NCBI GenBank assembly: GCA_017622995.1
Contig: JAGAQA010000033.1
Span: 31,405-95,404, forward strand
From: Oscillospiraceae bacterium
GTDB lineage: Bacteria; Bacillota; Clostridia; Oscillospirales; Oscillospiraceae
Direction: 5' to 3'
Length of the DNA: 64,000 nucleotides
The position numbers and the translations under genes are program-made. The notes under the pieces were generated by a model that had not been told where the DNA came from, searched no databases, and saw nothing but the letters and a program-made list of their open reading frames with translations. Each line of letters starts with the position of its first letter. Position 1 is the first letter of the stretch. Below, piece after piece: positions 1-64,000 of the stretch.

Positions 1-562
1 CGGAGGGACGAATGATGAGCTCCGGATCCGGCACATCCCTGGAGTAGAGGTAATCGCCGAAGAGCTCCTCGGTCAGATCGGATACCTGGCATTTTCCAGC
101 CTGCACGTCGGCGGCGAATGCCCTGGCTGCCCGGACAATCTCATCCCGTCCGCCATAGTTCAGGCAGAAGTTTACCTGCACATCATAGTCTTTCGAACGG
201 TTCTGGGCGTCGGCGCAGAGCTTCTGCAGCTGGGGAGACAGCCTTGTCAGGTCACCGAAGAAGCGGAACCGGACCTTATTCTTCTCCATATCGGAAATGG
301 CTTCCTCCAGATACCGGCGCAGCAGCAGCATAATGCCGCCCACCTCCTCCTGAGAGCGCTTCCAGTTCTCCGTAGAGAATGCGTAAACGGTCAGGTATTC
401 CACGCCCAGTGTGCGGCAGTAGTTCGCAATCCGGCGGAACGCCTCTGCTCCGGCACTGTGGCCTGCGGTACGGGGCAGGCCCCGCTGCTTGGCCCAGCGG
501 CCGTTGCCGTCCATGATAATGGCAATATGGCGCGGCGGTGCCAATTCATTCGTTTGTGCCAT
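1..562 (-). CDS. uppS: Isoprenyl transferase (undecaprenyl diphosphate synthase), partial
   Basis: Cis-prenyltransferase that condenses isopentenyl diphosphates onto farnesyl diphosphate to make the undecaprenyl carrier for peptidoglycan; cytosolic and membrane-associated. The N-terminus shows the family signature IIMDGNGRWA, with the catalytic Asp near residue 18, followed by the YAFSTENWKR block. About 187 residues are visible of a usual ~245; the C-terminus lies beyond the left edge. The ATG is preceded by an AGAGGT ribosome binding site at good spacing. It is the third gene of a pyrH-frr-uppS order, a common Firmicutes arrangement usually followed by cdsA and dxr. Confidence 0.95.
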   Translation of the reverse strand, partial: MAQTNELAPPRHIAIIMDGNGRWAKQRGLPRTAGHSAGAEAFRRIANYCRTLGVEYLTVYAFSTENWKRSQEEVGGIMLLLRRYLEEAISDMEKNKVRFRFFGDLTRLSPQLQKLCADAQNRSKDYDVQVNFCLNYGGRDEIVRAARAFAADVQAGKCQVSDLTEELFGDYLYSRDVPDPELIIRPS

Positions 563-627
563 GCAAGCACCTCTTTCTACATATTCGAAATGACATCCGG
601 GGGCGCTTCCCCGAATGTAATTTCACA

Positions 628-660
628 GCCTCGCAGAGTTCGCCGCCCGAAGGCGGCGAA
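628..660. repeat. Short intergenic hairpin with a repeated 16-nt lead-in
   Basis: Between uppS and frr lies GCCTCGCAGAGTTCGC, running into a perfect hairpin (TTCGCCGCC, loop CGAA, GGCGGCGAA). The same 16 bases occur at 26660-26675, also leading into a hairpin. No U-run follows on either strand, so it is not an obvious terminator. Confidence 0.5.
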
Positions 661-668
661 CGGAAACA

Positions 669-1223
669 TCAGATGGACATCAGTTCCTTTTCCTTGGCGG
701 CCAGGGCGGCATCTACCTTCTTGATATACTGATCCAGCATATCCTGCAGGTCCTTCTCGGCCTTCTTCTGGTCGTCCTCGGTGATCTCGCTGTTCTTCTT
801 CAGCTTTTTCACATAGTCCATGCCATCCCGGCGGATGTTCCGCATGGCAACCTTGGCATCCTCCGCGTATTTTTTGACCTGCTTGGACAGATCCTTACGG
901 CGCTCCTCCGTCAGCTGGGGGAACACCAGCCGGATCACACGGCCATCGTTCTGGGGGTTGATGCCCAGGTCGGATACCTGAATGGCCTTCTGGATCTCCT
1001 TCAGCAGCTTGGTATCCCAGGGCGTAATCACCAGGGTACGGGCATCCGGGGAGGAAATAGTGGCAACGCCGTTGAGGGGAGTGTCACTGCCATAGTATTC
1101 CACGGTAATGCGGTCAAGAACCTTGGCGTTGGCGCGGCCGGCGCGAACGGCGTCAAAATCCTCCCCCAGGTGGGAAAGGGTCCGTTCCATCTTTCTGGAA
1201 TATTCCTTAAAATCTACGCTCAT
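669..1223 (-). CDS. frr: Ribosome recycling factor
   Basis: Splits post-termination ribosomes together with EF-G. The 184-residue product has the family's usual length and its typical coiled three-helix-bundle composition, with conserved blocks such as VRAGRANAKVLDRITVEYYG near the N-terminus and RIPxP-region equivalents. GGAGGATTAACCC precedes the ATG. It starts only 4 bases after the pyrH stop, so the two genes are almost certainly co-transcribed. Confidence 0.97.
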   Translation of the reverse strand: MSVDFKEYSRKMERTLSHLGEDFDAVRAGRANAKVLDRITVEYYGSDTPLNGVATISSPDARTLVITPWDTKLLKEIQKAIQVSDLGINPQNDGRVIRLVFPQLTEERRKDLSKQVKKYAEDAKVAMRNIRRDGMDYVKKLKKNSEITEDDQKKAEKDLQDMLDQYIKKVDAALAAKEKELMSI

Positions 1224-1227
1224 TGGG

Positions 1228-1947
1228 TTAATCCTCCTTCACAATGGTTCCGATTTTTTCTCCGCAGACAACGCGGAGGATATTTTGGGGATCTGCCAGG
1301 GCAAAGCACACCAGGGTCATGTGGTTGTCCATAGCCAGGGTCATGGCGGTGGTGTCGGTGGCCTTCAGGTGGCGGGCCAGGACCTCGTCATAGGTCAGCT
1401 CGTCAAACTTGACGGCGGTCGGGTCGGTGTTGGGGTCGGCGGAATAGATGCCGTCCACGTTCTTTGCCATCAGAATGGCATCGGCCTCAATTTCCATGCC
1501 CCGGAGCACAGCGCCGGTATCGGTGGAGAAATAGGGGTTGCCGGTGCCTGCGGCAAAGATCACCACCTTGCCCTCGTTCAGGTAGCGGTCAGCGGTATCT
1601 CTGGTGAAATACTCGGCAAACTTGTTCATTTCCACAGCGGAAAGAACCCGGGCGGGAACACCGTGCTGCTCCAGGGCATCCGCCATGGCAATGGAGTTCA
1701 TAACCGTCGCCAGCATACCCATGGCATCCCCGTGGGAACGCTGCATCTTGTCGGCGCCGTCCTTGACACCGCGCCAGAAATTGCCGCCGCCGATGACCAG
1801 ACCGATCTGCACGCCCATCTCCCGGCACTGCCGGATGGCCTCGCATACGGGATGGATCACGCTATAGTCTAACCCCCGGTGCTGATCACCTGCCAGGGCT
1901 TCACCGCTGAGCTTCAGCAGAATGCGTTTGTATTTGATTTGAGACAA
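1228..1947 (-). CDS. pyrH: UMP kinase
   Basis: Phosphorylates UMP to UDP in pyrimidine nucleotide synthesis; bacterial amino-acid-kinase-fold enzyme of 239 residues, the usual length. Seen motifs are the N-terminal RILLKLSGEALAG phosphate-binding block, GGGNFWRG and the nucleotide-binding region around AAGTGNPYFSTDT. The start is a TTG codon, supported by AAGGAG nine bases upstream; no ATG fits. First gene of the pyrH-frr-uppS transcription unit, with its own sigma-A type promoter upstream. Confidence 0.96.
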   Translation of the reverse strand: MSQIKYKRILLKLSGEALAGDQHRGLDYSVIHPVCEAIRQCREMGVQIGLVIGGGNFWRGVKDGADKMQRSHGDAMGMLATVMNSIAMADALEQHGVPARVLSAVEMNKFAEYFTRDTADRYLNEGKVVIFAAGTGNPYFSTDTGAVLRGMEIEADAILMAKNVDGIYSADPNTDPTAVKFDELTYDEVLARHLKATDTTAMTLAMDNHMTLVCFALADPQNILRVVCGEKIGTIVKED

Positions 1948-2003
1948 ATCGATTCACTCCTTCTCTCTGTCGGGGCGCAGTAACCCCATACATCGTCCAC
2001 CCT

Positions 2004-2032
2004 ATTTTAACGTACAAATGGCAAATTGACAA
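2004..2032 (-). promoter_or_regulatory. Promoter of pyrH-frr-uppS
   Basis: On the minus strand TTGTCA and TAAAAT are separated by 17 bases, placing transcription start about 50 bases before the pyrH TTG codon. Confidence 0.6.
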
Positions 2033-2133
2033 CCACTAATTCTTAGATTTCTCAATTATTTCATAATCCGGTGAAAGGCACGGCGGGATTTTCACACTTT
2101 TGTCCAAAAAGCAGCGGCAAAAAATGTTTTCGG

Positions 2134-2162
2134 TTGCATTTACCGCGGCAATGGGTTATAAT
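2134..2162 (+). promoter_or_regulatory. Promoter of glnS
   Basis: TTGCAT, a 17-base spacer and a perfect TATAAT lie 44 bases before the glnS start codon. Confidence 0.75.
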
Positions 2163-2205
2163 AACGCATTATCAAAATGCCACCAAAAGAGAGGAAGGAT
2201 TCCAA

Positions 2206-3885
2206 ATGGCTGAGATTACGGAAAGCAAGAATTTCATTCACGCCTTTATTGAAGAGGATATTGCCGAAGGGGGCCGGTTCGCCGGCAAAACCGTTCACAC
2301 CCGGTTCCCGCCGGAGCCCAACGGCTACCTGCACATCGGCCACTGCAAGGCCCTGATCATCGACTTCGGCACTGCCGAGAAGTTTGGCGGCCTGTGCAAC
2401 CTGCGTATGGATGACACCAACCCCACCAAGGAAGACGTGGAGTTTGTGGAAGCCATCCAGGAGGACATCCACTGGCTGGGCTTTGACTGGGGCGACCGGT
2501 TCTTCTATGGTTCCGATTACTTTGAAAAGGACTACGAGTACGCTGTAGAGCTGATCAAAAAGGGGCTGGCCTATGTATGCGAGCTGACCCCCGAGCAGTT
2601 TAAAGAATACCGGGGCGACCTGAACACCCCCGCCGTCTCCCCTTACCGGGACCGCCCTATAGAGGAAAGCCTGGACCTGTTCGCCCGGATGCGGGCCGGG
2701 GAATTTGAGGACAACAAATACACCCTCCGGGCCAAGATCGACCTGGCCTCCGGCAACTTCAATATGCGGGACCCCGTCATCTACCGCATCCGGCATATGC
2801 ACCATCACCGTCAGGGCGACAAGTGGTGCATCTACCCCATGTACGACTTTGCCCACCCCATTCAGGACGCTCTGGAGGGGGTTACCCACTCCCTGTGCTC
2901 CCTGGAGTTTGAAAATCACCGGCCCCTGTACAACTGGGTCATTGAGCATGTCTCCGTACCCAGCAAGCCCCGTCAGATTGAGTTTGCCCGTCTGGGCATC
3001 GACCACACGGTGCTGAGCAAGCGCAAGCTCCGGGCCCTGGTAGAGAACGGTTATGTTTCCGGCTGGGATGACCCCCGGATGCCCACCCTGTGCGGCCTGC
3101 GCCGCCGGGGCTACACCCCCGCCTCCATCCGCAACTTCTGCGACCGTGTCGGGGTTGCCAAGTCCCCCAATACCATCGAGTACGCCTTCCTGGAGCACTG
3201 CCTGCGGGAGGACCTGAACGAGACCGCGAAGCGGGTTATGGCGGTTCTGAAGCCTGTTAAGCTCACCATCACCAACTATCCTGAAGGTCAAACCGAAACC
3301 TTCCGGGTCGAGAACAATCCCAACGACCCGGAGGCCGGCACCCGTGAGATCACCTTCTCCCGGGATCTGTGGATCGAAGCCGACGATTTCCTGGCCCAGC
3401 CCATTCCCAAGTACAAGCGCCTGTACCCCGACGGCCCCGAGTGCCGCCTGAAGGGTGCCTATGTGATCAAGTGCACCGGCTGCGTCACCGACGATCAGGG
3501 CAATGTGACCGAGGTGCTTGCCACCTATGATCCCGAAAGCAAGGGCGGCGACCCCGCCGACGGCCGGAAAATCAAGGGCGCCACCATTCACTGGGTGGAC
3601 GCGAACAACTGCTGTGACGCCGAGGTCCGCCAGTACAGCAACCTCTTTGATGATCCCGATCCCGATGCCGCCGGGAAGGACTTCCTCGCCTGCCTGAACC
3701 CCAACTCCCTGGAGGTGCTCCATGGCTGCAAGGTGGAGGCATCCCTGGCAAACGCCCGGAAGGGAGATTCCTACCAGTTTATGCGGCTGGGCTACTTCTG
3801 CCCCGACAGCAAGGATTCCGCCCCTTCCCATCTGGTTTTCAACCGCTCCGTCAGCCTGAAGGACAGCTTCAAGCCCACAAAGTAA
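2206..3885 (+). CDS. glnS: Glutaminyl-tRNA synthetase
   Basis: Class I aminoacyl-tRNA synthetase charging tRNA-Gln. The nucleotide-binding HIGH motif lies in EPNGYLHIGH (about residues 35-44) and the KMSKS-type loop is VLSKRK near residue 268; the C-terminal half carries the anticodon-binding beta barrels. The length of 559 residues is normal. The open frame extends further upstream, but the ATG chosen has GAGGAAGG just before it and lies downstream of the promoter. It stands alone between its own promoter and a terminator. Many Clostridia use GatCAB instead; having GlnRS makes direct glutaminylation likely here. Confidence 0.97.
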   Translation: MAEITESKNFIHAFIEEDIAEGGRFAGKTVHTRFPPEPNGYLHIGHCKALIIDFGTAEKFGGLCNLRMDDTNPTKEDVEFVEAIQEDIHWLGFDWGDRFFYGSDYFEKDYEYAVELIKKGLAYVCELTPEQFKEYRGDLNTPAVSPYRDRPIEESLDLFARMRAGEFEDNKYTLRAKIDLASGNFNMRDPVIYRIRHMHHHRQGDKWCIYPMYDFAHPIQDALEGVTHSLCSLEFENHRPLYNWVIEHVSVPSKPRQIEFARLGIDHTVLSKRKLRALVENGYVSGWDDPRMPTLCGLRRRGYTPASIRNFCDRVGVAKSPNTIEYAFLEHCLREDLNETAKRVMAVLKPVKLTITNYPEGQTETFRVENNPNDPEAGTREITFSRDLWIEADDFLAQPIPKYKRLYPDGPECRLKGAYVIKCTGCVTDDQGNVTEVLATYDPESKGGDPADGRKIKGATIHWVDANNCCDAEVRQYSNLFDDPDPDAAGKDFLACLNPNSLEVLHGCKVEASLANARKGDSYQFMRLGYFCPDSKDSAPSHLVFNRSVSLKDSFKPTK

Positions 3886-3923
3886 AAACGCCGGATACCC
3901 GGTTTATCAAACAAAATGGCACC

Positions 3924-3970
3924 AACTCCGCAGGAAGAATGAACTTGTCTTCTCCCTGCGGAGTTTTTTC
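3924..3970 (+). terminator. Intrinsic terminator of glnS
   Basis: Stem AACTCCGCAG / CTGCGGAGTT with an interrupted inner stem, followed by TTTTTT. Confidence 0.8.
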
Positions 3971-4065
3971 TGCAAACAAGTATACAAACTGGTGAAGATT
4001 GTCGAATCATCTGTTCACAATTTTGTAATGAATTCACAAATCGTTCATTTCGCGGACATATGTAC

Positions 4066-4094
4066 TTCACAAGCGAACATTTTTGGTGTATAAT
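4066..4094 (+). promoter_or_regulatory. Promoter of the cstA unit
   Basis: TTCACA, a 17-base spacer and TATAAT about 57 bases before the first start codon of the unit. Confidence 0.65.
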
Positions 4095-4150
4095 CCCAAT
4101 TGCTATCTCGCCCGCGCCTGTGCGGGACACCAATTTGGAAAGGAAACGAT

Positions 4151-4687
4151 ATGGAGCCGACCATGCAAGACAAGCTGAACAGACTGCTGGATGCCTATTC
4201 TCACCTTTACGATATTGAACGGGATGTGGAGATTGCCGGATCCCACTACCCTGCCGCAGCCACCTACTTCCTGCGGGATGAGAATTATCTGATTTCCAAA
4301 CAGCATGTTCTCTCTGCCGTAGAGCAGCACGAATACGTGACCTTTCTGGTGATTGACCACCTGGATGTTCCCACCCTGAAAAAGCATATCGAGCTGACAA
4401 AGCAGGCAGGTCTTTCCAGGATTCATCCCTCCAAGGAGCATATGTGCTCCTTTGTGACGCTGGTGGTGCTGGCGAATACCATTGATCCGGAAGCGAAGAA
4501 GCTGATCGTGCGTACCCGCTACCGGAAAAACTACCGCATGATGTTCCACGGCTGGATGGAGTATCATGTGGCGGCTATGGAAAATTCCACAAACAGCTTC
4601 TTGTCTAACCCAGCAGGACGGGAAGCACGGAGAAACCTGGAACAGAATTTTGGTTCCGGGAAAAAGGAAAAGAAGGGAGCAAACTAA
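4151..4687 (+). CDS. Unknown protein preceding cstA
   Basis: I do not recognise a named family. The 178-residue product is soluble-looking, without signal peptide or membrane segment. It is rich in His, Tyr and charged residues and ends in a basic tail (GKKEKKGAN). A central stretch is shaped like a nucleotide- or ligand-binding alpha/beta domain, but no diagnostic motif is seen. GGAAAGG lies just before the chosen ATG. The stop is 3 bases before cstA, so the two are translationally close and share one promoter. A regulatory or accessory role in CstA-mediated uptake is inference from this coupling only. Confidence 0.7.
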   Translation: MEPTMQDKLNRLLDAYSHLYDIERDVEIAGSHYPAAATYFLRDENYLISKQHVLSAVEQHEYVTFLVIDHLDVPTLKKHIELTKQAGLSRIHPSKEHMCSFVTLVVLANTIDPEAKKLIVRTRYRKNYRMMFHGWMEYHVAAMENSTNSFLSNPAGREARRNLEQNFGSGKKEKKGAN

Positions 4688-4690
4688 TCT

Positions 4691-6421
4691 ATGAACGGTC
4701 TCGTACTTCTGCTGATCGGCATTGCCGTTCTGCTCTGCGGCTATATCTTCTATGGTCGCTACCTGTGCAAGAAGTGGGGCGTAGGTGAAAACACCGATCC
4801 CACCCCCGCACACGCCATGGAGGACGGCGTTGACTACGTCCCCGCAAAGGCCCCTGTTCTGATGGGCCATCATTTCTCCTCCATCGCCGGCGCCGGTCCC
4901 ATTACCGGCCCCATCTCCGCCGCTATGTTCGGCTGGCTGCCCTGCGTTCTGTGGATCCTGGTCGGCGGCATCTTCTTCGGCGGCGTCCATGACTTCGGTG
5001 CCCTGTTTGCCTCCGTCCGTCACGGCGGCAAGTCCATCGGCGAAATCATCTCCGCCAATATGTCCCTGCGGGCAAAGCGCCTGTTCATCATCTTCTCTTA
5101 CCTGACCCTGATCCTGGTCGTTGCCGCTTTCGCGGCCATCGTTGCCGGTACCTTCGCAGCCAAGTATGTGGATGGTCAGCTGGATGTGGCCGCTTCCGCT
5201 ACCCCCGCTTCCGTGGCAATGGTTTCCCTGCTGTTCATCGTAATCGCCATCGCCTTCGGCTTTATGGTTTACCGCCGCAACGCGCCCATGGGCGTTTCCA
5301 CCATTGCCGGTGTGGCTGCCATCTGCCTGTGCATGGTCATCGGTATGAACTGGCATCCCATCTACCTGTCCAACACCACCTGGATGTGGATCGTTGGTCT
5401 GTACATTGCCGTCGCGTCCGTTACCCCCGTGTGGATCCTGCTGCAGCCCCGTGACTATCTGTCCTCCTTCCTGCTGTACGCCATGCTGGCCATCGCTGCC
5501 CTGGGCATCGTCGTTGCCCATCCCAACATGACCGATGCCGCCGGTGTTGGCCTGGCCATGATCGGTGACGGCAAGAATGCTGCCGGCATCACCCAGCCCA
5601 TCTTCCCCGTCCTGTTCACCACCATCGCCTGCGGCGCCATCTCCGGCTTCCATTCTCTGGTTTCCTCCGGCACCACCTCCAAGCAGCTGGACAAGGAAAC
5701 CGATGCAAAGCCCATCGCTTACGGCGGCATGCTGCTGGAGTGCGTTCTGGCTGTCATCACCCTGGTTGCCATCGCTTACGCCCGCCAGACCGGCCACACT
5801 GCCGGTGCCACCGACATCTTTGCGGGCGGCGTTGCCGGTATGGCTGCCAAGATTGCCGGCGGCAACGAGAGCGTCTTCAAGGTCCTGTACACCCTGCTGG
5901 TTCTGACCTACTCCGCCTTCTGCCTGACTTCTCTGGATACCGCTACCCGTCTGGCCCGTTTCATGTTCCAGGAGTTCTGGATTGACGGCACCAAGGGTGA
6001 GACCCCCGAGAATGTTCACGGTTTCAAGAAGTTTATGGCCAACCCCTACGTTGCCACCATCATCACCGTTGTTCTGGGCGTTCTGCTGGGCCTGAACGGC
6101 TACGGCAAAATCTGGGCGCTGTTCGGCTCTGCCAACCAGCTGCTGGCTGCTCTGGGCCTGCTGGCCGTTGCTACCTGGCTCGGCAACATCGGCAAGGACA
6201 ACAAGATGTTCCTGCTGCCCATGGCCTTTATGCTCTGCGTGACCATCGCATCCCTCTGCATCAACACCGTGCAGCAGATTGGCCTGATTACCAAGGGCGG
6301 CGCCGACTGGGGCCCCTATGTACAGGTGGTCCTGGGCGTTCTGCTGGTGGTTCTGGCTGTGGTTCTGGCTGTGGAAGGCATTACCACCATCTTGAACCAG
6401 AAGAAGAAGGCCAACGCCTGA
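4691..6421 (+). CDS. cstA: CstA-family carbon starvation / pyruvate or peptide transporter
   Basis: Multi-pass inner-membrane transporter of 576 residues with roughly 15 hydrophobic segments. It carries the family block GPITGPISAAMFGWLPC and GGVHDFGA near residues 70-105, and conserved SGFHSLVSSGTTSKQ in the middle. Characterised CstA/BtsT proteins take up peptides or pyruvate when carbon is scarce. The gene follows a small unknown gene by 3 bases and is closed by a strong terminator. The codon usage is highly biased (GCC, CTG, ATC), suggesting strong expression. Confidence 0.92.
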   Translation: MNGLVLLLIGIAVLLCGYIFYGRYLCKKWGVGENTDPTPAHAMEDGVDYVPAKAPVLMGHHFSSIAGAGPITGPISAAMFGWLPCVLWILVGGIFFGGVHDFGALFASVRHGGKSIGEIISANMSLRAKRLFIIFSYLTLILVVAAFAAIVAGTFAAKYVDGQLDVAASATPASVAMVSLLFIVIAIAFGFMVYRRNAPMGVSTIAGVAAICLCMVIGMNWHPIYLSNTTWMWIVGLYIAVASVTPVWILLQPRDYLSSFLLYAMLAIAALGIVVAHPNMTDAAGVGLAMIGDGKNAAGITQPIFPVLFTTIACGAISGFHSLVSSGTTSKQLDKETDAKPIAYGGMLLECVLAVITLVAIAYARQTGHTAGATDIFAGGVAGMAAKIAGGNESVFKVLYTLLVLTYSAFCLTSLDTATRLARFMFQEFWIDGTKGETPENVHGFKKFMANPYVATIITVVLGVLLGLNGYGKIWALFGSANQLLAALGLLAVATWLGNIGKDNKMFLLPMAFMLCVTIASLCINTVQQIGLITKGGADWGPYVQVVLGVLLVVLAVVLAVEGITTILNQKKKANA

Positions 6422-6440
6422 TCCTTCCGCAAAAAAATTT

Positions 6441-6472
6441 TCCCGGGCACCCTGTGGTGCCCGGGATTTTTC
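6441..6472 (+). terminator. Intrinsic terminator after cstA
   Basis: Stem TCCCGGGCACC / GGTGCCCGGGA with loop CTGT followed by T-rich sequence. A-rich sequence on the other side could let it act in both directions. Confidence 0.85.
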
Positions 6473-6475
6473 CGT

Positions 6476-6506
6476 GAAAAATCCCGAAGGAACGATCCTT
6501 CGGGAT
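6476..6506 (-). terminator. Intrinsic terminator of rex
   Basis: On the minus strand ATCCCGAAGGA pairs with TCCTTCGGGAT and is followed by TTTTTC immediately after the rex stop. Confidence 0.8.
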
Positions 6507-6511
6507 GCTTC

Positions 6512-7156
6512 TTACTTCTTCTCCTCTTTCATGGCTGCCCGCAGGTGAACAGACAGCACAGCCAGTGAGGTTGCCATGTTTTCATTCTGCACCAGAATGT
6601 TGGGCGGCACATCCAGGTGGGTGGGCGCAAAATTCCAGATGGCCTTTACGCCCCCGGCGATCAGCTGATCCGCAACCTCCTGGGCGGCACCGGCGGGTAC
6701 GGTAATGATGCCCATCAGCACCTTATGGAGCTTGCAGTAATGGGCCAGCCTGGAGATGTGATAAATCGGCTGTCCATCCTCGGTCTTCTCCATGGTGGGA
6801 TTGATATCGAAGGCGGCCTGAATATTCAAGCCGTAGGCATCAAAACCGGAATAGGCCATCAGTGCAAGACCCAGCTTACCGGCGCCGATCAATACGGCAT
6901 CGGTGGTATTGTCGTAACCCAGAAACTGCTCAATATCGTCAATCAGGGCCTCTCTCTGGTAGCCCACCTTGGGACGGCCGCCGTCGGATACGATTGCCAG
7001 ATCCTTGCGAACCTGAACCTCTCCCATATTCAGGGCGTTTGCAAGAGCGGTAGCGGAAATGTTTGCCGGAGCGGAATCCGGCATGCTCTTCAGATAAGCC
7101 AGATACCCGGGCAGCCTCTTTAACACCGCCTTGGATACTTTTACATCATGTTCCAT
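6512..7156 (-). CDS. rex: Redox-sensing transcriptional repressor Rex
   Basis: Dimeric repressor that senses the NADH/NAD+ ratio and controls fermentation and electron-transfer genes. The N-terminal winged helix (about residues 1-80) is followed by a Rossmann domain with IGAGKLGLAL. The product has 214 residues, as usual. The chosen ATG has CGAGG at correct spacing; an ATG six bases upstream sits too close to it. It has its own promoter with two palindromes right after the start point, suggesting autoregulation or another repressor. Plausible targets in this window include nifJ, but no operator is evident there. Confidence 0.95.
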   Translation of the reverse strand: MEHDVKVSKAVLKRLPGYLAYLKSMPDSAPANISATALANALNMGEVQVRKDLAIVSDGGRPKVGYQREALIDDIEQFLGYDNTTDAVLIGAGKLGLALMAYSGFDAYGLNIQAAFDINPTMEKTEDGQPIYHISRLAHYCKLHKVLMGIITVPAGAAQEVADQLIAGGVKAIWNFAPTHLDVPPNILVQNENMATSLAVLSVHLRAAMKEEKK

Positions 7157-7175
7157 AATCATCCTCGTATATTCG

Positions 7176-7199
7176 TATCGATAAAAAAACATATCGATA
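7176..7199 (-). promoter_or_regulatory. Twin TATCGATA palindromes in the rex leader
   Basis: The 8-base palindrome TATCGATA occurs twice, 16 bases apart, between the -10 box and the ribosome binding site of rex. Placement just downstream of transcription start fits a repressor operator. It does not match the usual TTGTTAA-type Rex operator. Confidence 0.45.
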
Positions 7200-7210
7200 T
7201 ATTTTTTATT

Positions 7211-7239
7211 ATTATACCACCAACGGGAGCCGATTGCAA
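7211..7239 (-). promoter_or_regulatory. Promoter of rex
   Basis: On the minus strand TTGCAA, 17 bases, TATAAT. Confidence 0.75.
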
Positions 7240-7246
7240 CCCCTGA

Positions 7247-7951
7247 TTACGCGCAGCTGGTCTGCCGGAGGAATTCCTTCCTTAGTTTTCCAAGAATCCG
7301 CTTTTCCAGCCGGGAAATATAGGATTGGGAAATCCCCAGCTTCTGGGCCACTTCCTTCTGGGTCAGCTCCTTCTGCCCTTCCAAACCGAACCGCATATTT
7401 ACGATTTCCCGTTCCCGGTCCGGCAGTTCCGTCAGGGCCTTGCGCAGCACCTGAACCTCCGCGTCCGCTTCCAGGGGACGCTGGATTTCGTCCTCTGCGG
7501 TGCCCAAAACATCCGAAAGCAGCAGTTCATTCCCTTCTCCGTCCAGGTTGATGGGCTCGTCCAGGGATATTTCCGTTTTCTGGTTGGCGATTTTCCGAAA
7601 ATACATCAGAATCTCGTTTTCAATGCAGCGGGAGGCATAGGTTGCCAGCTTGATATTCCGGTCCGAGCGATAGGTGCCGATGGCCTTCATCAGACCAATG
7701 GTACCGATGGAGATCAGATCCTCCAGGTTGGTGCCGCTGTTTTCAAACCGGCGGGCAATGTATACCACCAGCCGAAGATTGTGCTCCACCAGGGTTTGCC
7801 GGGCGGACTCCTCCCCCCGGTTCAGGGCATCGATGGCCAGCTTTTCCTCCTCTCCCCGCAGCGGAGGCGGCAGAATATCGCTGCCGCCGATGTAATAGAT
7901 CCGATTGTTTTCCTTTTGCAGACGGGAAAGAATCCACCCAAGAATCGTCAT
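7247..7951 (-). CDS. sigE: Sporulation sigma factor SigE (mother cell)
   Basis: Early mother-cell sigma factor, made as a membrane-tethered precursor and activated by SpoIIGA cleavage. The 234-residue protein shows [14 protein letters not shown] at the processing region, the very conserved [16 protein letters not shown] and [13 protein letters not shown] blocks of region 2, and a region 4 ending [15 protein letters not shown]. Its ATG overlaps the spoIIGA stop by 4 bases, so translation is coupled. No sigG follows; rex, with its own promoter, is next. Confidence 0.97.
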
Positions 7952-8709
7952 GCATTACCTCCTACAAGCGCTGCATAGTTTGTGTCACCCAACCGGTTTG
8001 GGGCGAATGCCACCACAGCCGGTGCCGTTTTGCCGTCCACTGTCACCTCCCGAATCCGCATTCCCAGCAGCAGACCCCCATCCTTTCCCACTGCATGGTA
8101 AGGGATCAGACGAAGCCCCCTCAGCGGCTGTTGCTGCAGTGTTTCCATGGGGTTTTCCAGCTGATGCGCGGTCAGACCTGTGAGCCTTTCCGCCTCCGGC
8201 TGGCTCAGGATCAAAACCCGCTCCCCTGAAATGGGGTCCCGAAGGGTGTTCCCCGTATCCCGCAGAGCGGTCAGCCTGAGCTCCCGGCCCCCAAAGGCGA
8301 TGCGCAGAGGAACCAGTCTTTCAGCGGCTCTGCCGCCCACCAGAATCCGGCATGCGGCGCACAATGCCATGGCACACAGCAGCAGTGTCAGAGCGTTTCC
8401 CCGGACAGCCAGTGTGGCCATGCCCCCCAGGGCAAAGCTCAGAATGCAAAAGACCCCCGCCTTTCGTGCCGTATCCGGCCGGACACCGAAGGCCGCCGCG
8501 CTCATCAGTCCCAGAAATACCAGCCGCCAGTGGATGCCCCCCAGAAACTGAAACCCCGGCACCAGACACCCGCCGCTGTAGATGGCTCCCAGCGCTGCCG
8601 ATGCCAGCAGCCGTCCCCGGTTTCCCCTGGCACCAAAGAATCGCTGCGTACCAAGCAAAAGCAGATAGTCCACACCGAAATTCAGCAGCATCAACAGATC
8701 CAGATACAC
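7948..8709 (-). CDS. spoIIGA: Sigma-E processing aspartic peptidase SpoIIGA
   Basis: Membrane aspartic protease that removes the pro-sequence of SigE at the septum. Five or so hydrophobic segments fill the first ~150 residues, followed by a cytoplasmic domain with the catalytic motif [11 protein letters not shown] start it at a GTG codon ([11 protein letters not shown]) because AAGGAGG lies eight bases upstream and this matches the family's usual N-terminus; an upstream extension is open but unlike the family. The resulting 253 residues are shorter than the ~300 in Bacillus. Coupled to sigE by ATGA overlap. I see no convincing Spo0A box upstream. Confidence 0.93.
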
Positions 8710-8886
8710 CGGCCACCCCTCCTTGTCCCGGATACTGCGAGTATACCTGCCCGGGAAGGAAAAGTGCGTCGCTTGGGGAACCCCATGAACCGCAAGTTCT
8801 TCCACCAACCGTACCTGTATGAGGAAATGATCCCTCCGGCTGACAGGATCCAAGGGAAGAAGCAGTCACCTCCAGGCAGTACATAC

Positions 8887-8917
8887 AAAAGAGCCGGCGA
8901 TTTTTCTTCACCGGCTC
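8887..8917 (-). terminator. Intrinsic terminator after the DUF951 gene
   Basis: On the minus strand GAGCCGG pairs with CCGGCTC around a 13-base loop and TTTT follows. It separates the rarA unit from spoIIGA. Confidence 0.7.
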
Positions 8918-8923
8918 GGGATT

Positions 8924-9112
8924 CTATTCTGTTTCCTTCCGCTCTATACCGCGGATGTTTTTTTCTGCCTTGAACCTGGGGATCATCAGCTCATGGCCGC
9001 AGCCCATACAGCGCAGGCGGAAATCCGCCCCGGTGCGCAAAACCAGCCAGCGTTTTTCTCCGCAGGGGTGGGGCTTTTTCATGGTGAGAATGTCATTAAC
9101 CCGAATATCCAT
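8924..9112 (-). CDS. DUF951 family protein
   Basis: Small basic protein of 62 residues beginning MDIRVNDILTMKKPHPCG, with a second pair in CMGCG; the Cys-X2-Cys arrangement suggests a zinc-bound fold. The family is widespread in Firmicutes, often next to replication or ribosome-related genes, with no established function. The ATG has AGGAG eight bases upstream, inside the end of rarA; an overlapping GTG two codons earlier is less likely. It follows rarA by 5 bases and is closed by a terminator, so it is the last gene of that unit. Confidence 0.88.
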   Translation of the reverse strand: MDIRVNDILTMKKPHPCGEKRWLVLRTGADFRLRCMGCGHELMIPRFKAEKNIRGIERKETE

Positions 9113-9117
9113 GGACA

Positions 9118-10380
9118 CTACTCCTTTTTGATGGCATCCCAGTACTGCTTTGCAGCCTGTTCCAGCTTGTTGGGGCCGTAAGTGTAATACTGTTTACCGA
9201 TCAGATCATCCGGCAGATACTGCTGCCTGACCCAGTGATTGGGATAATCGTGGGGGTACAGGTAGCCCTGATCCCGCTCCTGGGTATAGGTATCGGCGTG
9301 GACGTTCTGCAGCTGCCGGGGGAAGCCCCGTCCCATTCCCTTCTGCACGTCCGCCAGAGCCGCATCCAGGGCCACATGGCCGGAATTGGACTTGGGAGAG
9401 GTTGCCATCAGCACCGCCGCGTCTCCCAGCGGGATTCTGGCCTCTGGCATTCCCAGCATCAGCGCCATATCCACACAGGATTTGACAATGGGGATAATCA
9501 TGGGATACGCCAGGCCCACATCCTCCGCGGCAATCACCATCAGCCGTCGGCAGGCCGCCTGCAGCTGTCCGGCCTCCAGGAGCCGTGCCAGGTAATGGCA
9601 GGCCGCATCCGGATCCGAGCCCCGAATGGACTTTTGCAGGGCGGACAGCAGGTCGTAAAAATTGTCCCCGTCCCGGTCTGCCCGCATGGCGCTTTTCTGT
9701 GTCACCGCCTGGGCATCCTTCATGGTAAGCCGCAGAAGGGTTCCCTCCGGCCGGGCGGCGGAAAAAAGAACCTCAATGGCATTCATGGATTTGCGCAGAT
9801 CTCCTCCGCTGGCCCCGGCAATGTACTCCAGAACCCCCTCTTCCGGCTGGGCAGTCAGCCCGGTACGCTTTTCCATGTAGGCAACTGCCCGGTGTACCGC
9901 CTTCAGCGCCGCTTCCCTGGAAATCTGCTTGAACTCGAACACAGTGGACCGGCTGAGAATGGCGTTGAACACATAAAAATAGGGATTTTCCGTGGTGGAA
10001 GCAATCAGCGTGATCTTACCGTTTTCAATGTATTCCAGCAACGACTGCTGCTGCTTTTTGTTAAAGGACTGGATCTCGTCCAGGTACAGCAGCACGCCGT
10101 TGGGGGCCAGCAGCGTATCCAGCTGGCCGGTGATCTCCCGAATGTCCGCTGTGGAGGCCGTAGTGGCGTTGAGCTTATAGAGGGTCCGGTTGGTCTTTTG
10201 AGCAATGATATTGGCAACGGTGGTTTTTCCCGTGCCGCTGGGGCCGTAGAAAACCATATTGGGAATATTCCCGGATTCAATCAGGCGGCGCAGTACGGCC
10301 CCCTCTCCCAGAATATGCTCCTGGCCCACCACCTCATCCAGGGTCTGCGGCCGCAGCAGGTCTGCCAGAGGTTGATACAT
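9118..10380 (-). CDS. rarA: Replication-associated recombination protein A (RarA/MgsA)
   Basis: AAA+ ATPase related to clamp loaders that acts at stalled replication forks. Seen are Walker A GPSGTGKTT (about residue 45), Walker B LLYLDEIQSF, sensor region ASTTENPYFYVFNAILSR and the C-terminal MgsA helical domain with IRGSDPDAACHYLARLLEAG. The product has 420 residues, as usual. Two adjacent ATG codons compete; the second lies six bases after GGAGG. It is separated from the upstream CobW gene by a terminator, so I infer its own promoter. Confidence 0.95.
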   Translation of the reverse strand: MYQPLADLLRPQTLDEVVGQEHILGEGAVLRRLIESGNIPNMVFYGPSGTGKTTVANIIAQKTNRTLYKLNATTASTADIREITGQLDTLLAPNGVLLYLDEIQSFNKKQQQSLLEYIENGKITLIASTTENPYFYVFNAILSRSTVFEFKQISREAALKAVHRAVAYMEKRTGLTAQPEEGVLEYIAGASGGDLRKSMNAIEVLFSAARPEGTLLRLTMKDAQAVTQKSAMRADRDGDNFYDLLSALQKSIRGSDPDAACHYLARLLEAGQLQAACRRLMVIAAEDVGLAYPMIIPIVKSCVDMALMLGMPEARIPLGDAAVLMATSPKSNSGHVALDAALADVQKGMGRGFPRQLQNVHADTYTQERDQGYLYPHDYPNHWVRQQYLPDDLIGKQYYTYGPNKLEQAAKQYWDAIKKE

Positions 10381-10400
10381 CATATGCCTCCTTCCAGTGT

Positions 10401-10431
10401 AAAAAAGGGCCTGCCGAATATCAGCAGGCCC
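10401..10431 (-). terminator. Intrinsic terminator of the CobW pair
   Basis: On the minus strand GGGCCTGCTGA pairs with a GGCAGGCCC arm and TTTTTT follows. Confidence 0.85.
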
Positions 10432-10441
10432 GCAGGTCGTT

Positions 10442-11392
10442 TCAGAACGTTGCCACATCCGGCTCCGCGGGCTGGGCGTTCTTTTCCACGGACAGCGCCG
10501 TCAGCATGGGGCCCACATCGCCCTTGTACAGGGGATGGTTCTCCGCGGTGATTTTGGCCGTAACCATAACCCAGGACCGGGATTCCAGCCCGGAAGCGCC
10601 CTCGTACCGACAGGGAATGCCGCAGAACTGGATGTCTTCCACACAGCAGGTCATCACAAACCGGCCGGGGGCAAACATATTGTTCTTGTCCCTGCGCAGC
10701 ATGGCCACCTGGGCCTTAAAGCGGACGGTCTTGCCGTTGTACTTTTCCGGCTCTTCGGAAACATCCCGATACCACAGGGCGTAGTCCTCATCCTTGATCT
10801 CAATCACGGGAGCGTTGATGTCAAAGGGCAGCGGGTCCTGAATCTCATCAAATTGGGTGGTTCCGTCGGTGTAATCGTAGAGAATATCGATGTTGCGGTT
10901 GGCTGCCCGGGCCAGCTTATGGAAGGGCATCACATCCGCGCCGGGGGTCATCCGGTTGAATACGATCATCTGGGCGCCCATCAGCTTGTCCATGACCAGA
11001 TTGCGCATATTGGCATTGTAGGCCATGATGGTGGTGGAATCGGCAAACATGACCTCCTGGGCGATGGCCCAGTTTTCAGGGAAACGCATATAAAGGTCCC
11101 CCACCTGCTGCATACCGTTGAGTTCGGCAACAACACGTTCGGCCTTATACTTTTTCTGGAGTGCCTTCAGCTCCTCTTTGGAAACCGTCTGCTGGTCCAG
11201 AACCTCCAGCCAGACATTCTGCTTGGGGTAGGTGGAAATGTCGTATTCCTCCTCACCCTCTTCAAAAATCAGGATCAGTGTCCGTTCACCGGCATTGAAC
11301 CGGGGATCCTCCATGGTCTCCTGAATAAATTTGGTCTTACCGGAATCCAGGAAGCCGGTAAAGGCGTAAACGGGAATCTGCTGCATGGCCAT
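10442..11392 (-). CDS. CobW/G3E-type GTPase with DUF1980-like C-terminus
   Basis: Putative metal-homeostasis GTPase of 316 residues. The N-terminus has the G3E P-loop TGFLDSGKTKFI, but the family's GCxCC metal-binding loop is absent. From about residue 225 the sequence (GKTVRFKAQVAMLRR, then GRFVMTCCVEDIQFCGIP) resembles the C-terminal domain of TIGR03943/DUF1980 proteins, which are usually separate genes next to CobW genes. I therefore infer a fusion of the two partners. It begins 3 bases after the stop of the His-rich CobW gene and shares its transcript. Zinc or another transition metal is the likely substrate; which one cannot be read from sequence. Confidence 0.8.
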   Translation of the reverse strand: MAMQQIPVYAFTGFLDSGKTKFIQETMEDPRFNAGERTLILIFEEGEEEYDISTYPKQNVWLEVLDQQTVSKEELKALQKKYKAERVVAELNGMQQVGDLYMRFPENWAIAQEVMFADSTTIMAYNANMRNLVMDKLMGAQMIVFNRMTPGADVMPFHKLARAANRNIDILYDYTDGTTQFDEIQDPLPFDINAPVIEIKDEDYALWYRDVSEEPEKYNGKTVRFKAQVAMLRRDKNNMFAPGRFVMTCCVEDIQFCGIPCRYEGASGLESRSWVMVTAKITAENHPLYKGDVGPMLTALSVEKNAQPAEPDVATF

Positions 11393-11395
11393 GGC

Positions 11396-12673
11396 TTACA
11401 CCCCGAACAGCTGCTGAATACCGGCCTCGTCCAGCTTGGAGCCGATGACGCAGAGCTTGCCGGTAACATCGGCAGAACCGGTGCGGATGTCGTGCTCCTC
11501 CGGCACATAGTCAAAGTGGATCCAGCTGCCGTCCACAGCGGGCAGGATGCCCTTCGCCCGCAGGATCATGCCGTAATCGCCGGAATCCAGGCCCTTGAGG
11601 GCCGCTTCGATGGTTGCCTTTTCAAACTTTTTGGCAGTCTCCACGCCCCAGGAGGTGAAGACCTCGTCGGCATGGTGATGATGGTGGTGGTCATGACAGC
11701 CGCAGGTGCAGTTTTCGTCATGCTCCTCGTGGTCATGGTGGTGATGATGCTCGTGCTCTTCGTGGTCGTGATCATGGCCGCAGCAGTGGTCATCCTCATC
11801 GTGGTGATGATGGTGATGCTCATGCTCCTCATGATTGTGGTCATGGCCGCAGCAGCAGTCATCCTCATCGTGATGATGGTGGTGGTGCTCGTGCTCCTCG
11901 TGGTCGTGATCATGGCCGCAGCAGTGGTCATCCTCATCGTGATGATGGTGATGCTCGTGCTCCTCGTGGTCATGGCCGCAGCAGTGCTCCTCCTCATCAT
12001 GATGATGGTGGTGGTGTTCGTGCCCTTCCTCTTCTTCCAGCCGCTGGGTTTCCATCCGGGCCAGCTCAGCGGCCAGCGATGCCTTGCCTTCCATGGCCTC
12101 CACCAGCTGCTGGCCGGTCAGCTGACCCCAGGGAGTTGTGATGATGGTGGCCACCTGGTTGCGCTCCCGCAGCATCTCAACCGCGGTATCCAGCTTCGCC
12201 TGGGGAACGGAATCGGTACGGGACAGGATGATGGTAGAGGCGGTCTCCACCTGATTGTTGTAGAACTCCCCGAAGTTTTTGGTGTAAACCTTTACCTTAC
12301 CGGCATCCACCACAGCCACGGTGTAGCCCAGGGTTACATCGGGACCGGTAACCTTGTTCACGGCGCCGATCACATCGGACAGCTTGCCCACGCCGGAGGG
12401 CTCAATGATAATCCGGTCGGGATGGTACTCCCCGATGACCTTTTCCAGGGCCTTTCCGAAGTCGCCCACCAGGGAGCAGCAGATACAGCCGGAGTTCATC
12501 TCGGTAATGTTGATGCCCGCATCCTGCAGGAAGCCGCCGTCGATTCCGATTTCTCCGAATTCATTCTCAATCAGTACCAGCTTCTGGCCCTTGTAGCCCT
12601 CGGCGATCATCTTCTTGATCAGCGTGGTCTTACCGGCACCCAGAAAACCGGAATAAATATCAACCTTTGTCAT
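11396..12673 (-). CDS. CobW/G3E-family metallochaperone GTPase with His/Cys-rich repeats
   Basis: GTPase of the COG0523 group that delivers zinc or a related metal. Seen are the P-loop GFLGAGKTTLIKKM, the metal site GCICCS near residue 70, ELPSG-type block IIEPSGVGK and the SRTD guanine-specificity motif. Residues about 220-335 form an extraordinary His/Cys/Asp/Glu region with four CCGHDH units at 20-23 residue spacing, then CTCGCHDHHHHHH; a CobW C-terminal domain follows. The second of two tandem ATG codons is chosen (GGAAGG seven bases upstream). First gene of a two-gene metal unit. Confidence 0.93.
   Translation of the reverse strand: MTKVDIYSGFLGAGKTTLIKKMIAEGYKGQKLVLIENEFGEIGIDGGFLQDAGINITEMNSGCICCSLVGDFGKALEKVIGEYHPDRIIIEPSGVGKLSDVIGAVNKVTGPDVTLGYTVAVVDAGKVKVYTKNFGEFYNNQVETASTIILSRTDSVPQAKLDTAVEMLRERNQVATIITTPWGQLTGQQLVEAMEGKASLAAELARMETQRLEEEEGHEHHHHHHDEEEHCCGHDHEEHEHHHHHDEDDHCCGHDHDHEEHEHHHHHHDEDDCCCGHDHNHEEHEHHHHHHDEDDHCCGHDHDHEEHEHHHHHDHEEHDENCTCGCHDHHHHHHADEVFTSWGVETAKKFEKATIEAALKGLDSGDYGMILRAKGILPAVDGSWIHFDYVPEEHDIRTGSADVTGKLCVIGSKLDEAGIQQLFGV
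11671..12020 (-). repeat. In-frame tandem repeats coding the His/Cys-rich metal tail
   Basis: Four copies of a unit ending in the codons for CCGHDH recur with spacings of 69, 69 and 60 bases, all multiples of three. The DNA copies are close to identical, which points to recent expansion and slippage. Confidence 0.85.
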
Positions 12674-12726
12674 CATTACACCTTCCATAAAAATAATCGC
12701 GAACTCCATTAAAAGTCCGTTTGGTT

Positions 12727-12747
12727 CCCGGCGGGTGACCCGCCGGG
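12727..12747 (-). promoter_or_regulatory. Stable hairpin in the leader of the CobW pair
   Basis: CCCGGCGGG and CCCGCCGGG form a nine-base-pair stem with a three-base loop, between a TATACT -10 box on the minus strand and the start codon. No U-run follows, so it is not a terminator. A metal-dependent role is possible but unproven. Confidence 0.4.
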
Positions 12748-12860
12748 ACATACACATACTTTGTTAGTATAGCACTCCTGTGCTGAAAAATCCAGATACA
12801 AACATATTTTTCACAGAATATTTCCAAATTCCGCCAAAGAGAACAGGAGGACTGCCTGGT

Positions 12861-13757
12861 TCAGCAGTCCTCAAGGTCAAAGAGTGTCTTCTCACGTTTG
12901 AAAAGCCCCGGCAGATCCGAAAGATCTCCGGTGCCAACCGGCACAGCCCCCAAACTCACCAATGCCTTTGCGCCGTCACTGCCGTCATCATAGCAGCAGA
13001 CACCGGTCCAGTGCGCGCGCAGATTCTGGCTGGTTCCGCTCCAGGTGCCGCCTTTCCCATCCCGGCACTGGGCAACCAACACCCCTTCTCCCAGGGCGTG
13101 AATCACCCGGTTGCGCCGCAGGGCCCGCAGAGACGAAAAGGGCGCATCATAATCTTCCTCGCTGAGATACAGCACATTGGGCCTTTCCAGATGGCTGTGC
13201 AGAGCGTCCGCCACCACACAGATCACCTTGCCTCCGGCATCCAGGCAAGCCCTCTGGGCGGTCTGATCCGCTCCCACCGCGTTGCCGGAAACCAGCGTAT
13301 ATCCCTGCCTGGCCGCCTCTTCCCCAGCCCGCAGGGCAAAACGGCGGTTGTCTTCCATCAGGCTTCGGCAGCCCACCAGAGAAACCAGCTTCCCGTCCAG
13401 GAGGGACAGGTCCCCTTTCGCCCACAGACAGCCGGGACTGTCCAGCCCCAGTCTTCTGCGCAGCTGCATCGGATACCGGTCACATTGCCGGGTCAGGGGA
13501 ACGCACCTTCTGGCCCTTCCCTTTTGCAGGTAACGATGCAGCAGAGCCTGGTCGCCGAGAAGCGACAGGATGTGACCGGCCATTTCCCGGGAATAGCCCA
13601 TATGAATCAGATCCTGGGCACTCAGCTCCCCTTCTTGTTCGAAGGGGCCATGGGCACGGATCCGCTGGGCAAGCCCCCGGAGCTGGGCTGTGGTCAGCGG
13701 TTTGCGGTCCGGGTTTCCCAGATGGCTTCCCAGCAGCAGAAACCCCCAGCTTTCCAT
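12861..13757 (-). CDS. DprA/Smf-like protein (divergent)
   Basis: The 298-residue product has the Rossmann-like SMF fold: SLVGCRSL, then LVSGNAVGADQTAQRACL in place of the usual SGLARGID-AH block, GGKVICV, and LRRNRVIHALGEGVLVAQC matching the RNRIIAGLS region. DprA loads RecA onto incoming single-stranded DNA. The motif deviations, short length and lack of a C-terminal winged helix make a nucleotide- or DNA-binding paralogue equally possible. The ATG overlaps the helicase stop by one base (TGATG), so the two are translationally coupled. The hairpin at its end (GAGGACTGC / GCAGTCCTC) may serve as terminator. Confidence 0.7.
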   Translation of the reverse strand: MESWGFLLLGSHLGNPDRKPLTTAQLRGLAQRIRAHGPFEQEGELSAQDLIHMGYSREMAGHILSLLGDQALLHRYLQKGRARRCVPLTRQCDRYPMQLRRRLGLDSPGCLWAKGDLSLLDGKLVSLVGCRSLMEDNRRFALRAGEEAARQGYTLVSGNAVGADQTAQRACLDAGGKVICVVADALHSHLERPNVLYLSEEDYDAPFSSLRALRRNRVIHALGEGVLVAQCRDGKGGTWSGTSQNLRAHWTGVCCYDDGSDGAKALVSLGAVPVGTGDLSDLPGLFKREKTLFDLEDC

Positions 13758-14947
13758 CAGCGGAATCTCCGCTTGGGCACGGGAGGCGCTTTGATCTCTT
13801 CCTTTTGAAGACTCCCGTCCTCGGCAAAGCGCATGGGCTGAACGGTGTAGTTGGAGTATTTCGCGATTTCATCCAGCTTGGCCTTTTCCGGGAAGTTTCC
13901 GATGATGGACCAGGCAATGCCCTTGCGCTTGGCTCTTCCCGTTCGGCCGATTCGGTGGATATAGTATTCGTTCTCCTCCGGCACATCGTAATTGATCACA
14001 CAGTCCACATCATCCACATCAATGCCCCGGGAGGCAACGTCCGTAGCAATCAGCACCGGCAGCTTGCCGCTGCGGTAGCGCTGCATGGTCTTTTCCCGCT
14101 GCTGCTGCCGGATGTCACCGTGGAGGCACTCGCAGCTGAGGCCCGCCCGCTGGAAATCGTCGCACAGCCGCTGGCACATATGCTTGGTGTTGCAGAAGAT
14201 CATCACCCGTTCATAGCCCTGGGACCGGATCAGCCGCAGGGTGGTCTCTGCCTTTTCCAGGGGGGTGCAGGTCAGACAGAACTGGTCAATATCCGGCCGG
14301 TCCTCCTGCTTGGGTTCCACAGTGATCTCCACCTCGTCCCGCTGATACATCCAGGATACGGTCATGACCTCCTGGGAGATGGTTGCGGAAAACAGGCCCA
14401 GATTCTTCCGGTTTTTCACCTTCTCAATGATGCGGGTTACATCCTTGAAAAAGCCCATATCCAGCATCCGGTCCGCCTCGTCCAGCACCACGGTCAGGAT
14501 TTTATCCAGTCGAATGGTCTTCCGGTTGTAGTGGTCCATCAGCCTGCCGGGGGTGGCAACCACAATCTGGGGCTTCTTTTCCAATGCCTTTATCTGGCCG
14601 CCGATTCCGGCGCCGCCGTAGAGCACTGCCACCCGGATGTTCTGATAATAGGTCAGCAGGCCCCGGAGCTCATCGCCAATCTGAATGGCCAGCTCCCGGG
14701 TGGGGGCCAGAATCAGGCCCTGCACATCCTCACTCTGGGGATCGATGTGCTCAATCATGGGAATCCCGAAGGCAAAGGTCTTTCCGGTGCCGGTGGGGGC
14801 CTTGGCGATCACATCCTCCCACCTGAGAAAATGGGGTATGGCCTCTGCCTGGATGGTGGTGGGATAGCCGTAGCCCTTCTTTTCCAGTGCCTTGAGCATG
14901 GCTTCCGACAGGCCCAGGCTTTCAAATGTAATGTTATTTTCTTCCAT
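13757..14947 (-). CDS. DEAD-box ATP-dependent RNA helicase
   Basis: RNA-unwinding ATPase of 396 residues. It has the Q motif (FESLGLSEAMLKAL), motif I APTGTGKT, motif Ia PTRELAIQ, motif Ib TPGRLMD, motif II DEAD in VVLDEADRMLDMGF, motif III SAT and motif VI HRIGRTGR. It lacks the long basic C-terminal tail of DeaD/CsdA and ends shortly after the second RecA domain, like RhlE/CshB-type helicases involved in ribosome assembly or RNA decay at low temperature. First gene of a two-gene unit with the DprA-like gene. Confidence 0.93.
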   Translation of the reverse strand: MEENNITFESLGLSEAMLKALEKKGYGYPTTIQAEAIPHFLRWEDVIAKAPTGTGKTFAFGIPMIEHIDPQSEDVQGLILAPTRELAIQIGDELRGLLTYYQNIRVAVLYGGAGIGGQIKALEKKPQIVVATPGRLMDHYNRKTIRLDKILTVVLDEADRMLDMGFFKDVTRIIEKVKNRKNLGLFSATISQEVMTVSWMYQRDEVEITVEPKQEDRPDIDQFCLTCTPLEKAETTLRLIRSQGYERVMIFCNTKHMCQRLCDDFQRAGLSCECLHGDIRQQQREKTMQRYRSGKLPVLIATDVASRGIDVDDVDCVINYDVPEENEYYIHRIGRTGRAKRKGIAWSIIGNFPEKAKLDEIAKYSNYTVQPMRFAEDGSLQKEEIKAPPVPKRRFR

Positions 14948-15104
14948 AACGGTATTTTTCCTCTTTTATTCAATCATATCCCGGTTATTCTACCATCCTG
15001 AATCACATATTGCAACCATATTTGTACCGAAAACGGATTTCTTCTTTTCTTTTTCGCCGATGTGTGGTAGAATAGTGGCCGATTTATCGAAAAGGAGAAT
15101 TGTC

Positions 15105-17234
<2,130 letters not shown>

Positions 17235-17267
17235 AAATGTCAGTTTTTCCCCAGAAACCTGCCGGAC

Positions 17268-17296
17268 TTGACATTTTTCACAGAATATTGTATAAT
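17268..17296 (+). promoter_or_regulatory. Consensus promoter of the LRR protein gene
   Basis: Perfect TTGACA, 17-base spacer, perfect TATAAT; start codon 36 bases downstream. Confidence 0.9.
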
Positions 17297-17331
17297 GTCC
17301 TGTGAAATTCCAAAAGAATGGAGCTTTCCCT

Positions 17332-19053
17332 ATGAAAAAAGTAATGCACATTCTGGTGCCGCTGCTGCTGGCCTTTGCGCTGATCATCAGCATCGGATGG
17401 TATCTGTTTGTATACGACCGGGACTTTACCCGGGATTTGCTGCTGCAGCAGGCCCGCTACAACGACATCAAAGGCAACAGCGGCCTGTCCTCCTGGTTCT
17501 ACAATCTTGCCTATAACTATTCCGGCCAGGACGAAAACGTTGCCATTGAGCTTGCCAACCAATATAAGTCCACCGGCAATTACACCAAGGCGGAGGTTAC
17601 CCTGTCCAAGGCCATTCAGGCAGGCGCAACCAAGGAGCTCTACATGGCTCTGAGCAAAACCTATGTGGAGCAGGATAAGCTGCTGGACGCGGTTTCCCTG
17701 CTGGCAAACATCAAAAACCCCACCATCGCCTCGGAGCTGGCGGCTTTGCGGCCCACCGCTCCCACCGCTGACTACGATTCCGGCTACTACAGCCAGTATA
17801 TCCGTGTGGCCCTTTCCTCTTCTGAAGGCACCCTGTACTACACCACCGACGGGGATTACCCATCCGTAGCGGACGCGCCCTACTCCGAGCCTGTGGCGCT
17901 GCCTCTGGGTGAAACCCAGATCTACGCCATCAGCGTGGCAGACAACGGCCTGGTGAGCCCCGTGACCATTCTGGGCTACACCATCGGCGGCGTAATTGAA
18001 GCTGTGGAATTTCAGGACGCCGCCATGGAAGCCGCTGCCCGGGACATCCTCAAGTGCGAGCCCAGCCATACCATCTTTACCAATGACCTGTGGCAAATTA
18101 CGGAGTTTGAGGTTCCGGCAGAGGCGGCCACTCTGGAAGATCTGAAATACATGACCTATCTGGAAAGCCTGACCCTTTCCGGCCGAAACATGAGCAACCT
18201 GAACGATCTAAGCGAACTGAGCCACCTGAAAACGCTGAACCTGTCCACCTGCCGGTTCCCGGCTGATTCCCTTTCCGTGATTGCCGGGCTGCCCGCGCTT
18301 CAGGAGCTGAACCTTTCCGACTGCGGCCTCAGTACCATTGCCGGTCTGGAGGGTGCCCAGAAGCTCACCGCCCTGGACTTAAGCAGCAATACCATCCGAA
18401 ATCTGGAGCCCCTGAGCGGCCTCACCGACCTCACAGAGCTGCACCTGCAGCATAACGCCGTAACCGATCTGACCGTGATCGGAAACCTGGCCAATCTGGA
18501 CAGTCTGGACGTATCCTACAATTCCCTCACCTCCATCGCGCCTCTGTCCGGCTGTGTCCGGCTCACCAGTCTGAACGCGTCCAACAATCAGCTGTCCGAT
18601 GTTTCCACTGCCGCTGCCCTGCCCATTCTCAGTGAGCTGCGGGTGGACTACAATCAGCTCACATCCCTGAACGGCCTTACCGGCTGCAAGGTTCTGAAAA
18701 CTCTGACCGTTTCCAACAATGCCATTGAGAGCCTGGATGGCATCGCCGGTCTGGGCACGCTGGAAAGCCTGGACTTCTCCTATAACCATGTGGCGGACAT
18801 TCCGGAGTTCCCCGAAAATGCCTCTATGCAGGTCATCGACGGCTCCTACAACGTTGTCACATCCATTGACAATCTGGCGAAGCTGCCCCAGATCGGCTAT
18901 ATCTACATGGATTACAACCTGATCACCAACATTGATGCCCTGGCCGAGTGCTTCCACCTGGTTCAGGTCAATGTCTACGGCAATGAGATTCCCAGTGTTT
19001 CGGAGCTCACCGCCCACGACATCATCGTCAACTACAACCCCACCAATAAGTAA
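17332..19053 (+). CDS. Leucine-rich-repeat surface protein with N-terminal anchor
   Basis: Predicted extracytoplasmic protein of 573 residues, held by one N-terminal membrane segment (about 5-28). Residues about 40-135 look like TPR-type helices (YKSTGNYTKAEVTLSKAI). Next comes a chitobiase-like beta module near 150-215 (GTLYYTTDGDYPSVADAPYS). From about 275 to the end run some 12 leucine-rich repeats of the LxxLxxLxLxxN type. The gene is monocistronic, with a perfect consensus promoter and GGAG eight bases before the ATG. The LRR face suggests protein binding on the cell surface; the ligand is unknown. Confidence 0.85.
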   Translation: MKKVMHILVPLLLAFALIISIGWYLFVYDRDFTRDLLLQQARYNDIKGNSGLSSWFYNLAYNYSGQDENVAIELANQYKSTGNYTKAEVTLSKAIQAGATKELYMALSKTYVEQDKLLDAVSLLANIKNPTIASELAALRPTAPTADYDSGYYSQYIRVALSSSEGTLYYTTDGDYPSVADAPYSEPVALPLGETQIYAISVADNGLVSPVTILGYTIGGVIEAVEFQDAAMEAAARDILKCEPSHTIFTNDLWQITEFEVPAEAATLEDLKYMTYLESLTLSGRNMSNLNDLSELSHLKTLNLSTCRFPADSLSVIAGLPALQELNLSDCGLSTIAGLEGAQKLTALDLSSNTIRNLEPLSGLTDLTELHLQHNAVTDLTVIGNLANLDSLDVSYNSLTSIAPLSGCVRLTSLNASNNQLSDVSTAAALPILSELRVDYNQLTSLNGLTGCKVLKTLTVSNNAIESLDGIAGLGTLESLDFSYNHVADIPEFPENASMQVIDGSYNVVTSIDNLAKLPQIGYIYMDYNLITNIDALAECFHLVQVNVYGNEIPSVSELTAHDIIVNYNPTNK

Positions 19054-19061
19054 AAGCGTCC

Positions 19062-19102
19062 AAAAACGGCGGCCATCTCCAAAGATGACCGCCGTTTTTT
19101 AG
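19062..19102. terminator. Bidirectional terminator between LRR gene and pncC
   Basis: AAAAACGGCGG pairs with CCGCCGTTTTTT around a CATC/GATG inner stem; T-runs on both strands serve the two converging genes. Confidence 0.85.
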
Positions 19103-19128
19103 GGCAACACCCATTGTGCGGTGCTGCT

Positions 19129-19596
19129 CTAATTGTTTTGCAGCTCCAGCACCAGCTTCAGCGATTCCCGCACCGCCTGTGACCGGACCTGATCCCGGTC
19201 CCCGGAAAACAGGAATCTGCGGGACAGGGTCCGCCCTTCCTCACTGTAGCCGATGAATACCAGGCCCACGGGATTGCCGAATTCATCTCCGCCGGGACCC
19301 GCAAGTCCGGTCACGGAAACAGCCACCTGGGCCTGGAGGGCTTTTCTCGCTCCCTGGGCCATGGCCTCCGCCACCGGGCCGGAAACCGCGCCCAGCGTAT
19401 CCAGCAGCTCCTGGGGGACACCCAGCAGATTGTGCTTGACCCAATTGGTATAGCTGATGATGCCGCCCTTATATACCTCCGAGCTGCCGGGAATCGCCGT
19501 CAGCGCCGCCCCGATGCCGCCGCCGGTACAGCTTTCCGCCGTAACCAGGGTCTTCCCTTTCAGGGCGGACAGTACCTTACAGCAGAGGCTCGTCAT
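19129..19596 (-). CDS. pncC: Nicotinamide-nucleotide amidohydrolase PncC (CinA C-terminal type)
   Basis: Hydrolyses nicotinamide mononucleotide to nicotinate mononucleotide in NAD salvage. The 155-residue protein is the stand-alone amidase domain: TLVTAESCTGGGIGAALT with the catalytic Ser/Cys region, SYTNWVKHNLLGVP and VSVTGLAGPGGDEFGNPVG. It lacks the N-terminal MoeA-like part of full CinA. The ATG lies inside the last codons of thiI (20-base overlap), with AAGG nine bases upstream. Function by family; not demonstrated here. Confidence 0.9.
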   Translation of the reverse strand: MTSLCCKVLSALKGKTLVTAESCTGGGIGAALTAIPGSSEVYKGGIISYTNWVKHNLLGVPQELLDTLGAVSGPVAEAMAQGARKALQAQVAVSVTGLAGPGGDEFGNPVGLVFIGYSEEGRTLSRRFLFSGDRDQVRSQAVRESLKLVLELQNN

Positions 19597-20767
19597 GGTA
19601 GGCAACCTTGACTTTCTCAACGGATTCCAGGGCTCTGGCGATCAGCGCTTCCCGGTCCAGCTTCCGTTCCGCGTGAAGCACCTGGCCCAGGGTGGGCTTG
19701 GTTTTGGGATGCTTGGGGGTGAAAACGGTGCAGCAGTCCTCGTAAGGGAGGATGGAGGTTTCCAGCGTCCCGATTTTCCGGGCGATGGTGACAATCTCCT
19801 CCTTATCCATGCCCACCAGGGGCATGAAAACAGGCATATCCACCACGGCGCCGGTGACGGTCATGGCCTCCATGGTCTGGGATGCCACCTGCCCCAGGTT
19901 CTCACCGGTGACCAGGGCGCCGCAGCCGTCTTCCCGGGCCAGGCGCTGGGAAATGTCCATCATAAACCGGCGCATAATCAGGGTAAAGTATTCCTCGGGA
20001 CAGTTATCCCGAATGGCCTCCTGGATCTCCGTAAAGGAGACAATGTTCACCGTCATCTTACCGCTGTAGCGGGTGACCAGTCTTGCCAGCTCCAGTACCT
20101 TATCCTTGGCAAGCTGAGAGGTATAGGGATAGGAGAAAAAGTGTACGGACTCGATTTCCACGCCCCGCTTGGCCATCATATAGGCAGACACGGGAGAGTC
20201 AATGCCGCCGGACAGCAGGCACATGGCTCTGCCGCCAACGCCGGTGGGAAGTCCTCCCGCGCCGGGCAGCGCGGGGCCATGCACATAGGCGGCGTGGTCC
20301 CGGACCTCCACATACACGGTGTATTCCGGGTGGTGCACATCCACCGCAACACTGGGGTGAGCCTCGGCCAGCCGTCCGCCGATTTCCTGAGAAATGGCAA
20401 TGGAGCCCATGGGGAACTGCTTATCGGACCGCTTGGATTCCACCTTAAAGGATCTGGCGCAGTCCAGCTCGTCCCCCAGGTACTCCTCCACGGCGGCGAA
20501 GATGGCATCCAGGTTCTTTTCGCAGGGGCGGCAGCGGCAGATGCTGTTCACGCCGAAGACGCTCTTGCAGGCTTCCCAGGCACCTTCCACATCGGCGCTG
20601 TCATCCTCCGGCTCCACATATACAGTGGACTGCAGGATATACACATCAAAATTGCCGTAGGCCTTCATGCGCCTGCGGATATTCTGCCGGAGTTTGTTTT
20701 CAAACTGGCGCTTGTTGGCGCCCTTCAGAATGATTTCACCAAGCTTTAATAGAAAAATTTCGTTCAT
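19577..20767 (-). CDS. thiI: tRNA 4-thiouridine synthase ThiI
   Basis: Adenylates U8 of tRNA and transfers sulfur to give 4-thiouridine; it can also feed thiamine thiazole synthesis. The 396-residue protein has an NFLD/THUMP N-terminal half (to about 165) and a PP-loop domain with SGGIDSPVSAYMMAKRG, and conserved cysteines in EDCCTVFTPKHP. There is no C-terminal rhodanese domain, as in other Gram-positives, so sulfur would come directly from a cysteine desulfurase encoded elsewhere. First gene of a unit with pncC. Confidence 0.95.
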   Translation of the reverse strand: MNEIFLLKLGEIILKGANKRQFENKLRQNIRRRMKAYGNFDVYILQSTVYVEPEDDSADVEGAWEACKSVFGVNSICRCRPCEKNLDAIFAAVEEYLGDELDCARSFKVESKRSDKQFPMGSIAISQEIGGRLAEAHPSVAVDVHHPEYTVYVEVRDHAAYVHGPALPGAGGLPTGVGGRAMCLLSGGIDSPVSAYMMAKRGVEIESVHFFSYPYTSQLAKDKVLELARLVTRYSGKMTVNIVSFTEIQEAIRDNCPEEYFTLIMRRFMMDISQRLAREDGCGALVTGENLGQVASQTMEAMTVTGAVVDMPVFMPLVGMDKEEIVTIARKIGTLETSILPYEDCCTVFTPKHPKTKPTLGQVLHAERKLDREALIARALESVEKVKVAYHDEPLL

Positions 20768-20881
20768 ATGGTTTCCTTCCTGTTATGGATTTTCGATTTT
20801 ATGATGCGGCTATAAAAATGCAGCAGTTTCTGCTGTCCCGTTGCTTCTTCGTCTGTCACATAGAAAGACAAAATCCAGGAT

Positions 20882-20910
20882 ATTATACTGTATGAAGGTT
20901 CTTTTTTCAA
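20882..20910 (-). promoter_or_regulatory. Promoter of thiI-pncC
   Basis: On the minus strand TTGAAA, 17 bases, TATAAT, about 115 bases before the thiI start. Confidence 0.65.
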
Positions 20911-20925
20911 GGAAAAAGTAAAATT

Positions 20926-20957
20926 TTTACCGGCAAGAGGTTGGTCCTGCCGGTAAA
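20926..20957 (-). terminator. Intrinsic terminator of comM
   Basis: On the minus strand TTTACCGGCAGG pairs with CTTGCCGGTAAA, followed by AATTTT. Confidence 0.75.
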
Positions 20958-20987
20958 GGAAAATGGCCCATACTGGGCTTGCAGCCT

Positions 20988-22508
20988 CTATCCCCGACTG
21001 CCCAGACTCACAGCCCGGTACTGAATGGCCTCCGCCAGGTGGGGCAGCGCAATTTCCCTGCTGCCGTCCAGATCCGCAATGGTCCGGGCCACACGCAGAA
21101 TGCGGTCGTAGCTTCTGGCCGTCAGGCCCATGGTGTCAAAGGCCTGCTTCATAATGGCCGCGCAATCATCGGATAGGGCGCAGTAGCTGCGCAGCTCCTG
21201 GGGACCCATCCGGGCATTGCACATCCCGGTACCGTCGCCGAACCGTTCCAGCTGAATCCTTCTTGCGGCATTAACCCGTTCTTTGATTGCGCAGGAGGCC
21301 TCCGCCTCCGCCCGGCTGCGCAGATCCTCAAAATGCACCGACGGAACCTCCACAATGATGTCAATCCTGTCCAGCATGGGACCGGAAATCCGGCTCTGAT
21401 AGTTCTCTACCGACTGCTGGGAACACTTGCAGCGGCCGCTGGGGTCTCCATACCAGCCGCACTTGCAGGGATTCATGGCGCAGACCATCATAAATTCCGC
21501 AGGATAGGTGGTGGAACCGGACACCCGGGAAATGGTCACCTTTCCATCCTCCAGGGGCTGGCGCATCAGATCCAGAGAATCCTTCCGAAACTCCGGCAGC
21601 TCGTCCAGGAACAGAACTCCCTTATGGGCAAGGCTGATCTCGCCGGGCTTCGGATTGCTGCCGCCGCCTACCAGGCCCGCGTTGGAAACCGTATGGTGGG
21701 GCGACCGGAAGGGCCGTCGTGTGACCAGGGGATTCTTTGCGGAAAGCATCCCCATTACGGAATAGATCTGGCTGACCTCCAGGGATTCCTTCCAGGTCAT
21801 ATCCGGAAGAATCGACGGAAGCCGTTTGGAGAGCATACTCTTTCCCGAACCCGGCGGTCCAATCAGCAGCACATTGTGGCTCCCCGCCGCCGCGATTTCC
21901 AGCGCCCGTTTTACATTCTCCTGACCCAGCACATCCCGAAAGTCCGGTTCCGGCTCCCGGGTCTGCTCCGGCACCCAAAGGGGCTCCGGCTGCAGCTGGG
22001 CCAGTCCGTTTAAGCCCTCTGCCAGCTCTGCCACGGTATGAACCGGGATCACCTCCGGCCCCCGGGCCAGGGTGGCCTCCGCCGCGTTCTCCGCCGGAAC
22101 ATAGAGCTGACGAATCCCCGCCTGTTTGGCGGCCAGGGCCATGGGCAGCACACCGGATACGCCCCGGATCATCCCATCCAGACTGACCTCCCCCAGAAAG
22201 GCGCAGTCCTCCCTGGGCGGCCGCACCTCCCCGGAAGCCGCCAGAATGCTCAGCAGGATGGGCAGGTCATAATGGGTGCCTGCCTTCTTCTGGCTGGCAG
22301 GGGCCAGATTCACCGTAATCCGGCTGACCGGAAATTTCAGATGGCTGCTCTTTACCGCCGCCCGGACCCGCTCCCGGGCCTCCTTCACGGCGGCATCCGG
22401 CAGGCCAACAATCTCAAAGCCGGGCAGTCCGTTGGAGATAAAACACTCGCAGGAAACCGGGCTGCCGCAGATGCCGGAAATGCCTAAGGTTTGCACACTG
22501 CAGATCAA
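20988..22508 (-). CDS. comM: ComM/YifB family Mg-chelatase-like AAA+ ATPase
   Basis: Hexameric AAA+ helicase that promotes branch migration during integration of transformed DNA; many carriers are not known to be competent. It has an N-terminal Lon-like fold (SNGLPGFEIVGLPD near residue 30), Walker A GPPGSGKSMLSKR, Walker B LFLDELPEF and a zinc-type cluster of Cys near ICAMNPCKCGWYGD. The start is uncertain: a TTG eight bases after AGGGG is preferred here (506 residues), while a GTG nine bases further upstream touches the ribosome binding site. Confidence 0.92.
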   Translation of the reverse strand: MICSVQTLGISGICGSPVSCECFISNGLPGFEIVGLPDAAVKEARERVRAAVKSSHLKFPVSRITVNLAPASQKKAGTHYDLPILLSILAASGEVRPPREDCAFLGEVSLDGMIRGVSGVLPMALAAKQAGIRQLYVPAENAAEATLARGPEVIPVHTVAELAEGLNGLAQLQPEPLWVPEQTREPEPDFRDVLGQENVKRALEIAAAGSHNVLLIGPPGSGKSMLSKRLPSILPDMTWKESLEVSQIYSVMGMLSAKNPLVTRRPFRSPHHTVSNAGLVGGGSNPKPGEISLAHKGVLFLDELPEFRKDSLDLMRQPLEDGKVTISRVSGSTTYPAEFMMVCAMNPCKCGWYGDPSGRCKCSQQSVENYQSRISGPMLDRIDIIVEVPSVHFEDLRSRAEAEASCAIKERVNAARRIQLERFGDGTGMCNARMGPQELRSYCALSDDCAAIMKQAFDTMGLTARSYDRILRVARTIADLDGSREIALPHLAEAIQYRAVSLGSRG

Positions 22509-22705
22509 TTCTGCCACCCCTTTCGGCGGCCGGACAACAGGGTATTATTCGCCGCCTATACATGTATAAATTCCATATTAACCCATAACGCGGCAAAAAA
22601 CAATCCCTATTTCTTTCGGTGCATCCGGCAGGTTCTCATTCGGTCATATTGTGTAAGATATTCAGCGTCTATCGTGAAATTTTCACAAAAATGCGCCTTT
22701 CTGGC

Positions 22706-22734
22706 TTTACAATCCGGTTGACCTATGCTAGAAT
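22706..22734 (+). promoter_or_regulatory. Promoter of nifJ
   Basis: TTTACA, 17 bases, TAGAAT, 40 bases before the start codon. Confidence 0.65.
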
Positions 22735-22773
22735 GTATGTGCAAAACTTGAATCCTTTAGGAGGTATTTCATT

Positions 22774-25700
22774 TTGGCAAGAAAATTTAAAACCATGGAC
22801 GGCAATACCGCTGCCGCCCACGTCAGCTATGCCTTTACCGAGGTTGCTGGCATTTACCCCATTACCCCGTCCAGCCCCATGGCCGACAATGTTGACCAGT
22901 GGTCCGCTGCCGGCCGTAAAAACATCTTTGGCGACACCGTAAAGGTCGTTGAGATGCAGTCCGAGGCAGGTGCTGCCGGTACCGTTCACGGCTCTCTGGC
23001 CGCCGGTGCTCTGACCACCACCTACACTGCTTCCCAGGGCCTGCTGCTGATGATCCCCAACATGTACAAGATTGCCGGTGAGCTGCTGCCCTGCGTGTTC
23101 CATGTGTCCGCGCGTACCGTTGCTACCCAGGCTCTGAACATCTTCGGTGATCACTCCGACGTTTACGCCTGCCGCCAGACCGGTTTCGCCATGCTGTGCG
23201 AGACCAACGTCCAGGAAGTCATGGATCTGGGTGCTGTCGCCCACCTGGCCGCCATCGAGGGCCGGGTTCCCTTCATCAACTTCTTCGACGGTTTCCGTAC
23301 CTCTCACGAGATCCAGAAGGTTGCCATCTGGGATTACGAGGACCTGAAGGAAATGGTCAACATGGATGCTGTCAACGCCTTCCGTGCCCACTCCCTGAAC
23401 CCCGAGCGTCCCGCAATGCGTGGTTCCCACGAGAACGACGACATCTTCTTCCAGCATCGTGAGGCCTGCAACAAGTACTACAACGCCCTGCCCGCAGTGG
23501 TGGAGAAGTACATGGCCAAGGTCAACGAGAAGCTGGGCACCAACTACCAGCTGTTCAACTACTACGGCGCCGAGGATGCTGACCGCGTGATCGTGGCCAT
23601 GGGCTCCATCAACGACGTGGCCGAGGAAGTCATTGACTACCTGAACGCCCACGGTGAAAAGGTCGGCCTGGTCAAGGTTCGTCTGTTCCGTCCCTTCTGC
23701 GCCGAGAAGCTGCTGGCTGCCATCCCCGCAACCGCCAAGAAGATTGCTGTTCTGGACCGCACCAAGGAGCCCGGCTCCCAGGGCGAGCCTCTGTACCAGG
23801 ATGTGGTCATGGCTCTGGCAAAGGCCGGCCGCAACGACGTGACCGTTATCGGCGGCCGTTACGGTCTGGGCTCCAAGGATACCCATCCCGCTTCCGTCTT
23901 CGCCGTGTACGAAGAGCTGGCTAAGGACGCTCCCAAGAACGAGTTCACCATCGGCATCGTTGACGACGTTACCCACCTGTCCCTGGACGAGAAGGTCTCC
24001 CCCAACACCGCTGCTGAGGGCACCATCGAGTGCAAGTTCTGGGGTCTGGGCGGCGACGGCACCGTTGGCGCCAACAAGAACTCCATCAAGATCATCGGTG
24101 ACCACACCGACAAGTACGTACAGGCTTACTTCCAGTATGACTCCAAGAAGACCGGCGGCGTGACCGTTTCCCACCTGCGTTTCGGTGACAAGCCCATCAA
24201 GTCTCCTTACTACATCAACAAGGCCGACTTCGTCGCCTGCCACAACCCCTCCTACATCACCAAGGGCTTTAAGATTGTGCAGGACGTGAAGCCCGGCGGC
24301 GTGTTCCTGATCAACTGCCAGTGGGATATGGCTGAGCTGGAGCACCACCTGGATGCTGCTTCCAAGCGTTACATCGCCAACAACAACATTCAGCTCTACA
24401 CCATCAACGCCATTGACCTGGCCATCAAGGTCGGCATGGGCAAGCGCACCAACACCATCCTGCAGTCCGCTTTCTTCTCCCTGGCAAAGGTTATGCCCGC
24501 CGAGGATGCTGTAAAGTACATGAAGGACGCTGCTGAGCACTCCTACGCCAAGAAGGGCATGGACGTTGTTGAAAAGAACTGGAACGCCATCGATGCCGGT
24601 GCAACCGCTTACACCAAGATCGATGTTCCCGCTTCCTGGGCTACCGCTGAGGACAACAAGCCCGAGCTCACTCTGGAAGGCCGCGCCGACACCGTGAAGG
24701 TTGTCAAGACCATCCTGAACCCCATCGGCAAGATGGACGGCTACAGCCTGCCTGTTTCCGCTTTCGAAGATCTGGCCGACGGTCAGTTCCCCCTGGGTGC
24801 TTCCGCTTACGAGAAGCGCGGCGTTGCCGTTACCGTTCCTCACTGGGATGAGACCAAGTGTATCCAGTGCAACAACTGTGCTTATGTCTGCCCCCACGCT
24901 ACCATCCGTCCCTTCGCACTGACCGAGGCTGAGGCTGCTGCCGCTCCCGCCGGTGCCCGTCTGGTGGACGTCAAGGCCGGCAAGGGCAAGGGCGTTTACA
25001 AGTACATGATGGCTGTTTCTCCTCTGGACTGCATGGGCTGCGGCGTCTGCGTCGGTGTCTGCCCCACTCAGGCCATTGCCATGGTTCCTCAGGAGCAGGA
25101 GCTGGGCGAGCAGCCTGTTTGGAACTACATGGTTTCCAAGGTTGCCGAGAAGAAGGATATGCAGGACTACACCGTTAAGGGTTCTCAGTTCCACAAGCCT
25201 CTGCTGGAGTTCTCCGGCTCCTGCGCCGGCTGTGCCGAAACCTCTTACGCCCGTCTGGTAACCCAGCTGTTCGGCGACCGGATGTACATCTCCAACGCCA
25301 CCGGCTGTTCCTCCATCTGGGGCGGCCCTGCTGCCACCGCTCCCTACTGTGTCAACGATGAGGGCCGTGGTCCCGCCTGGGCCAACTCCCTGTTTGAAGA
25401 CAACGCAGAGCATGGCCTGGGTATGTACACCGCTCAGTCCGTGATCCGTGAGTCCCTGGCAAACAAGGTTCGCTCCGTGATGGCTGCCACCGCTGACGAG
25501 GACCGCAAGGCTGCCTGCCAGGCTTGGCTGGACACCTACAACGACGGCACCGCCAACAAGGCCGCTACCCGCGCTCTGGTTGCCAACCTGGAAGCAAACG
25601 TTTGCTGCGACACCGTAAAGGAAATCCTGTCCAAGAAGGAATACCTGTCCAAGAAGTCCGTGTGGATCTTCGGCGGCGACGGCTGGGCATACGACATCGG

Positions 25701-26301
25701 CTTCGGCGGTGTTGACCATGTTCTGGCTTCCAACAAGGACGTCAACGTCTTCGTCTTCGATACCGAGGTTTACTCCAACACCGGTGGACAGGCCTCCAAG
25801 GCTTCCAACATCGGCCAGGTTGCTCAGTTCGCTGCCTCCGGTAAGGAAACCAAGAAGAAGTCCCTGGCTGAGATTGCCATGAGCTACGGCTATGTTTACG
25901 TTGCTCAGGTTGCCATGGGCGCCAACCAGGCTCAGACCCTGAAGGCCATCACTGAGGCGGAAGCCTATCATGGTCCTTCCCTGATCATCGGCTACGCTCC
26001 CTGCGAGATGCACTCCATCAAGGGCGGCATGACCAACTGCCAGGCTGAGATGAAGAAGGCTGTTGAGTGCGGCTACTGGAACCTGTTCCGCTTCGATCCC
26101 TCCAAGGAGACCGGCAAGTTCACTCTGGACTCCAAGGCTCCTAAGGGCGGCTATCAGGAGTTCCTGATGAACGAGGCCCGCTACAGCCGTCTGACCCGTG
26201 AGTTCCCCGAGCGTGCAACCGATCTGTTCGCCAAGAACGAGGCTGCTGCCAAGGAGCGTTACGAGCACCTGCTGAAGCTGGTTGAGATGTACAAGGACTG
26301 A
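22774..26301 (+). CDS. nifJ: Pyruvate:ferredoxin (flavodoxin) oxidoreductase
   Basis: Oxidises pyruvate to acetyl-CoA and CO2 and reduces ferredoxin; the central fermentation enzyme of anaerobes. The single-chain 1175-residue form has the pyruvate-binding domain first (AGIYPITPSSPMAD), a central domain, two 4Fe-4S motifs (CIQCNNCAYVCPH near 695, CMGCGVCVGVCPT near 752) and the thiamine-diphosphate domain at the C-terminus (GGDGWAYDIGFGG near 967, then NTGGQASKAS). Translation starts at TTG, with TAGGAGG eight bases upstream. Codon usage is extremely biased, typical of one of the most expressed proteins. Confidence 0.98.
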   Translation: MARKFKTMDGNTAAAHVSYAFTEVAGIYPITPSSPMADNVDQWSAAGRKNIFGDTVKVVEMQSEAGAAGTVHGSLAAGALTTTYTASQGLLLMIPNMYKIAGELLPCVFHVSARTVATQALNIFGDHSDVYACRQTGFAMLCETNVQEVMDLGAVAHLAAIEGRVPFINFFDGFRTSHEIQKVAIWDYEDLKEMVNMDAVNAFRAHSLNPERPAMRGSHENDDIFFQHREACNKYYNALPAVVEKYMAKVNEKLGTNYQLFNYYGAEDADRVIVAMGSINDVAEEVIDYLNAHGEKVGLVKVRLFRPFCAEKLLAAIPATAKKIAVLDRTKEPGSQGEPLYQDVVMALAKAGRNDVTVIGGRYGLGSKDTHPASVFAVYEELAKDAPKNEFTIGIVDDVTHLSLDEKVSPNTAAEGTIECKFWGLGGDGTVGANKNSIKIIGDHTDKYVQAYFQYDSKKTGGVTVSHLRFGDKPIKSPYYINKADFVACHNPSYITKGFKIVQDVKPGGVFLINCQWDMAELEHHLDAASKRYIANNNIQLYTINAIDLAIKVGMGKRTNTILQSAFFSLAKVMPAEDAVKYMKDAAEHSYAKKGMDVVEKNWNAIDAGATAYTKIDVPASWATAEDNKPELTLEGRADTVKVVKTILNPIGKMDGYSLPVSAFEDLADGQFPLGASAYEKRGVAVTVPHWDETKCIQCNNCAYVCPHATIRPFALTEAEAAAAPAGARLVDVKAGKGKGVYKYMMAVSPLDCMGCGVCVGVCPTQAIAMVPQEQELGEQPVWNYMVSKVAEKKDMQDYTVKGSQFHKPLLEFSGSCAGCAETSYARLVTQLFGDRMYISNATGCSSIWGGPAATAPYCVNDEGRGPAWANSLFEDNAEHGLGMYTAQSVIRESLANKVRSVMAATADEDRKAACQAWLDTYNDGTANKAATRALVANLEANVCCDTVKEILSKKEYLSKKSVWIFGGDGWAYDIGFGGVDHVLASNKDVNVFVFDTEVYSNTGGQASKASNIGQVAQFAASGKETKKKSLAEIAMSYGYVYVAQVAMGANQAQTLKAITEAEAYHGPSLIIGYAPCEMHSIKGGMTNCQAEMKKAVECGYWNLFRFDPSKETGKFTLDSKAPKGGYQEFLMNEARYSRLTREFPERATDLFAKNEAAAKERYEHLLKLVEMYKD

Positions 26302-26334
26302 TTCCCGGTACATTTCCGCTGAAATAACCTAAGG

Positions 26335-26367
26335 TCCTCCCCCTGAATGCTCAGGGGGAGGATTTTT
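26335..26367 (+). terminator. Terminator or attenuator between nifJ and the HypC-like gene
   Basis: TCCTCCCCCTGA pairs with TCAGGGGGAGGA around ATGC and TTTTT follows. The next ribosome binding site begins only a few bases later, so the small gene is reached by read-through or by a minor promoter. Confidence 0.8.
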
Positions 26368-26381
26368 GAAAGGAGCATATG

Positions 26382-26534
26382 ATGATTGGAACTGTGATTG
26401 CCATTGACGGCGACTACGCCGTCCTGCGTTACGATGAAACCGGCACCGAGTCCCATGTTGCCCTGGCCATCATCGGCGATGTGGACGTGGGCGATAAGGT
26501 CAAATTTGAGGACTTCTCCTACGAGAAGCTCTGA
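26382..26534 (+). CDS. HypC/HupF-like small protein lacking the N-terminal Cys
   Basis: A 50-residue product, MIGTVIAIDGDYAVLRYDET and onwards, ending in VGDKVKFEDFSYEKL. The pattern (V-x-IDG-x-AV, hydrophobic strand, VDVGDKV) matches the OB-type core of the HypC/HupF hydrogenase-maturation chaperones. It lacks their essential N-terminal Met-Cys and the HAGFAI segment, so a different job is likely. AGGAG lies six bases before the chosen ATG (another ATG directly precedes it). The composition fits the highly biased codon use of nifJ, just upstream. Role unknown; the assignment rests on pattern similarity only. Confidence 0.7.
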   Translation: MIGTVIAIDGDYAVLRYDETGTESHVALAIIGDVDVGDKVKFEDFSYEKL

Positions 26535-26615
26535 TCCCGGCCTCACGACACATATCCGGATCAGTCAAACCCCCCGGCAAAGCCCGGGGATTTGTCTGGA
26601 ACAAGCAAAGCAGCA

Positions 26616-26880
26616 CCCCTCCGGAAACGTTCGTTTCCGGAGGGGCAGTCTGTCAAAAAGCCTCGCAGAGTTCGCTGTGTCAGCAGTGAAAAGAATCCGA
26701 ATCATTTTCTGCCGGGGCGTGTACCTGGCAGAAAATACATCTCAGGCTGCAAGTTTGGAATTTGTTCGCCTATGGCGAACAAATTATGCGCGCAGCAGAC
26801 TGCAAAAACTGGCGAAAAAGCCCGAAGGGGTTTTTCGCCAAGTTCACCCCTCCGGAAACAATTGTTTCCGGAGGGGTGAA
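26616..26880. repeat. Hairpin cluster bounded by near-identical palindromes
   Basis: The intergenic stretch of about 350 bases between two converging genes contains six hairpins. The outer two share the stem CCCCTCCGGAAAC (26616-26645 and 26843-26880, loops GTTC and AATT). Inside are TTCGCTG/CAGTGAA (26671-26690), ATTTTCTGCC/GGCAGAAAAT (26704-26736), a perfect 12-bp stem AATTTGTTCGCC/GGCGAACAAATT with loop TAT (26759-26785) and GGCGAAAAA/TTTTTCGCC (26811-26839). No coding frame is convincing. It could be a non-autonomous repeat element or a nested terminator set. Confidence 0.7.
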
Positions 26881-26883
26881 ACA

Positions 26884-27516
26884 CTATTCTTTTGCCACAA
26901 GCCCCGTTCGATGACACCGGACGGTAACCCGTTCCGCTCCGCCGGGGGTACAGGTGAACAGGGTCAGGCCCCAGGTATCCTTCGGGTCTTTATCTGTCAT
27001 CTGTTCCACATCCTCCGGCTCCAAAACCGTCACATAGGATACTTCGTAAATCCAGACCATACCATCCATGTCGGTAAAGTCGATCTCTTCCCCCTGGGAC
27101 AGGCTGCGCAGCCGTCCAAAGTGCGCCGGATAATTGTGGGCACAGATGGTGAGATCATCGGAAAACGTGCTGCCTGAGAATCTTCCCGGGCTTTTTTGCA
27201 GGCCGTCATAGCTCCACTGGGTCTGCACCGGCAGTTCCAGCTCCAGCTCCGGAATGGAGAGATACTCGATATAATCCAAACCATCCACCGTTTTCACGGT
27301 CATTTCCCGAAGGATGGCCGGTTCTGTCTCTTCCGACCGGGTTTCCGTCTGCCCGGTTTCCCCTTTTGGCATCTCTTCCGCCAGCTGCGTAAGAATCCGG
27401 GAGGCGGCCTGACCTGCCCTGGATGATTCCCGGGTGTTATAGGCCAGGAGCCCGGCCGCTGCCAGCACCAGCAGAAGCCCTATTCCCATCAAAACCTTAC
27501 CGATGCTCTTTTTCAT
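26884..27516 (-). CDS. Sortase (class C/D-like transpeptidase)
   Basis: Membrane-anchored cysteine transpeptidase that links LPxTG proteins to the wall or to each other. The 210-residue protein has an N-terminal membrane segment (about 5-26), a polar linker and a catalytic barrel with His127 in CAHNYPAHF, Cys189 in TLFTCTPGG and Arg196 in RVTVRCHR. The TLxTC-TP-G-R pattern resembles class C enzymes, but I see no lid segment. The start codon overlaps the end of the LPxTG gene by 20 bases, with AAAGGA upstream, so the two are translated together and are the likely enzyme-substrate pair. Confidence 0.92.
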   Translation of the reverse strand: MKKSIGKVLMGIGLLLVLAAAGLLAYNTRESSRAGQAASRILTQLAEEMPKGETGQTETRSEETEPAILREMTVKTVDGLDYIEYLSIPELELELPVQTQWSYDGLQKSPGRFSGSTFSDDLTICAHNYPAHFGRLRSLSQGEEIDFTDMDGMVWIYEVSYVTVLEPEDVEQMTDKDPKDTWGLTLFTCTPGGAERVTVRCHRTGLVAKE

Positions 27517-28186
27517 GCTTGTCCTTTGTCATGGCCCAGCCCAGGCTGAACAGCGCGATGCCGGAAACAGCCAGCACGGGAACCGGCCAGTTGAGCTGCC
27601 CGGTCTGGGGCAGACGACGGCCCCTTTTGTAGGTGGTTTCTTTTGGCGTGACAGTGCCGACCTTAGGGCTGGCGGTCACATCATATACCCAACCGCTGTC
27701 ACTGTTCATGGGAACGGTGACCACAAAAGACGTAATGGATTCATAATAGCCGGATTTCGCCCGCTGCCGAATCAGATAGAGCCCCAGTTCCAGATTGGAA
27801 AAGGTCACCGTACCGGTTTTATCCGGGCGGCTGGCAATCTTATACGCACCGGCAGGAACCGCGTCATTGAGCTTTTCTGCCAGACTGGCAGCGCTCTGTT
27901 TTCCATCCAGAAAATCCTCCAGAGAAACATCGGTATCCTGGAATCCGTTTGTCAGGAGATAGGTGGTTTCGACTCCGTTGTCGGCGATTTCCGCAACCTG
28001 GATACAGTCCAGGAATCCGCCGGTCATGGCGTTTCCCTCCGAATCCTTCAGGGTCAGGGTGATGGAGCCTTTCTTTGTGAGATCCAGATCGGCAGTGGTC
28101 CCCTTTGCCCCGTAGGCGGGAACCGCGCAGAGCGTCAGGGCAAGGACAGTGCCCAGAAGGCACAGTATGGAAACATTCCGCTTCAT
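27497..28186 (-). CDS. LPxTG-anchored pilin-like surface protein
   Basis: Exported protein of 229 residues: signal peptide to about residue 26, then a domain like the N-terminal (D1) region of SpaA/SpaH-type pilins (GLYLIRQRAKSGYYES near 135-150, FVVTVPM), and the sorting signal LPQTG at 192-196 followed by a hydrophobic segment and basic tail. No separate YPK pilin motif is evident, so it may be a monomeric wall protein. The stop overlaps the sortase gene and the start overlaps the coiled-coil gene by ATGA, forming a tight three-gene unit. Confidence 0.88.
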   Translation of the reverse strand: MKRNVSILCLLGTVLALTLCAVPAYGAKGTTADLDLTKKGSITLTLKDSEGNAMTGGFLDCIQVAEIADNGVETTYLLTNGFQDTDVSLEDFLDGKQSAASLAEKLNDAVPAGAYKIASRPDKTGTVTFSNLELGLYLIRQRAKSGYYESITSFVVTVPMNSDSGWVYDVTASPKVGTVTPKETTYKRGRRLPQTGQLNWPVPVLAVSGIALFSLGWAMTKDKHEKEHR

Positions 28187-28638
28187 ACCTGCTCCCTGCC
28201 CTTTCCAGTCCGTTTTACAAGCCCCGAAAGCCTGTCTTCAAACCTGCGGCGGGCAAGCTCTGTTTTCTTCTCCGGTTTCGGAACCCGGATGGACTCCGGC
28301 AGCGGATCGGACTCCGTGCCCGGGTCTGACACCGGCGCGGGCAAATCCTCCACCGGCTCCGGCTTCTTCTCCTCCGGAATCAGGGTTCCCGCTGCCGCCC
28401 CGGCACGGACAGAAAGGAGGTAATCCTCCGCCGCGGCCTGGGCCTGTTCAAAAACTCGATTGATGGCCAGTGCGGCTTCCGCAATGGAACCAGCCCGGCT
28501 GATTTGGATTTCCCGCTGAGCAAGTTTTTCCTCTAAAGCGGCAACCTGGGCGGACAGGTCGTCCTCCCGTTCCTTCAGCGCGTAGATAATGTCAATGAGC
28601 TCAGCACGGCTGAGCTTTTTCAGTTCCCGGTCTGCCAT
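28183..28638 (-). CDS. Coiled-coil protein of the sortase locus
   Basis: Unknown 151-residue protein beginning MADRELKKLSRAELIDIIYA. Residues about 10-70 form a strong coiled coil; the remainder is Pro/Glu-rich and disordered, ending with a basic helix (RRRFEDRLSGLVKR). It has no signal peptide or membrane segment, so it probably acts in the cytoplasm, perhaps as a scaffold or sensor for the surface-protein unit. An upstream TTG start is possible (163 residues), but the ATG matches the better N-terminus. ATGA overlap with the LPxTG gene. Confidence 0.7.
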   Translation of the reverse strand: MADRELKKLSRAELIDIIYALKEREDDLSAQVAALEEKLAQREIQISRAGSIAEAALAINRVFEQAQAAAEDYLLSVRAGAAAGTLIPEEKKPEPVEDLPAPVSDPGTESDPLPESIRVPKPEKKTELARRRFEDRLSGLVKRTGKGREQV

Positions 28639-28729
28639 ACGGTGGAAATCCGCCTCCCTTCCCAGAGGAAACAAAACGGCCCCGCAAAAAAATCTGCACA
28701 GCCATTTCTATCCTAATTTAATGTCTACT

Positions 28730-28877
28730 GAATAAGCCGCGTTGCGGCTTATTCACGCACCGTCAGGTGCGTAATTCCATATAAACGGCTCTTTAAAACC
28801 GTTTTTATGGAATTCAGAAAAAAAATCAATGCGTATCCGAATTGCATGGCGCACCATGCAATTCGACAGCACGCATT
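28730..28877 (-). ncRNA. Hairpin-rich leader or small RNA upstream of the sortase unit
   Basis: Read on the minus strand from a promoter at 28905-28933, the first structure is a nested hairpin: AATGCGT/ACGCATT enclosing an 11-bp stem GAATTGCATGG/CCATGCAATTC. It is followed by eight U's (28818-28825), a typical terminator. Three more perfect hairpins follow towards the sortase genes: 28773-28814, 28755-28772 (ACGCACC/GGTGCGT) and 28730-28754 (GAATAAGCCGC/GCGGCTTATTC). No coding frame. Either an attenuated leader or a short stable RNA. Confidence 0.55.
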
Positions 28878-28904
28878 AATTTATGTTTCCTGTCCTCTGG
28901 TGAT

Positions 28905-28933
28905 ATGTTACCATGATTTATCATTTTCTTCAA
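28905..28933 (-). promoter_or_regulatory. Promoter upstream of the hairpin-rich leader
   Basis: On the minus strand TTGAAG, 17 bases, TAACAT. The rest of the gap to the threonine aldolase gene is AT-rich and shows nothing else but a terminator. Confidence 0.5.
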
Positions 28934-29020
28934 CCCGCATTTCTCGACAATCCCTTCATTTTACGTAGTTATAGGAATTTTATTAGCTTTTATCTCATAT
29001 TTTACATAGGCGTTTATAAT

Positions 29021-29056
29021 GAAAAACAACCGGTCAAACTAGGCAATTTGACCGGT
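29021..29056 (-). terminator. Intrinsic terminator of the threonine aldolase gene
   Basis: On the minus strand ACCGGTCAAA pairs with TTTGACCGGT and TGTTTTTC follows. Confidence 0.8.
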
Positions 29057-29074
29057 AATTTTTCCCGTATGGAA

Positions 29075-30142
29075 TTATGTAGACGATTTGGATTGGGAAA
29101 GCGTCCCGCAAAGCTCCCGCAGTTTTGCGCACAACGCATCCACCGCTTCCTTTCGGGTTGCCCAGCTGGTACAGAACCGAACCGCTCTGTGGGTCTCGTC
29201 CACCCGCTCCTGCTCGCAGAAAACAAAATTCTCGCTGAGCTTTTCCAGCACCGCATCCGGCAGGATGGGGAAAATCTGATTGGTCACTCCGGGAACCAGC
29301 AAGGGAATCTTCAGCTCTTCCAGACAGCCGCGGATCTGATCCGCCAATTCATTTGCCCGGCGGGCGATGGAAAAATACAGATTGTCTTCCATCAGTGCTT
29401 CAAACTGAACACCCAAAAGCCTGCCCTTGGCCAGCATTCCCCCGTGCTGCTTGATCATGTAGCGGAAATCCCGTTTCAGTTCCCCATTGGAGATCACCAC
29501 CGCCTCGCCGAACAGGGCGCCGACCTTGGTGCCGCCGATGTAGAAAACATCACAGAGCCTTGCCAGGTCCTCCAGGGTCAGGTCGTTCTCCTTTGCCGTC
29601 AGTCCGTAGCCCAGCCGGGCGCCATCCACAAACAGGTACAGTCCCGTATCCCGGCAAGCCTGACTGATGGATGCCAGCTCGGAACGGCTGTAAAGGGTTC
29701 CCAACTCTGTAGGGTTGGAGAGGTACACCATTTTGGGCTGGGTTGTATGCTCAAAGCTGTCGCTGGCGTAGTGGTCATGGACGTACTGCCGGATCTGCCC
29801 GGCTGTAATCTTTCCATCCCGGCTGGGCAGCCAAAGCACCTTATGTCCCGTCGCCTCCACGGCGCCGGTTTCGTGGCAATTGATATGGGCGCAATCTGCA
29901 CCGATTACCCCCTGATGGGGCCGCAGCGCGGCGTCAATCACCGTCAAATTGGCCTGGGTGCCGCCCACCAGGAAATGAACCGCCAGGGTATCATCCCCGC
30001 ACAGCGCCCGGATCTTTTGGGCAGCGGCAGCACAGTGATCATCCGTTCCGTACCCCGGTGTCTGCTCCATATTCGTTCTGGTAAGATACTCCAAAACCCT
30101 GGGATGGCAGCCTTCGCTGTAATCATTGTTGAAATATAGCAT
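29075..30142 (-). CDS. ltaE: Low-specificity L-threonine aldolase
   Basis: PLP enzyme cleaving threonine or allo-threonine to glycine and acetaldehyde. The 355-residue product begins with the family block FNNDYSEGCHPRVLEYL. It has GTDDHCAAAAQKIRALCG, HFLVGGTQANLTVIDAAL and VDGARLGYGL, and the PLP lysine in YIGGTKVGALFGEAVV (about residue 208). AAGGAGC lies six bases before the ATG. A beta-eliminating lyase of the same fold is the main alternative. Monocistronic, closed by a terminator. Confidence 0.9.
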   Translation of the reverse strand: MLYFNNDYSEGCHPRVLEYLTRTNMEQTPGYGTDDHCAAAAQKIRALCGDDTLAVHFLVGGTQANLTVIDAALRPHQGVIGADCAHINCHETGAVEATGHKVLWLPSRDGKITAGQIRQYVHDHYASDSFEHTTQPKMVYLSNPTELGTLYSRSELASISQACRDTGLYLFVDGARLGYGLTAKENDLTLEDLARLCDVFYIGGTKVGALFGEAVVISNGELKRDFRYMIKQHGGMLAKGRLLGVQFEALMEDNLYFSIARRANELADQIRGCLEELKIPLLVPGVTNQIFPILPDAVLEKLSENFVFCEQERVDETHRAVRFCTSWATRKEAVDALCAKLRELCGTLSQSKSST

Positions 30143-30273
30143 TGCTCTGCTCCTTCTCTTGGGGGACAGGCCCCCTGTTTCTCCCTATTCTATCGCCGGA
30201 AAAGTGGGCTGTCAAGGGTATAGGCTCCAGCGCAATCGCATAGGTTTTACAAACCGCATCGGAGGGGAGATCT

Positions 30274-30522
30274 GTGAGCGAAGAAATGGATTCCAGGGCC
30301 CGTCAGCTGGCCCAGTACATGATCGAAACCGGTGCCACCGTCCGGGCAGCCGCCGGACAATTCGGCATTTCAAAATCCACGGTACACAAAGACCTGACCC
30401 AGCGGCTGCGGGAAATAGACGGCCTGCTGTATGACCAGGTCCGCACCGTTCTGGACCGGAACAAGGAAGAACGCCATATCCGGGGCGGTATGGCGACCCG
30501 CCGAAAATACAAGGGCGCATAA
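30274..30522 (+). CDS. spoIIID: Sporulation transcriptional regulator SpoIIID
   Basis: Small DNA-binding protein (82 residues) that modulates the sigma-E regulon in the mother cell. It has the characteristic helix-turn-helix TVRAAAGQFGISKSTVHKDL near residues 22-41 and a basic tail RGGMATRRKYKGA. Translation starts at GTG with GGAGGGG six bases upstream; an in-frame ATG four codons later is the alternative. With spoIIGA-sigE in the same window it supports a functional sporulation programme. Confidence 0.96.
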   Translation: MSEEMDSRARQLAQYMIETGATVRAAAGQFGISKSTVHKDLTQRLREIDGLLYDQVRTVLDRNKEERHIRGGMATRRKYKGA

Positions 30523-30527
30523 CAGCC

Positions 30528-30551
30528 GCCTCTCCCCATCCGGGGAGAGGC
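30528..30551. terminator. Hairpin between spoIIID and a converging small gene
   Basis: GCCTCTCCCC / GGGGAGAGGC with loop ATCC; no clear U-run, so terminator activity is uncertain. Confidence 0.45.
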
Positions 30552-30564
30552 AATTGGCCCTGTG

Positions 30565-30708
30565 CTACAGATCGTCCGCATCCTGGACAGGCTGCTCCTC
30601 TTTCTGCTCCGGAACGCCAGTATAGCTGCCCTGGGGATCCGTCTCAATTTCGCCCCTTGGAGGGACAAAGCCCGGAAGAAGGCCGGGAAAGAATTTTCTG
30701 TTTTTCAT
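30565..30708 (-). CDS. Conserved-looking 47-residue protein of unknown function
   Basis: Short gene beginning MKNRKFFPGLLPGFVPP, with a middle DPQGSYTGVP and an acidic end VQDADDL. The codon reading is supported by an exceptionally good ribosome binding site, GGAGGTGATC, two bases short of the ATG. I recall similar GSYTG/VQDADDL small proteins in other Firmicutes, but no function. No signal peptide, membrane segment or cysteines; proline-rich and probably unstructured. It converges with spoIIID and diverges from rlmH. Confidence 0.75.
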   Translation of the reverse strand: MKNRKFFPGLLPGFVPPRGEIETDPQGSYTGVPEQKEEQPVQDADDL

Positions 30709-30763
30709 CAGGATCACCTCCATGGTTTCAGTTTTCCCTTGGGCTCAAAGAATATGCCGCCCG

Positions 30764-30792
30764 TTGCTTTCGGGCCAAATCCATGCTATCAT
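30764..30792 (+). promoter_or_regulatory. Promoter of rlmH
   Basis: TTGCTT, 17 bases, TATCAT, 25 bases before the ATG. Confidence 0.55.
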
Positions 30793-30817
30793 AAAGAAAA
30801 AATATATGGAGGACCTT

Positions 30818-31300
30818 ATGTTTGAAATCACCCTGATTACCATGGGAAAGCTCAAAGAAAAATTCTATCTTTCCGCCGCCCAGGAGTACGCCAAGCGGCT
30901 GTCCGGTTACTGCCGGTTCACCCTTCTGGAGCTGCCGGAATACCGCCTACCGGATGCCCCCGGCGAAGCGGAGATTGCCGCGGGTCTGGAAAAGGAAGCC
31001 GATGAAATTCTCTCCCGAATCCCGAAAGGCGCCTGGTTCTGCGTGTTTACCCCGGAAGGGAAAGAGCTGAGCAGCGAAGCCTTTGCCGGGAAGCTGGCAG
31101 AAATCAAGCTCTCCGGCAAAAGCAGCGCCTGCTTCCTCATCGGTTCCTCCTTTGGCATGGCACCCAGAGTGAAGCAGCGGGCGGATTTCCGGCTATCCAT
31201 GGGCCCCATGACCTTCCCCCACCACCTGGCCCGGATCATGGTTTTGGAGCAGCTTTACCGGGCGGAAGCCATCCAGGCGGGCAGCCGGTATCACAAATAA
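30818..31300 (+). CDS. rlmH: 23S rRNA pseudouridine-1915 N3-methyltransferase
   Basis: SPOUT-class methyltransferase acting on pseudouridine 1915 of assembled 70S ribosomes. The 160-residue product has the knot motifs ACFLIGSSFGMAPRVKQRAD and the C-terminal block SMGPMTFPHHLARIMVLEQL ending in RAEAIQAGSRYHK, which is diagnostic. GGAGG precedes the chosen ATG; an open upstream extension is unlike the family. Monocistronic with its own promoter. Confidence 0.96.
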   Translation: MFEITLITMGKLKEKFYLSAAQEYAKRLSGYCRFTLLELPEYRLPDAPGEAEIAAGLEKEADEILSRIPKGAWFCVFTPEGKELSSEAFAGKLAEIKLSGKSSACFLIGSSFGMAPRVKQRADFRLSMGPMTFPHHLARIMVLEQLYRAEAIQAGSRYHK

Positions 31301-31329
31301 AGCAGAATGTGTTCATTTCCCGCAATGGC

Positions 31330-31358
31330 TTGACTTTATAGATAGTGTGCGTTATATT
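31330..31358 (+). promoter_or_regulatory. Promoter of the HAAS/DUF4097 gene
   Basis: TTGACT, 17 bases, TATATT. Confidence 0.6.
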
Positions 31359-31396
31359 TCCTTCAGAAATTCGTTTTTGAAAGGAATGAAACGGAA

Positions 31397-33058
31397 ATGC
31401 GTGAAAAAATTGCGCAATACATGGATTTATATTATGCCGGCTCCGGATTGAGCGAAGACCGCCGGCAGCAGCTCCTTCAGGAAGCGCTGGACCTCTATGA
31501 CAGTCTGATCCTGGAGGGCAAAAGCGAACAGGAAAGCTATGCCCAGGTGATCGCCTGGATTGGAGCGCAGGCCCAACCGGTCCCCCATCCGGAAAACACA
31601 CAGAAAACCGATGCCGCCGGAGAGGCCAAAGCCTTTACCCCCATGGGCAAGCGGATCTGCACGGCCATCGCCGTTATGCTGTACATTCTGTGCCCCATCC
31701 CTCTGATTCTGCTTCAGAATGTGATCGGCCTTTGCTGCCTGCTGGGCATGGTGGCCTGCGGCGTTGCCATTCAGATTCTGGCTGAAAAATTTATGGATAC
31801 CCCGGACCCCATGGACCCCATTTCCAAAGCTGTTCGTCCCATTCTGCACGCAAGCGCCGTTGCTTTGTATGTGCTCTCCCCCATTCCCCTGCTGATGTTC
31901 CAGGACACCCTTGGCCTCTGCTGCCTGCTGGGTATGGTGGCCGTGGGCGTTGCCATGCAGATCATTGCTGGCAGCGGCAAGGCGGATGTCCAACCAAAGG
32001 CGGAAGCGGATCCTGTACGTAAAAGCATTGATTCCCTTGTCTGCCTGATCCTGCTGGCAATTTATCTGATTGTCAGCTTCCGTACCCACGCCTGGTGGAT
32101 CACCTGGATCATCTTCCCCATCGGTGCAGCCGTGAAGGATCTGGTGCTGAGCCTGGCAGCTGTGGGCACCGGCAAAGCTCCCGCCGGAAGCACCGCTCAG
32201 ACGGTCATCAAAGCAATTCTGATTGTGGTCCTCTTTTCCCTGCTTGGCAGCGCTGTATGGGGATTCGGACGCAGAAACCACTTCCCCTTCTGGAATTTGC
32301 CGCTGATTCATCTGAATTCCGGCAGTGAAGTATCGGCAGACAACAATTTTATCACCGAATCAACGGTTCAGAACGTCAGCTTTGACGCAAAGGAAGTAAA
32401 GAAGCTTCACATTGAATGGGTTTCCGGCAATGTCACATTGAAAACCGCTGATCAGCATAATATTACCTTCCGGGTAGACGGGGACAGTGCGCTGCCCTTC
32501 TCCTACCAGCTCAGCGGCAATGAACTTGACCTGCGCTACCCTGCCGACAACGCTCTCTGGAAACCGGCAAGGGGCAGCAAAAACCTGACCATCACCGTTC
32601 CTCAGTCTTGGTATGCCAGAGAAACCAACATTGACGTTGTATCCGCAGTGGTAGAAGTGGATGGCCTTTCCACGGAAGAGCTGAAACTGGATACCACCTC
32701 CGGCCCCATCAATGCCTCCGGGCTCTGCTGTGATCAGATCATTGCCAGCACCGTCTCCGGTAACGTTATTCTGGAGGGCACCGCGGAGGAACTGAAGCTG
32801 GATACCACTTCCGGCAGATGTCAGGCGGAACTGGATGAACGTGTCCAGGAAATCGAGCTGGATTCCGTTTCCGGCGAACTGGAGCTGATTCTGCCCGAAA
32901 GCCTGGGCTTTGAAGCCGAAGTGGATACGGTCAGCGGCAGCTTCCGGTCCGATATTCCCACAACAGCCTCCTCCAAGGGTGTCTACACCTGCGGAAATGG
33001 GGAATGCGGCATTTCCGTGGATACGGTATCCGGCAGTATAACCATTCAGAAAAAGTGA
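31397..33058 (+). CDS. HAAS-domain membrane protein with DUF4097-like beta-helix
   Basis: Membrane protein of 553 residues. The first ~55 residues match the DUF1700/HAAS signalling domain (LSEDRRQQLLQEALDLYDSL). Then come two duplicated two-helix membrane modules (YILCPIPL...IGLCCLLGMVACGVA and YVLSPIPL...LGLCCLLGMVAVGVA), further membrane segments to about 300, and a C-terminal right-handed beta-helix-like region with repeated VSG and DTTSG turns (DUF4097, putative adhesin). Such genes normally sit beside a PadR-type regulator that interacts with the HAAS domain; none is adjacent here. Own promoter and terminator. Envelope-stress or surface role is inferred. Confidence 0.8.
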   Translation: MREKIAQYMDLYYAGSGLSEDRRQQLLQEALDLYDSLILEGKSEQESYAQVIAWIGAQAQPVPHPENTQKTDAAGEAKAFTPMGKRICTAIAVMLYILCPIPLILLQNVIGLCCLLGMVACGVAIQILAEKFMDTPDPMDPISKAVRPILHASAVALYVLSPIPLLMFQDTLGLCCLLGMVAVGVAMQIIAGSGKADVQPKAEADPVRKSIDSLVCLILLAIYLIVSFRTHAWWITWIIFPIGAAVKDLVLSLAAVGTGKAPAGSTAQTVIKAILIVVLFSLLGSAVWGFGRRNHFPFWNLPLIHLNSGSEVSADNNFITESTVQNVSFDAKEVKKLHIEWVSGNVTLKTADQHNITFRVDGDSALPFSYQLSGNELDLRYPADNALWKPARGSKNLTITVPQSWYARETNIDVVSAVVEVDGLSTEELKLDTTSGPINASGLCCDQIIASTVSGNVILEGTAEELKLDTTSGRCQAELDERVQEIELDSVSGELELILPESLGFEAEVDTVSGSFRSDIPTTASSKGVYTCGNGECGISVDTVSGSITIQKK

Positions 33059-33073
33059 CGATTCTATAAAGGG

Positions 33074-33110
33074 AAAGCCCCAACTTCTTAAAAAAAGTTG
33101 AGGCTTTTCT
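33074..33110 (+). terminator. Terminator after the HAAS/DUF4097 gene
   Basis: AAAGCCCCAACTT pairs with AAGTTGAGGCTTT (one mismatch), then T-rich sequence; may also serve rsmE on the other strand. Confidence 0.75.
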
Positions 33111-33118
33111 TTCTTTTT

Positions 33119-33844
33119 TCAATACTCTCCCGCCGCATACATCACTGCGGAAAGGGCGCACAAAGGGGCCGTTTCGCAGCGCAGAATCCGTTTTCCCAGG
33201 GTGCAGACCGTCAGGCCGGCGTCCAGTGCTTTCTGAACCTCCCTCTCTTCCAGCCCCCCTTCCGGGCCGGTAAGCAGGCTTACGGTTTTCCAGGCCCCGG
33301 AATCCAGCGCATTGTGAAGGGTCACGGTATCTTCATGCTCATAGAACAGCAACGCCTTATCCGCCAATGCCGCACGCTGCAGGGCGGATTGGTAAGAATC
33401 CAGCACCAGAACCTGAGGAATCACCCCCCGGCCGGACTGCTCGGCTGCGGAAGCGGCGATCTTCTGCCAGCGCTCCAGCTTCTTTTTCAGGCTCTTCTCA
33501 TCTGGCCTGGACACACACCGTTCGGCAGGGAACGCCACAATCTCTGCCGCTCCCAGCTCCGTGGCCTTCTGAATCACGTGCTCCAGCTTATCCGCCTTGG
33601 GGAAGGCCATATATACGCTGACCCGGACGGCTGCCTCAGAGGACGAGGGCCTGCGTTCCACCAGGCGCAAGGTCAGGTCCTCCGGATTCTCCACTTTACA
33701 CAGGCACTCCTCTCCCATGCCGTCACACAGAAGCACTTCTTCCCCCTGCTTCAGACGGAGCACCTTGGCGTGCCTGGCATTTTCACCGGTAAGCTGAATA
33801 GCTTCTCCGGACAGTTCCTCCGGCGTTACAAAAAATCGAATCAT
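33119..33844 (-). CDS. rsmE: 16S rRNA m3U1498 methyltransferase
   Basis: SPOUT-class enzyme that methylates U1498 in the decoding centre. The 241-residue product begins MIRFFVTPEELSG, has an N-terminal PUA-like part (HAKVLRLKQGEEVLLCDG) and the knot domain with KADKLEHVIQKATELGAAEI, LLTGPEGGLEEREV and LGKRILRCETAPLCALS. Length and motifs are typical. Monocistronic with its own promoter; in many Firmicutes it follows prmA, which is absent here. Confidence 0.95.
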   Translation of the reverse strand: MIRFFVTPEELSGEAIQLTGENARHAKVLRLKQGEEVLLCDGMGEECLCKVENPEDLTLRLVERRPSSSEAAVRVSVYMAFPKADKLEHVIQKATELGAAEIVAFPAERCVSRPDEKSLKKKLERWQKIAASAAEQSGRGVIPQVLVLDSYQSALQRAALADKALLFYEHEDTVTLHNALDSGAWKTVSLLTGPEGGLEEREVQKALDAGLTVCTLGKRILRCETAPLCALSAVMYAAGEY

Positions 33845-33874
33845 GACGCTGCCTCATTTCTTAGGATTTTCTAT

Positions 33875-33903
33875 ACTATAGCATAGCTTTTTCCGGGAAG
33901 CAA
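33875..33903 (-). promoter_or_regulatory. Promoter of rsmE
   Basis: On the minus strand TTGCTT, 17 bases, TATAGT, about 30 bases before the start codon. Confidence 0.6.
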
Positions 33904-34031
33904 CGGTGGATTCCTTTCGCATACCGGGACCGATTCCACGGAAGGAAAAAGATGCGCCCAGCTTTTATGCGTTCATTGGTGAATTCTGCCCATATTCCGG
34001 AAAATGACGAACAGATGATGAATAAATGATA

Positions 34032-34060
34032 TTGCAAAATAAGGGAAAATATCTTATAAT
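34032..34060 (+). promoter_or_regulatory. Promoter of the DeoR-type regulator gene
   Basis: TTGCAA, 17 bases, TATAAT. Confidence 0.75.
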
Positions 34061-34078
34061 ATGCGTAAAGGTATGTAA

Positions 34079-34924
34079 ATGTCTTGGAAAGGGCGAATCG
34101 ATTTGAGAAGTATGGATGAGCGATTGAGTTATATACTCAACGAGGTAAACCAAACAGGCCGGGTAAGAGTAACCGGATTAAGTGAAGAACTGGATTGCTC
34201 GGAAGTGACCATTCGCAACGACATAAAAAAGCTAGACGAACAGGGACTTCTGAAGCGTGTGTTCGGTGGAGCCGTTAAAATGGATGCTGCACCCCAGTCT
34301 CTCCCGACAAATGTCACTTTGCAGAATCAAGCCCAAAGCCTGACATTGGAATTGGCTGCCGGATCTTTTTTTGTTAACAAAGAATACAAGGATCGCATCG
34401 CCGAGGCGGCATTTTCCCTGATTGACAATCAGGATGCCATTATGCTGGACGATTCCACAACCTGTGCCTATTTAGCCAGAATGATTCGGAATAACCCGCA
34501 AAAAAAGGTTTCCGTTGTTACAAACTCCTTGGTTTCCGCTGTAATTCTGGCAAATCTGGATCATGTAAGTCTTTACTTTTTAGGCGGTAATATCAAATCA
34601 ACACCGGCTGCCGCAACCGGGAGCATTACAACGGAGAATGTAAAAACCTATCACGTAAACAAATTCTTCTCCGGAATCAACAGATTGAATCTGGAAAAAG
34701 GCATTGCCTCCGTTGATACTTCACACGCGATGGTCAAACGGGCAATGATTGATGCCGCCGATGAAACCTATATTCTGGTAGACCACACGAAGTTTGGAAA
34801 TGCGGAAATGTTTTCCGTATGCGGCATGGACAGGATCAAATGCATTATTACAGACAACGCGATTGAGGACGAGATTATCGAAAAAGCTAAAACGCAGAAC
34901 GTAGAAATTCTGATTGCGAAATAG
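34079..34924 (+). CDS. DeoR/GlpR-family transcriptional regulator
   Basis: Sugar-phosphate-responsive repressor: N-terminal helix-turn-helix (about residues 12-65, RVRVTGLSEELDCSEVTIRND, then LLKRVFGGAV), and a C-terminal sensor domain like ribose-5-phosphate isomerase with AIMLDDSTTCAYLARMI and SLVSAVILANLDH. Start choice is open: the ATG used has AAAGG seven bases upstream; a TTG eight codons later and an ATG eleven codons later are alternatives. It precedes a sugar-acid catabolic unit and is separated from it by a strong terminator, so it most likely controls that unit. Its DNA is more AT-rich than the flanks. Confidence 0.9.
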   Translation: MSWKGRIDLRSMDERLSYILNEVNQTGRVRVTGLSEELDCSEVTIRNDIKKLDEQGLLKRVFGGAVKMDAAPQSLPTNVTLQNQAQSLTLELAAGSFFVNKEYKDRIAEAAFSLIDNQDAIMLDDSTTCAYLARMIRNNPQKKVSVVTNSLVSAVILANLDHVSLYFLGGNIKSTPAAATGSITTENVKTYHVNKFFSGINRLNLEKGIASVDTSHAMVKRAMIDAADETYILVDHTKFGNAEMFSVCGMDRIKCIITDNAIEDEIIEKAKTQNVEILIAK

Positions 34925-34960
34925 CAATCCTTGCCGCCGTACTCGCGGTGTTCTCAAACA

Positions 34961-34999
34961 CCCCCCGGTTTTGCATTGCGCAAAACCGGGGGGCTTTTT
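34961..34999 (+). terminator. Intrinsic terminator of the regulator gene
   Basis: CCCCCCGGTTTTG pairs with CAAAACCGGGGGG, then CTTTTT. Confidence 0.9.
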
Positions 35000-35115
35000 C
35001 TCCCAATCATTCGGAATATCAGCGTCCGGACAATAGAAACGCTGGCGGATTCGACAAATTCGCCAGCTTCGTTTTGTCGATTTATCCGAAATTCGAAAGA
35101 ATTCATCTTTTTCAC

Positions 35116-35144
35116 TTGAAACTAAAACGAAAGGATGCTATAGT
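35116..35144 (+). promoter_or_regulatory. Promoter of the sugar-acid unit
   Basis: TTGAAA, 17 bases, TATAGT, about 130 bases before pdxA2; the -35/-10 spacer contains GAAAGGATGC, resembling the palindrome arm downstream. Confidence 0.6.
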
Positions 35145-35148
35145 CATA

Positions 35149-35217
35149 TCGTAAGCAAAACAAAAGTTCGTAAGCTTCGAATTGAAAAAGAAAGGATAGC
35201 ATCCTTTCTTTTTCAAT
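35149..35217 (+). promoter_or_regulatory. Operator-like repeats and a perfect palindrome in the pdxA2 leader
   Basis: TCGTAAGC occurs twice, 19 bases apart (35149 and 35168), just after the -10 box. Then comes a perfect palindrome of 17-base arms around AGC (ATTGAAAAAGAAAGGAT and its complement, 35181-35217). Direct repeats next to the start point suit a DeoR-family operator; the palindrome may be an attenuator or second operator. Confidence 0.5.
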
Positions 35218-35277
35218 AAGTGAAACGAACATCATGTTTTCAAAATCAAGTCTATGGAAAAAATACGAGGTGATCCG

Positions 35278-36402
35278 ATGCTGAACAACAAGCCAATTCT
35301 TGGCATCTCAATGGGGGATCCGTCAGGCAATGGACCGGAGATTTCGGTAAAAGCTCTGATGGATCCGGCGATCTATGACCGCTGCAATCCGATTATCATC
35401 GGCGACGCATCCAGCATGGAGGCAGCGAGATTAACGGTTCCCGGCGGAGAGGCTGTAACGATTCATGCGGTCAAAGAAGTGAAGGATGCCGTCTGTACCC
35501 CCGGAATCATTGATGTTCTAGATATGGGTCTTGTGGATTTGTCCAAGCGCCTTTACAAAAAAGACAGACAAAAGCTTGCCGAAACCATGACTCCCGAGGA
35601 ACTGGAAAAGGCCTATACCGAAAGTCGGATAATGTGCGGCGATTGCGCGTTTCAGTATGTTGTTAAGCTGATTCAGCTAGCCATGGACGGTGAAGTGGAC
35701 GCAACGGCCACAAACGCGCTGAATAAGGACTATATCAATATGGCCGGACATCACTACAACGGTCATACTGAGATTTACGCGGAGTATACCCACACCAAGA
35801 AATACTGCTGTATGCTCGCACATGAAGACCTGCGGGTTGTACATGTCTCAACACACTGCTCGCTCAGAGAGGCGTGCGACAGGGTTAAGAAGGATCGTGT
35901 CCTGGATTGCATTCATATGGCATACGATGCCTGCAAGGATCTGGGAATCGAAAATCCGAAGATCGGTGTTGCCGGCCTGAATCCCCATTCGGGAGAAAAC
36001 GGTATGTTTGGCCGTGAAGAAATAGAAGAGATTCAGCCCGCGATTGACGCCGCACTTGCCGAAGGCATTGATATCCCGGAAAAATCGCCTACTCCCCCGG
36101 ATACCGTGTTCTCCAAGGCGCTGGGCGGCTGGTATGATGCAGTCATCGTTCACTATCACGACCAGGGACATATCCCCGCCAAGATAAAGGGATTTGTTTT
36201 CAATCGTGAACTGCAAAAGTGGGATGCTGTGGCAGGTATCAATGTGACGCTGGGTTTGCCCATTATTCGTGCCTCGGTGGATCACGGCACCGGTGAGGGT
36301 CATGCCGGTGATGGCAGCGCAAATGAGCTGAGTTTGGTCAACGCAATGGATTATGCGATCCGCATTGCCAACGGGAGAGCGAAAAAGAAGCAAAAGCCCT
36401 GA
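35278..36402 (+). CDS. pdxA2: PdxA2-type four-carbon acid phosphate dehydrogenase
   Basis: Member of the PdxA family of NAD-dependent dehydrogenases. In the PdxA2 branch the enzyme oxidises and decarboxylates D-threonate or D-erythronate 4-phosphate to dihydroxyacetone phosphate. The 374-residue protein shows ILGISMGDPSGNGPEI, metal-ligand His in HHYNGHTEIYAEYT, and VHYHDQGHIPAKIKGF and the C-terminal SVDHGTGEGHAGDG. Location beside a DUF1537 kinase and away from vitamin B6 genes argues for the catabolic PdxA2 role. GAGGTGATC precedes the ATG. Confidence 0.9.
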   Translation: MLNNKPILGISMGDPSGNGPEISVKALMDPAIYDRCNPIIIGDASSMEAARLTVPGGEAVTIHAVKEVKDAVCTPGIIDVLDMGLVDLSKRLYKKDRQKLAETMTPEELEKAYTESRIMCGDCAFQYVVKLIQLAMDGEVDATATNALNKDYINMAGHHYNGHTEIYAEYTHTKKYCCMLAHEDLRVVHVSTHCSLREACDRVKKDRVLDCIHMAYDACKDLGIENPKIGVAGLNPHSGENGMFGREEIEEIQPAIDAALAEGIDIPEKSPTPPDTVFSKALGGWYDAVIVHYHDQGHIPAKIKGFVFNRELQKWDAVAGINVTLGLPIIRASVDHGTGEGHAGDGSANELSLVNAMDYAIRIANGRAKKKQKP

Positions 36403-36455
36403 TTTGCAGTGGGGTATTGTGTTCGGAAGAACGTTTTGTTAAAGGGGGAAATGCT

Positions 36456-37811
36456 ATGGCAATCATTGGTGTCGTTACAGATGATTTTACCGGTACAGCC
36501 AGCGCAGGTGTATTTATTGCCAGAAGCCAGGCAAAAACCGGATTGTTTTTCGACGCGCAGAAGGTTCGGGAATTCGAGGAATCCGACCGGCTGGATGCGA
36601 TTTACGTAAGCAGCAACAGCCGTCATATGCCTGCCCAGCAGGCCTATGATACCGTCGCGGAAACGGTGGGCGAGCTCAAAAAGATGGGCGTAAAGTATTT
36701 CTCAAAGAAGATTGATACCACCCTTCGCGGAGGAATCGGCTTTGAGATTGACGCCATGCTCGACCAGCTGGGCGAGGATATGGTTGCTGTTATGGTAACC
36801 GCGATGCCTGCTTCCAAAAGAATCTGCGTCGGCGGATATTCTGTCATCGACAGTACAATCCTGACTGAAACATTTGCAGCCAAGGATGTAAAGACGCCGG
36901 TTCGGGAATGCGTTGTTCCAAAGCTGATTGCAGCACAGAGTAAATATCCGGTCGATCTCATAACATTGAGCACGGTCCTTTCCGGGGAAGAAGCATTGAA
37001 AAACGCCATGATTGCGTCCAGAGAAAAGGGCGCCAGAATCATTGTGATTGACGCCATCACAATGGCGCATATTGATGTCATCGCACAGGCTTGTGTCAAC
37101 CTGAAATGGAAGGTTCTGTGTGTGGATCCGGGCCCCTTTACCATGCTGAGAGCCTACCGTCTGGGCCTGATTGGGGAAGAAAAAGCATTGGACAATTCCA
37201 ATGTCGAAGTCAAACGGGACAAAACGGTTCTCATGATGGTGGGCAGCGCAAACCCCGGTACCAAACAGCAGATCGAGATTCTCTGCAATTCGGATCCCGT
37301 CCGCTATCATCGGATCAGCGTTTCGCCGAAGGCGCTTATAGAAGGCGTAACAATTTCAAACAGAGAAATCACAAGGGTTGTCAGCGAAGTAGTCAGGCTC
37401 ATCCACGCAACCGGAGTACAGAAGCCGGAAGCAATTGTTGTTGAGACAGCACTTCACGGATCCGTACTTGACCTGAAAGAAGAAGACACGAAACACGGTT
37501 ATCCCAACGGTACAAGCTCCATGATGATCAATGCAGGCCTTGCTGACATCACCGATCAGGTACTCGAAGCCGTTGGTCAGGAAAAAATCGCCGGTTTGCT
37601 GCTTACTGGCGGTGACGTAATGGAGAGCATCTCCCGCAAAATCGGTGTGATCTGCATCCAGGCTCTGGACAATATCGTTGCACAGGTTGATGTGGGAAGA
37701 ATTATCGGAAAATACGATGGTCTGCCGGTTGTGGTAAAGGGCGGCTTCTGCGGCTATCCTGAGGTTGCTTTGGATATAGTTGAAAGACTGTTCCTGGAGG
37801 CATCCAGATAA
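36456..37811 (+). CDS. Four-carbon acid sugar kinase (DUF1537/OtnK family)
   Basis: ATP-dependent kinase of 451 residues that phosphorylates acid sugars such as D-threonate, D-erythronate or oxo-tetronate at C4. Seen are the N-terminal VVTDDFTGTASAG substrate domain, FSKKIDTTLRGGIGFE, and the C-terminal nucleotide-binding LLLTGGDVMESISRKIG and VVKGGFCGYPE. It supplies the substrate for the PdxA2 encoded just upstream (53-base gap). AAAGGGGG lies before the chosen ATG. Exact substrate (DtnK, DenK or other) cannot be told from sequence. Confidence 0.9.
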   Translation: MAIIGVVTDDFTGTASAGVFIARSQAKTGLFFDAQKVREFEESDRLDAIYVSSNSRHMPAQQAYDTVAETVGELKKMGVKYFSKKIDTTLRGGIGFEIDAMLDQLGEDMVAVMVTAMPASKRICVGGYSVIDSTILTETFAAKDVKTPVRECVVPKLIAAQSKYPVDLITLSTVLSGEEALKNAMIASREKGARIIVIDAITMAHIDVIAQACVNLKWKVLCVDPGPFTMLRAYRLGLIGEEKALDNSNVEVKRDKTVLMMVGSANPGTKQQIEILCNSDPVRYHRISVSPKALIEGVTISNREITRVVSEVVRLIHATGVQKPEAIVVETALHGSVLDLKEEDTKHGYPNGTSSMMINAGLADITDQVLEAVGQEKIAGLLLTGGDVMESISRKIGVICIQALDNIVAQVDVGRIIGKYDGLPVVVKGGFCGYPEVALDIVERLFLEASR

Positions 37812-37902
37812 TCCCGCAACAGATGACCTGCGAATGAATTCAGTGTTTACAGAGGACACGGTAAACATTCTCTGATTCCAATAAAAAGAGGAGAAATATA
37901 CT

Positions 37903-38871
37903 ATGATCATGAAATTTTTGAAAAAAGTTCCTGCTGGTATGATGGTAATCCCCCTGCTTCTGGGCAGCATTATCACAACGCTCTTCCCTGATATCTGGAA
38001 TATCGGCGGTCTGACAAAGGCCGTTTTCTCCAGCGCAGGCACCAATACCCTCCTGGGCGCGCAGCTTTTTTGCATGGGCACCGCCCTTCAGGTTAGAGAT
38101 ATGCCCGCTGTGCTGAAGCGCGGCGGTGTGCTTTTGATTTCTAAGTTCGCAATCGGTGCCGCTCTGGGTATTCTTGTTGGTAAGCTCTTTGGCTCCGCCG
38201 GTTTCCTGGGTCTTTCCACTCTTGCGATTGTTGCGGCAGTTACAAATTCCAACGGTTCTGTTTACCTGACCCTGATGGGCAACTACGGTGACCGCGCGGA
38301 TGCAGGTTGCTTCCCTCTTCTCGCTCTGAACGATGGTCCCTTCTTCACCCTGTTGGCTCTCGGCGCATCCGGACTTGCGAATGTTCCCTTCCAGTCTCTG
38401 GCCGCCGCAATCATCCCCGTTGCACTGGGCATGCTGATTGGCAATCTGGACCGCGATATGAAGAACCTCTTTGCTCCCATGGGCGCTGCGATCATTCCCC
38501 TGATCGGTTTCGCGCTTGGCACCGGCATTAACCTGGTGAATATTGTCAAGGGCGGCATCTCCGGTATTCTGCTTGGTCTCATTACCGTATTTATCGGCGG
38601 CGCTTTCATCGTTCTGTGTGACCGCTTCATCTCCAAGCGCCCCGGCTATGCAGGTTGGGCTGTGGCTACAACGGCCGGCAACGCAGTTGCAGTGCCTGCG
38701 GCAGTCGCGCTTGTGGATCCCTCCTTGGCTGCTGTTGCCGAAACAGCAACGGTCCAGGTTGCCGCGTCCGTGGTGGTCACCTGCATTCTGGTTCCCTTCA
38801 TCACCAGCTGGTGGGCCAAGAAGTTTGGTTGTCCTCAGGCTCCGCTGGAAGGACAGAAGTTTGCAGATTAA
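37903..38871 (+). CDS. 2-keto-3-deoxygluconate permease-type sugar-acid transporter
   Basis: Inner-membrane secondary transporter of 322 residues with about ten hydrophobic segments, of the KdgT family: FLKKVPAGMMVIPLLLGS at the N-terminus and AAVTNSNGSVYLTLMGNYGD in the middle. Known members import 2-keto-3-deoxygluconate; in this unit the likely cargo is a four-carbon sugar acid. GAGGAG precedes the ATG by nine bases. Last gene of the unit; its codon use is closer to the genome average than that of the two enzymes before it. Confidence 0.88.
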   Translation: MIMKFLKKVPAGMMVIPLLLGSIITTLFPDIWNIGGLTKAVFSSAGTNTLLGAQLFCMGTALQVRDMPAVLKRGGVLLISKFAIGAALGILVGKLFGSAGFLGLSTLAIVAAVTNSNGSVYLTLMGNYGDRADAGCFPLLALNDGPFFTLLALGASGLANVPFQSLAAAIIPVALGMLIGNLDRDMKNLFAPMGAAIIPLIGFALGTGINLVNIVKGGISGILLGLITVFIGGAFIVLCDRFISKRPGYAGWAVATTAGNAVAVPAAVALVDPSLAAVAETATVQVAASVVVTCILVPFITSWWAKKFGCPQAPLEGQKFAD

Positions 38872-38975
38872 CGCAGGCCGGATACATCCCTCCCGGCTCT
38901 TCCCTCCCCTAATATAGGAAATACTGTTGTTTCCGTTGAATCGTCTTCTTCAGGTTTTCAGAAATCATTGAATTT

Positions 38976-39010
38976 ACCGGTGTATCGCAAATTGCGGTAC
39001 ACCGGTTTTG
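38976..39010 (+). terminator. Intrinsic terminator of the sugar-acid unit
   Basis: ACCGGTGTA and TACACCGGT arms around a CGCAA/GCG inner stem, followed by TTTTG. Confidence 0.7.
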
Positions 39011-39187
39011 TGGTTGATTTTTTGGAGAGTATCTGATAGGAATTATGAAAACGCTGAGATACCAAGAGTTTTGGATCCCCAGAATAGGTAAGATAGGATA
39101 GAGAATACCGCAGAAATGCCTCGAACTGCGAAAATATCTATTCTTTATTATCCATTATCTCTTATTTGCGCCCCGAAGGAGCGTTTC

Positions 39188-39291
39188 TGGTGCGAGAGAG
39201 GGGACTCGAGTACACTATGGGGCAAACGCCGTCCAGCCGGCGTTTGGCAACGCCCACCGGGCATTGCATGAAAGTGGGTTCGAGTCCCCAT
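39188..39291 (-). repeat. tRNA-linked hairpin element, tRNA-Leu copy 1 (distal)
   Basis: In tRNA direction: an inverted T-arm copy (GGGGACTCGAACCCAC), hairpin H2 (AATGCCC, loop GGT, GGGCGTT; one G-U pair), hairpin H1 (CAAACGCCG, loop GCTGGA, CGGCGTTTG), then 22 bases identical to the 3' end of tRNA-Leu including CCA (39188-39209). The other bases from 39011 to 39553 outside the two elements and the terminator hold no recognisable gene; a short hairpin (39169-39184 region) follows the duplicated CCA end. Confidence 0.75.
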
Positions 39292-39382
39292 CAAATCAAA
39301 AAAGTACACCCGTACCAACGCTTTTCGGCATCGGACGTATTCAGATTCCATCCACATCCGTACCGGATGCGTCTGATCCCGG

Positions 39383-39512
39383 GGTGCGAGAGAGGGGACT
39401 CGATTGCATTTCCCGCTTTGCGGAAAATCAAGGTTGCTGCCAGTTTTTGAACTGGCAGCCGCAGATGTCCACCGGACATCTGCATTGAAGTGGGTTCGAG
39501 TCCCTTTCGAGC
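39383..39512 (-). repeat. tRNA-linked hairpin element, tRNA-Leu copy 2 (proximal)
   Basis: In tRNA direction, directly after the tRNA-Leu terminator: inverted T-arm copy (GCTCGAAAGGGACTCGAACC), H2 with a perfect 10-bp stem (GCAGATGTCC/GGACATCTGC, loop GGT, 39461-39483), H1 with a 10-bp stem (GCTGCCAGTT/AACTGGCAGC, 39436-39459), a third small hairpin TTTCCGC/GCGGGAAA, then 21 bases identical to the tRNA-Leu 3' end (39383-39403), lacking the last A of CCA. Confidence 0.75.
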
Positions 39513-39515
39513 ATA

Positions 39516-39553
39516 AAAAATCTGAGATACCCGAAGGGGTATCTCAGATTTTT
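39516..39553. terminator. Terminator of tRNA-Leu (symmetrical)
   Basis: A 17-bp perfect stem, AAAAATCTGAGATACCC with loop GAAG; flanking A and T runs allow function in both directions. Confidence 0.85.
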
Positions 39554-39635
39554 GGTGCGAGAGAGGGGACTCGAACCCCCACGGGATTACCACACGCACC
39601 TCAAACGTGCTTGTCTACCATTCCAACACTCTCGC
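39553..39635 (-). tRNA. tRNA-Leu(GAG)
   Basis: An 83-base type II tRNA including encoded CCA: acceptor GCGAGAG/CTCTCGC, anticodon stem CACGT/GCGTG with loop TTGAGGT (anticodon GAG, reading CUC and CUU), long variable arm, and T loop GTTCGAGT. Own promoter upstream, strong terminator downstream. Partial copies of its 3' end lie 170 and 365 bases further on in the transcription direction. Confidence 0.95.
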
Positions 39636-39647
39636 AAGTGCTTGGAT

Positions 39648-39676
39648 ATTGTATCCTATTTTCCCTGTTTTGTCAA
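39648..39676 (-). promoter_or_regulatory. Promoter of tRNA-Leu
   Basis: On the minus strand TTGACA, 17 bases, TACAAT, 12 bases before the tRNA. Confidence 0.85.
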
Positions 39677-39683
39677 TCCTTTT

Positions 39684-40229
39684 TTACGGAATGGTCCGGT
39701 AGGTTTTCCCGGTAACCGCGTAGCCGTGTCCGGGAACCGGCTGCCATTCATATCGGGTTTTCCCCTCCTGGGGAAACAGGCAATCCATAATGGCCGCAAT
39801 CACACCGCCGTGGGTGATGAGCACCGTATCCCGATCCAGGAGCTGCGGAAGCGCCCTTAATACCCGCTGGGTCATTTGTTCGCCGCTTTCCCCTCCCGGC
39901 GGGACATTGCGCATATTGTCCCCCGTGAGCCAAACTCTATAGTCTTCCCTGTCCTTCAGTTCCTCATAGCTGCCCATTTCGAACACGCCAAAGTCAATTT
40001 CCTTGAAGGCAGGCTCCGTCTCGTATTCCACGTCACCAAAGAGCAGTTTCAGGGTTTCTTCCGTCCGTCGCATTCCGCTGATCACAAACCGGACATCCTC
40101 TATACCGTAATGGAGCTCTGACAGCTCCCGTCTGCCAATTTCCGACAGGGGCAGGTCCGTACTGCCGCAGTAGCGGTGCTGCAAATTGGCCTCCGTCTTT
40201 CCGTGCCGGATCAGGTACAAGGTGCTCAT
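39684..40229 (-). CDS. cobC: Histidine phosphatase, CobC-like alpha-ribazole phosphatase
   Basis: Phosphoglycerate-mutase-fold phosphatase of 181 residues with the catalytic LYLIRHGKTEAN at the N-terminus, RRTEETLKLL, FKEIDFGVFEMGSYEEL and the second catalytic His in LITHGGVIAAIM. At the end of a cobalamin operon the likely reaction is removal of the phosphate from alpha-ribazole 5'-phosphate or from adenosylcobalamin 5'-phosphate. The ATG overlaps the preceding stop (ATGA), so it is the last gene of the unit. Confidence 0.85.
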   Translation of the reverse strand: MSTLYLIRHGKTEANLQHRYCGSTDLPLSEIGRRELSELHYGIEDVRFVISGMRRTEETLKLLFGDVEYETEPAFKEIDFGVFEMGSYEELKDREDYRVWLTGDNMRNVPPGGESGEQMTQRVLRALPQLLDRDTVLITHGGVIAAIMDCLFPQEGKTRYEWQPVPGHGYAVTGKTYRTIP

Positions 40230-40594
40230 TTCAGTCTCTGCTCCAATCCGCAGACGATTCGATACACCCGGTCTGCCCGCTTTGCAAGGTACTGGCAAAC
40301 CAGGCCCGTGCTGTGGCGCCACAGCCGCATCTGTGCGTCAATGGGAACGACACCGCAGAACATATCCATGCAGATGATGGTCTTGTCCCTCAAGTCCTGG
40401 GCTTTCAGCTGCTCCAAGGGGTCAATCCCCTTCTGAACGCAGGCAAGGACATAGTCTTCCAGCCGGTCGATGCAGGCTTTTGAAAAATCAATTGTTTCAT
40501 CCGTGCAGGTGAACATCTCCCCCTGGGGAATGTTCAGCGTGTTCCGGGCAAAGTCCCGCTTGCCCTGATAAGCGCCGCCAATAATCAAATTCAT
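40226..40594 (-). CDS. Second, shortened CobU-like P-loop protein
   Basis: A 122-residue protein with a Walker A motif in MNLIIGGAYQGKRDFA and a Walker-B-like CMDMFCGVVP region, resembling a trimmed adenosylcobinamide kinase/guanylyltransferase. It is shorter than CobU (about 180) and lacks the guanylylation-site region seen in the true CobU two genes upstream. It sits between cobS and the CobC-like gene with a 10-base gap and a 4-base overlap. A cobinamide or ribazole kinase role is possible; function is not established. Confidence 0.75.
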   Translation of the reverse strand: MNLIIGGAYQGKRDFARNTLNIPQGEMFTCTDETIDFSKACIDRLEDYVLACVQKGIDPLEQLKAQDLRDKTIICMDMFCGVVPIDAQMRLWRHSTGLVCQYLAKRADRVYRIVCGLEQRLK

Positions 40595-40604
40595 ATTCTT
40601 CTCC

Positions 40605-41345
40605 TTACAGAACCGCCAGCGCGCCCAGAGCCGTCAATTCCCCAAGGGTCAGGGCGTAGCCGGAAATATCACCGTTCATTCCTTCCAGGGAGACATACCC
40701 TTTTCGAAGAGCCAGGCCATAGCCTGCCAGCTCCGCAATCAGCACCAAAGCGCCCCTGGGCCCCACCCAAAGAGAAAAGGCGAAGGAAGCAACCAGGAAT
40801 GCCCCCGGGATAAGAATATCCGCCAGACCTGCCTTCTTCCGGGCGTACTGGCTGGTGGCCATCTTGGGCAGTACAGCCACAGCAACAGAACTGCAGCACC
40901 GGCTGACCACCGGAATGACAATCAGCAGCCGCAGATCCGCGGAGTCCGCCGCGGCGAAGGCAAACACAAACTGGCATAGGATCAGCAGCACACAGCCGAT
41001 AACCGCAAAGGAGCCCACATGGGAATCCTTCAGAATCTCCCTGCGCCGGGCCAGATCCCGGCAGGAGCCCACCGCATCCGTCACATCCATGAACCCATCC
41101 AGATGGAGAAAGCCTGTGGCAAAATAGGGCACGGCGCACAGCACAAGCCCCACGATCAGCTGATGAAGGCCAAAAAAGAGACACAGGAGGCCGCTGATCC
41201 ACCAGATAAAACCGATTTCCAGACCAACCAGAGGCAGGCACCACAGCAGGGCGTATCGGGCATCTTCATCCCAGGTTTTGCAGGGACAGGGAATGGCGCA
41301 GAACATGGACTGACACATCCAAAACGCGTGAAGCAATCGTTTCAT
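40605..41345 (-). CDS. cobS: Adenosylcobinamide-GDP ribazoletransferase (cobalamin synthase)
   Basis: Inner-membrane enzyme of 246 residues joining adenosylcobinamide-GDP and alpha-ribazole (phosphate) in the last step of nucleotide-loop assembly. It has about six hydrophobic segments and the conserved block GFLHLDGFMDVTDAVGSCRDLARRREILKDSHVG, whose Asp residues bind metal (only part is diagnostic: HLDGFMDVTDA). The ATG overlaps the cobU stop by 4 bases. Confidence 0.95.
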   Translation of the reverse strand: MKRLLHAFWMCQSMFCAIPCPCKTWDEDARYALLWCLPLVGLEIGFIWWISGLLCLFFGLHQLIVGLVLCAVPYFATGFLHLDGFMDVTDAVGSCRDLARRREILKDSHVGSFAVIGCVLLILCQFVFAFAAADSADLRLLIVIPVVSRCCSSVAVAVLPKMATSQYARKKAGLADILIPGAFLVASFAFSLWVGPRGALVLIAELAGYGLALRKGYVSLEGMNGDISGYALTLGELTALGALAVL

Positions 41346-41887
41346 TGGGGCAAAACTCCCTTTAGTAAGATCAGATTTCCGGCCGACACTTCAATGACCG
41401 TATCCGCAATTCGGGCAATGGCCCGATCCAGCCTTGCAAGACCTTTGCGGAAGGTTTCCGTCTGCGCATCGTATTTCGCCGCATCGGAATAGATATAGTC
41501 GCTGACGAGAACCAGGTTGGCTACCCTCCCGCAGAGCTCCAGCAGTCCCTTTTCACAGCGTTCCGGTGCTGTGGGATCCAGGGCCCAGGTGGCAGGGTCT
41601 GGATAGAGCTCATTCATCAGCAGCGCCGTTACGCTGTCCAGCAGGAAGCTCCCTTGGGGCTCCGCCTGAAGCAGGCAGGACCCAATGTCCCTGCCGCATT
41701 CGACGGTTTCAAAACCGAGCCCATCCCGGTCGGCAATGTGCCTGCGGATCCGCTCCCGATCCTCCTCATCGCAGGGAATCATGGTGGCGATGTAATAGCG
41801 CTTCCCGCCCCTGGCCAGCTTTACCGCCAGGTCCTGGGCAAAGGAGGACTTACCGTTCTTTGCCCCACCGGTGATAAAGACAATCAT
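41342..41887 (-). CDS. cobU: Adenosylcobinamide kinase / cobinamide-phosphate guanylyltransferase
   Basis: Bifunctional enzyme of 181 residues that phosphorylates adenosylcobinamide and then adds GMP. Seen are the P-loop ITGGAKNGKSSFAQ, RYYIATMIPCDEEDRERIRRH with the guanylylated His region, and LLDSVTALLMNEL and VLVSDYIY. It overlaps cobT and cobS by 4 bases on each side, so the three are translated together. Confidence 0.95.
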   Translation of the reverse strand: MIVFITGGAKNGKSSFAQDLAVKLARGGKRYYIATMIPCDEEDRERIRRHIADRDGLGFETVECGRDIGSCLLQAEPQGSFLLDSVTALLMNELYPDPATWALDPTAPERCEKGLLELCGRVANLVLVSDYIYSDAAKYDAQTETFRKGLARLDRAIARIADTVIEVSAGNLILLKGVLPQ

Positions 41888-42972
41888 TTTGCCCCCTCCA
41901 CGGTGAACTTGTCCCCTTCCCGGATCTCTTTCAGGTAGCCGTCGTCAATACCGGCCTGGTCAAAGGTCGCCATATCATTGAGGATGGCACAGGCGGCAGA
42001 AAGCACCTGGAACGCCAGGGGGCATCCGCTTCCCTCTCCCAGCCGCATACCCAGCAGGAACAAAGGCTGCAGGCCCAGCTCCTCCATGGCCAGCCGATAG
42101 CCGATCTCATAGGAAGCATGGCTGGGAACCAGATAAGAACGCACCAGGGGGCACAGCCGCACGGCGCACAGGGCCGCAACCACGGAGATGAAGCCGTCAA
42201 TCACCACAGGCCGGTGGCTGGCAGCAGCGCCCAGGAAGGCGCCGCACATGGCTGCCAGGTCAAAACCGCCCACCTTTTGCAGCACATCCACCGCGTCCCT
42301 AGGGTCCGGTTTGTTGATCTCAATTGCCCGGGAAATGACTTCCTTCTTCTTCCGGAAGGCGGCATCTGTAATGCCGCCGCCCCGGCCGGTAACCTTCTCA
42401 ACGGGAACGCCCAGAAGCACAGCCAGCACAGCGGAAGAAGTGGTGGTATTGCCGATGCCCATTTCTCCCACACCCAGGGCATCCGCTTTCGTTTCCATGG
42501 CAAGCCCAGCGCCTATCAGTATGGCCTTTTCCGCCTGCTCACGGGTCATGGCAGGGCCCTTAAAGATATTTTGTGTCCCCATGGCGATTTTCCGATTCAA
42601 AACCTTCGGATCGGTGATCACCGCGTTGACCCCCACATCGCAAACCGTAATGCCGGAACCAAAATGCTTGGCAAGGACGGAAGCACCGGTTTTGGCACGG
42701 GTCAGGTTGATGGTCTGCATCAGGGTTACGGACTGGGGCGCACTGGAAACCCCCTCCTCTACCACACCATTGTCCGCCGCAAAAACCAGCAGGTGGGTAT
42801 GGTCCATGGAATTGTGCACCGAGCCGGTAATGCCGGATAGCTGAATGGACAGATCCTCCAGCCGCCCCAGGCTCTCCGGTGGCTTTGCAAGCGACATTTG
42901 GCGCCGTCTTGCCTGTTCCATTGCCTCCTGGTTCAGGGGTTCGATGGATGAAATCAGGGTTTCCAGTGTCAT
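41884..42972 (-). CDS. cobT: Nicotinate-nucleotide:dimethylbenzimidazole phosphoribosyltransferase
   Basis: Makes alpha-ribazole 5'-phosphate, activating the lower ligand of cobalamin. The 362-residue protein has FAADNGVVEEGVSSAPQSVT, GEMGIGNTTTSSAVLAVL, AMCGAFLGAAASHRPVVIDGF and the catalytic Glu in GMRLGEGSGCPLAF. No genes for making dimethylbenzimidazole or the corrin ring are present, so the locus looks like corrinoid salvage plus lower-ligand remodelling. Confidence 0.96.
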   Translation of the reverse strand: MTLETLISSIEPLNQEAMEQARRRQMSLAKPPESLGRLEDLSIQLSGITGSVHNSMDHTHLLVFAADNGVVEEGVSSAPQSVTLMQTINLTRAKTGASVLAKHFGSGITVCDVGVNAVITDPKVLNRKIAMGTQNIFKGPAMTREQAEKAILIGAGLAMETKADALGVGEMGIGNTTTSSAVLAVLLGVPVEKVTGRGGGITDAAFRKKKEVISRAIEINKPDPRDAVDVLQKVGGFDLAAMCGAFLGAAASHRPVVIDGFISVVAALCAVRLCPLVRSYLVPSHASYEIGYRLAMEELGLQPLFLLGMRLGEGSGCPLAFQVLSAACAILNDMATFDQAGIDDGYLKEIREGDKFTVEGAK

Positions 42973-42975
42973 AAT

Positions 42976-43734
42976 TCAGTCCTCCAATATGTTTTCCTTC
43001 AGGAGCCAGCGAACTTCCGGCTCCCCATCCGGAACTTCCAGGGTAAAGGTTGCGTTTTGGCACTGCATGGCGGCCTCTTTCAGAAAGCGTGCCATGGGGA
43101 TACTGCCGCTGTCCAGGGGACCATGGGCATCCCGGGTGCCGTCATTGTTGTGGATGTGAAAATGCCGGATCCAGGGGGCTAAGCATTCCATCCACCGAAA
43201 TACATCGATGGTGGAGCAGACGTTGGCATGGCCCACATCCAGGCAAATGCCAAGCCTGGGGTCTGCGACCTCAGAAACAATCTCTTTTAACCACTGGGGA
43301 TCAGCCTCCATAACGTTTTCCAGACAGAAGCATTTGTCAGGCCCCTGGGTCTGCAAAAACGCCCGCCAAAACAGAACCGACTGCTCCGTAAACCAGCAGG
43401 GAACATATACATTGGGCACAAACCCCGCGTGAAAGATGATCTGATTGGCCCCGTATTGGGCCGCCAGATCGCTTGCCTGCCGGAATCGCTCCATGGCAAG
43501 GTTCCTCGCCTTCGGGTCAATCGCGCAGGGAAAAAGCTCATTAAAGGGGCCGTGAAAGATTCTGCGTTCAATGTCCCCGGTCTGCTCACGGACGATCCGG
43601 TCTGTTTCCCGAAACCCCTGATCCATATTGGCGGCAGTGCAGAATTGCGCGATCTCTACCCCCAGGCCAAATCTCCGGGCACAGCTGCCCGCCAGAGAAT
43701 CCATGGTGGATACAAACAGCTTTTGAGCTTTCAT
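42976..43734 (-). CDS. Xylose-isomerase-like TIM-barrel protein of the cobalamin operon
   Basis: A 252-residue sugar-phosphate isomerase/epimerase-type (AP endonuclease 2 superfamily) protein. Likely metal ligands include the His of IIFHAGFVPN, Glu in CLENVM, the Asp-His of ICLDVGHANVC, and His residues in RHFHIHNNDGTRDAHGPL. It lies between the ECF S gene (4-base overlap) and cobT (3-base gap). No cobalamin step is assigned to this family to my knowledge, so processing of an imported corrinoid or of a lower-ligand ribose is an inference from position. Confidence 0.8.
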   Translation of the reverse strand: MKAQKLFVSTMDSLAGSCARRFGLGVEIAQFCTAANMDQGFRETDRIVREQTGDIERRIFHGPFNELFPCAIDPKARNLAMERFRQASDLAAQYGANQIIFHAGFVPNVYVPCWFTEQSVLFWRAFLQTQGPDKCFCLENVMEADPQWLKEIVSEVADPRLGICLDVGHANVCSTIDVFRWMECLAPWIRHFHIHNNDGTRDAHGPLDSGSIPMARFLKEAAMQCQNATFTLEVPDGEPEVRWLLKENILED

Positions 43735-44432
43735 TGCCGGTCCTCCAGAATACCATATTTCCGCTGGATTCTGCTCAGCTTCTGAAGCAGCGGCTTGGTC
43801 AGCACCAGCAGTGTAAGCCCGCAGCCCAAGCCGTGAATCGTGTTCACCGGAACTCCCTGGCCGTAAATCAGCAGCACGTTGGCAAGGCTCAGCTTTGGAA
43901 GAACCGTAAACACGGTACAGCTATCCAGCATGGGGCCAACCAGCAGCAGGATGGAGAAAAACCCAAACAGTCCCAGCACCCAGGGCTTCCGCCAGGAGGG
44001 GTGACCGTGAAATACCAGCCCAGCCCAGAAGCCGGCAAAGCCATAGGCGAACATCTGCCAGGGTGTCCAGGGTCCCTGTCCAAAGAAGAAGTTGCTGGCA
44101 AAGGCGGCGATGGCCCCGGTGAGGAAGCCCGCCTGGGGGCCGAAGGCGATGCCGGTGATCATAATGATTCCGGTGATTACCTTTAAATAGGGCATCACGG
44201 CAAAGGCCACCCGGGATGCCGCTGCCAGAGCAGCCATAACCCCCACAATCACCAGCTCCCGCGCCTCCGGTCTACGGCGTTCAAAGCTGACAAAAAACGG
44301 CACCATGATTTCCACAATCACCAGGGTGCTGGTCAGGTAATACCACCGGCCCGGAATGGAACGTCCAAGAAAAAGTGTGGCTGGGATCAGGACAAAAAGA
44401 AACAGAATATTGAGCCATGGAGATTGTTTCAT
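43731..44432 (-). CDS. ECF transporter substrate-binding (S) component, probably for cobalamin or precursor
   Basis: Membrane protein of 233 residues with six to seven hydrophobic segments. It contains the conserved VGVMAALAAASRVAF and the GIAFGPQAGFLTGAIAAFASN block of vitamin-type S components. Position inside a unit of ECF A and T genes and cob genes suggests corrinoids (CbrT-like) or alpha-ribazole as cargo. It overlaps both neighbours by 4 bases. Confidence 0.85.
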   Translation of the reverse strand: MKQSPWLNILFLFVLIPATLFLGRSIPGRWYYLTSTLVIVEIMVPFFVSFERRRPEARELVIVGVMAALAAASRVAFAVMPYLKVITGIIMITGIAFGPQAGFLTGAIAAFASNFFFGQGPWTPWQMFAYGFAGFWAGLVFHGHPSWRKPWVLGLFGFFSILLLVGPMLDSCTVFTVLPKLSLANVLLIYGQGVPVNTIHGLGCGLTLLVLTKPLLQKLSRIQRKYGILEDRQ

Positions 44433-46084
44433 CTCTGCCCTCCCCGGTTTTCCCTGAGCAGCTCCACCACATCCCGGGCAGTTACCGCATTCACAAAGAA
44501 AGACCTGCTCATTCGGTTGGCCGCGGTGGTGTAGAAGCTGTTGTCTCCAAAGAATCTGCCGGGTGTACCGGAAGCAATCACGCTCCCGTCAAAGAACATG
44601 GCGGCAAGATCCGCATACTCCGCACAGAACTCAATATCGTGGGAAACCATAATCACCGTAATCCTCTTCCGGGTCAGTTCCTTCAGGGTTGAGGCAAACC
44701 GCTTTTTGAAGCAGCAATCCAGGCCCTTGGTGGGTTCGTCCAGCAGCAGCACTTTGGGATCCGTGAGCAGAACCTTGGCAAGGGCCACCCGCTGCTGCTC
44801 ACCGCCGGACAGATCATAGGGATTCGCGTCCATGAGATGCTCCACTTCACACAGGGCGGCAACCTTCTTTTGCTTTTCAGCATCCCCGTTCATTTCCGCA
44901 AGCTCCCCGGCGACGCTCTGCTTGACAAACAGATTCCGGGGGTCCTGGGGAAGCATGGTCAGACAATGCTCAAAAAGCCTGCCCCGGGCGTAGCTTTTCA
45001 GTTCTTTTCCCAGCACCTCCACCTTTCCCCGATAGGGACGGCAGATTCCGCAGACGGTTCGCAAGGCGGTGGATTTCCCGCCGCCGTTGCTGCCCACAAC
45101 GGCATAGAGGCACCCCTGGGGAACGGAGAGCGTCAGCCCTTTCAAAACATCCGGTGACTGACGGTCATAGCGGAACCAGACATCCGTCAGCTTTACCGCC
45201 TCCCCGCCCTTTGGAAACGGACGCGGCGGGAGCGCCGTAACGGAGGGCCGGTTACCCGCAAAGAACGCATCCAGCCAGCTCCGCCCCTCCCGAACGGTGA
45301 GCGGAACCTGGCCCTCTCCTGCACTTTCGCAGAAGATACGCATGGGCGCCGGAAGCATATCCCGGATGGGATGTCCCTTTTCCATCAGAATCCGGCCCGC
45401 ATCCCGGGGGGAATCGTCAACAATGAGCCGCCCTGCTTCCATCACCAGCACCCGGTCCACTGCGGGAAAAATCTCCTCCACCCGGTGCTCGGTGATCAGG
45501 ACTGTAGTGCCCAGCTCCCGGTTGATTTTCTTCAGCGTATTCAGAAAATCCCCGGCGGCAATGGGGTCCAGCTGGCCGGTGGGCTCGTCCAGAATCAGAA
45601 TTTCCGGCTGCATGGCCATAATGGATGCCAGATTCAGCAGCTGCTTCTGACCGCCGGAAAGCTGGCTGGTCTCCCGGTGATACCAGCTCTGGATGCCGAA
45701 AAAGCTGGCCATCTCCGCAACCCGGGCGCCGATCACATCCCTGGGAACACCCAGATTTTCCAGGCCAAAGGCCAGCTCATGCCACACCTTGTCGGTGACA
45801 ATCTGATCATCCGGGTTCTGCATCACAAAGCCAATTGCCTGGGCCTGTCCGGCAGGCGGCACCTGATCCAATGGCATCCCGCAATACAAAACGGTGCCGC
45901 TGCGGGTGCCCCTGGGTGTGAGTACGGATTTCAGGTGGCGCAGAAGGGTGGTTTTTCCGCATCCGCTGGCACCGCACAGCAGTACAAACTCCCCCTTCTG
46001 AATGGAAAGGGAAACATCCTTCAGGCAGTCGCAGCCGGAATCCGGATAGGAAAAGCTCAGGTTTCGAATTTGAATCTGTTCCAT
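44429..46084 (-). CDS. ECF transporter ATPase, two fused nucleotide-binding domains
   Basis: Energising subunit of an ECF transporter, 551 residues, with both ATPases (EcfA and EcfA') in one chain. The first domain has Walker A GASGCGKTTLL, signature LSGGQKQLLN and Walker B ILILDEPTG; the second has GSNGGGKSTAL, LSGGEQQRVAL and VLLLDEPTK, joined near residues 260-305. The ATG with GGGAGAG upstream lies inside the end of the T-component gene (28-base overlap); an upstream open extension is rejected. Dedicated (group I) arrangement with T and S genes. Confidence 0.93.
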   Translation of the reverse strand: MEQIQIRNLSFSYPDSGCDCLKDVSLSIQKGEFVLLCGASGCGKTTLLRHLKSVLTPRGTRSGTVLYCGMPLDQVPPAGQAQAIGFVMQNPDDQIVTDKVWHELAFGLENLGVPRDVIGARVAEMASFFGIQSWYHRETSQLSGGQKQLLNLASIMAMQPEILILDEPTGQLDPIAAGDFLNTLKKINRELGTTVLITEHRVEEIFPAVDRVLVMEAGRLIVDDSPRDAGRILMEKGHPIRDMLPAPMRIFCESAGEGQVPLTVREGRSWLDAFFAGNRPSVTALPPRPFPKGGEAVKLTDVWFRYDRQSPDVLKGLTLSVPQGCLYAVVGSNGGGKSTALRTVCGICRPYRGKVEVLGKELKSYARGRLFEHCLTMLPQDPRNLFVKQSVAGELAEMNGDAEKQKKVAALCEVEHLMDANPYDLSGGEQQRVALAKVLLTDPKVLLLDEPTKGLDCCFKKRFASTLKELTRKRITVIMVSHDIEFCAEYADLAAMFFDGSVIASGTPGRFFGDNSFYTTAANRMSRSFFVNAVTARDVVELLRENRGGQR

Positions 46085-46926
46085 AGTATTCTCTCCCGCA
46101 GATACATCACCGGAGGGATCAGAAGCAGCAGACAATAGGCAGCAAATCCGTAGGAAATGTAGCTGATATACAGATTGGGTGTGTAGGATGCCTCCATGCC
46201 TCCGGCAAGCATCACCACAAGGCTGAGTCCACCTATGCAGGCAAGCAGCAGCACATCTCTGCCGGTCATCCGATACAGGGAAAAATTGGTGCGTCTGGCA
46301 CAGCCGTAGCCCCGGCAGCGCATGGAATCGGCCGTAACAATGCTTCCCTCCAGGGCCCAGTCGGTCAGCGCGGACAAAATACCCACACCGCTTTGAAGCC
46401 GCTGCCGGAAAGGCTGATTCTCCCCGGTGCCTTTTCCGATGGCCCCCCGGGCAAGGGAAATCTGCTTTGCCTTCCGGGTAAAGGCCGGAATCTGACGCAG
46501 GACCATCACAAGAAGCAAAGAAATGGCCGGAATCAGATTGCCGAAAAGGGCTGTAAACTTATCGCTGGTCAGCACCTGGCTGTAGCACCCAAACCAGACA
46601 AAGGTCAATGCGAAAATAACCGCCAGAATCCCGCCATAGCACAGCGCCTCCAGGGTATATGGCCTGCCAAGGAGCCGAAAGAGGATATGCCGTCCGGAGG
46701 TATTGAGCAGCGGATTGAGAAGCGTAATCGCCAGCATGATGCCTGTCAGCCCAAACAGAAAGGATAGGCCCTGTCTTCCCCGCAGAAGAAGATAATAAAC
46801 ACATCCGCAGGTCAAAGAGGCCGCCGCATAAGCCGGATGCTGCACCACAACTCCGAAACCGATCACCGCCAGAAAAAAGCAAAAATTAACCGCCGGATGG
46901 CAGCGAGAAAAGGGATCCTGATACAT
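46057..46926 (-). CDS. ECF transporter transmembrane (T) component
   Basis: EcfT coupling subunit of 289 residues: several membrane segments and the two cytoplasmic coupling motifs, seen as a long helix with SMRCRGYGCARRTNF near residue 205 (Ala-Arg-Gly type). It begins MYQDPFSRCHPAVNF, typical of the family. First gene of the minus-strand cobalamin unit. The 5' leader is only about 35 bases long, so there is no room for a cobalamin riboswitch. Confidence 0.92.
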   Translation of the reverse strand: MYQDPFSRCHPAVNFCFFLAVIGFGVVVQHPAYAAASLTCGCVYYLLLRGRQGLSFLFGLTGIMLAITLLNPLLNTSGRHILFRLLGRPYTLEALCYGGILAVIFALTFVWFGCYSQVLTSDKFTALFGNLIPAISLLLVMVLRQIPAFTRKAKQISLARGAIGKGTGENQPFRQRLQSGVGILSALTDWALEGSIVTADSMRCRGYGCARRTNFSLYRMTGRDVLLLACIGGLSLVVMLAGGMEASYTPNLYISYISYGFAAYCLLLLIPPVMYLRERILWNRFKFET

Positions 46927-46964
46927 CGATTGCCACTGCCTCCCCGCTTAAATCAACTGACCTT

Positions 46965-46992
46965 ATTATACCTGTTTTACCCAAAAATGCAA
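46965..46992 (-). promoter_or_regulatory. Promoter of the ECF-cob operon
   Basis: On the minus strand TTGCAT, 16 bases, TATAAT. Confidence 0.7.
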
Positions 46993-47019
46993 TAGGGCGC
47001 GGGTTCGCCAGAAAACCCA

Positions 47020-47048
47020 TTGATTTCCTGACCCTCCCGTGGTACAAT
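47020..47048 (+). promoter_or_regulatory. Promoter of the DUF4430 lipoprotein gene
   Basis: TTGATT, 17 bases, TACAAT, divergent from the ECF-cob promoter about 30 bases away. Confidence 0.6.
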
Positions 47049-47119
47049 TCAAGCTGGCTGGAAAAGCCCCTTTGAGCCGATGAATCATCATTTACGCATC
47101 AAATAAAGGAGATCTGATT

Positions 47120-47530
47120 ATGAAAAAGTTTATATCCATGCTGCTCTGTCTGATCCTGGTTTGCGGTATGGCAGCCTGCGGGGAAAAGGCCCCGGAGGAG
47201 CCCACCACTGTTTCTCTGGTTTCCGGCCAGAGCTACGGCAGCGGCAGCAAAACCTTCCGTTTTTCCACCACTGCTCCTGACGGAACGGAAACTGAGGTTA
47301 CCGTTCAAACCGACAAGGATACCGTGGGTGCCGCCCTGCTGGAGCTGGGTCTGGTGGACGGAGAGGACAGTGAATTTGGTCTGTATATCAAAACCGTCAA
47401 CGGCATTACCCTGGACTACGACAAAGACGGGAAATACTGGGCTTTCTATATTAATGGCGAATACGCAATGACCGGTGTTGACGCCACCCCCATTGAAGAC
47501 GGCGCAATCTATGCGCTGGTCGCCGAATAA
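47120..47530 (+). CDS. DUF4430 lipoprotein, putative cobalamin-binding partner
   Basis: Exported lipoprotein of 136 residues: signal peptide with lipobox ending GMAACG (Cys about 21), then a DUF4430 domain, related to the C-terminal domain of transcobalamin (VGAALLELGLVDGEDSEFG, then YWAFYINGEYAMTGVDATPIEDGAIYAL seen in part as WAFYINGEYAMTG). Divergent from the ECF-cob operon, it probably captures cobalamin at the cell surface. AAAGGAG lies before the ATG. Confidence 0.88.
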   Translation: MKKFISMLLCLILVCGMAACGEKAPEEPTTVSLVSGQSYGSGSKTFRFSTTAPDGTETEVTVQTDKDTVGAALLELGLVDGEDSEFGLYIKTVNGITLDYDKDGKYWAFYINGEYAMTGVDATPIEDGAIYALVAE

Positions 47531-47546
47531 CCTGGTTGCTCTCCCT

Positions 47547-47576
47547 CCCTCCAGCTGCATGGCCGGAGGGTTTTTT
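47547..47576 (+). terminator. Intrinsic terminator of the lipoprotein gene
   Basis: CCCTCC / GGAGGG stem followed by TTTTTT. Confidence 0.7.
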
Positions 47577-47583
47577 GATGATA

Positions 47584-47612
47584 TTGACAAATACGGCAAA
47601 ATGTTTTATAGT
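47584..47612 (+). promoter_or_regulatory. Promoter of the phosphoglucomutase gene
   Basis: Perfect TTGACA, 17 bases, TATAGT. Confidence 0.8.
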
Positions 47613-47663
47613 GTAGTTGTCAAATTTGCAAATAAATACTTCAAATAAGGACAGGTGACAAAA

Positions 47664-49346
47664 ATGTATTTGGATGAATATAAGCGCTGGTGCCAGGCCG
47701 AGCTGGAAGATCCGGCCCTTGTAAAGGAGCTGGCAGAAATCGCCGGAGACGAGGAGCAAATCAAAGAACGCTTTGCCATTTCACTGAAGTTCGGTACTGC
47801 CGGTCTTCGGGGTGTTCTTGGCGTCGGCACCAACCGGATGAATATCTATGTGGTACGTCAGGCCACCCAGGGCCTGGCAAACTGGGTAAAAACCCAGGGC
47901 GGCAACCAGCTGGTTGCCATCTCTTACGACAGCCGGATCAATTCCGATGTGTTCGCCAGGGAAGCCGCCTGTGTGCTGGCTGCCAACGGGATCCATGTGC
48001 GGATCTATGACGCGCTGATGCCTGTTCCCGCGCTGAGCTTTGCCACCCGTTATTACGGCGCAAATGCCGGTATTATGGTCACCGCATCCCACAACCCCGC
48101 CAAATACAACGGCTACAAGGCCTACGGCCCCGATGGCTGCCAGATGACCGACGATGCAGCCGCCGTTGTCTATGCCGAGATCCAGAAAACCGATGTGCTG
48201 ACCGGCGCAAAGCGGGTCAGCTTTCAAGAGGGCCTTGCTTCCGGCCTGATTCAGTACGTAGAAGACAGCTGCAAAGAGGCGCTGTACGATGCCATCAAAG
48301 CCCGCTCCGTCCGCCCCGGCTTGTGCAAAACCGCCGGTCTGAAGCTGGTCTACTCTCCTCTGAACGGTTCCGGTTTGGTGCCCGTCACCCGAATTCTGAA
48401 CGACATCGGCATTACGGATATTACCATCGTGCCGGAGCAGAAGGACCCCGACGGCAACTTTCCCACCTGTCCCTATCCCAACCCCGAAATCTTTGAAGCA
48501 CTGCGGCTGGGCCTGGAGCTGGCCAAAAAGAGCGGTGCGGACCTGATGCTGGCCACCGACCCGGATGCTGACCGGGTAGGCATCGCCATCCGGTGCCCCG
48601 ACGGCAGCTATGAGCTGGTCTCCGGCAACGAAGTGGGTGTACTGCTGTTGGATTACATCTGCCAGGGCCGCAAGGAAACCGGCACCATGCCCGACCGACC
48701 TGTGGCAGTCAAATCCATTGTATCTACTCCCCTGGCCGACGCGGTGGCCGCCAGCTACGGTGTAGAGATGCGCAATGTGCTGACGGGCTTCAAATGGATT
48801 GGCGACCAGATTGCTCGGCTGGAGGCAGCCGGTGAGGTTGACCGGTTTATCTTCGGCTTTGAGGAGAGCTACGGTTACCTGGCCGGTCCCTACGTCCGGG
48901 ACAAGGATGCCGTCATCGGTTCCATGCTGATCTGCGAAATGGCTGCCTACTACCGTTCCATTGGCTCCTCCATCAAAGAGCGCCTGGAAGAGATTTACGC
49001 CAAGTTCGGCCGTTATCTCAACAAGGTGGATTCCTTCGAATTCCCCGGCCTGTCCGGCATGGATAAGATGGCCTCTATTATGGAGAACCTGCGCAAGAAC
49101 CCCCCCGCTGAGATCGGCGGCTATCCGGTAGCCAAGGTCACCGACTATGAAAAGAGCGCGGAAACCGGCCTGCCCCCTGCCAATGTGCTGATCTACTCTC
49201 TGGAAGGCGGCGCCACCGTGGTTGTGCGTCCCTCCGGCACGGAGCCGAAGATCAAAACCTACTTTACCACCCTGGGCAAAGACCTGGCCCAGGCGCAGGC
49301 TCAGAAGGATCAGCTTGCGGAAGCGCTGAAACCTATCCTGGCATAA
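47664..49346 (+). CDS. Phosphoglucomutase / phosphomannomutase (alpha-D-phosphohexomutase)
   Basis: Interconverts glucose 1- and 6-phosphate (and possibly mannose phosphates), supplying nucleotide sugars. The 560-residue protein has FGTAGLRGVLGVGTNRMN, the catalytic phosphoserine in MVTASHNPAKYNGYK, the metal-binding ATDPDADRVGIAI, sugar-binding GFEESYGYL and the phosphate-binding RPSGTEPKIKTYF. The ATG is used because AGG lies at better spacing than for a GTG three codons upstream. Monocistronic with promoter and terminator. Confidence 0.95.
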   Translation: MYLDEYKRWCQAELEDPALVKELAEIAGDEEQIKERFAISLKFGTAGLRGVLGVGTNRMNIYVVRQATQGLANWVKTQGGNQLVAISYDSRINSDVFAREAACVLAANGIHVRIYDALMPVPALSFATRYYGANAGIMVTASHNPAKYNGYKAYGPDGCQMTDDAAAVVYAEIQKTDVLTGAKRVSFQEGLASGLIQYVEDSCKEALYDAIKARSVRPGLCKTAGLKLVYSPLNGSGLVPVTRILNDIGITDITIVPEQKDPDGNFPTCPYPNPEIFEALRLGLELAKKSGADLMLATDPDADRVGIAIRCPDGSYELVSGNEVGVLLLDYICQGRKETGTMPDRPVAVKSIVSTPLADAVAASYGVEMRNVLTGFKWIGDQIARLEAAGEVDRFIFGFEESYGYLAGPYVRDKDAVIGSMLICEMAAYYRSIGSSIKERLEEIYAKFGRYLNKVDSFEFPGLSGMDKMASIMENLRKNPPAEIGGYPVAKVTDYEKSAETGLPPANVLIYSLEGGATVVVRPSGTEPKIKTYFTTLGKDLAQAQAQKDQLAEALKPILA

Positions 49347-49356
49347 AAAGACGTTT

Positions 49357-49389
49357 GCCCCCGGATTCCAAGAATCCGGGGGCTTTTTT
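49357..49389 (+). terminator. Intrinsic terminator of the phosphoglucomutase gene
   Basis: GCCCCCGGATTC pairs with GAATCCGGGGGC, then TTTTTT. Confidence 0.9.
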
Positions 49390-49400
49390 CATATCCTGAT

Positions 49401-50561
49401 TCAGGGCATCTCATCCGCCATCAGCAGTTCCACTGCTGCCTGAAGCTGAACATCCTGATCCTGATCCAGGATCCCATAATAGAGGGCTTCAAAATCCGCG
49501 TCGTCCATGGGAACTTCCACATCCGGAATCAGACCGATTCCTTCCAGGTTCTCCCCCTTGGAGGTGAAATACCGGCCCACGGAAAGGTCCACTGCGGAAC
49601 CGTCGTTCAAGCGGAACAGATTCTGATAGTAGCCCTTGCCTACAGTCCTGCTGCCCACAATTTGAGCCGCGTCATACTCTCTGAGCACCGCGGCAAACAG
49701 CTCCGCAGCGGAATAGGATTCTTCGTTAATCAGGACAGCCATGGGCATATCCAGAAACTCCGCGTCGGATTCAAAGGTCTCTGTTTTATCTTCCTTGTCG
49801 CGGTTGCTGACCAGGGTCCCCTCCGGCAGCAGATAATCCAGAATCTTCACAAGTTCCTCCTCATAGCCGCCGGAATTGAAACGCACATCCAGAATCAGCT
49901 TCGTCGCCCCCTGGCTGATTAGGTCTTCGATCACCGCCAGGGTTTCCTGGGCGCTGCGGGCGACAAAGTTCTCAATACGCACATAGCCGATGGTTCCGTC
50001 CAGAAGATTGCCCTTGGCAACCACGGTATCGATCCGATTGCGGGTCACATTCAGCGTCACCACCGCTTCCTGACGCCGCAGGGTGATGGACACCTGGGTT
50101 CCGATTTCGCCCCTGATCCGGTCAGACAGATCCGACAGGCTGAGCCCCTCCACAGCTTCTCCGTCCACCTGAATGATCACATCGTCCTTCTGCATCCCCG
50201 CCTGGTCCGCAGGGCTCTCCGGGATTACCGCCTGAACCTGAAAAGAACCGGTTAGCTGTGCATCGGTCAGTGTGATTCCGATGCCCACAAAGCTGTTCTC
50301 CATGGATTCCATGAGCCGGTCATATTCCCTGGCAGGAATATAATAGCTCCAGCGATCCCCCAGGGCTGCCACCATTGCGTCGGCAGCCGCGTCTTCCATT
50401 TCCGTCCGATCCACCTCGTTGGGGAACAGCTCCAGAATCAGATTTTCCAGCGTGATCAGCTTTGTAGAGGGAATCTGCCGCTGGATCAGAAAAATGGTCA
50501 GGCCGCAGGTGACAATGGCTGTAGCGATATAAGAAAGAGCGATCAAAACTTTTTTCTTCAT
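49401..50561 (-). CDS. S41 family C-terminal processing peptidase (Ctp/PDZ)
   Basis: Secreted or membrane-anchored serine protease of 386 residues: N-terminal signal anchor (about 5-25), a PDZ domain (FVGIGITLTDAQ to VIIQVDGEAVEGL, about 90-175) and the S41 domain with the catalytic Ser in EESYSAAELFA and Lys in RTVGKGYYQN. CtpB-type proteases in spore formers act in signalling, and others process wall hydrolases; here it follows two M23 hydrolases. AAGGAG lies six bases before the chosen ATG. Confidence 0.93.
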   Translation of the reverse strand: MKKKVLIALSYIATAIVTCGLTIFLIQRQIPSTKLITLENLILELFPNEVDRTEMEDAAADAMVAALGDRWSYYIPAREYDRLMESMENSFVGIGITLTDAQLTGSFQVQAVIPESPADQAGMQKDDVIIQVDGEAVEGLSLSDLSDRIRGEIGTQVSITLRRQEAVVTLNVTRNRIDTVVAKGNLLDGTIGYVRIENFVARSAQETLAVIEDLISQGATKLILDVRFNSGGYEEELVKILDYLLPEGTLVSNRDKEDKTETFESDAEFLDMPMAVLINEESYSAAELFAAVLREYDAAQIVGSRTVGKGYYQNLFRLNDGSAVDLSVGRYFTSKGENLEGIGLIPDVEVPMDDADFEALYYGILDQDQDVQLQAAVELLMADEMP

Positions 50562-50581
50562 GGGTAACTCCTTAAAAAGAT

Positions 50582-50629
50582 GGGGCTGTAAGATGCCGCC
50601 AACGCAACGCGGCACTTCCAACAGCCCCA
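50582..50629 (-). terminator. Hairpin between the M23 gene and the S41 gene
   Basis: On the minus strand GGGGCTGT pairs with ACAGCCCC around a GCCGC-containing inner stem and ATCTTTTT follows. It may reduce but not abolish read-through into the protease gene. Confidence 0.6.
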
Positions 50630-50640
50630 ATCTCTATTTT

Positions 50641-51924
50641 TTACAGGGATACATAGGCGCAGGGATTGACATAAGCGCCGTTATATGCAATACCGAAATG
50701 CAGGTGGTAGCCGGTGGTAATACCGGTATTGCCCACATATCCGATCAGCTGACCGGCAGATACCGCACTGCCGGCGCCAACCACATAATTGGTCATGTGC
50801 ATGTAAATCGAGGAGAAGCCGTCACCATGGTTGATGGTAACATAATACCCGGCGGAGCTGGAATATGTGGCAGTGGTAACCACGCCGGCCCGGCTGGCAT
50901 AGATGGGCGTTCCCTGGGGCGCCGCCAGGTCCACACCCTGATGGTAGCTGGAAGCACCGGTGGTGGGAGACTGACGCATTCCAAAGGGGCTGGACATATA
51001 GCGATAGCTGCAGGGCCGGAGCCAGTTGCCGCCGGAGCTGGGCGTGCTGGTGCCATTGTTTCCGCCGCTGTTGGAAGGCGCCGTAGTAGCGGGCGGAACG
51101 GTGGTATAGGTAGCCATATAGGCCAGCCATTCCTGGTGCTTGGCATTGTTGTATTCCTTCTCCATGGAGGCAATCTGCTTCAGAAGATCCTGATCTTCCT
51201 CTTCCAGTCTGTCCTTCAGGCTCTCGATTTCCTCGCCCTTGGCAACCAGCTCTTTGATGACCTCATCCGCTTCCGCCCGTTTGTCATCCAGCTCTGCCTG
51301 GGTCTCGTTCAGCTCCTGCTTGGTGACCTCCAGGTCTGCCTTCTCGGTAGCCAGCTCAGACTGGGCAACCTCCACCGCTTTGGTGGCTTCGTCCAGCTCC
51401 TTCAGCCGGCGGTTATCGGAAGCCGCAATCTCCTCAACCATATTCAGCCGGTCCAGCAGGTCAGAGAAATTGTTGGCCTTGAAGAGTACCTCCCAATAGG
51501 TCAGGTTCCCTTCCTCCTCCATGGTACGGATACGGGTCTTATACTCCTCATTCAGCGTATCGTAATGCTCCTGAGCGTTGTCCAGTTCATCCTGCTTGTC
51601 CGCAATCAATACACCATAGGCAGTGATCTGCTCGTTGATATTGATGATCTGCGCGTGAAGATTGCCAATTTCCTGATCAATCACATTTTTCCTGGTGACG
51701 ATATTCTCAATATCGTTTTCATTTTCGGCATACTGAGCTTTCAGATCCTTGATCTGCTTCTGCAGCTCGGTTTTCTGATCCTTCAGTCCGTTGATCTGCT
51801 TCCGGATTTCACTGGAAGAAGCGGCATAGGCTCTGGTGGGAATCAGACTGAAAATCAACGTAATCAGCATAATAGCGGCCATGATGCCTGCCAGGAGCTT
51901 CACCATTTTCTTGCGATTTTTCAT
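50641..51924 (-). CDS. M23 peptidoglycan hydrolase with coiled coil (EnvC/PcsB-type), paralogue 2
   Basis: Exported cell-separation hydrolase of 427 residues: signal peptide to about residue 34, a long coiled coil (about 37-275) as in FtsEX-activated EnvC/PcsB proteins, a Ser/Gly/Thr linker and a C-terminal LytM domain with the zinc ligands of YHQGVDLAAPQG and HLHFGI intact. Both M23 zinc motifs are present, so it should be catalytically active. It follows its paralogue by 20 bases and ftsE-ftsX before that. Confidence 0.92.
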   Translation of the reverse strand: MKNRKKMVKLLAGIMAAIMLITLIFSLIPTRAYAASSSEIRKQINGLKDQKTELQKQIKDLKAQYAENENDIENIVTRKNVIDQEIGNLHAQIININEQITAYGVLIADKQDELDNAQEHYDTLNEEYKTRIRTMEEEGNLTYWEVLFKANNFSDLLDRLNMVEEIAASDNRRLKELDEATKAVEVAQSELATEKADLEVTKQELNETQAELDDKRAEADEVIKELVAKGEEIESLKDRLEEEDQDLLKQIASMEKEYNNAKHQEWLAYMATYTTVPPATTAPSNSGGNNGTSTPSSGGNWLRPCSYRYMSSPFGMRQSPTTGASSYHQGVDLAAPQGTPIYASRAGVVTTATYSSSAGYYVTINHGDGFSSIYMHMTNYVVGAGSAVSAGQLIGYVGNTGITTGYHLHFGIAYNGAYVNPCAYVSL

Positions 51925-51944
51925 ATAGCCTCCTTTGTCCGATG

Positions 51945-53159
51945 TCAGCCGATGTAGGCCATCGGGTTCACATAGGTACCGGCGTAGGAAACGCCGAAGT
52001 GCAGATGGGGGCCCGTGGAAACACCGGTGCTTCCCACATAACCGATCAGCTGCCCTGCCGTAACCTTTTGACCGGCAGAGACAACATAGTTTGTCATGTG
52101 CATATAGATGCTGCCAAAACCGTCACCGTGGTCCAGGCTCACATAGTAGCCCGCGCCGCCGGCCTGATAAGCAGCCCTTGTAACCGTACCCGCACGGGTG
52201 GCATAGATAGGGGTCCCGGTTGGGCAGGCCAAATCGATGCCGTTGTGCATCAGCTGGTACTTGTAAACCGGGTGTACCCGCATACCGAAGGGACTGGTAA
52301 TGGTATAGCCGGATACAGGGGTGATCCAGGTAGCCGAGGAGGGCGGGTTCTGTCCCTGAGCAGCGAGCTTTGCCAGCTTTTCTTCATACTGGGCATTGGA
52401 AAGCTCCTTCTGCTTCTGGGCAATCTCCTTCATCAGCTGGTCCTGCTTTGCCTCGGATTCATCCAGCAGTAGCTGGAACTCCTCCTCCTGCACCGCAAGA
52501 CTCCGAAGTAGTTCATCGGATTCCGTCCGCTTGATCTCCAGCTCGGACTGACTTTCCTGCAGCTGGGTCTGGGCCAGACTCAGCTGGGACAGCTCCTCCT
52601 GCATCTGCTCTCTGGTTCCGGAAACCTCCTGGGCAACCTGCTGGATCTCATTGATTCGCTTTTGGTCCGAAGCCGAAATCTCATTAATCATTTCCAGCCG
52701 GTCCAGGAAATCCGTAAAGCTGTTGGCCTCAAACAGGACCTCCCAATAGGAAATGGTTCCGGCCTCTTCCATGGCGCGGATGCGTTCTTTGTGTTTTTCG
52801 TTCAGGGCATCCAGCCGGACCTGGGCATCGTCCAGATCATCCTGACTGTCGGCAATCAGCTGACCGTAGGCGGTGATCTGCTGGTTGATCACCTGAATCT
52901 GCTCATGCAGCAAGCTGATCTCCTGATCCACGGCGTCCTTCCGGTTTACCAGATCCTGAATCTGGTTGGCCGTGGCGCTGTACTGCTGCCGGATTCCATC
53001 GATTTCCGCCTTGATTTCCGCATTTTTATCCTTTAACGCATTCAGTTCCTCTTTAATAGCAGAAGATGATTTTGCCATTCCGGGAACGGGGAGCACTGTC
53101 AGGCACATACTCAGCGCCAGAAACACTCCACACAGGCGGTGTAACTTGGGTATGTTCAT
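51945..53159 (-). CDS. M23 peptidoglycan hydrolase with coiled coil (EnvC/PcsB-type), paralogue 1
   Basis: Paralogue of the next gene, 404 residues: signal peptide ending near VPGMAKS, coiled coil about 32-265 and a LytM domain with LMHNGIDLACPTG and HLHFGV (zinc ligands intact). The linker is much shorter than in paralogue 2. Direct neighbours of ftsE and ftsX in the same orientation suggest that FtsX contacts this coiled coil and that ATP hydrolysis by FtsE gates wall cleavage. GGAG precedes the ATG. Confidence 0.92.
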   Translation of the reverse strand: MNIPKLHRLCGVFLALSMCLTVLPVPGMAKSSSAIKEELNALKDKNAEIKAEIDGIRQQYSATANQIQDLVNRKDAVDQEISLLHEQIQVINQQITAYGQLIADSQDDLDDAQVRLDALNEKHKERIRAMEEAGTISYWEVLFEANSFTDFLDRLEMINEISASDQKRINEIQQVAQEVSGTREQMQEELSQLSLAQTQLQESQSELEIKRTESDELLRSLAVQEEEFQLLLDESEAKQDQLMKEIAQKQKELSNAQYEEKLAKLAAQGQNPPSSATWITPVSGYTITSPFGMRVHPVYKYQLMHNGIDLACPTGTPIYATRAGTVTRAAYQAGGAGYYVSLDHGDGFGSIYMHMTNYVVSAGQKVTAGQLIGYVGSTGVSTGPHLHFGVSYAGTYVNPMAYIG

Positions 53160-53228
53160 TTCTATCTCCGAATGACCGTACAGCCGCCTTCCCGGAAGAA
53201 ATGCGGCTGCCGGTTATTTGTTTTTATT

Positions 53229-54116
53229 TTACACATCCATGAATTTCCGGATGGAGGTCCAGCTGCCCACGATACCGACAAACAGGCCGGCAGCGCCAAA
53301 GACGATCAGCATGGGCACCAGAAGGTTCTCAAAGGGAACAAAGGTAAACAGCTTCAATGCGTCTACATGAGAAATCTTCTGCACCAGGGCATCATAGGCA
53401 ACCCACTCCAGGCCGAAGGCCAGAACGGCGCCGATCATACCCAGCGTAAAGCCTTCCACAATGAAGGGCAGCCGGATAAAGCCATTGGTGGCGCCCACCA
53501 TTTTCATGATGAAAATCTCGTCCCGGCGGTCATACATTGCCAGCTTAACGGTATTGGAGATAATCAGCAGAGAGATGACCAGCAGCACGGCAATCATGGC
53601 AATGGACACGATGTGCAGCACCTGCTGAATGGTGGTAAAGCCCTGGGCCAGCTCGTAAGCGGCATTGGTTTTGGCAACGCCGGGAATCTGCTGCAGCTGG
53701 GCATCGGTCTGATCCATCAGAGTGTTGTCTTCCAGGGTCACCTCGTAACGGTGCCGCAGGTCGCTGGCCTGAACGCCATTAAACGCGGAATCGCCGTTGT
53801 GGTCCTTTACAAAGCTCTCCAACGCCTCTTCCCGGGAAATAAAGGTTGCCTGAAGCACGTTGCTCAGCGCGTTAATCTTGGTGCCGATGCTTCTTGCCTC
53901 GGCATCGGACAGGTCACTGTCGATGTACACCAGAATCTCACTGGTCTGGTTCAGATCATTCACCATCACATCCAGGTTATAGGCCAGGATGGAGAAGCTG
54001 CCCACGATGATCAGGCAGGCCACCGTAACGCACACGGCGGCAAAAGACATGAATCCGTGGAGGAAAATGCCGCGGACACCTTCCTTCAGAAGGTAGCCGA
54101 TGTTGTTAATTTTCAT
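53229..54116 (-). CDS. ftsX: Cell division protein FtsX
   Basis: ABC-type permease subunit of 295 residues with the FtsX layout: N-terminal membrane segment (about 20-45), large extracytoplasmic domain (LVYIDSDLSDAEARSIG, about 50-165) and three C-terminal membrane segments (from SIAMIAVLLVISLLIISNTV). It passes the signal of FtsE ATP hydrolysis to extracellular wall hydrolases. The ATG lies 11 bases inside ftsE, so the two are coupled. The open upstream extension is rejected. Confidence 0.95.
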   Translation of the reverse strand: MKINNIGYLLKEGVRGIFLHGFMSFAAVCVTVACLIIVGSFSILAYNLDVMVNDLNQTSEILVYIDSDLSDAEARSIGTKINALSNVLQATFISREEALESFVKDHNGDSAFNGVQASDLRHRYEVTLEDNTLMDQTDAQLQQIPGVAKTNAAYELAQGFTTIQQVLHIVSIAMIAVLLVISLLIISNTVKLAMYDRRDEIFIMKMVGATNGFIRLPFIVEGFTLGMIGAVLAFGLEWVAYDALVQKISHVDALKLFTFVPFENLLVPMLIVFGAAGLFVGIVGSWTSIRKFMDV

Positions 54117-54792
54117 TGCCGTAGTACCCCTCTCTGCCGTCGCTGACCACATAGCCTTCATCAATGGCGATGACACGCTTTGCAAACAGCTCCACAAGGT
54201 TCTTTTCGTGGGTAACCACCAGGACCGTGGTCCCCAGATTGTTGATCTCCTGAAGCAGGGACATGATCTCAAAGGATCTGGCCGGGTCCAGGTTACCGGT
54301 GGGCTCGTCGGCAATGATGGTGGACGGATTATTCACCAGGGCCCGGGCAATGGCCAGACGCTGCTGCTCACCGCCAGACATTTCGCCGGGGTGACGGCTT
54401 GCCTTGTTTTCCAGGCCAACCAGCTCCAGCACATAGGGAACACGCTCCCGGATCTCACTCTCCCGGGCACCGATGACACGCATAGCAAAGGCCACGTTGT
54501 CATACACCGTCATGTTGGGGATCAGACGGAAATCCTGGAACACAACGCCGACGGTACGGCGAAGCATGGGGATTTCCCGCTTACGGATCCGCTCCAGGAA
54601 GAAGGAGTTCACATGAACCGAACCGGAAGTGGGCTTCAGCTCACCGGTAATCAGCTTGATAATGGTAGACTTGCCGGAACCGGAAGGGCCCACAAGGAAG
54701 CAGAATTCGCCGTCGTCGATCCGCATACTAACGCCGTTGAGGGCGCGGTTGCCCTGCTCATAGCATTTCACGACATCTGTAAATTCAATCAT
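54106..54792 (-). CDS. ftsE: Cell division ATP-binding protein FtsE
   Basis: ABC ATPase of the FtsEX complex, 228 residues: Walker [14 protein letters not shown], signature [15 protein letters not shown], Walker [13 protein letters not shown], and [13 protein letters not shown] at the Q loop. The second ATG is preferred because GGAG lies ten bases upstream. First gene of the unit ftsE-ftsX-M23-M23-S41, with a sigma-A promoter upstream. The gap to the next gene (about 310 bases) holds this promoter and the terminator of the CdaR-type gene, nothing else recognised. Confidence 0.96.
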
Positions 54793-54879
54793 TTGCATCT
54801 ATCTCCAGTCGAAGTTTCGCAGGGAAAAGGGTGTTTCCAAGGGGCTGGCAGAACCGGTCCCTGCGCGCAATGTATTGGA

Positions 54880-54908
54880 ATTGTACCACAAATCGTCCAA
54901 AAAGTCAA
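54880..54908 (-). promoter_or_regulatory. Promoter of the ftsE operon
   Basis: On the minus strand TTGACT, 17 bases, TACAAT. Confidence 0.75.
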
Positions 54909-55059
54909 TCACTTACCTGTAATACAGGGATAATTACATATTTTTTAACAAATTATTCCTTTTTTCATCCCGTATTTTTCAGGCTCTTTACAGGTTCTGC
55001 AGCCTGTTATCAAGGCGATCCTCTTCATACAATTCGTTTTGCCCACATCCAGCACAGCC

Positions 55060-55092
55060 AAAACCGGCGTTGGTTCCAAAACCAACGCCGGC
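55060..55092 (-). terminator. Intrinsic terminator of the CdaR-type regulator gene
   Basis: On the minus strand CCGGCGTTGGT pairs with ACCAACGCCGG and TTTTGG follows. Confidence 0.75.
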
Positions 55093-55105
55093 AAAGGCAA
55101 ATACA

Positions 55106-56191
55106 TTATCTGGTTTCTCTGGAAGAGAGGTACTTTCTGACCATCAGCGCCACCTTGAATACAATGGCGTGGTCAAACTGGCGCAGATCCAGGCCCGTGA
55201 GCTTCTTGATCTTCTCCAGCCGGTAGACCAGGGTATTCCGGTGGACAAACAGCTTCCGGGAGGTCTCGGAAACGTTCAGATTGTTTTCAAAGAACTTGTT
55301 GATGGTAAAGAGCGTTTCCTGATCCAGACAATCGATGGAGCTCTTCTTAAAGATTTCACTGAGGAAAATCTCACACAGAGTGGTAGGCAGCTGATAAATC
55401 AAGCGGCCGATGCCCAGATTTTCATAGCGCATGATGCTCTTTTCGGTATCGAACACCTTGCCCACCTCAATGGCGGTCTGGGCTTCCTTATAGGAATCCG
55501 CCAGCTCCCGCAGGTGCTCGGAAATGGTTCCGATACCAATGGAGGTTTTGATGCGGAGCTCATTTTTCAGAGTGTTTTCAATGTTGACGGCAATCTTCTC
55601 CAGCTCCTCGCTGGGGGTATTCACGGTGATCTGCTTGACAACGGCAATATCTGTTTCGTTGATGCTCAGCACAAAGTCCTGCATCTTATCCGGAAACATA
55701 CCGGACAGGATGTCCACCGTTGCCACATCACTGCGCCCAACCTGGCGGATCAGGAACACCGCCCGGGGCGCATCGGTGGCGAAGTGCAGCTCCTTGGCCC
55801 GGATATAAATATCGCCGGGCAGGATATTGTCCATGATGATATTCTTTACAAAGGTGCCCCGATCGTGCTTTTCTTCATAGAAGACCTTGGCATCGTTCAG
55901 CGCAATATAGGCAACAGAGCAGAATGCCTTCGCGTTTTCATCGTCTCCGGAGCAGAATACGGCATATTCAAAGAAATTGGAGCTGCCAACAATTGCCTTA
56001 AAGCACTTACCGCCAAAGGTGACCACACCCTCTGCGCCGCCCAGACGCAGGGCAGCATCCGGCCAACGCTCTCCAAGCAGGGAAACATCCGTACAGGATA
56101 CAACGCAACCCTCAGTGTCAATAACCCCGAACGTTCTGTCGGAAATATCTTTTAACTGAACGATCACACTCTGAAAAACACTGTTGGACAT
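55106..56191 (-). CDS. CdaR/PucR-family transcriptional regulator
   Basis: The 361-residue regulator ends with the PucR-type helix-turn-helix (LNVSETSRKLFVHRNTLVYR, about residue 315). A central GGDEF-like CdaR domain (about 150-280, SIGIGTISEHLRELADSYKE) and an N-terminal sensor region that could bind a small molecule come before it. Family members activate genes for sugar diacids, purines or amino acids; no adjacent target gene is seen here. AAGGAGG lies nine bases before the ATG, downstream of a clear promoter, which rules out the longer open extension. Confidence 0.88.
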   Translation of the reverse strand: MSNSVFQSVIVQLKDISDRTFGVIDTEGCVVSCTDVSLLGERWPDAALRLGGAEGVVTFGGKCFKAIVGSSNFFEYAVFCSGDDENAKAFCSVAYIALNDAKVFYEEKHDRGTFVKNIIMDNILPGDIYIRAKELHFATDAPRAVFLIRQVGRSDVATVDILSGMFPDKMQDFVLSINETDIAVVKQITVNTPSEELEKIAVNIENTLKNELRIKTSIGIGTISEHLRELADSYKEAQTAIEVGKVFDTEKSIMRYENLGIGRLIYQLPTTLCEIFLSEIFKKSSIDCLDQETLFTINKFFENNLNVSETSRKLFVHRNTLVYRLEKIKKLTGLDLRQFDHAIVFKVALMVRKYLSSRETR

Positions 56192-56248
56192 ATTGCCGCT
56201 CCTCCTTAGAATGTTGCATAAATACGCATTCCACAAAATAGCACTGTC

Positions 56249-56277
56249 ATTATACACAAGTTTTGCGCAGTTTGCAA
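56249..56277 (-). promoter_or_regulatory. Promoter of the CdaR-type regulator gene
   Basis: On the minus strand TTGCAA, 17 bases, TATAAT. Confidence 0.75.
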
Positions 56278-56412
56278 GTACCTTTTGACATTTTATTGCA
56301 AATATCGGCTCGCTTTTTAGATATTCTTCCCAGTATTCACGGTTCGCATGAGAAAATCCGCTGATTTTCACAGCATTTTGCCGATATGGGAATTATTTGC
56401 CCTTGTTTTGCG

Positions 56413-57114
56413 TTATAATGCGTCTAATTCCTGCATTTCTTCCTCTGTCAGGCAGCGGCACTGTCCACGCTCCACTCCTTCCAGGCTCAGTCCACCCTCC
56501 CGGATCCGTTCCAGATAGGTAACGGTCATGTTCCTGGAGGCCATCATCCGGCGGACCTGATGGTATTTTCCCTCACAGACCGTAATCTCGCTCTCCCCCT
56601 GCCCCAAAGGTGTCAGCCGGGCGCTGAGACACCTGGTTCCGTCCCGCAGGGTCAGGCCCTGAGCAAAGGCGTCCACATCCTCCTGATCTGCCTGGCCCTC
56701 ATGCCGGGCATAGTATACCTTTGGCACTTCCTTTTTGGGAGAAATCAGCCGGTGCAGCAAACCTCCGTCATTGGTAAACAGCAGCAGTCCTTCCGTTTCC
56801 TTGTCCAGTCTGCCCACGGGCTTCAGGTCCAGATGGCGCAGCTCCTCCGGCAGCAGCTCCATCACTGTCTTGTCCGAAGGGTCTTCCGTAGCGGTGATGA
56901 AGCCCGCTGGCTTATTCATCAGCACTACCAGACGCCGCTTTCCCCCCATGGGCGTACCGTCCAGCGTCACCTGATTTCTGCCCGGGTCTATTTTCCGGCT
57001 GCCGTCCTTTTCCGGCTTTCCATCCACGGAAATCCTGCCGGTTTTCAAAATCTGTTTGACCTGGCTTCGGGTGCCCGCGCCGCTGTCACAGAGGAATTTA
57101 TCCAGTCTTTCCAT
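56413..57114 (-). CDS. RsuA/RluB-family rRNA pseudouridine synthase
   Basis: Isomerises a uridine in rRNA. The 233-residue protein has an N-terminal S4 domain (MERLDKFLCDSGAGTRSQVK) and the catalytic Asp in PVGRLDKETEGLLLFTNDG. Also present are HRLISPKKEVPKVY and the C-terminal GKYHQVRRMMAS. Length and the LDxxTEG motif match the RsuA (16S U516) branch more than RluB, but the target is uncertain. The ATG with GGAG upstream is used rather than an upstream ATG without support. Confidence 0.9.
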   Translation of the reverse strand: MERLDKFLCDSGAGTRSQVKQILKTGRISVDGKPEKDGSRKIDPGRNQVTLDGTPMGGKRRLVVLMNKPAGFITATEDPSDKTVMELLPEELRHLDLKPVGRLDKETEGLLLFTNDGGLLHRLISPKKEVPKVYYARHEGQADQEDVDAFAQGLTLRDGTRCLSARLTPLGQGESEITVCEGKYHQVRRMMASRNMTVTYLERIREGGLSLEGVERGQCRCLTEEEMQELDAL

Positions 57115-57194
57115 AGCTTTCTCCGTTCTATCCCCCTGGGAAAAAACATAAGCTGTGCCATCCAATCATGGCAAGCTACAGGAGGGATGGTATT

Positions 57195-57731
57195 ATGGTC
57201 GTCATGACCGCAAAGGTCGATTTCAAGAAAATACTGCTGATAATCGGGATTGCCGCACTGGTTCTGATTGTGGGCATCTACCTGCTGGGCGGCAGCAAGC
57301 AGACCATTGCCCCGGCAGATCAGAAGGTCACCGACAACGATGCAAGGGTGAAATTTTTACAGAGCTTCGGCTGGGAGGTTGTTTCCTCTCCCAAGGAATC
57401 CAGCCAGGTGCTGATTCCGGCAGAATCCAACCAGGTATTTGAACGGTACAACGCGCTGCAAAAATGCCAGGGATATGATCTGAGCAAGTTTGCGGGCAAA
57501 AAGGTTATGCGCTATGTGTATGAAGTGAAAAACTATCCCGGCGCCCAGGAGCCGGTTCTGGCAACGGTACTGATCTACAAAAACAGGGTCATCGGCGGCG
57601 ATGTGACAAACACTGCCCCCGGCGGAAAGATTCAGGGCTTTGCCATGCCGAAGGCACAGCGGACACCCTCCCCTGCGCCTACCACCGAACCGACCCAGAC
57701 GGAAACTACTGCTCCTGAGGCTACGCAGTAA
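57195..57731 (+). CDS. DUF4830 membrane-anchored protein
   Basis: The 178-residue product has one N-terminal membrane segment (about 8-28), an exported DUF4830 domain (FLQSFGWEVVSSPKESSQVL, then NALQKCQGYDLSKFAGKKVM and IGGDV) and a disordered Thr/Pro/Glu tail (APTTEPTQTETTAPEATQ). The family is confined mostly to Clostridia and has no known function. AGGAGG lies nine bases before the chosen ATG. Divergent from the pseudouridine synthase gene, with about 80 bases between the two start codons. Confidence 0.85.
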   Translation: MVVMTAKVDFKKILLIIGIAALVLIVGIYLLGGSKQTIAPADQKVTDNDARVKFLQSFGWEVVSSPKESSQVLIPAESNQVFERYNALQKCQGYDLSKFAGKKVMRYVYEVKNYPGAQEPVLATVLIYKNRVIGGDVTNTAPGGKIQGFAMPKAQRTPSPAPTTEPTQTETTAPEATQ

Positions 57732-57753
57732 ACTATAGCACATTATTTCTTTC

Positions 57754-57782
57754 TTGACAAGAAAGCCCTGCCGTGCTATGCT
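57754..57782 (+). promoter_or_regulatory. Promoter of the ribU riboswitch
   Basis: TTGACA, 17 bases, TATGCT, about 20 bases before the riboswitch. Confidence 0.75.
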
Positions 57783-57801
57783 TATGAAAACTGAATAGAA
57801 T

Positions 57802-57909
57802 ATCTTCAGGGCGGGGCGCAATTCCCCACCGGCGGTAAAGTCCGCGAGCGCGAAAGCGCCGAATCGGTGAAACTCCGATACCGACAGTATAGTCTGGATG
57901 GAAGAAGAT
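57802..57909 (+). ncRNA. FMN riboswitch (RFN element)
   Basis: The classic six-helix FMN aptamer: closing stem ATCTTC/GAAGAT, the conserved AGGGCGGGG and CCCCACCGGCGGTAAAG strings, GAGCGCGAAAGCGC arm, then CGGTGAAACTCCGATACCGAC and AGTCTGGATGG. It lies between a promoter and a terminator hairpin ahead of ribU, so FMN should cause premature termination and lower riboflavin uptake. Confidence 0.97.
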
Positions 57910-57929
57910 ACGCGTATGCGTTTTTTCAT

Positions 57930-57959
57930 GCCCTGAGTGTATGCTCAGGGCAATTTTTT
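57930..57959 (+). terminator. Riboswitch-controlled terminator
   Basis: GCCCTGAG pairs with CTCAGGGC, then TTTTTT, 20 bases after the FMN aptamer and just before the ribU ribosome binding site. The GCCCTGA arm could pair with the TCAGGGC at the start of the aptamer, a plausible switch. Confidence 0.9.
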
Positions 57960-57978
57960 ACCTATGAGGTGACCGAAC

Positions 57979-58698
57979 ATGGAAAAACTACTCACGCAAT
58001 TTCAGGAAAATGCCACATTTGTACTGATTACCGGTCTCTTTATCCTTGCGGTAGCGCTGCTGAGCCATCTGGCCGAACGGAAGCTTCCCCATCTGCGCAG
58101 GGTATCTGCCGCGCGGCGGGTCAGCATCATCGGCATCTGCTCTGCCATTGCCGTGGTGCTGCATGTACTGGATTTCCCCCTGATTTTCCTGGCTCCCGAG
58201 TTCTATAAGCTGGACTTTTCCGAAGTGCCTGTTCTGCTGGGCGGCTTCTTCCTTGGACCAAGCGCTGCCGTTGCCATTGAAGGTGTGAAAATTCTGCTGA
58301 AACTGCTGGTAAAGGGCACCTCCACCGCCTTTGTAGGGGATTTCGCAAACTTCTTTGTGGGCTGCTGCTTCGCCCTGCCCGCTACCGTCTGGTATCACAC
58401 CCACAAGGATAAGCAGGGCGCCGTTGTGGGTTTGGTTCTGGGCACCCTGGTAATGACCGTTCTCGGCACCGCCTTTAACGCCGTTTATCTGCTGCCCAAG
58501 TTCTCCGTGCTCTATGGCATTCCCATGGATGTGCTCATCGGCATGGGCACCGCTGTCCATAAGAGTGTATCGGGTGTATTCTCCTTTGTTGCCCTGTGTG
58601 TGGCCCCGCTGAACCTCGTAAAGGGCTCCGTGGTTTCGGTGCTCACCCTTCTGCTCTACAAGCGGGTAGCAGGTCCCCTGTTCCGCATTCATGAGTAA
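57979..58698 (+). CDS. ribU: Riboflavin ECF transporter S component RibU
   Basis: Substrate-binding membrane subunit of 239 residues for riboflavin uptake. It has about six hydrophobic segments and family blocks SIIGICSAIAVVLHVLDFPL, LDFSEVPVLLGGFFLGP and the G-rich AFVGDFANFFVG. Placement behind an FMN riboswitch confirms the assignment. It needs the shared EcfA/A'/T module, which is not in this window; the nearby cobalamin ECF genes form a separate dedicated set. ATGAGGTGA serves as ribosome binding site. Confidence 0.96.
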   Translation: MEKLLTQFQENATFVLITGLFILAVALLSHLAERKLPHLRRVSAARRVSIIGICSAIAVVLHVLDFPLIFLAPEFYKLDFSEVPVLLGGFFLGPSAAVAIEGVKILLKLLVKGTSTAFVGDFANFFVGCCFALPATVWYHTHKDKQGAVVGLVLGTLVMTVLGTAFNAVYLLPKFSVLYGIPMDVLIGMGTAVHKSVSGVFSFVALCVAPLNLVKGSVVSVLTLLLYKRVAGPLFRIHE

Positions 58699-58706
58699 GC
58701 CCCCTT

Positions 58707-58733
58707 CCGCCGCTTTCCAGCGGCGGATTTTTT
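58707..58733 (+). terminator. Intrinsic terminator of ribU
   Basis: CCGCCGCT / AGCGGCGG with loop TTCC, then TTTTTT. Confidence 0.9.
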
Positions 58734-58791
58734 CTTTATTTCCCGCGCAATATGCTGTATAATATAGAAAACAAAGCAAAGGAGACAAAAC

Positions 58792-59799
58792 ATGGAATAC
58801 AGAACCCTTGGTAAAACCGGTCTGAAGGTATCCCGCATGGGCTGCGGCGGCATTCCCATTCAGCGCATTGACGCCGATGGCACGAAAATGCTGATGCACC
58901 GTCTTCTGGAAAAAGGCGTCAACTACATTGACACCGCCAGAGGTTACACCGTTTCCGAAGAATACCTGGGCTACGGGCTCACGGGCATCCGGGACAAGTT
59001 TGTCATTGCCACAAAGGGCAGAGGCCTTACAAAAGACGACATGGCAAAGGATGTGGCCCAGAGCCTGCGCAATCTGCGGACGGACTACATCGACATCTAC
59101 CAGTTCCATGACCCCTCCATGGAAAGCCTGGATCGGATTCTGGCTCCCGGGGGCGCGCTGGAAGCTCTTATGGAGGCAAAGGAAGCCGGCACCGTTCGCC
59201 ATATCGGCATCACTACCCACTCCACGGAAGTATTCCGCCGGGCACTGGACCTTCCCTGGGTGGAAACCATCATGTTCCCCTACAATATTGTGGAATCCCA
59301 GGGCAGCGAGCTGATCCGGGCCTGCGGAGAAAAGAACATCGGCTTCATCTGCATGAAACCCCTGGCAGGCGGCGCCATCGAGGATGCAGCCCTTGCCATG
59401 CGCTACATCACCCGGAATCCGGATGTCAGCGTCATCATTCCCGGCATGGCAAGCACCGCGGAGCTGGAACAGAATCTGGCGGCGGTGGAGGATCCCGCTC
59501 CTCTCAGCGATCAGGAGCTGGAGAAAATAGAAGCCATCCGGGCCGGACTGGGCACCCAGTTCTGCCGCCGCTGCGGTTACTGCGCCCCCTGCACCGTGGG
59601 CATCGCCATTCCCCAGGTGTTTACCCTGGAGGGGTATCTCTCCCGCTACGGACTTGCCCAGTGGGCCCATGGCCGGTATGATACCATGCCCGCGAAGGCC
59701 TCAGACTGTATCGGCTGCGGCCAGTGTGAAAGCCGCTGTCCCTACCATCTGCCCATTCGCCAGATGCTGAAAAAGGCCGCCGGTTCCTTCGGCGTATAA
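58792..59799 (+). CDS. Aldo/keto reductase with C-terminal 4Fe-4S motifs
   Basis: NAD(P)H-dependent oxidoreductase of 335 residues. The (beta/alpha)8 part shows MEYRTLGKTGLKVSRMGCGG, the Asp/Tyr-type catalytic region in NYIDTARGYTVSEE, and KPLAGGAIED. After about residue 260 come Cys clusters CRRCGYCAPCTVGI and CIGCGQCESRCPYHLPI, typical of ferredoxin-type aldo/keto reductases. The C-terminal Cys pattern suggests electron exchange with ferredoxin. A TATAAT box lies 30 bases upstream; its -35 box is poor. Substrate unknown. Confidence 0.92.
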   Translation: MEYRTLGKTGLKVSRMGCGGIPIQRIDADGTKMLMHRLLEKGVNYIDTARGYTVSEEYLGYGLTGIRDKFVIATKGRGLTKDDMAKDVAQSLRNLRTDYIDIYQFHDPSMESLDRILAPGGALEALMEAKEAGTVRHIGITTHSTEVFRRALDLPWVETIMFPYNIVESQGSELIRACGEKNIGFICMKPLAGGAIEDAALAMRYITRNPDVSVIIPGMASTAELEQNLAAVEDPAPLSDQELEKIEAIRAGLGTQFCRRCGYCAPCTVGIAIPQVFTLEGYLSRYGLAQWAHGRYDTMPAKASDCIGCGQCESRCPYHLPIRQMLKKAAGSFGV

Positions 59800-59802
59800 C
59801 AA

Positions 59803-59838
59803 ATCCCCCTTCCGAAAACCCGGAAGGGGGATCTTTCT
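59803..59838. terminator. Bidirectional terminator between the reductase gene and serA
   Basis: ATCCCCCTTCCG pairs with CGGAAGGGGGAT and T-rich sequence follows; both converging genes can use it. Confidence 0.75.
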
Positions 59839-59844
59839 GATTGT

Positions 59845-61008
59845 TCAGCGGATGACCCGAACGCGGAGAACGCCGTCGATCTTTTTGAGGCCCTCCACCA
59901 GATTCCGGGAGGGCTGATGGTCCAGATCCAGCATGGTGTAGGCGTACTCACCACGGCTCTTGTTCATCAGGCCCGCGATGTTCACGTTCTCCCCTGCCAA
60001 AGCGGTGGTAAACCGACCCAGGGAATTGGGAATATTCCGGTGCAGGATGGTAATCCGACCCTGGCTGGCGCAAACACCCATATCGCAGTTGGGGAAGTTG
60101 ACGGAGTTCACAATGTTACCGTTTTCCAGGTAGTTCATCACCTGGCTGACAGCCATCTTGGCGCAGTTATCCTCGGACTCCTCGGTGGATGCGCCCAGAT
60201 GGGGAATGGCAATGCAGCCGGGCATGGATGCCGTCTTCTCATTGGGGAAATCGGTGATATAGCGCTTTACCTTGCCGGATGCCAGCGCTTCCGCCATGGC
60301 ATCGTCATCCACCAGCAGATCCCGGGCAAAGTTCAGGATGATCACGCCGTCCTTCATCTTTGCGATGGTTTCCGCGTTGATCATATGTCTGGTGTCCTCC
60401 ACCAGCGGCGTATGCAGGGAAATGATGTCGCAGGTAGAGAATACCTCCTCCCGGCTGTTGACCCGATGGATCTGGCTGTCCAGATGCCAGGCGGCATCGA
60501 TGGAAATAAAGGGATCACAGCCATAAACCTGCATTCCCAGCTTCCGGGCCGCATTGGCAAAGGGGCCGCCTACGGCGCCCAGGCCCACAACACCCAGCTT
60601 CTGGCCCAGGATTTCATGGCCTGCAAACTGAGACTTGCCCTTTTCCACTTTCTTGGCAACATCCGTTTCCTGTGCGATGGACTTGACCCAGTTGATGCCG
60701 CCGATCACATCCCGGCAGCCCAGCAGCAGACCGCACAGGGTCAGCTCCATCACGCTGCGGGCATTGGCACCGGGGGTATTGAACACCACGATTCCCTGCT
60801 CCGCGCAGCGGTCCAGGGGAATATTGTTCACCCCGGCACCGGCTCTGGCCACTGCCAGAAGGTTCTCGGAAAAGGTCATATCGTGCATGGCGGCGCTGCG
60901 GACCAGAAGCGCGTCAGCATCCTCAATGGTCTCGGACTGCCTGTATTCTTTCGTCCAAAGGGCGGTGCCCTTTGGGGAAATCTGATTGAGATAATTTACC
61001 TGAAACAT
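59845..61008 (-). CDS. serA: D-3-phosphoglycerate dehydrogenase
   Basis: First step of serine synthesis: oxidises 3-phosphoglycerate to 3-phosphohydroxypyruvate. The 387-residue protein has the NAD-binding GVVGLGAVGGPFANAA, catalytic regions ARAGAGVNNIPLDRCAEQGI and IAIPHLGASTEESEDN, and a C-terminal ACT domain (about 310-387, ENVNIAGLMNKSRGEYAYT), which suggests serine feedback. In the motif around NFARDLLVDDDAM a Gly usual in the family is replaced by Asp. The ATG with AGAGGG upstream is chosen over an earlier one. Last gene of the unit. Confidence 0.95.
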   Translation of the reverse strand: MFQVNYLNQISPKGTALWTKEYRQSETIEDADALLVRSAAMHDMTFSENLLAVARAGAGVNNIPLDRCAEQGIVVFNTPGANARSVMELTLCGLLLGCRDVIGGINWVKSIAQETDVAKKVEKGKSQFAGHEILGQKLGVVGLGAVGGPFANAARKLGMQVYGCDPFISIDAAWHLDSQIHRVNSREEVFSTCDIISLHTPLVEDTRHMINAETIAKMKDGVIILNFARDLLVDDDAMAEALASGKVKRYITDFPNEKTASMPGCIAIPHLGASTEESEDNCAKMAVSQVMNYLENGNIVNSVNFPNCDMGVCASQGRITILHRNIPNSLGRFTTALAGENVNIAGLMNKSRGEYAYTMLDLDHQPSRNLVEGLKKIDGVLRVRVIR

Positions 61009-61038
61009 TTGGTTACCCTCTCTTCTCTGCCCCAACGG

Positions 61039-62118
61039 TCAGATTTTCTTTTCAAATTCTTCCATAAACCGGGTCAGCTTCTCCACACCTTCCATGGGCA
61101 TGGCGTTGTAAATGCTGGCACGCATGCCGCCTACACTGCGGTGGCCCTTCAGATTCACAAAGCCTGCGGCGGCTGCCTCCGTTACAAACCGGGCGTCCAG
61201 GTCAGGGTCGCCGGTAACAAAGGTCACATTCATCAGGGAGCGATCAGCCTTCACAACCTGATTGTGGAAAAGCCTGCTGGAATCCAGGTAATCATAGAGG
61301 ATCCCGGCCTTTTTCACGTTGTAATCCCTCATGGCTTCCAGGCCGCCGTTGCGCAGCAGCCACTTGAACACCTTGCCGCAGATGTAAATACCATAGGTAG
61401 GCGGGGTGTTGTACATGGAGCCCGCGTCCGCATGGGTCTTGTATTTCAGCATGGTGGGCGTACCGGGCAGCACATCCTCCCGAATGAGATCTTCCCGGAT
61501 AATGGCAATGACCACACCGGCAGGGCCTACGTTCTTCTGCGCGCCGCCGTAGATCATGCCGTAGTCCGTAACCTTTACCGGCTCAGACAGGAAGCAGGAG
61601 GATACGTCGGCTACCAGAGGCTTGCCCTTTGTATTGGGCAGGGTATGGAACTTGGTGCCGTAGATGGTATTGTTCTCGCAGATATAGACGTAGTCGCTCT
61701 GTTCACTGATGGGCAGATCGGAACAATCCGGGATATAGGTAAAGTTCTTGTCCGCGGAGGAGGCAAGCGCATTGGCCTGACCAAAGAGCTGGGCCTCCTT
61801 CCAGGCTTTCTTGGAGAACTGGCCGGTGATGATGTAGTCCGCAACCCTGTTGCGCATCAGATTCATGGGCACCATGGCAAACTGCTGGCTGGCGCCGCCC
61901 TGCAGAAAGAGCACCTTGTAATTTTCCGGGATGCCCATCAAAGCGCGCAGATCCTCCTCTGCCTCGTCAATAATCTTCTGATAGGGCTTGGAACGATGGC
62001 TCATTTCCATAACAGACATGCCGGTTCCCTGGTAATCCAGCATCTCCGCGGCAGCTTCCTTTAAAACCTCTTCCGGCAGGACAGCAGGACCTGCGGAGAA
62101 ATTATAGACTCTCGACAT
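61039..62118 (-). CDS. serC: Phosphoserine aminotransferase
   Basis: PLP enzyme turning 3-phosphohydroxypyruvate and glutamate into phosphoserine. The 359-residue protein begins MSRVYNFSAGPAVLPEEVL, has the PLP lysine in MIYGGAQKNVGPAGVVIAI (near residue 197) and HRSVGGMRASIYNAMP at the C-terminus. GAGGAG lies eight bases before the ATG. It follows the ApgM-like gene by 14 bases and precedes serA by 30. Confidence 0.96.
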   Translation of the reverse strand: MSRVYNFSAGPAVLPEEVLKEAAAEMLDYQGTGMSVMEMSHRSKPYQKIIDEAEEDLRALMGIPENYKVLFLQGGASQQFAMVPMNLMRNRVADYIITGQFSKKAWKEAQLFGQANALASSADKNFTYIPDCSDLPISEQSDYVYICENNTIYGTKFHTLPNTKGKPLVADVSSCFLSEPVKVTDYGMIYGGAQKNVGPAGVVIAIIREDLIREDVLPGTPTMLKYKTHADAGSMYNTPPTYGIYICGKVFKWLLRNGGLEAMRDYNVKKAGILYDYLDSSRLFHNQVVKADRSLMNVTFVTGDPDLDARFVTEAAAAGFVNLKGHRSVGGMRASIYNAMPMEGVEKLTRFMEEFEKKI

Positions 62119-62132
62119 ATGTGAAACTCCTC

Positions 62133-63329
62133 TCATTTCAACAATTCATCAATCAGCTTGTAGCCATCGGGCTGGTATACACCGGCAGCCCGGGCTTCCG
62201 CCTCGGAAAAGGACGCGATCTTCTTTTCCTGCCGGGTGCTGTCGTACAGCAAATAGGGTACGGGATCGCCGGTATGGGTCCGCACCCGGATGGGTGTGGG
62301 GTGATCCGGGAGAATCAGCATCCGGTAATCCTCTCCGGACGCGTCCATGGCTTCCTTCACCACAGCAATCAGCCGGTGGTCCAGATCGGAAATGGATTGG
62401 ATCTTCTCCTTTACGAGACCCTGGTGGCCCATTTCATCCGGGGCCTCCACATGGACATAGACGAAGTCGCATCCGTCTTCCAGCAGGGCCTTTACCGCCG
62501 CCTGGGCCTTGCCCTCATAATTGGTATCAATGGAGCCGGTGGCACCGGGAACCTGATATACCTTCATACCCGCGCCGACAGCGATGCCTTTCAGCAGGTC
62601 TACGGCAGAGATCATGGCGCCCTTCAGGCCGGTCTTTTCTTCAAAGTTCTGAAGACTGGGCTTGGTGCCCGCCCCCCAGAACCACAGAGAATTGGCCTTG
62701 TTCTTTCCCGCCTTGGCCCGCTCCACATTCAGCGGATGGCTATTCAGCAGAGGGAAGCTTTCCTCCATGAGCTTTTTGAGCATGGGCTCCCCGGGCAGCC
62801 AGGGACCGATCTTTGTTCCCAAATGGTCATGGGGCGGTTCCAGAGGAACCACCTTGCCCTGCTTCCACACCATAATATGCCGGTAGCTGGTGCCGGTGTA
62901 AAACCGAATCCGTTCAGACTGGAAGTTCTGCCGGATGGTGTCCATCAGAACATCCGCATCCCGGGTGGAAATCTCACCGGAGCTGTGATCCAGAATTGTT
63001 TTTTCCGGATATGGTTCCTCTTCCGTCAAGGTGACAATATTGGCACGGAAGATCACATCGTCCTCCTCCATGTCCACACCCACGCTCAGCGCTTCCAGGG
63101 GAGATCGTCCTGAGTAAGATCGTGCGGGATCGTAGCCCAATACAGAAAGATTGGCCACATCGGATCCCGGTGCCATACCGCTGGGCACATTCTGAACCAT
63201 GCCCATGCGTCCTGCGCAGGCCATGGCATCCATGGTGGGGGTATCGGCACATTCCATAGGCGTCTTTCCGCCCAAAAGGTCCATGGGCTCATCCGCCATA
63301 CCGTCACCCAGAATGACAATATACTTCAA
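62133..63329 (-). CDS. ApgM-type cofactor-independent phosphoglycerate mutase-like enzyme
   Basis: Alkaline-phosphatase-superfamily metalloenzyme of 398 residues: MKYIVILGDGMADEP with the first metal-binding Asp, NVPSGMAPGSDVANLSVLGYDP with the catalytic Ser, VHVEAPDEMGHQG and LPDHPTPIRVRTHTGDPVP at the second metal site. Close relatives are annotated both as phosphoglycerate mutase and as an alternative homoserine kinase (ThrB2-like). Being first in a serC-serA unit it could supply 3-phosphoglycerate or act on phosphoserine; no serB is seen. Starts at TTG after GGAGAG. Confidence 0.88.
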   Translation of the reverse strand: MKYIVILGDGMADEPMDLLGGKTPMECADTPTMDAMACAGRMGMVQNVPSGMAPGSDVANLSVLGYDPARSYSGRSPLEALSVGVDMEEDDVIFRANIVTLTEEEPYPEKTILDHSSGEISTRDADVLMDTIRQNFQSERIRFYTGTSYRHIMVWKQGKVVPLEPPHDHLGTKIGPWLPGEPMLKKLMEESFPLLNSHPLNVERAKAGKNKANSLWFWGAGTKPSLQNFEEKTGLKGAMISAVDLLKGIAVGAGMKVYQVPGATGSIDTNYEGKAQAAVKALLEDGCDFVYVHVEAPDEMGHQGLVKEKIQSISDLDHRLIAVVKEAMDASGEDYRMLILPDHPTPIRVRTHTGDPVPYLLYDSTRQEKKIASFSEAEARAAGVYQPDGYKLIDELLK

Positions 63330-63382
63330 GATTTCTCTCTCCTCTCCGGCCTTGGCCGCAGCCTCGGTCGATGGTTTTCCCT

Positions 63383-63411
63383 ATCATACCACTAGACAAT
63401 TGAGAATGCAA
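63383..63411 (-). promoter_or_regulatory. Promoter of the serine unit
   Basis: On the minus strand TTGCAT, 17 bases, TATGAT, about 54 bases before the TTG start. Between this promoter and the hairpin element (63412-63527) I see nothing. Confidence 0.6.
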
Positions 63412-63527
63412 TATGAAATTGTGCCGGAAAGGACTTGCAATCCGCCCCCGGGTATGTGCATATTGCAGGTACAAATGTCGCCTGAAGCAGGAAATCGGCA
63501 GAATTGCAAAGAGAATCATTCATTTGC

Positions 63528-63691
63528 GCGAAAAAAAGCCCAACCGTTTTGGCTGGACTTTTTATGGAGCGGGTGACGAGGCTTCGCCGCCTCGTGCCCC
63601 TGGCACTCGTATGGTTGCATTGCCGTCCAGCCGGCAATGCCCGACAGTCCACCGGACTGTCGGATTGAATTGTTCGAGCCTCTTTCACCCG
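63528..63691 (-). repeat. tRNA-linked hairpin element, tRNA-Gly copy
   Basis: In tRNA direction, right after the tRNA-Gly terminator: inverted, slightly diverged copy of the tRNA-Gly end (CGGGTGAAAGAGGCTCGAAC, 63671-63691), H2 with a perfect 10-bp stem (CCGACAGTCC/GGACTGTCGG, loop GGT, 63641-63663), H1 (GCATTGCCG, loop GCTGGA, CGGCAATGC, 63617-63640), a small hairpin GTGCC/GGCAC, an ACGAGGC/GCCTCGT stem-loop and a direct copy of the tRNA end with CCA, then a second copy of the terminator. The 33 bases 63551-63583 are identical to 63714-63746. Confidence 0.8.
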
Positions 63692-63692
63692 A

Positions 63693-63727
63693 AAAAGAAA
63701 AGCCCAGCCGTTTGGCTGGACTTTTTA
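63693..63727. terminator. Terminator of tRNA-Gly
   Basis: AGTCCAGCC / GGCTGGGCT stem on the minus strand followed by TTTTC; a nearly identical copy lies at 63530-63563. Confidence 0.8.
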
Positions 63728-63803
63728 TGGAGCGGGTGACGAGGCTCGAACTCGCTACCTCCACCTTGGCAAGGTGGCGCTCTACCGGATGAGCTACACC
63801 CGC
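63728..63803 (-). tRNA. tRNA-Gly(GCC)
   Basis: A 76-base tRNA with encoded CCA: acceptor GCGGGTG/CACCCGC, anticodon stem CCACC/GGTGG with loop TTGCCAA (anticodon GCC), T arm GCGAG/CTCGT with loop TTCGAGC. Own promoter upstream. Confidence 0.96.
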
Positions 63804-63815
63804 GGAACATGTTGA

Positions 63816-63843
63816 ATTATATCAGATTTCGCGGAAATGTCAA
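63816..63843 (-). promoter_or_regulatory. Promoter of tRNA-Gly
   Basis: On the minus strand TTGACA, 16 bases, TATAAT, 12 bases before the tRNA. Confidence 0.85.
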
Positions 63844-63893
63844 GAGGGATTTGCAAAGGTTTTGAAAAAGAATGTAGGTTTGTCAATGATGTG

Positions 63894-64000
63894 TTACACA
63901 TTAGGAAAAGAATAAAGAACATCTTTGGGAGCCATCCAGTTGAGGGGTCTCATGGGGAAAGCGTTATAGCGTCTCTGCCTGACAGCAAGCTGTTTGGCGA
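63894..64000 (-). CDS. Insertion-sequence transposase, C-terminal fragment at window edge
   Basis: The last 34 codons of a DDE/integrase-core transposase run in from the right edge. They read LAVRQRRYNAFPMRPLNW and then MAPKDVLYSFPNV before the stop, the usual RYN-P-x-x-LNW-xxPxxVL ending of IS3/IS30-like enzymes. The rest of the gene is outside the window, so the family and intactness cannot be judged. The stop lies about 50 bases upstream of the tRNA-Gly promoter; a possible element end lies around 63874-63899. Confidence 0.7.
   Translation of the reverse strand, partial: AKQLAVRQRRYNAFPMRPLNWMAPKDVLYSFPNV

Follow-up and report, generated by a model that had tools for sequence, protein, structure and literature searches.

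What are the hairpin-rich, non-coding elements that follow tRNA genes in this DNA, and how could they have come to lie there? The minus strand of the window, i.e., of the whole stretch of 64,000 nucleotides that was analysed, carries three of them, a pair that follows tRNA-Leu(gag) and a single one that follows tRNA-Gly(gcc), where a sequence-only reading had put them. The order of parts that it described in the direction of the tRNA—an inverted copy of the tRNA end, hairpin H2, hairpin H1 and a direct copy of the tRNA end (D2)—is found in all three elements. The GGT loop of H2 is likewise present in each of them, on stems that differ, and the H1 loop GCTGGA in two copies (39223–39246 and 63617–63640), the copy at 39436–39459 having another loop. 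We refine this order in two respects, as the repeating unit also includes a hairpin that occupies the terminator position ahead of the inverted copy, and additional hairpins lie between H1 and the direct copy in the tRNA-proximal Leu copy and the Gly copy. The features are listed below, read directly from the nucleotide sequence except where brackets name another or a further basis.

39553–39635, minus strand: tRNA-Leu(gag), anchor for both Leu elements (ARAGORN; Rfam tRNA)
39517–39552, minus strand: terminator hairpin (T) of the tRNA-proximal Leu unit, directly after CCA (other units are arranged alike)
39493–39506, minus strand: proximal Leu unit, inverted copy of the tRNA-Leu T arm, GGGACTCGAACC (local-match rule tested on the larger set)
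39461–39483, minus strand: proximal Leu unit, hairpin H2, GGT loop, 10 bp
39436–39459, minus strand: proximal Leu unit, hairpin H1, atypical loop of 4 nt
39409–39427, minus strand: proximal Leu unit, third hairpin H0
39383–39403, minus strand: proximal Leu unit, D2, direct copy of the tRNA-Leu 3' end beginning in the T loop (array fit comparison)
39337–39379, minus strand: inter-unit hairpin resembling the long hairpin of a 'type II' module, GACGCATCC..GGATGTGGATG (by eye)
39298–39316, minus strand: distal Leu unit, short hairpin at the terminator position (by eye)
39276–39290, minus strand: distal Leu unit, inverted T-arm copy, GGGGACTCGAACCC (covariance model match)
39247–39267, minus strand: distal Leu unit, hairpin H2, GGT loop, 9 bp (covariance model match)
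39223–39246, minus strand: distal Leu unit, hairpin H1, GCTGGA loop (covariance model match)
39188–39209, minus strand: distal Leu unit, D2, direct copy of the tRNA-Leu 3' end (array fit comparison)
63728–63803, minus strand: tRNA-Gly(gcc), anchor for the Gly element (ARAGORN)
63693–63727, minus strand: Gly unit, terminator hairpin (T)
63672–63691, minus strand: Gly unit, inverted copy of the tRNA-Gly 3' end, CGGGTGAAAGAGGCTCGAAC
63641–63663, minus strand: Gly unit, hairpin H2, GGT loop (covariance model match)
63617–63640, minus strand: Gly unit, hairpin H1, GCTGGA loop (covariance model match)
63566–63586, minus strand: Gly unit, D2, direct copy of the tRNA-Gly 3' end that exceeds the tRNA by one base

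The three elements belong to a large family. A covariance model built from seven copies (R1) recovered them in their own genome, well beyond chance, with E = 1.5e-24, 3.1e-12 and 1.7e-10, the first of these copies being one of the seven training sequences, and returned 26 matches in that genome altogether, 25 of them sense. Within the window's genus (Faecousia-like Oscillospiraceae), 28 of 36 relatives had matches as well, as did 24 of 300 genomes from the family. After de-duplication, 123 of the 216 unique copies start 16–58 nt behind a tRNA or tmRNA gene (122 at 39–58 nt), 44 lie in tandem directly behind another copy, six are cassette-spaced, 12 sit at contig ends and 31 elsewhere, many of the last group following a 3' tRNA remnant or an integrated element. 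The anchors span 25 anticodons, for 14 amino acids, plus tmRNA. The element tied to tRNA 3' ends is thereby confirmed, and the expectation that matches would always flank tRNA genes holds for most copies examined if flanking by other copies is included, and not for all. A single match of a pattern scan in Opitutae fell in coding-like sequence and was taken as chance, and an orthologue search with the gene beside the window elements gave no match outside their own genome at E 1e-60.

Each unit closes with a copy of the 3' end of its own tRNA, and this copy starts sharply in the T loop, between T54 and C56 (at T54+0, +1 and +2 in 6, 76 and 41 copies, respectively); its right boundary was diffuse in an earlier set of 202 unique copies, 115 behind tRNAs, which also served for the surveys of terminator type, fold and loops. 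Of the 123 anchored copies, 102 have a D2 that agrees with the copy's own tRNA at no fewer than 13 of 14 positions, and 2 of 123 reach this agreement with another tRNA. Moreover, both arms are locally matched: when cores at least 86% alike were compared at different tRNAs (101 pairs from 58 loci), the informative positions of D2 agreed with the local tRNA in 1061 cases, with the partner's in 29 and with neither in 26, the corresponding numbers for the inverted arm being 466, 61 and 79. Among 40 core pairs at least 90% alike, 23 shared an isotype and 17 did not, and the nearest neighbour had another isotype for 74 of 120 cores, so that on sequence similarity the grouping by genome or by isotype is mixed.

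The stems show strict Watson-Crick covariation, and the proposal of a structured element with covarying stems at tRNA 3' ends is borne out in a far larger sample. In an alignment of 150 matches, fitted to the structure and including some opposite-strand matches, 803 cells were changed on both sides versus 182 in shuffles, and none of 500 shuffles reached that number. Loops recur across the genus, mostly NGT in H2 and GCTNGA in H1, and further copies, most of them flanking tRNA genes or other copies, covary as well, so that neither outcome named beforehand as refuting the proposal came about. The terminator hairpin is conserved in position rather than in sequence, since one sequence type accounts for only 41 of 114 counted. 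G-U pairs make up 1.1% of standard pairs in H2 and 1.7% in H1, and 5.7% in the tRNA acceptor stems of the same loci; this scarcity points to DNA hairpins rather than RNA. Covariation had been read as evidence for selection on RNA or single-stranded DNA structure. The covariation stands, with DNA as the favoured substrate, but strand-switch repair could also maintain clean palindromes, so covariation alone does not prove selection. The strong conservation of structure and loops would also suit a functional RNA behind tRNA genes, e.g., a regulator or decoy of tRNA processing. Such an RNA is hard to reconcile with the rarity of G-U pairs and with the terminator hairpin that stands between the tRNA and the unit. 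Furthermore, the Rfam 15 covariance models gave no match at gathering scores—in agreement with the initial impression that this is no known family—and a search by E-value across the Leu units yielded nothing but the tRNA and one sub-threshold miRNA.

Beyond what the sequence-only reading had described, units get inserted, get stacked and occasionally carry genes. The same tRNA occurs with and without units (they follow 9 of 18 tRNA-Ser(cga) genes), and at the tRNA-Ala(cgc) locus what separates four genomes with shared flanks is either a whole unit or an ORF-containing insertion of 796 bp. Of 30 arrays, 20 have a proximal D2 that is closer to the tRNA than the distal one, three show the reverse and seven a tie; the Leu array of the window runs contrary to this polarity, its distal unit fitting slightly better than the proximal one. 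This variation in presence and copy number at the same tRNA gene among relatives, together with the tendency of distal copies towards a worse fit, makes a functional RNA a slim prospect. Empty units measure about 140–190 bp and prevail among the 216 copies, with six of 216 cassette-spaced behind another unit; some units hold a ParE/Phd-like pair or regulator genes, and at one locus (L215) the cargo sits exactly between CCA and the terminator. A 34-kb contig between identical Leu(caa) units (L109/L110) was considered as a giant cassette and, by eye, holds cofactor- and oxidoreductase-like genes and no integrase; its contig order is uncertain, and it was therefore kept out of the evidence.

Could the units have grown in place, with no dedicated enzyme? 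Template switching at terminator hairpins would account for the inverted copy, and the arrays would result from slippage or from unequal crossing-over of D2 copies; a single long palindrome can indeed form from tRNA end, terminator and inverted end (L270; Tyr units), and near-perfect tandem units exist (L084). Similar cores behind different tRNAs in different genomes, loops that recur genus-wide and the precise cargo insertion in L215 speak against such growth, and we give it the least credence of the readings considered here.

We regard it as somewhat probable that the units constitute a mobile DNA element, small and non-autonomous, which has tRNA and tmRNA genes as its anchors and is similar to integron cassettes. 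Their plan would begin with the tRNA 3' end (T loop to CCA) and continue with cargo in some units, the terminator hairpin, the inverted tRNA-end copy, H2, H1, in some units H0 and, usually, AAT before the next tRNA 3'-end copy. The single strand of a unit would fold, its inverted and direct arms re-creating the double-stranded core of a T arm, and the folded unit would recombine with the tRNA gene and enter the T loop at around GTT^C, by analogy with integron attC sites. Fold z-scores and the G-U-poor covariation bear on such folding only indirectly. The incoming unit would bring a new 3' end and terminator, and the tRNA would therefore stay intact, with new units entering at the tRNA and old ones decaying distally. 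The inverted arm could be copied from the local tRNA end, perhaps via fold-back synthesis on the terminator hairpin, and the enzyme would be supplied in trans. Some points speak against a mobile cassette: most units are empty, and homologous recombination could multiply them; many close cores have the same isotype; and the rewriting of the inverted arm is not explained by plain cassette insertion.

Which enzyme could act on these sites? The integron integrase model TIGR02249 scored above its cut-off in none of 38 genus genomes. Tyrosine recombinases (PF00589) were searched in the window's own genome, six further element-bearing and four element-free genomes, and the matches were clustered, the comparison taking in 10 own-genome loci and 48 loci of the others (left-out matches came mostly from the element-free genome G333). 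Only two Xer-like families were present in all seven element-bearing genomes, and they also occurred in three of the four element-free ones; among those compared, no non-Xer tyrosine integrase family was common to all seven, and the genes adjoining elements included no recurring tyrosine recombinase. One cluster of 347–390 aa, in four of seven element-bearing and none of four element-free genomes, was rejected, as its members sit by eye in an ordinary-looking integrative element or beside a housekeeping gene. Reverse transcriptase (PF00078) does not track the elements either (one of seven versus one of four genomes), nor does the Y1 transposase PF01797 (two of seven versus one of four). No recombinase for the elements thus emerged among integron integrases, Y1 transposases, reverse transcriptases and the tyrosine recombinases compared. 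Large serine recombinase genes adjoin some elements; for L086 and L112 Pfam confirmed the type, and for L083 its zinc-ribbon domain. Those in L086, L238 and L176 terminate at a tRNA-Val 3' end and have the appearance of independent elements that went in between tRNA and unit. We set the large serine recombinases aside as drivers of the system, although one may take part.

These results also bear on ordinary double-strand site-specific integration, by which the units would be satellites served in trans by tRNA-targeting phage or ICE integrases; D2 would then be the usual attachment core, and the hairpins would act as binding sites or packaging signals. D2 runs from T loop to CCA, as attachment cores in tRNA genes typically do; phages or ICEs may have integrated in these tRNAs, judging from the tRNA remnants at several element loci; and tyrosine integrases are common in these genomes, with serine recombinases beside some elements. 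An integrase, however, usually serves one tRNA family, whereas one element family here stands behind 25 anticodons and tmRNA, and the seven element-bearing genomes compared share no non-Xer tyrosine integrase family. The tRNA-specific inverted arm and the covarying stems would be left unexplained as well, and we consider satellites unlikely, if worth keeping in mind. Less probable still is transposition by a hairpin element (REP/RAYT, IS200/IS605 or IS91-like) that prefers the GTTC common to T loops, D2 being readable as a target duplication of about 20 bp: conserved-loop, variable-stem hairpins do recall REPs, but the T-loop boundary is fixed, some units carry cargo and the Y1 transposase has the patchy distribution given above.

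Set beside known systems, a mobile, tRNA-anchored element resembles integron cassettes and their attC sites, including CALINs (attC clusters that lack an integrase): units are stacked, the site is structure-conserved and its stems covary with little sequence conservation, insertion is anchor-adjacent, and the cargo that some units join to the site is small, e.g., a toxin-antitoxin pair or ORFs with no assigned function. Unlike integrons, the genus genomes searched hold no TIGR02249 integrase above cut-off, and the anchor is the T loop of tRNA or tmRNA genes instead of one attI. There are two side-by-side hairpins rather than the single attC stem, the arms copy the local tRNA, and most units have no cargo. 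The R boxes of attC read GTTRRRY/RYYYAAC, with the crossover at G^TT; the boundary here lies at about GTT^C, and the T-loop GTTCRA does not fit GTTRRR. As in tRNA-targeting genomic islands, ICEs, satellites and tycheposons, the 3' part of the tRNA is targeted and its end and terminator are restored, and the direct copy expected at the far side of an island is present in the 102 of 123 copies noted above. Unlike islands, these units have no integrase inside, with none of tyrosine type recurring beside them and serine types beside a few; when empty they span only some 140–190 bp, they form one family at tRNAs for 14 amino acids plus tmRNA, and their inverted arm is tRNA-specific and their hairpins are conserved. 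REP/BIME elements with RAYT are similarly short, dispersed and built of variable-stem hairpins, but the elements here lie mostly behind tRNA genes and have no consistent Y1 transposase. With Rfam structured RNAs they share a conserved secondary structure, and differ in lacking an Rfam match and in their DNA-like pairing. No description of such elements was found in the titles and abstract openings of the open-access literature, subscription papers being mostly outside this scope. We tentatively entertain, as something short of probable, a new class of recombination, in which the shared T loop serves as attachment site in tRNA and tmRNA genes alike, the arms of folded-strand sites are rewritten per target, and tRNA-anchored cassette arrays arise with no integron integrase.

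Taken as a whole, the elements look like an unrecognised mobile gene-capture system. Integrons, the best-known case of gene capture by folded single-strand recombination, use one enzyme family and one attachment site and are rare in gut Clostridia. Our results raise the questions of which enzyme recognises the T loop that these genes have in common and by what route the arms are copied. If the proposed reading is true, the elements would represent a second, independent solution to gene capture in gut Clostridia—one that lands on tRNA genes for 14 or more amino acids and has target-fitted arms—and would sometimes bring along toxin-antitoxin or regulator genes.

The three structured elements that the sequence-only reading had described are present where it had placed them, on the minus strand, 3' of tRNA-Leu(gag) and tRNA-Gly(gcc). 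Their order in the tRNA direction—inverted tRNA-end copy, hairpin H2, hairpin H1, direct tRNA-end copy (D2)—was borne out, together with the H2 loop GGT in all three and the H1 loop GCTGGA in two. Each unit opens with a hairpin at the terminator position, after the tRNA CCA end or, for the distal Leu unit, after the preceding unit; a short linker separates the inverted T-arm copy from H2, and extra hairpins lie between H1 and D2 in two of the three. Searched against Rfam at gathering scores, the whole window yielded no matches beyond the Gly tRNA and one FMN riboswitch (RF00050, 57798-57913), and ranking by E-value across the Leu units gave only tRNA and one sub-threshold miRNA.

DNA and pattern searches revealed further copies in the same genome, frequently arranged in tandem, that follow tRNA-Leu(tag), tRNA-Gln and two tRNA-Val genes. 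A covariance model of the unit (R1), built from seven of these own-genome copies, found 26 matches there (25 sense and one opposite-strand echo). For sixteen sense matches, the array starts with a tRNA called by ARAGORN; the other nine lack such a tRNA—three identical Leu(caa)-type and two Tyr-type copies at contig ends, three Gly-type copies and one Val-type fragment. Among 60 genomes searched, R1 matched this genome and 28 of 36 others of the genus, a Faecousia-like group, and none of the 23 that represent other families in the order; among 300 family genomes at least 90% complete, matches occurred in 24, from 7 of 72 genera, including 10 of the 14 listed for the genus. A DNA pattern run over named genomes gave at least 80 stretches, 79 of the 80 listed being in records named Oscillospiraceae, Clostridia, Clostridiales, Eubacteriales, Bacillota or Candidatus Faecousia; the single Opitutae stretch among the matches listed was taken as chance. 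The structured element withstood the covariance-model search of genome and relatives, and its family is larger than first claimed.

Pooling two R1 runs (141 matches, plus 150 aligned of 153) left 259 sense matches once opposite-strand echoes were dropped, and 216 unique copies once copies of the same place were merged. The expectation that matches always flank tRNA genes held for most, in a locus sample picked for matching R1 and counting close relatives separately: 123 of the 216 begin 3' of a tRNA or tmRNA gene (122 at 39-58 nt, one at 16 nt), 44 are tandem, 6 cassette-spaced, 12 at contig starts and 31 in other settings. The heading genes of the 123 units cover 25 anticodons and 14 amino acids, plus tmRNA (4 copies). 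In an earlier set of 202 copies, many units not behind a tRNA come straight after the remnant of a tRNA 3' end, or after an integrated element that carries a serine recombinase, so tRNA and unit have since been separated at these loci. Beside units at five loci (L064, L156, L077, L221 and L229), whole genes for tRNAs (Leu cag, Pro ggg, Val gac) also occur as closely spaced duplicates.

The arms of these units follow the local tRNA. Of the 123 tRNA-headed units, 102 have a D2 that matches the heading tRNA at no fewer than 13 of 14 positions, versus 2 with a random other tRNA, and the inverted copy reaches 12 of 14 in 68 versus 9. Cores (the hairpin part between the arms) 90-97% alike recur behind different tRNAs, e.g., Gly(ccc), Leu(cag) and tmRNA. 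For 101 pairs of units, drawn from 58 loci and sharing cores of 86% or higher similarity behind different tRNAs, we scored the positions at which the two tRNAs differ, with the inverted arm anchored without fitting and D2 placed at its better match to either tRNA. D2 bases were local in 1061 cases, the partner's in 29 and neither in 26; inverted-arm bases divided 466, 61 and 79 (816/29/21 and 363/45/58, respectively, in the earlier set). As the 40 pairs at least 90% alike split into 23 of the same and 17 of different isotype, both descent at one tRNA and movement between tRNAs seem to occur.

The left edge of D2 is sharp and lies inside the T loop, its first matching base being T54+0 in 6, +1 in 76 and +2 in 41 of the 123 units, whereas the right edge is diffuse and most often coincides with the end of the tRNA. 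Since AAT usually precedes C56 in the unit, the exact cut is placed between T54 and C56. Even tRNA-Ser(cga), with a T loop of TTCAAATCC in place of TTCGA, is followed by units, which carry TCAAATCC and GGATTTGAAC.

Genomes also differ by whole insertions. At tRNA-Ala(cgc), with flanks common to four genomes (L162, L220, L178 and L215), the first two hold one intact and one decayed unit; L178, whose flank is 90.5% identical to L162 across 2338 bp, has one additional 173-bp unit, and L215 has 796 bp exactly between CCA and the first unit's terminator, including a terminator-like hairpin and a 149-aa ORF without a Pfam match. Among 61 genus genomes, searches located the tRNA-Ser(cga) gene in 18; by eye, nine sites carry one to three units (two of these sites being identical) and nine carry none, with orthology based on the tRNA alone. 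Within 30 arrays, the D2 copy nearest the tRNA is the better fit to it in 20 and the poorer in 3, with 7 ties (two-sided sign test, ~0.0005), a pattern that entry of new units at the tRNA would produce; the last D2, next to unique DNA, may however decay for other reasons, and the Leu array of the window runs opposite to the trend.

A second, longer structured module recurs at five loci (L020, L154, L222, L231 and L251). Its outer arms follow the tRNA (GGATTC../..GAATCC or GGACTC../..GAGTCC), and it contains a hairpin with loop GGT or AGT, a long hairpin and the motif TAGCCCGTGGGAGARTCC. One example is:

Around 2582-2599 of L020, minus strand: second module

It sits between tRNA-Gln and a normal unit, with a tRNA-Gln end after each, and has no Rfam match at gathering scores. 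Such stacking of unlike modules at one tRNA speaks for repeated insertion. A hairpin like the module's long one lies in the spacer between the two Leu units of the window (39337-39379).

Genes between a tRNA or unit and the next unit were treated as cargo. In L076 a protein of the ParE toxin family is paired with a Phd/YefM-like antitoxin that scores below its curated cut-off. L079 carries an HTH_3 gene, and L078 has two cassettes with three ORFs in all, none matching Pfam. Behind tmRNA, in opposite orientation, L141 holds three ORFs, two of which encode a penicillinase-repressor and an M56-peptidase family protein. Another HTH_3 gene, in L077, is flanked by two whole tRNA-Pro genes, and a unit accompanies each of these. 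Kept apart from this cargo, a 34.4-kb contig (C41 of genome G000; L109/L110) with an identical Leu(caa) unit at both ends is possibly an island bounded by units; by eye, it carries cofactor-biosynthesis and oxidoreductase-like genes, and no integrase was seen.

The sequence-only reading had left open RNA or single-stranded DNA as the selected structure. Covariation is clear: in a 150-row alignment fitted to R1, 95.2% of cells pair, 26 of 27 pairs changed on both sides, and 803 cells changed on both sides versus 182 in shuffles (none of 500 as high). Independently of the alignment, with DNA energies, fold z fell below -2 in 58 of 60 cores tested from 200 (mean -5.0), and both strands of cores fold about equally well. 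G-U intermediates are usual in RNA helices, not in DNA hairpins or repaired palindromes, and G-U makes up 22/2081 standard pairs in H2 (1.1%), 29/1711 in H1 (1.7%) and 46/1389 in the outer stem (3.3%), compared with 38/664 (5.7%) in acceptor stems of the same loci's tRNAs. Because G-U is this rare, we read the covarying stems as DNA structure, which disfavors the RNA half of the earlier claim; concerted palindrome repair would leave the same mark. The units are very probably mobile DNA rather than an RNA gene, and the original interpretation holds.

Tests for hallmarks of integrons (integrase, attC R boxes), REP/RAYT (Y1 transposase), retroelements (reverse transcriptase) and Rfam families gave negative results, and the open-access literature searched held no description of such elements. 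An integron integrase model scored over cut-off in none of 38 genus genomes; Y1 transposases occur in only two and reverse transcriptases in only one of seven element-bearing genomes. Among the tyrosine recombinases compared, only two Xer-like families are present in every one of the seven, and both also occur in three of four element-free genomes. In many genus genomes (G000 and relatives) the two Xer-like genes are separated by a few kb, and a PF00589 search found neither in the element-free, 98% complete genome G034. Large serine recombinase genes adjoin some elements; one (L086, 1274-2893) ends at a tRNA-Val(gac) 3' end (..GTGTCCACCA), a sequence also upstream of elements in L238 and L176, suggesting a serine-recombinase element that would target the tRNA end.

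The anatomy of the unit is that of a cassette. On a single strand it would fold so that the inverted arm pairs with D2, rebuilding the T-arm core beside two hairpins, as the integron attC site likewise rebuilds a double-stranded core on folding. From this anatomy and folding we propose that the folded unit would recombine with the T loop of a tRNA gene through a putative enzyme acting in trans, and we lean somewhat towards such folded-strand, integron-like recombination. Rewriting of the inverted arm would be an extra step. One candidate is fold-back copying at the terminator hairpin, since in L270 the tRNA end can join with the terminator and the inverted copy into a single long palindrome. 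CALINs, attC clusters without an integrase, have lost that enzyme; by analogy, unit-rich genomes may have lost theirs, or may rely on Xer or visiting elements. Because each unit supplies a tRNA end and a terminator of its own, the tRNA would survive every insertion.
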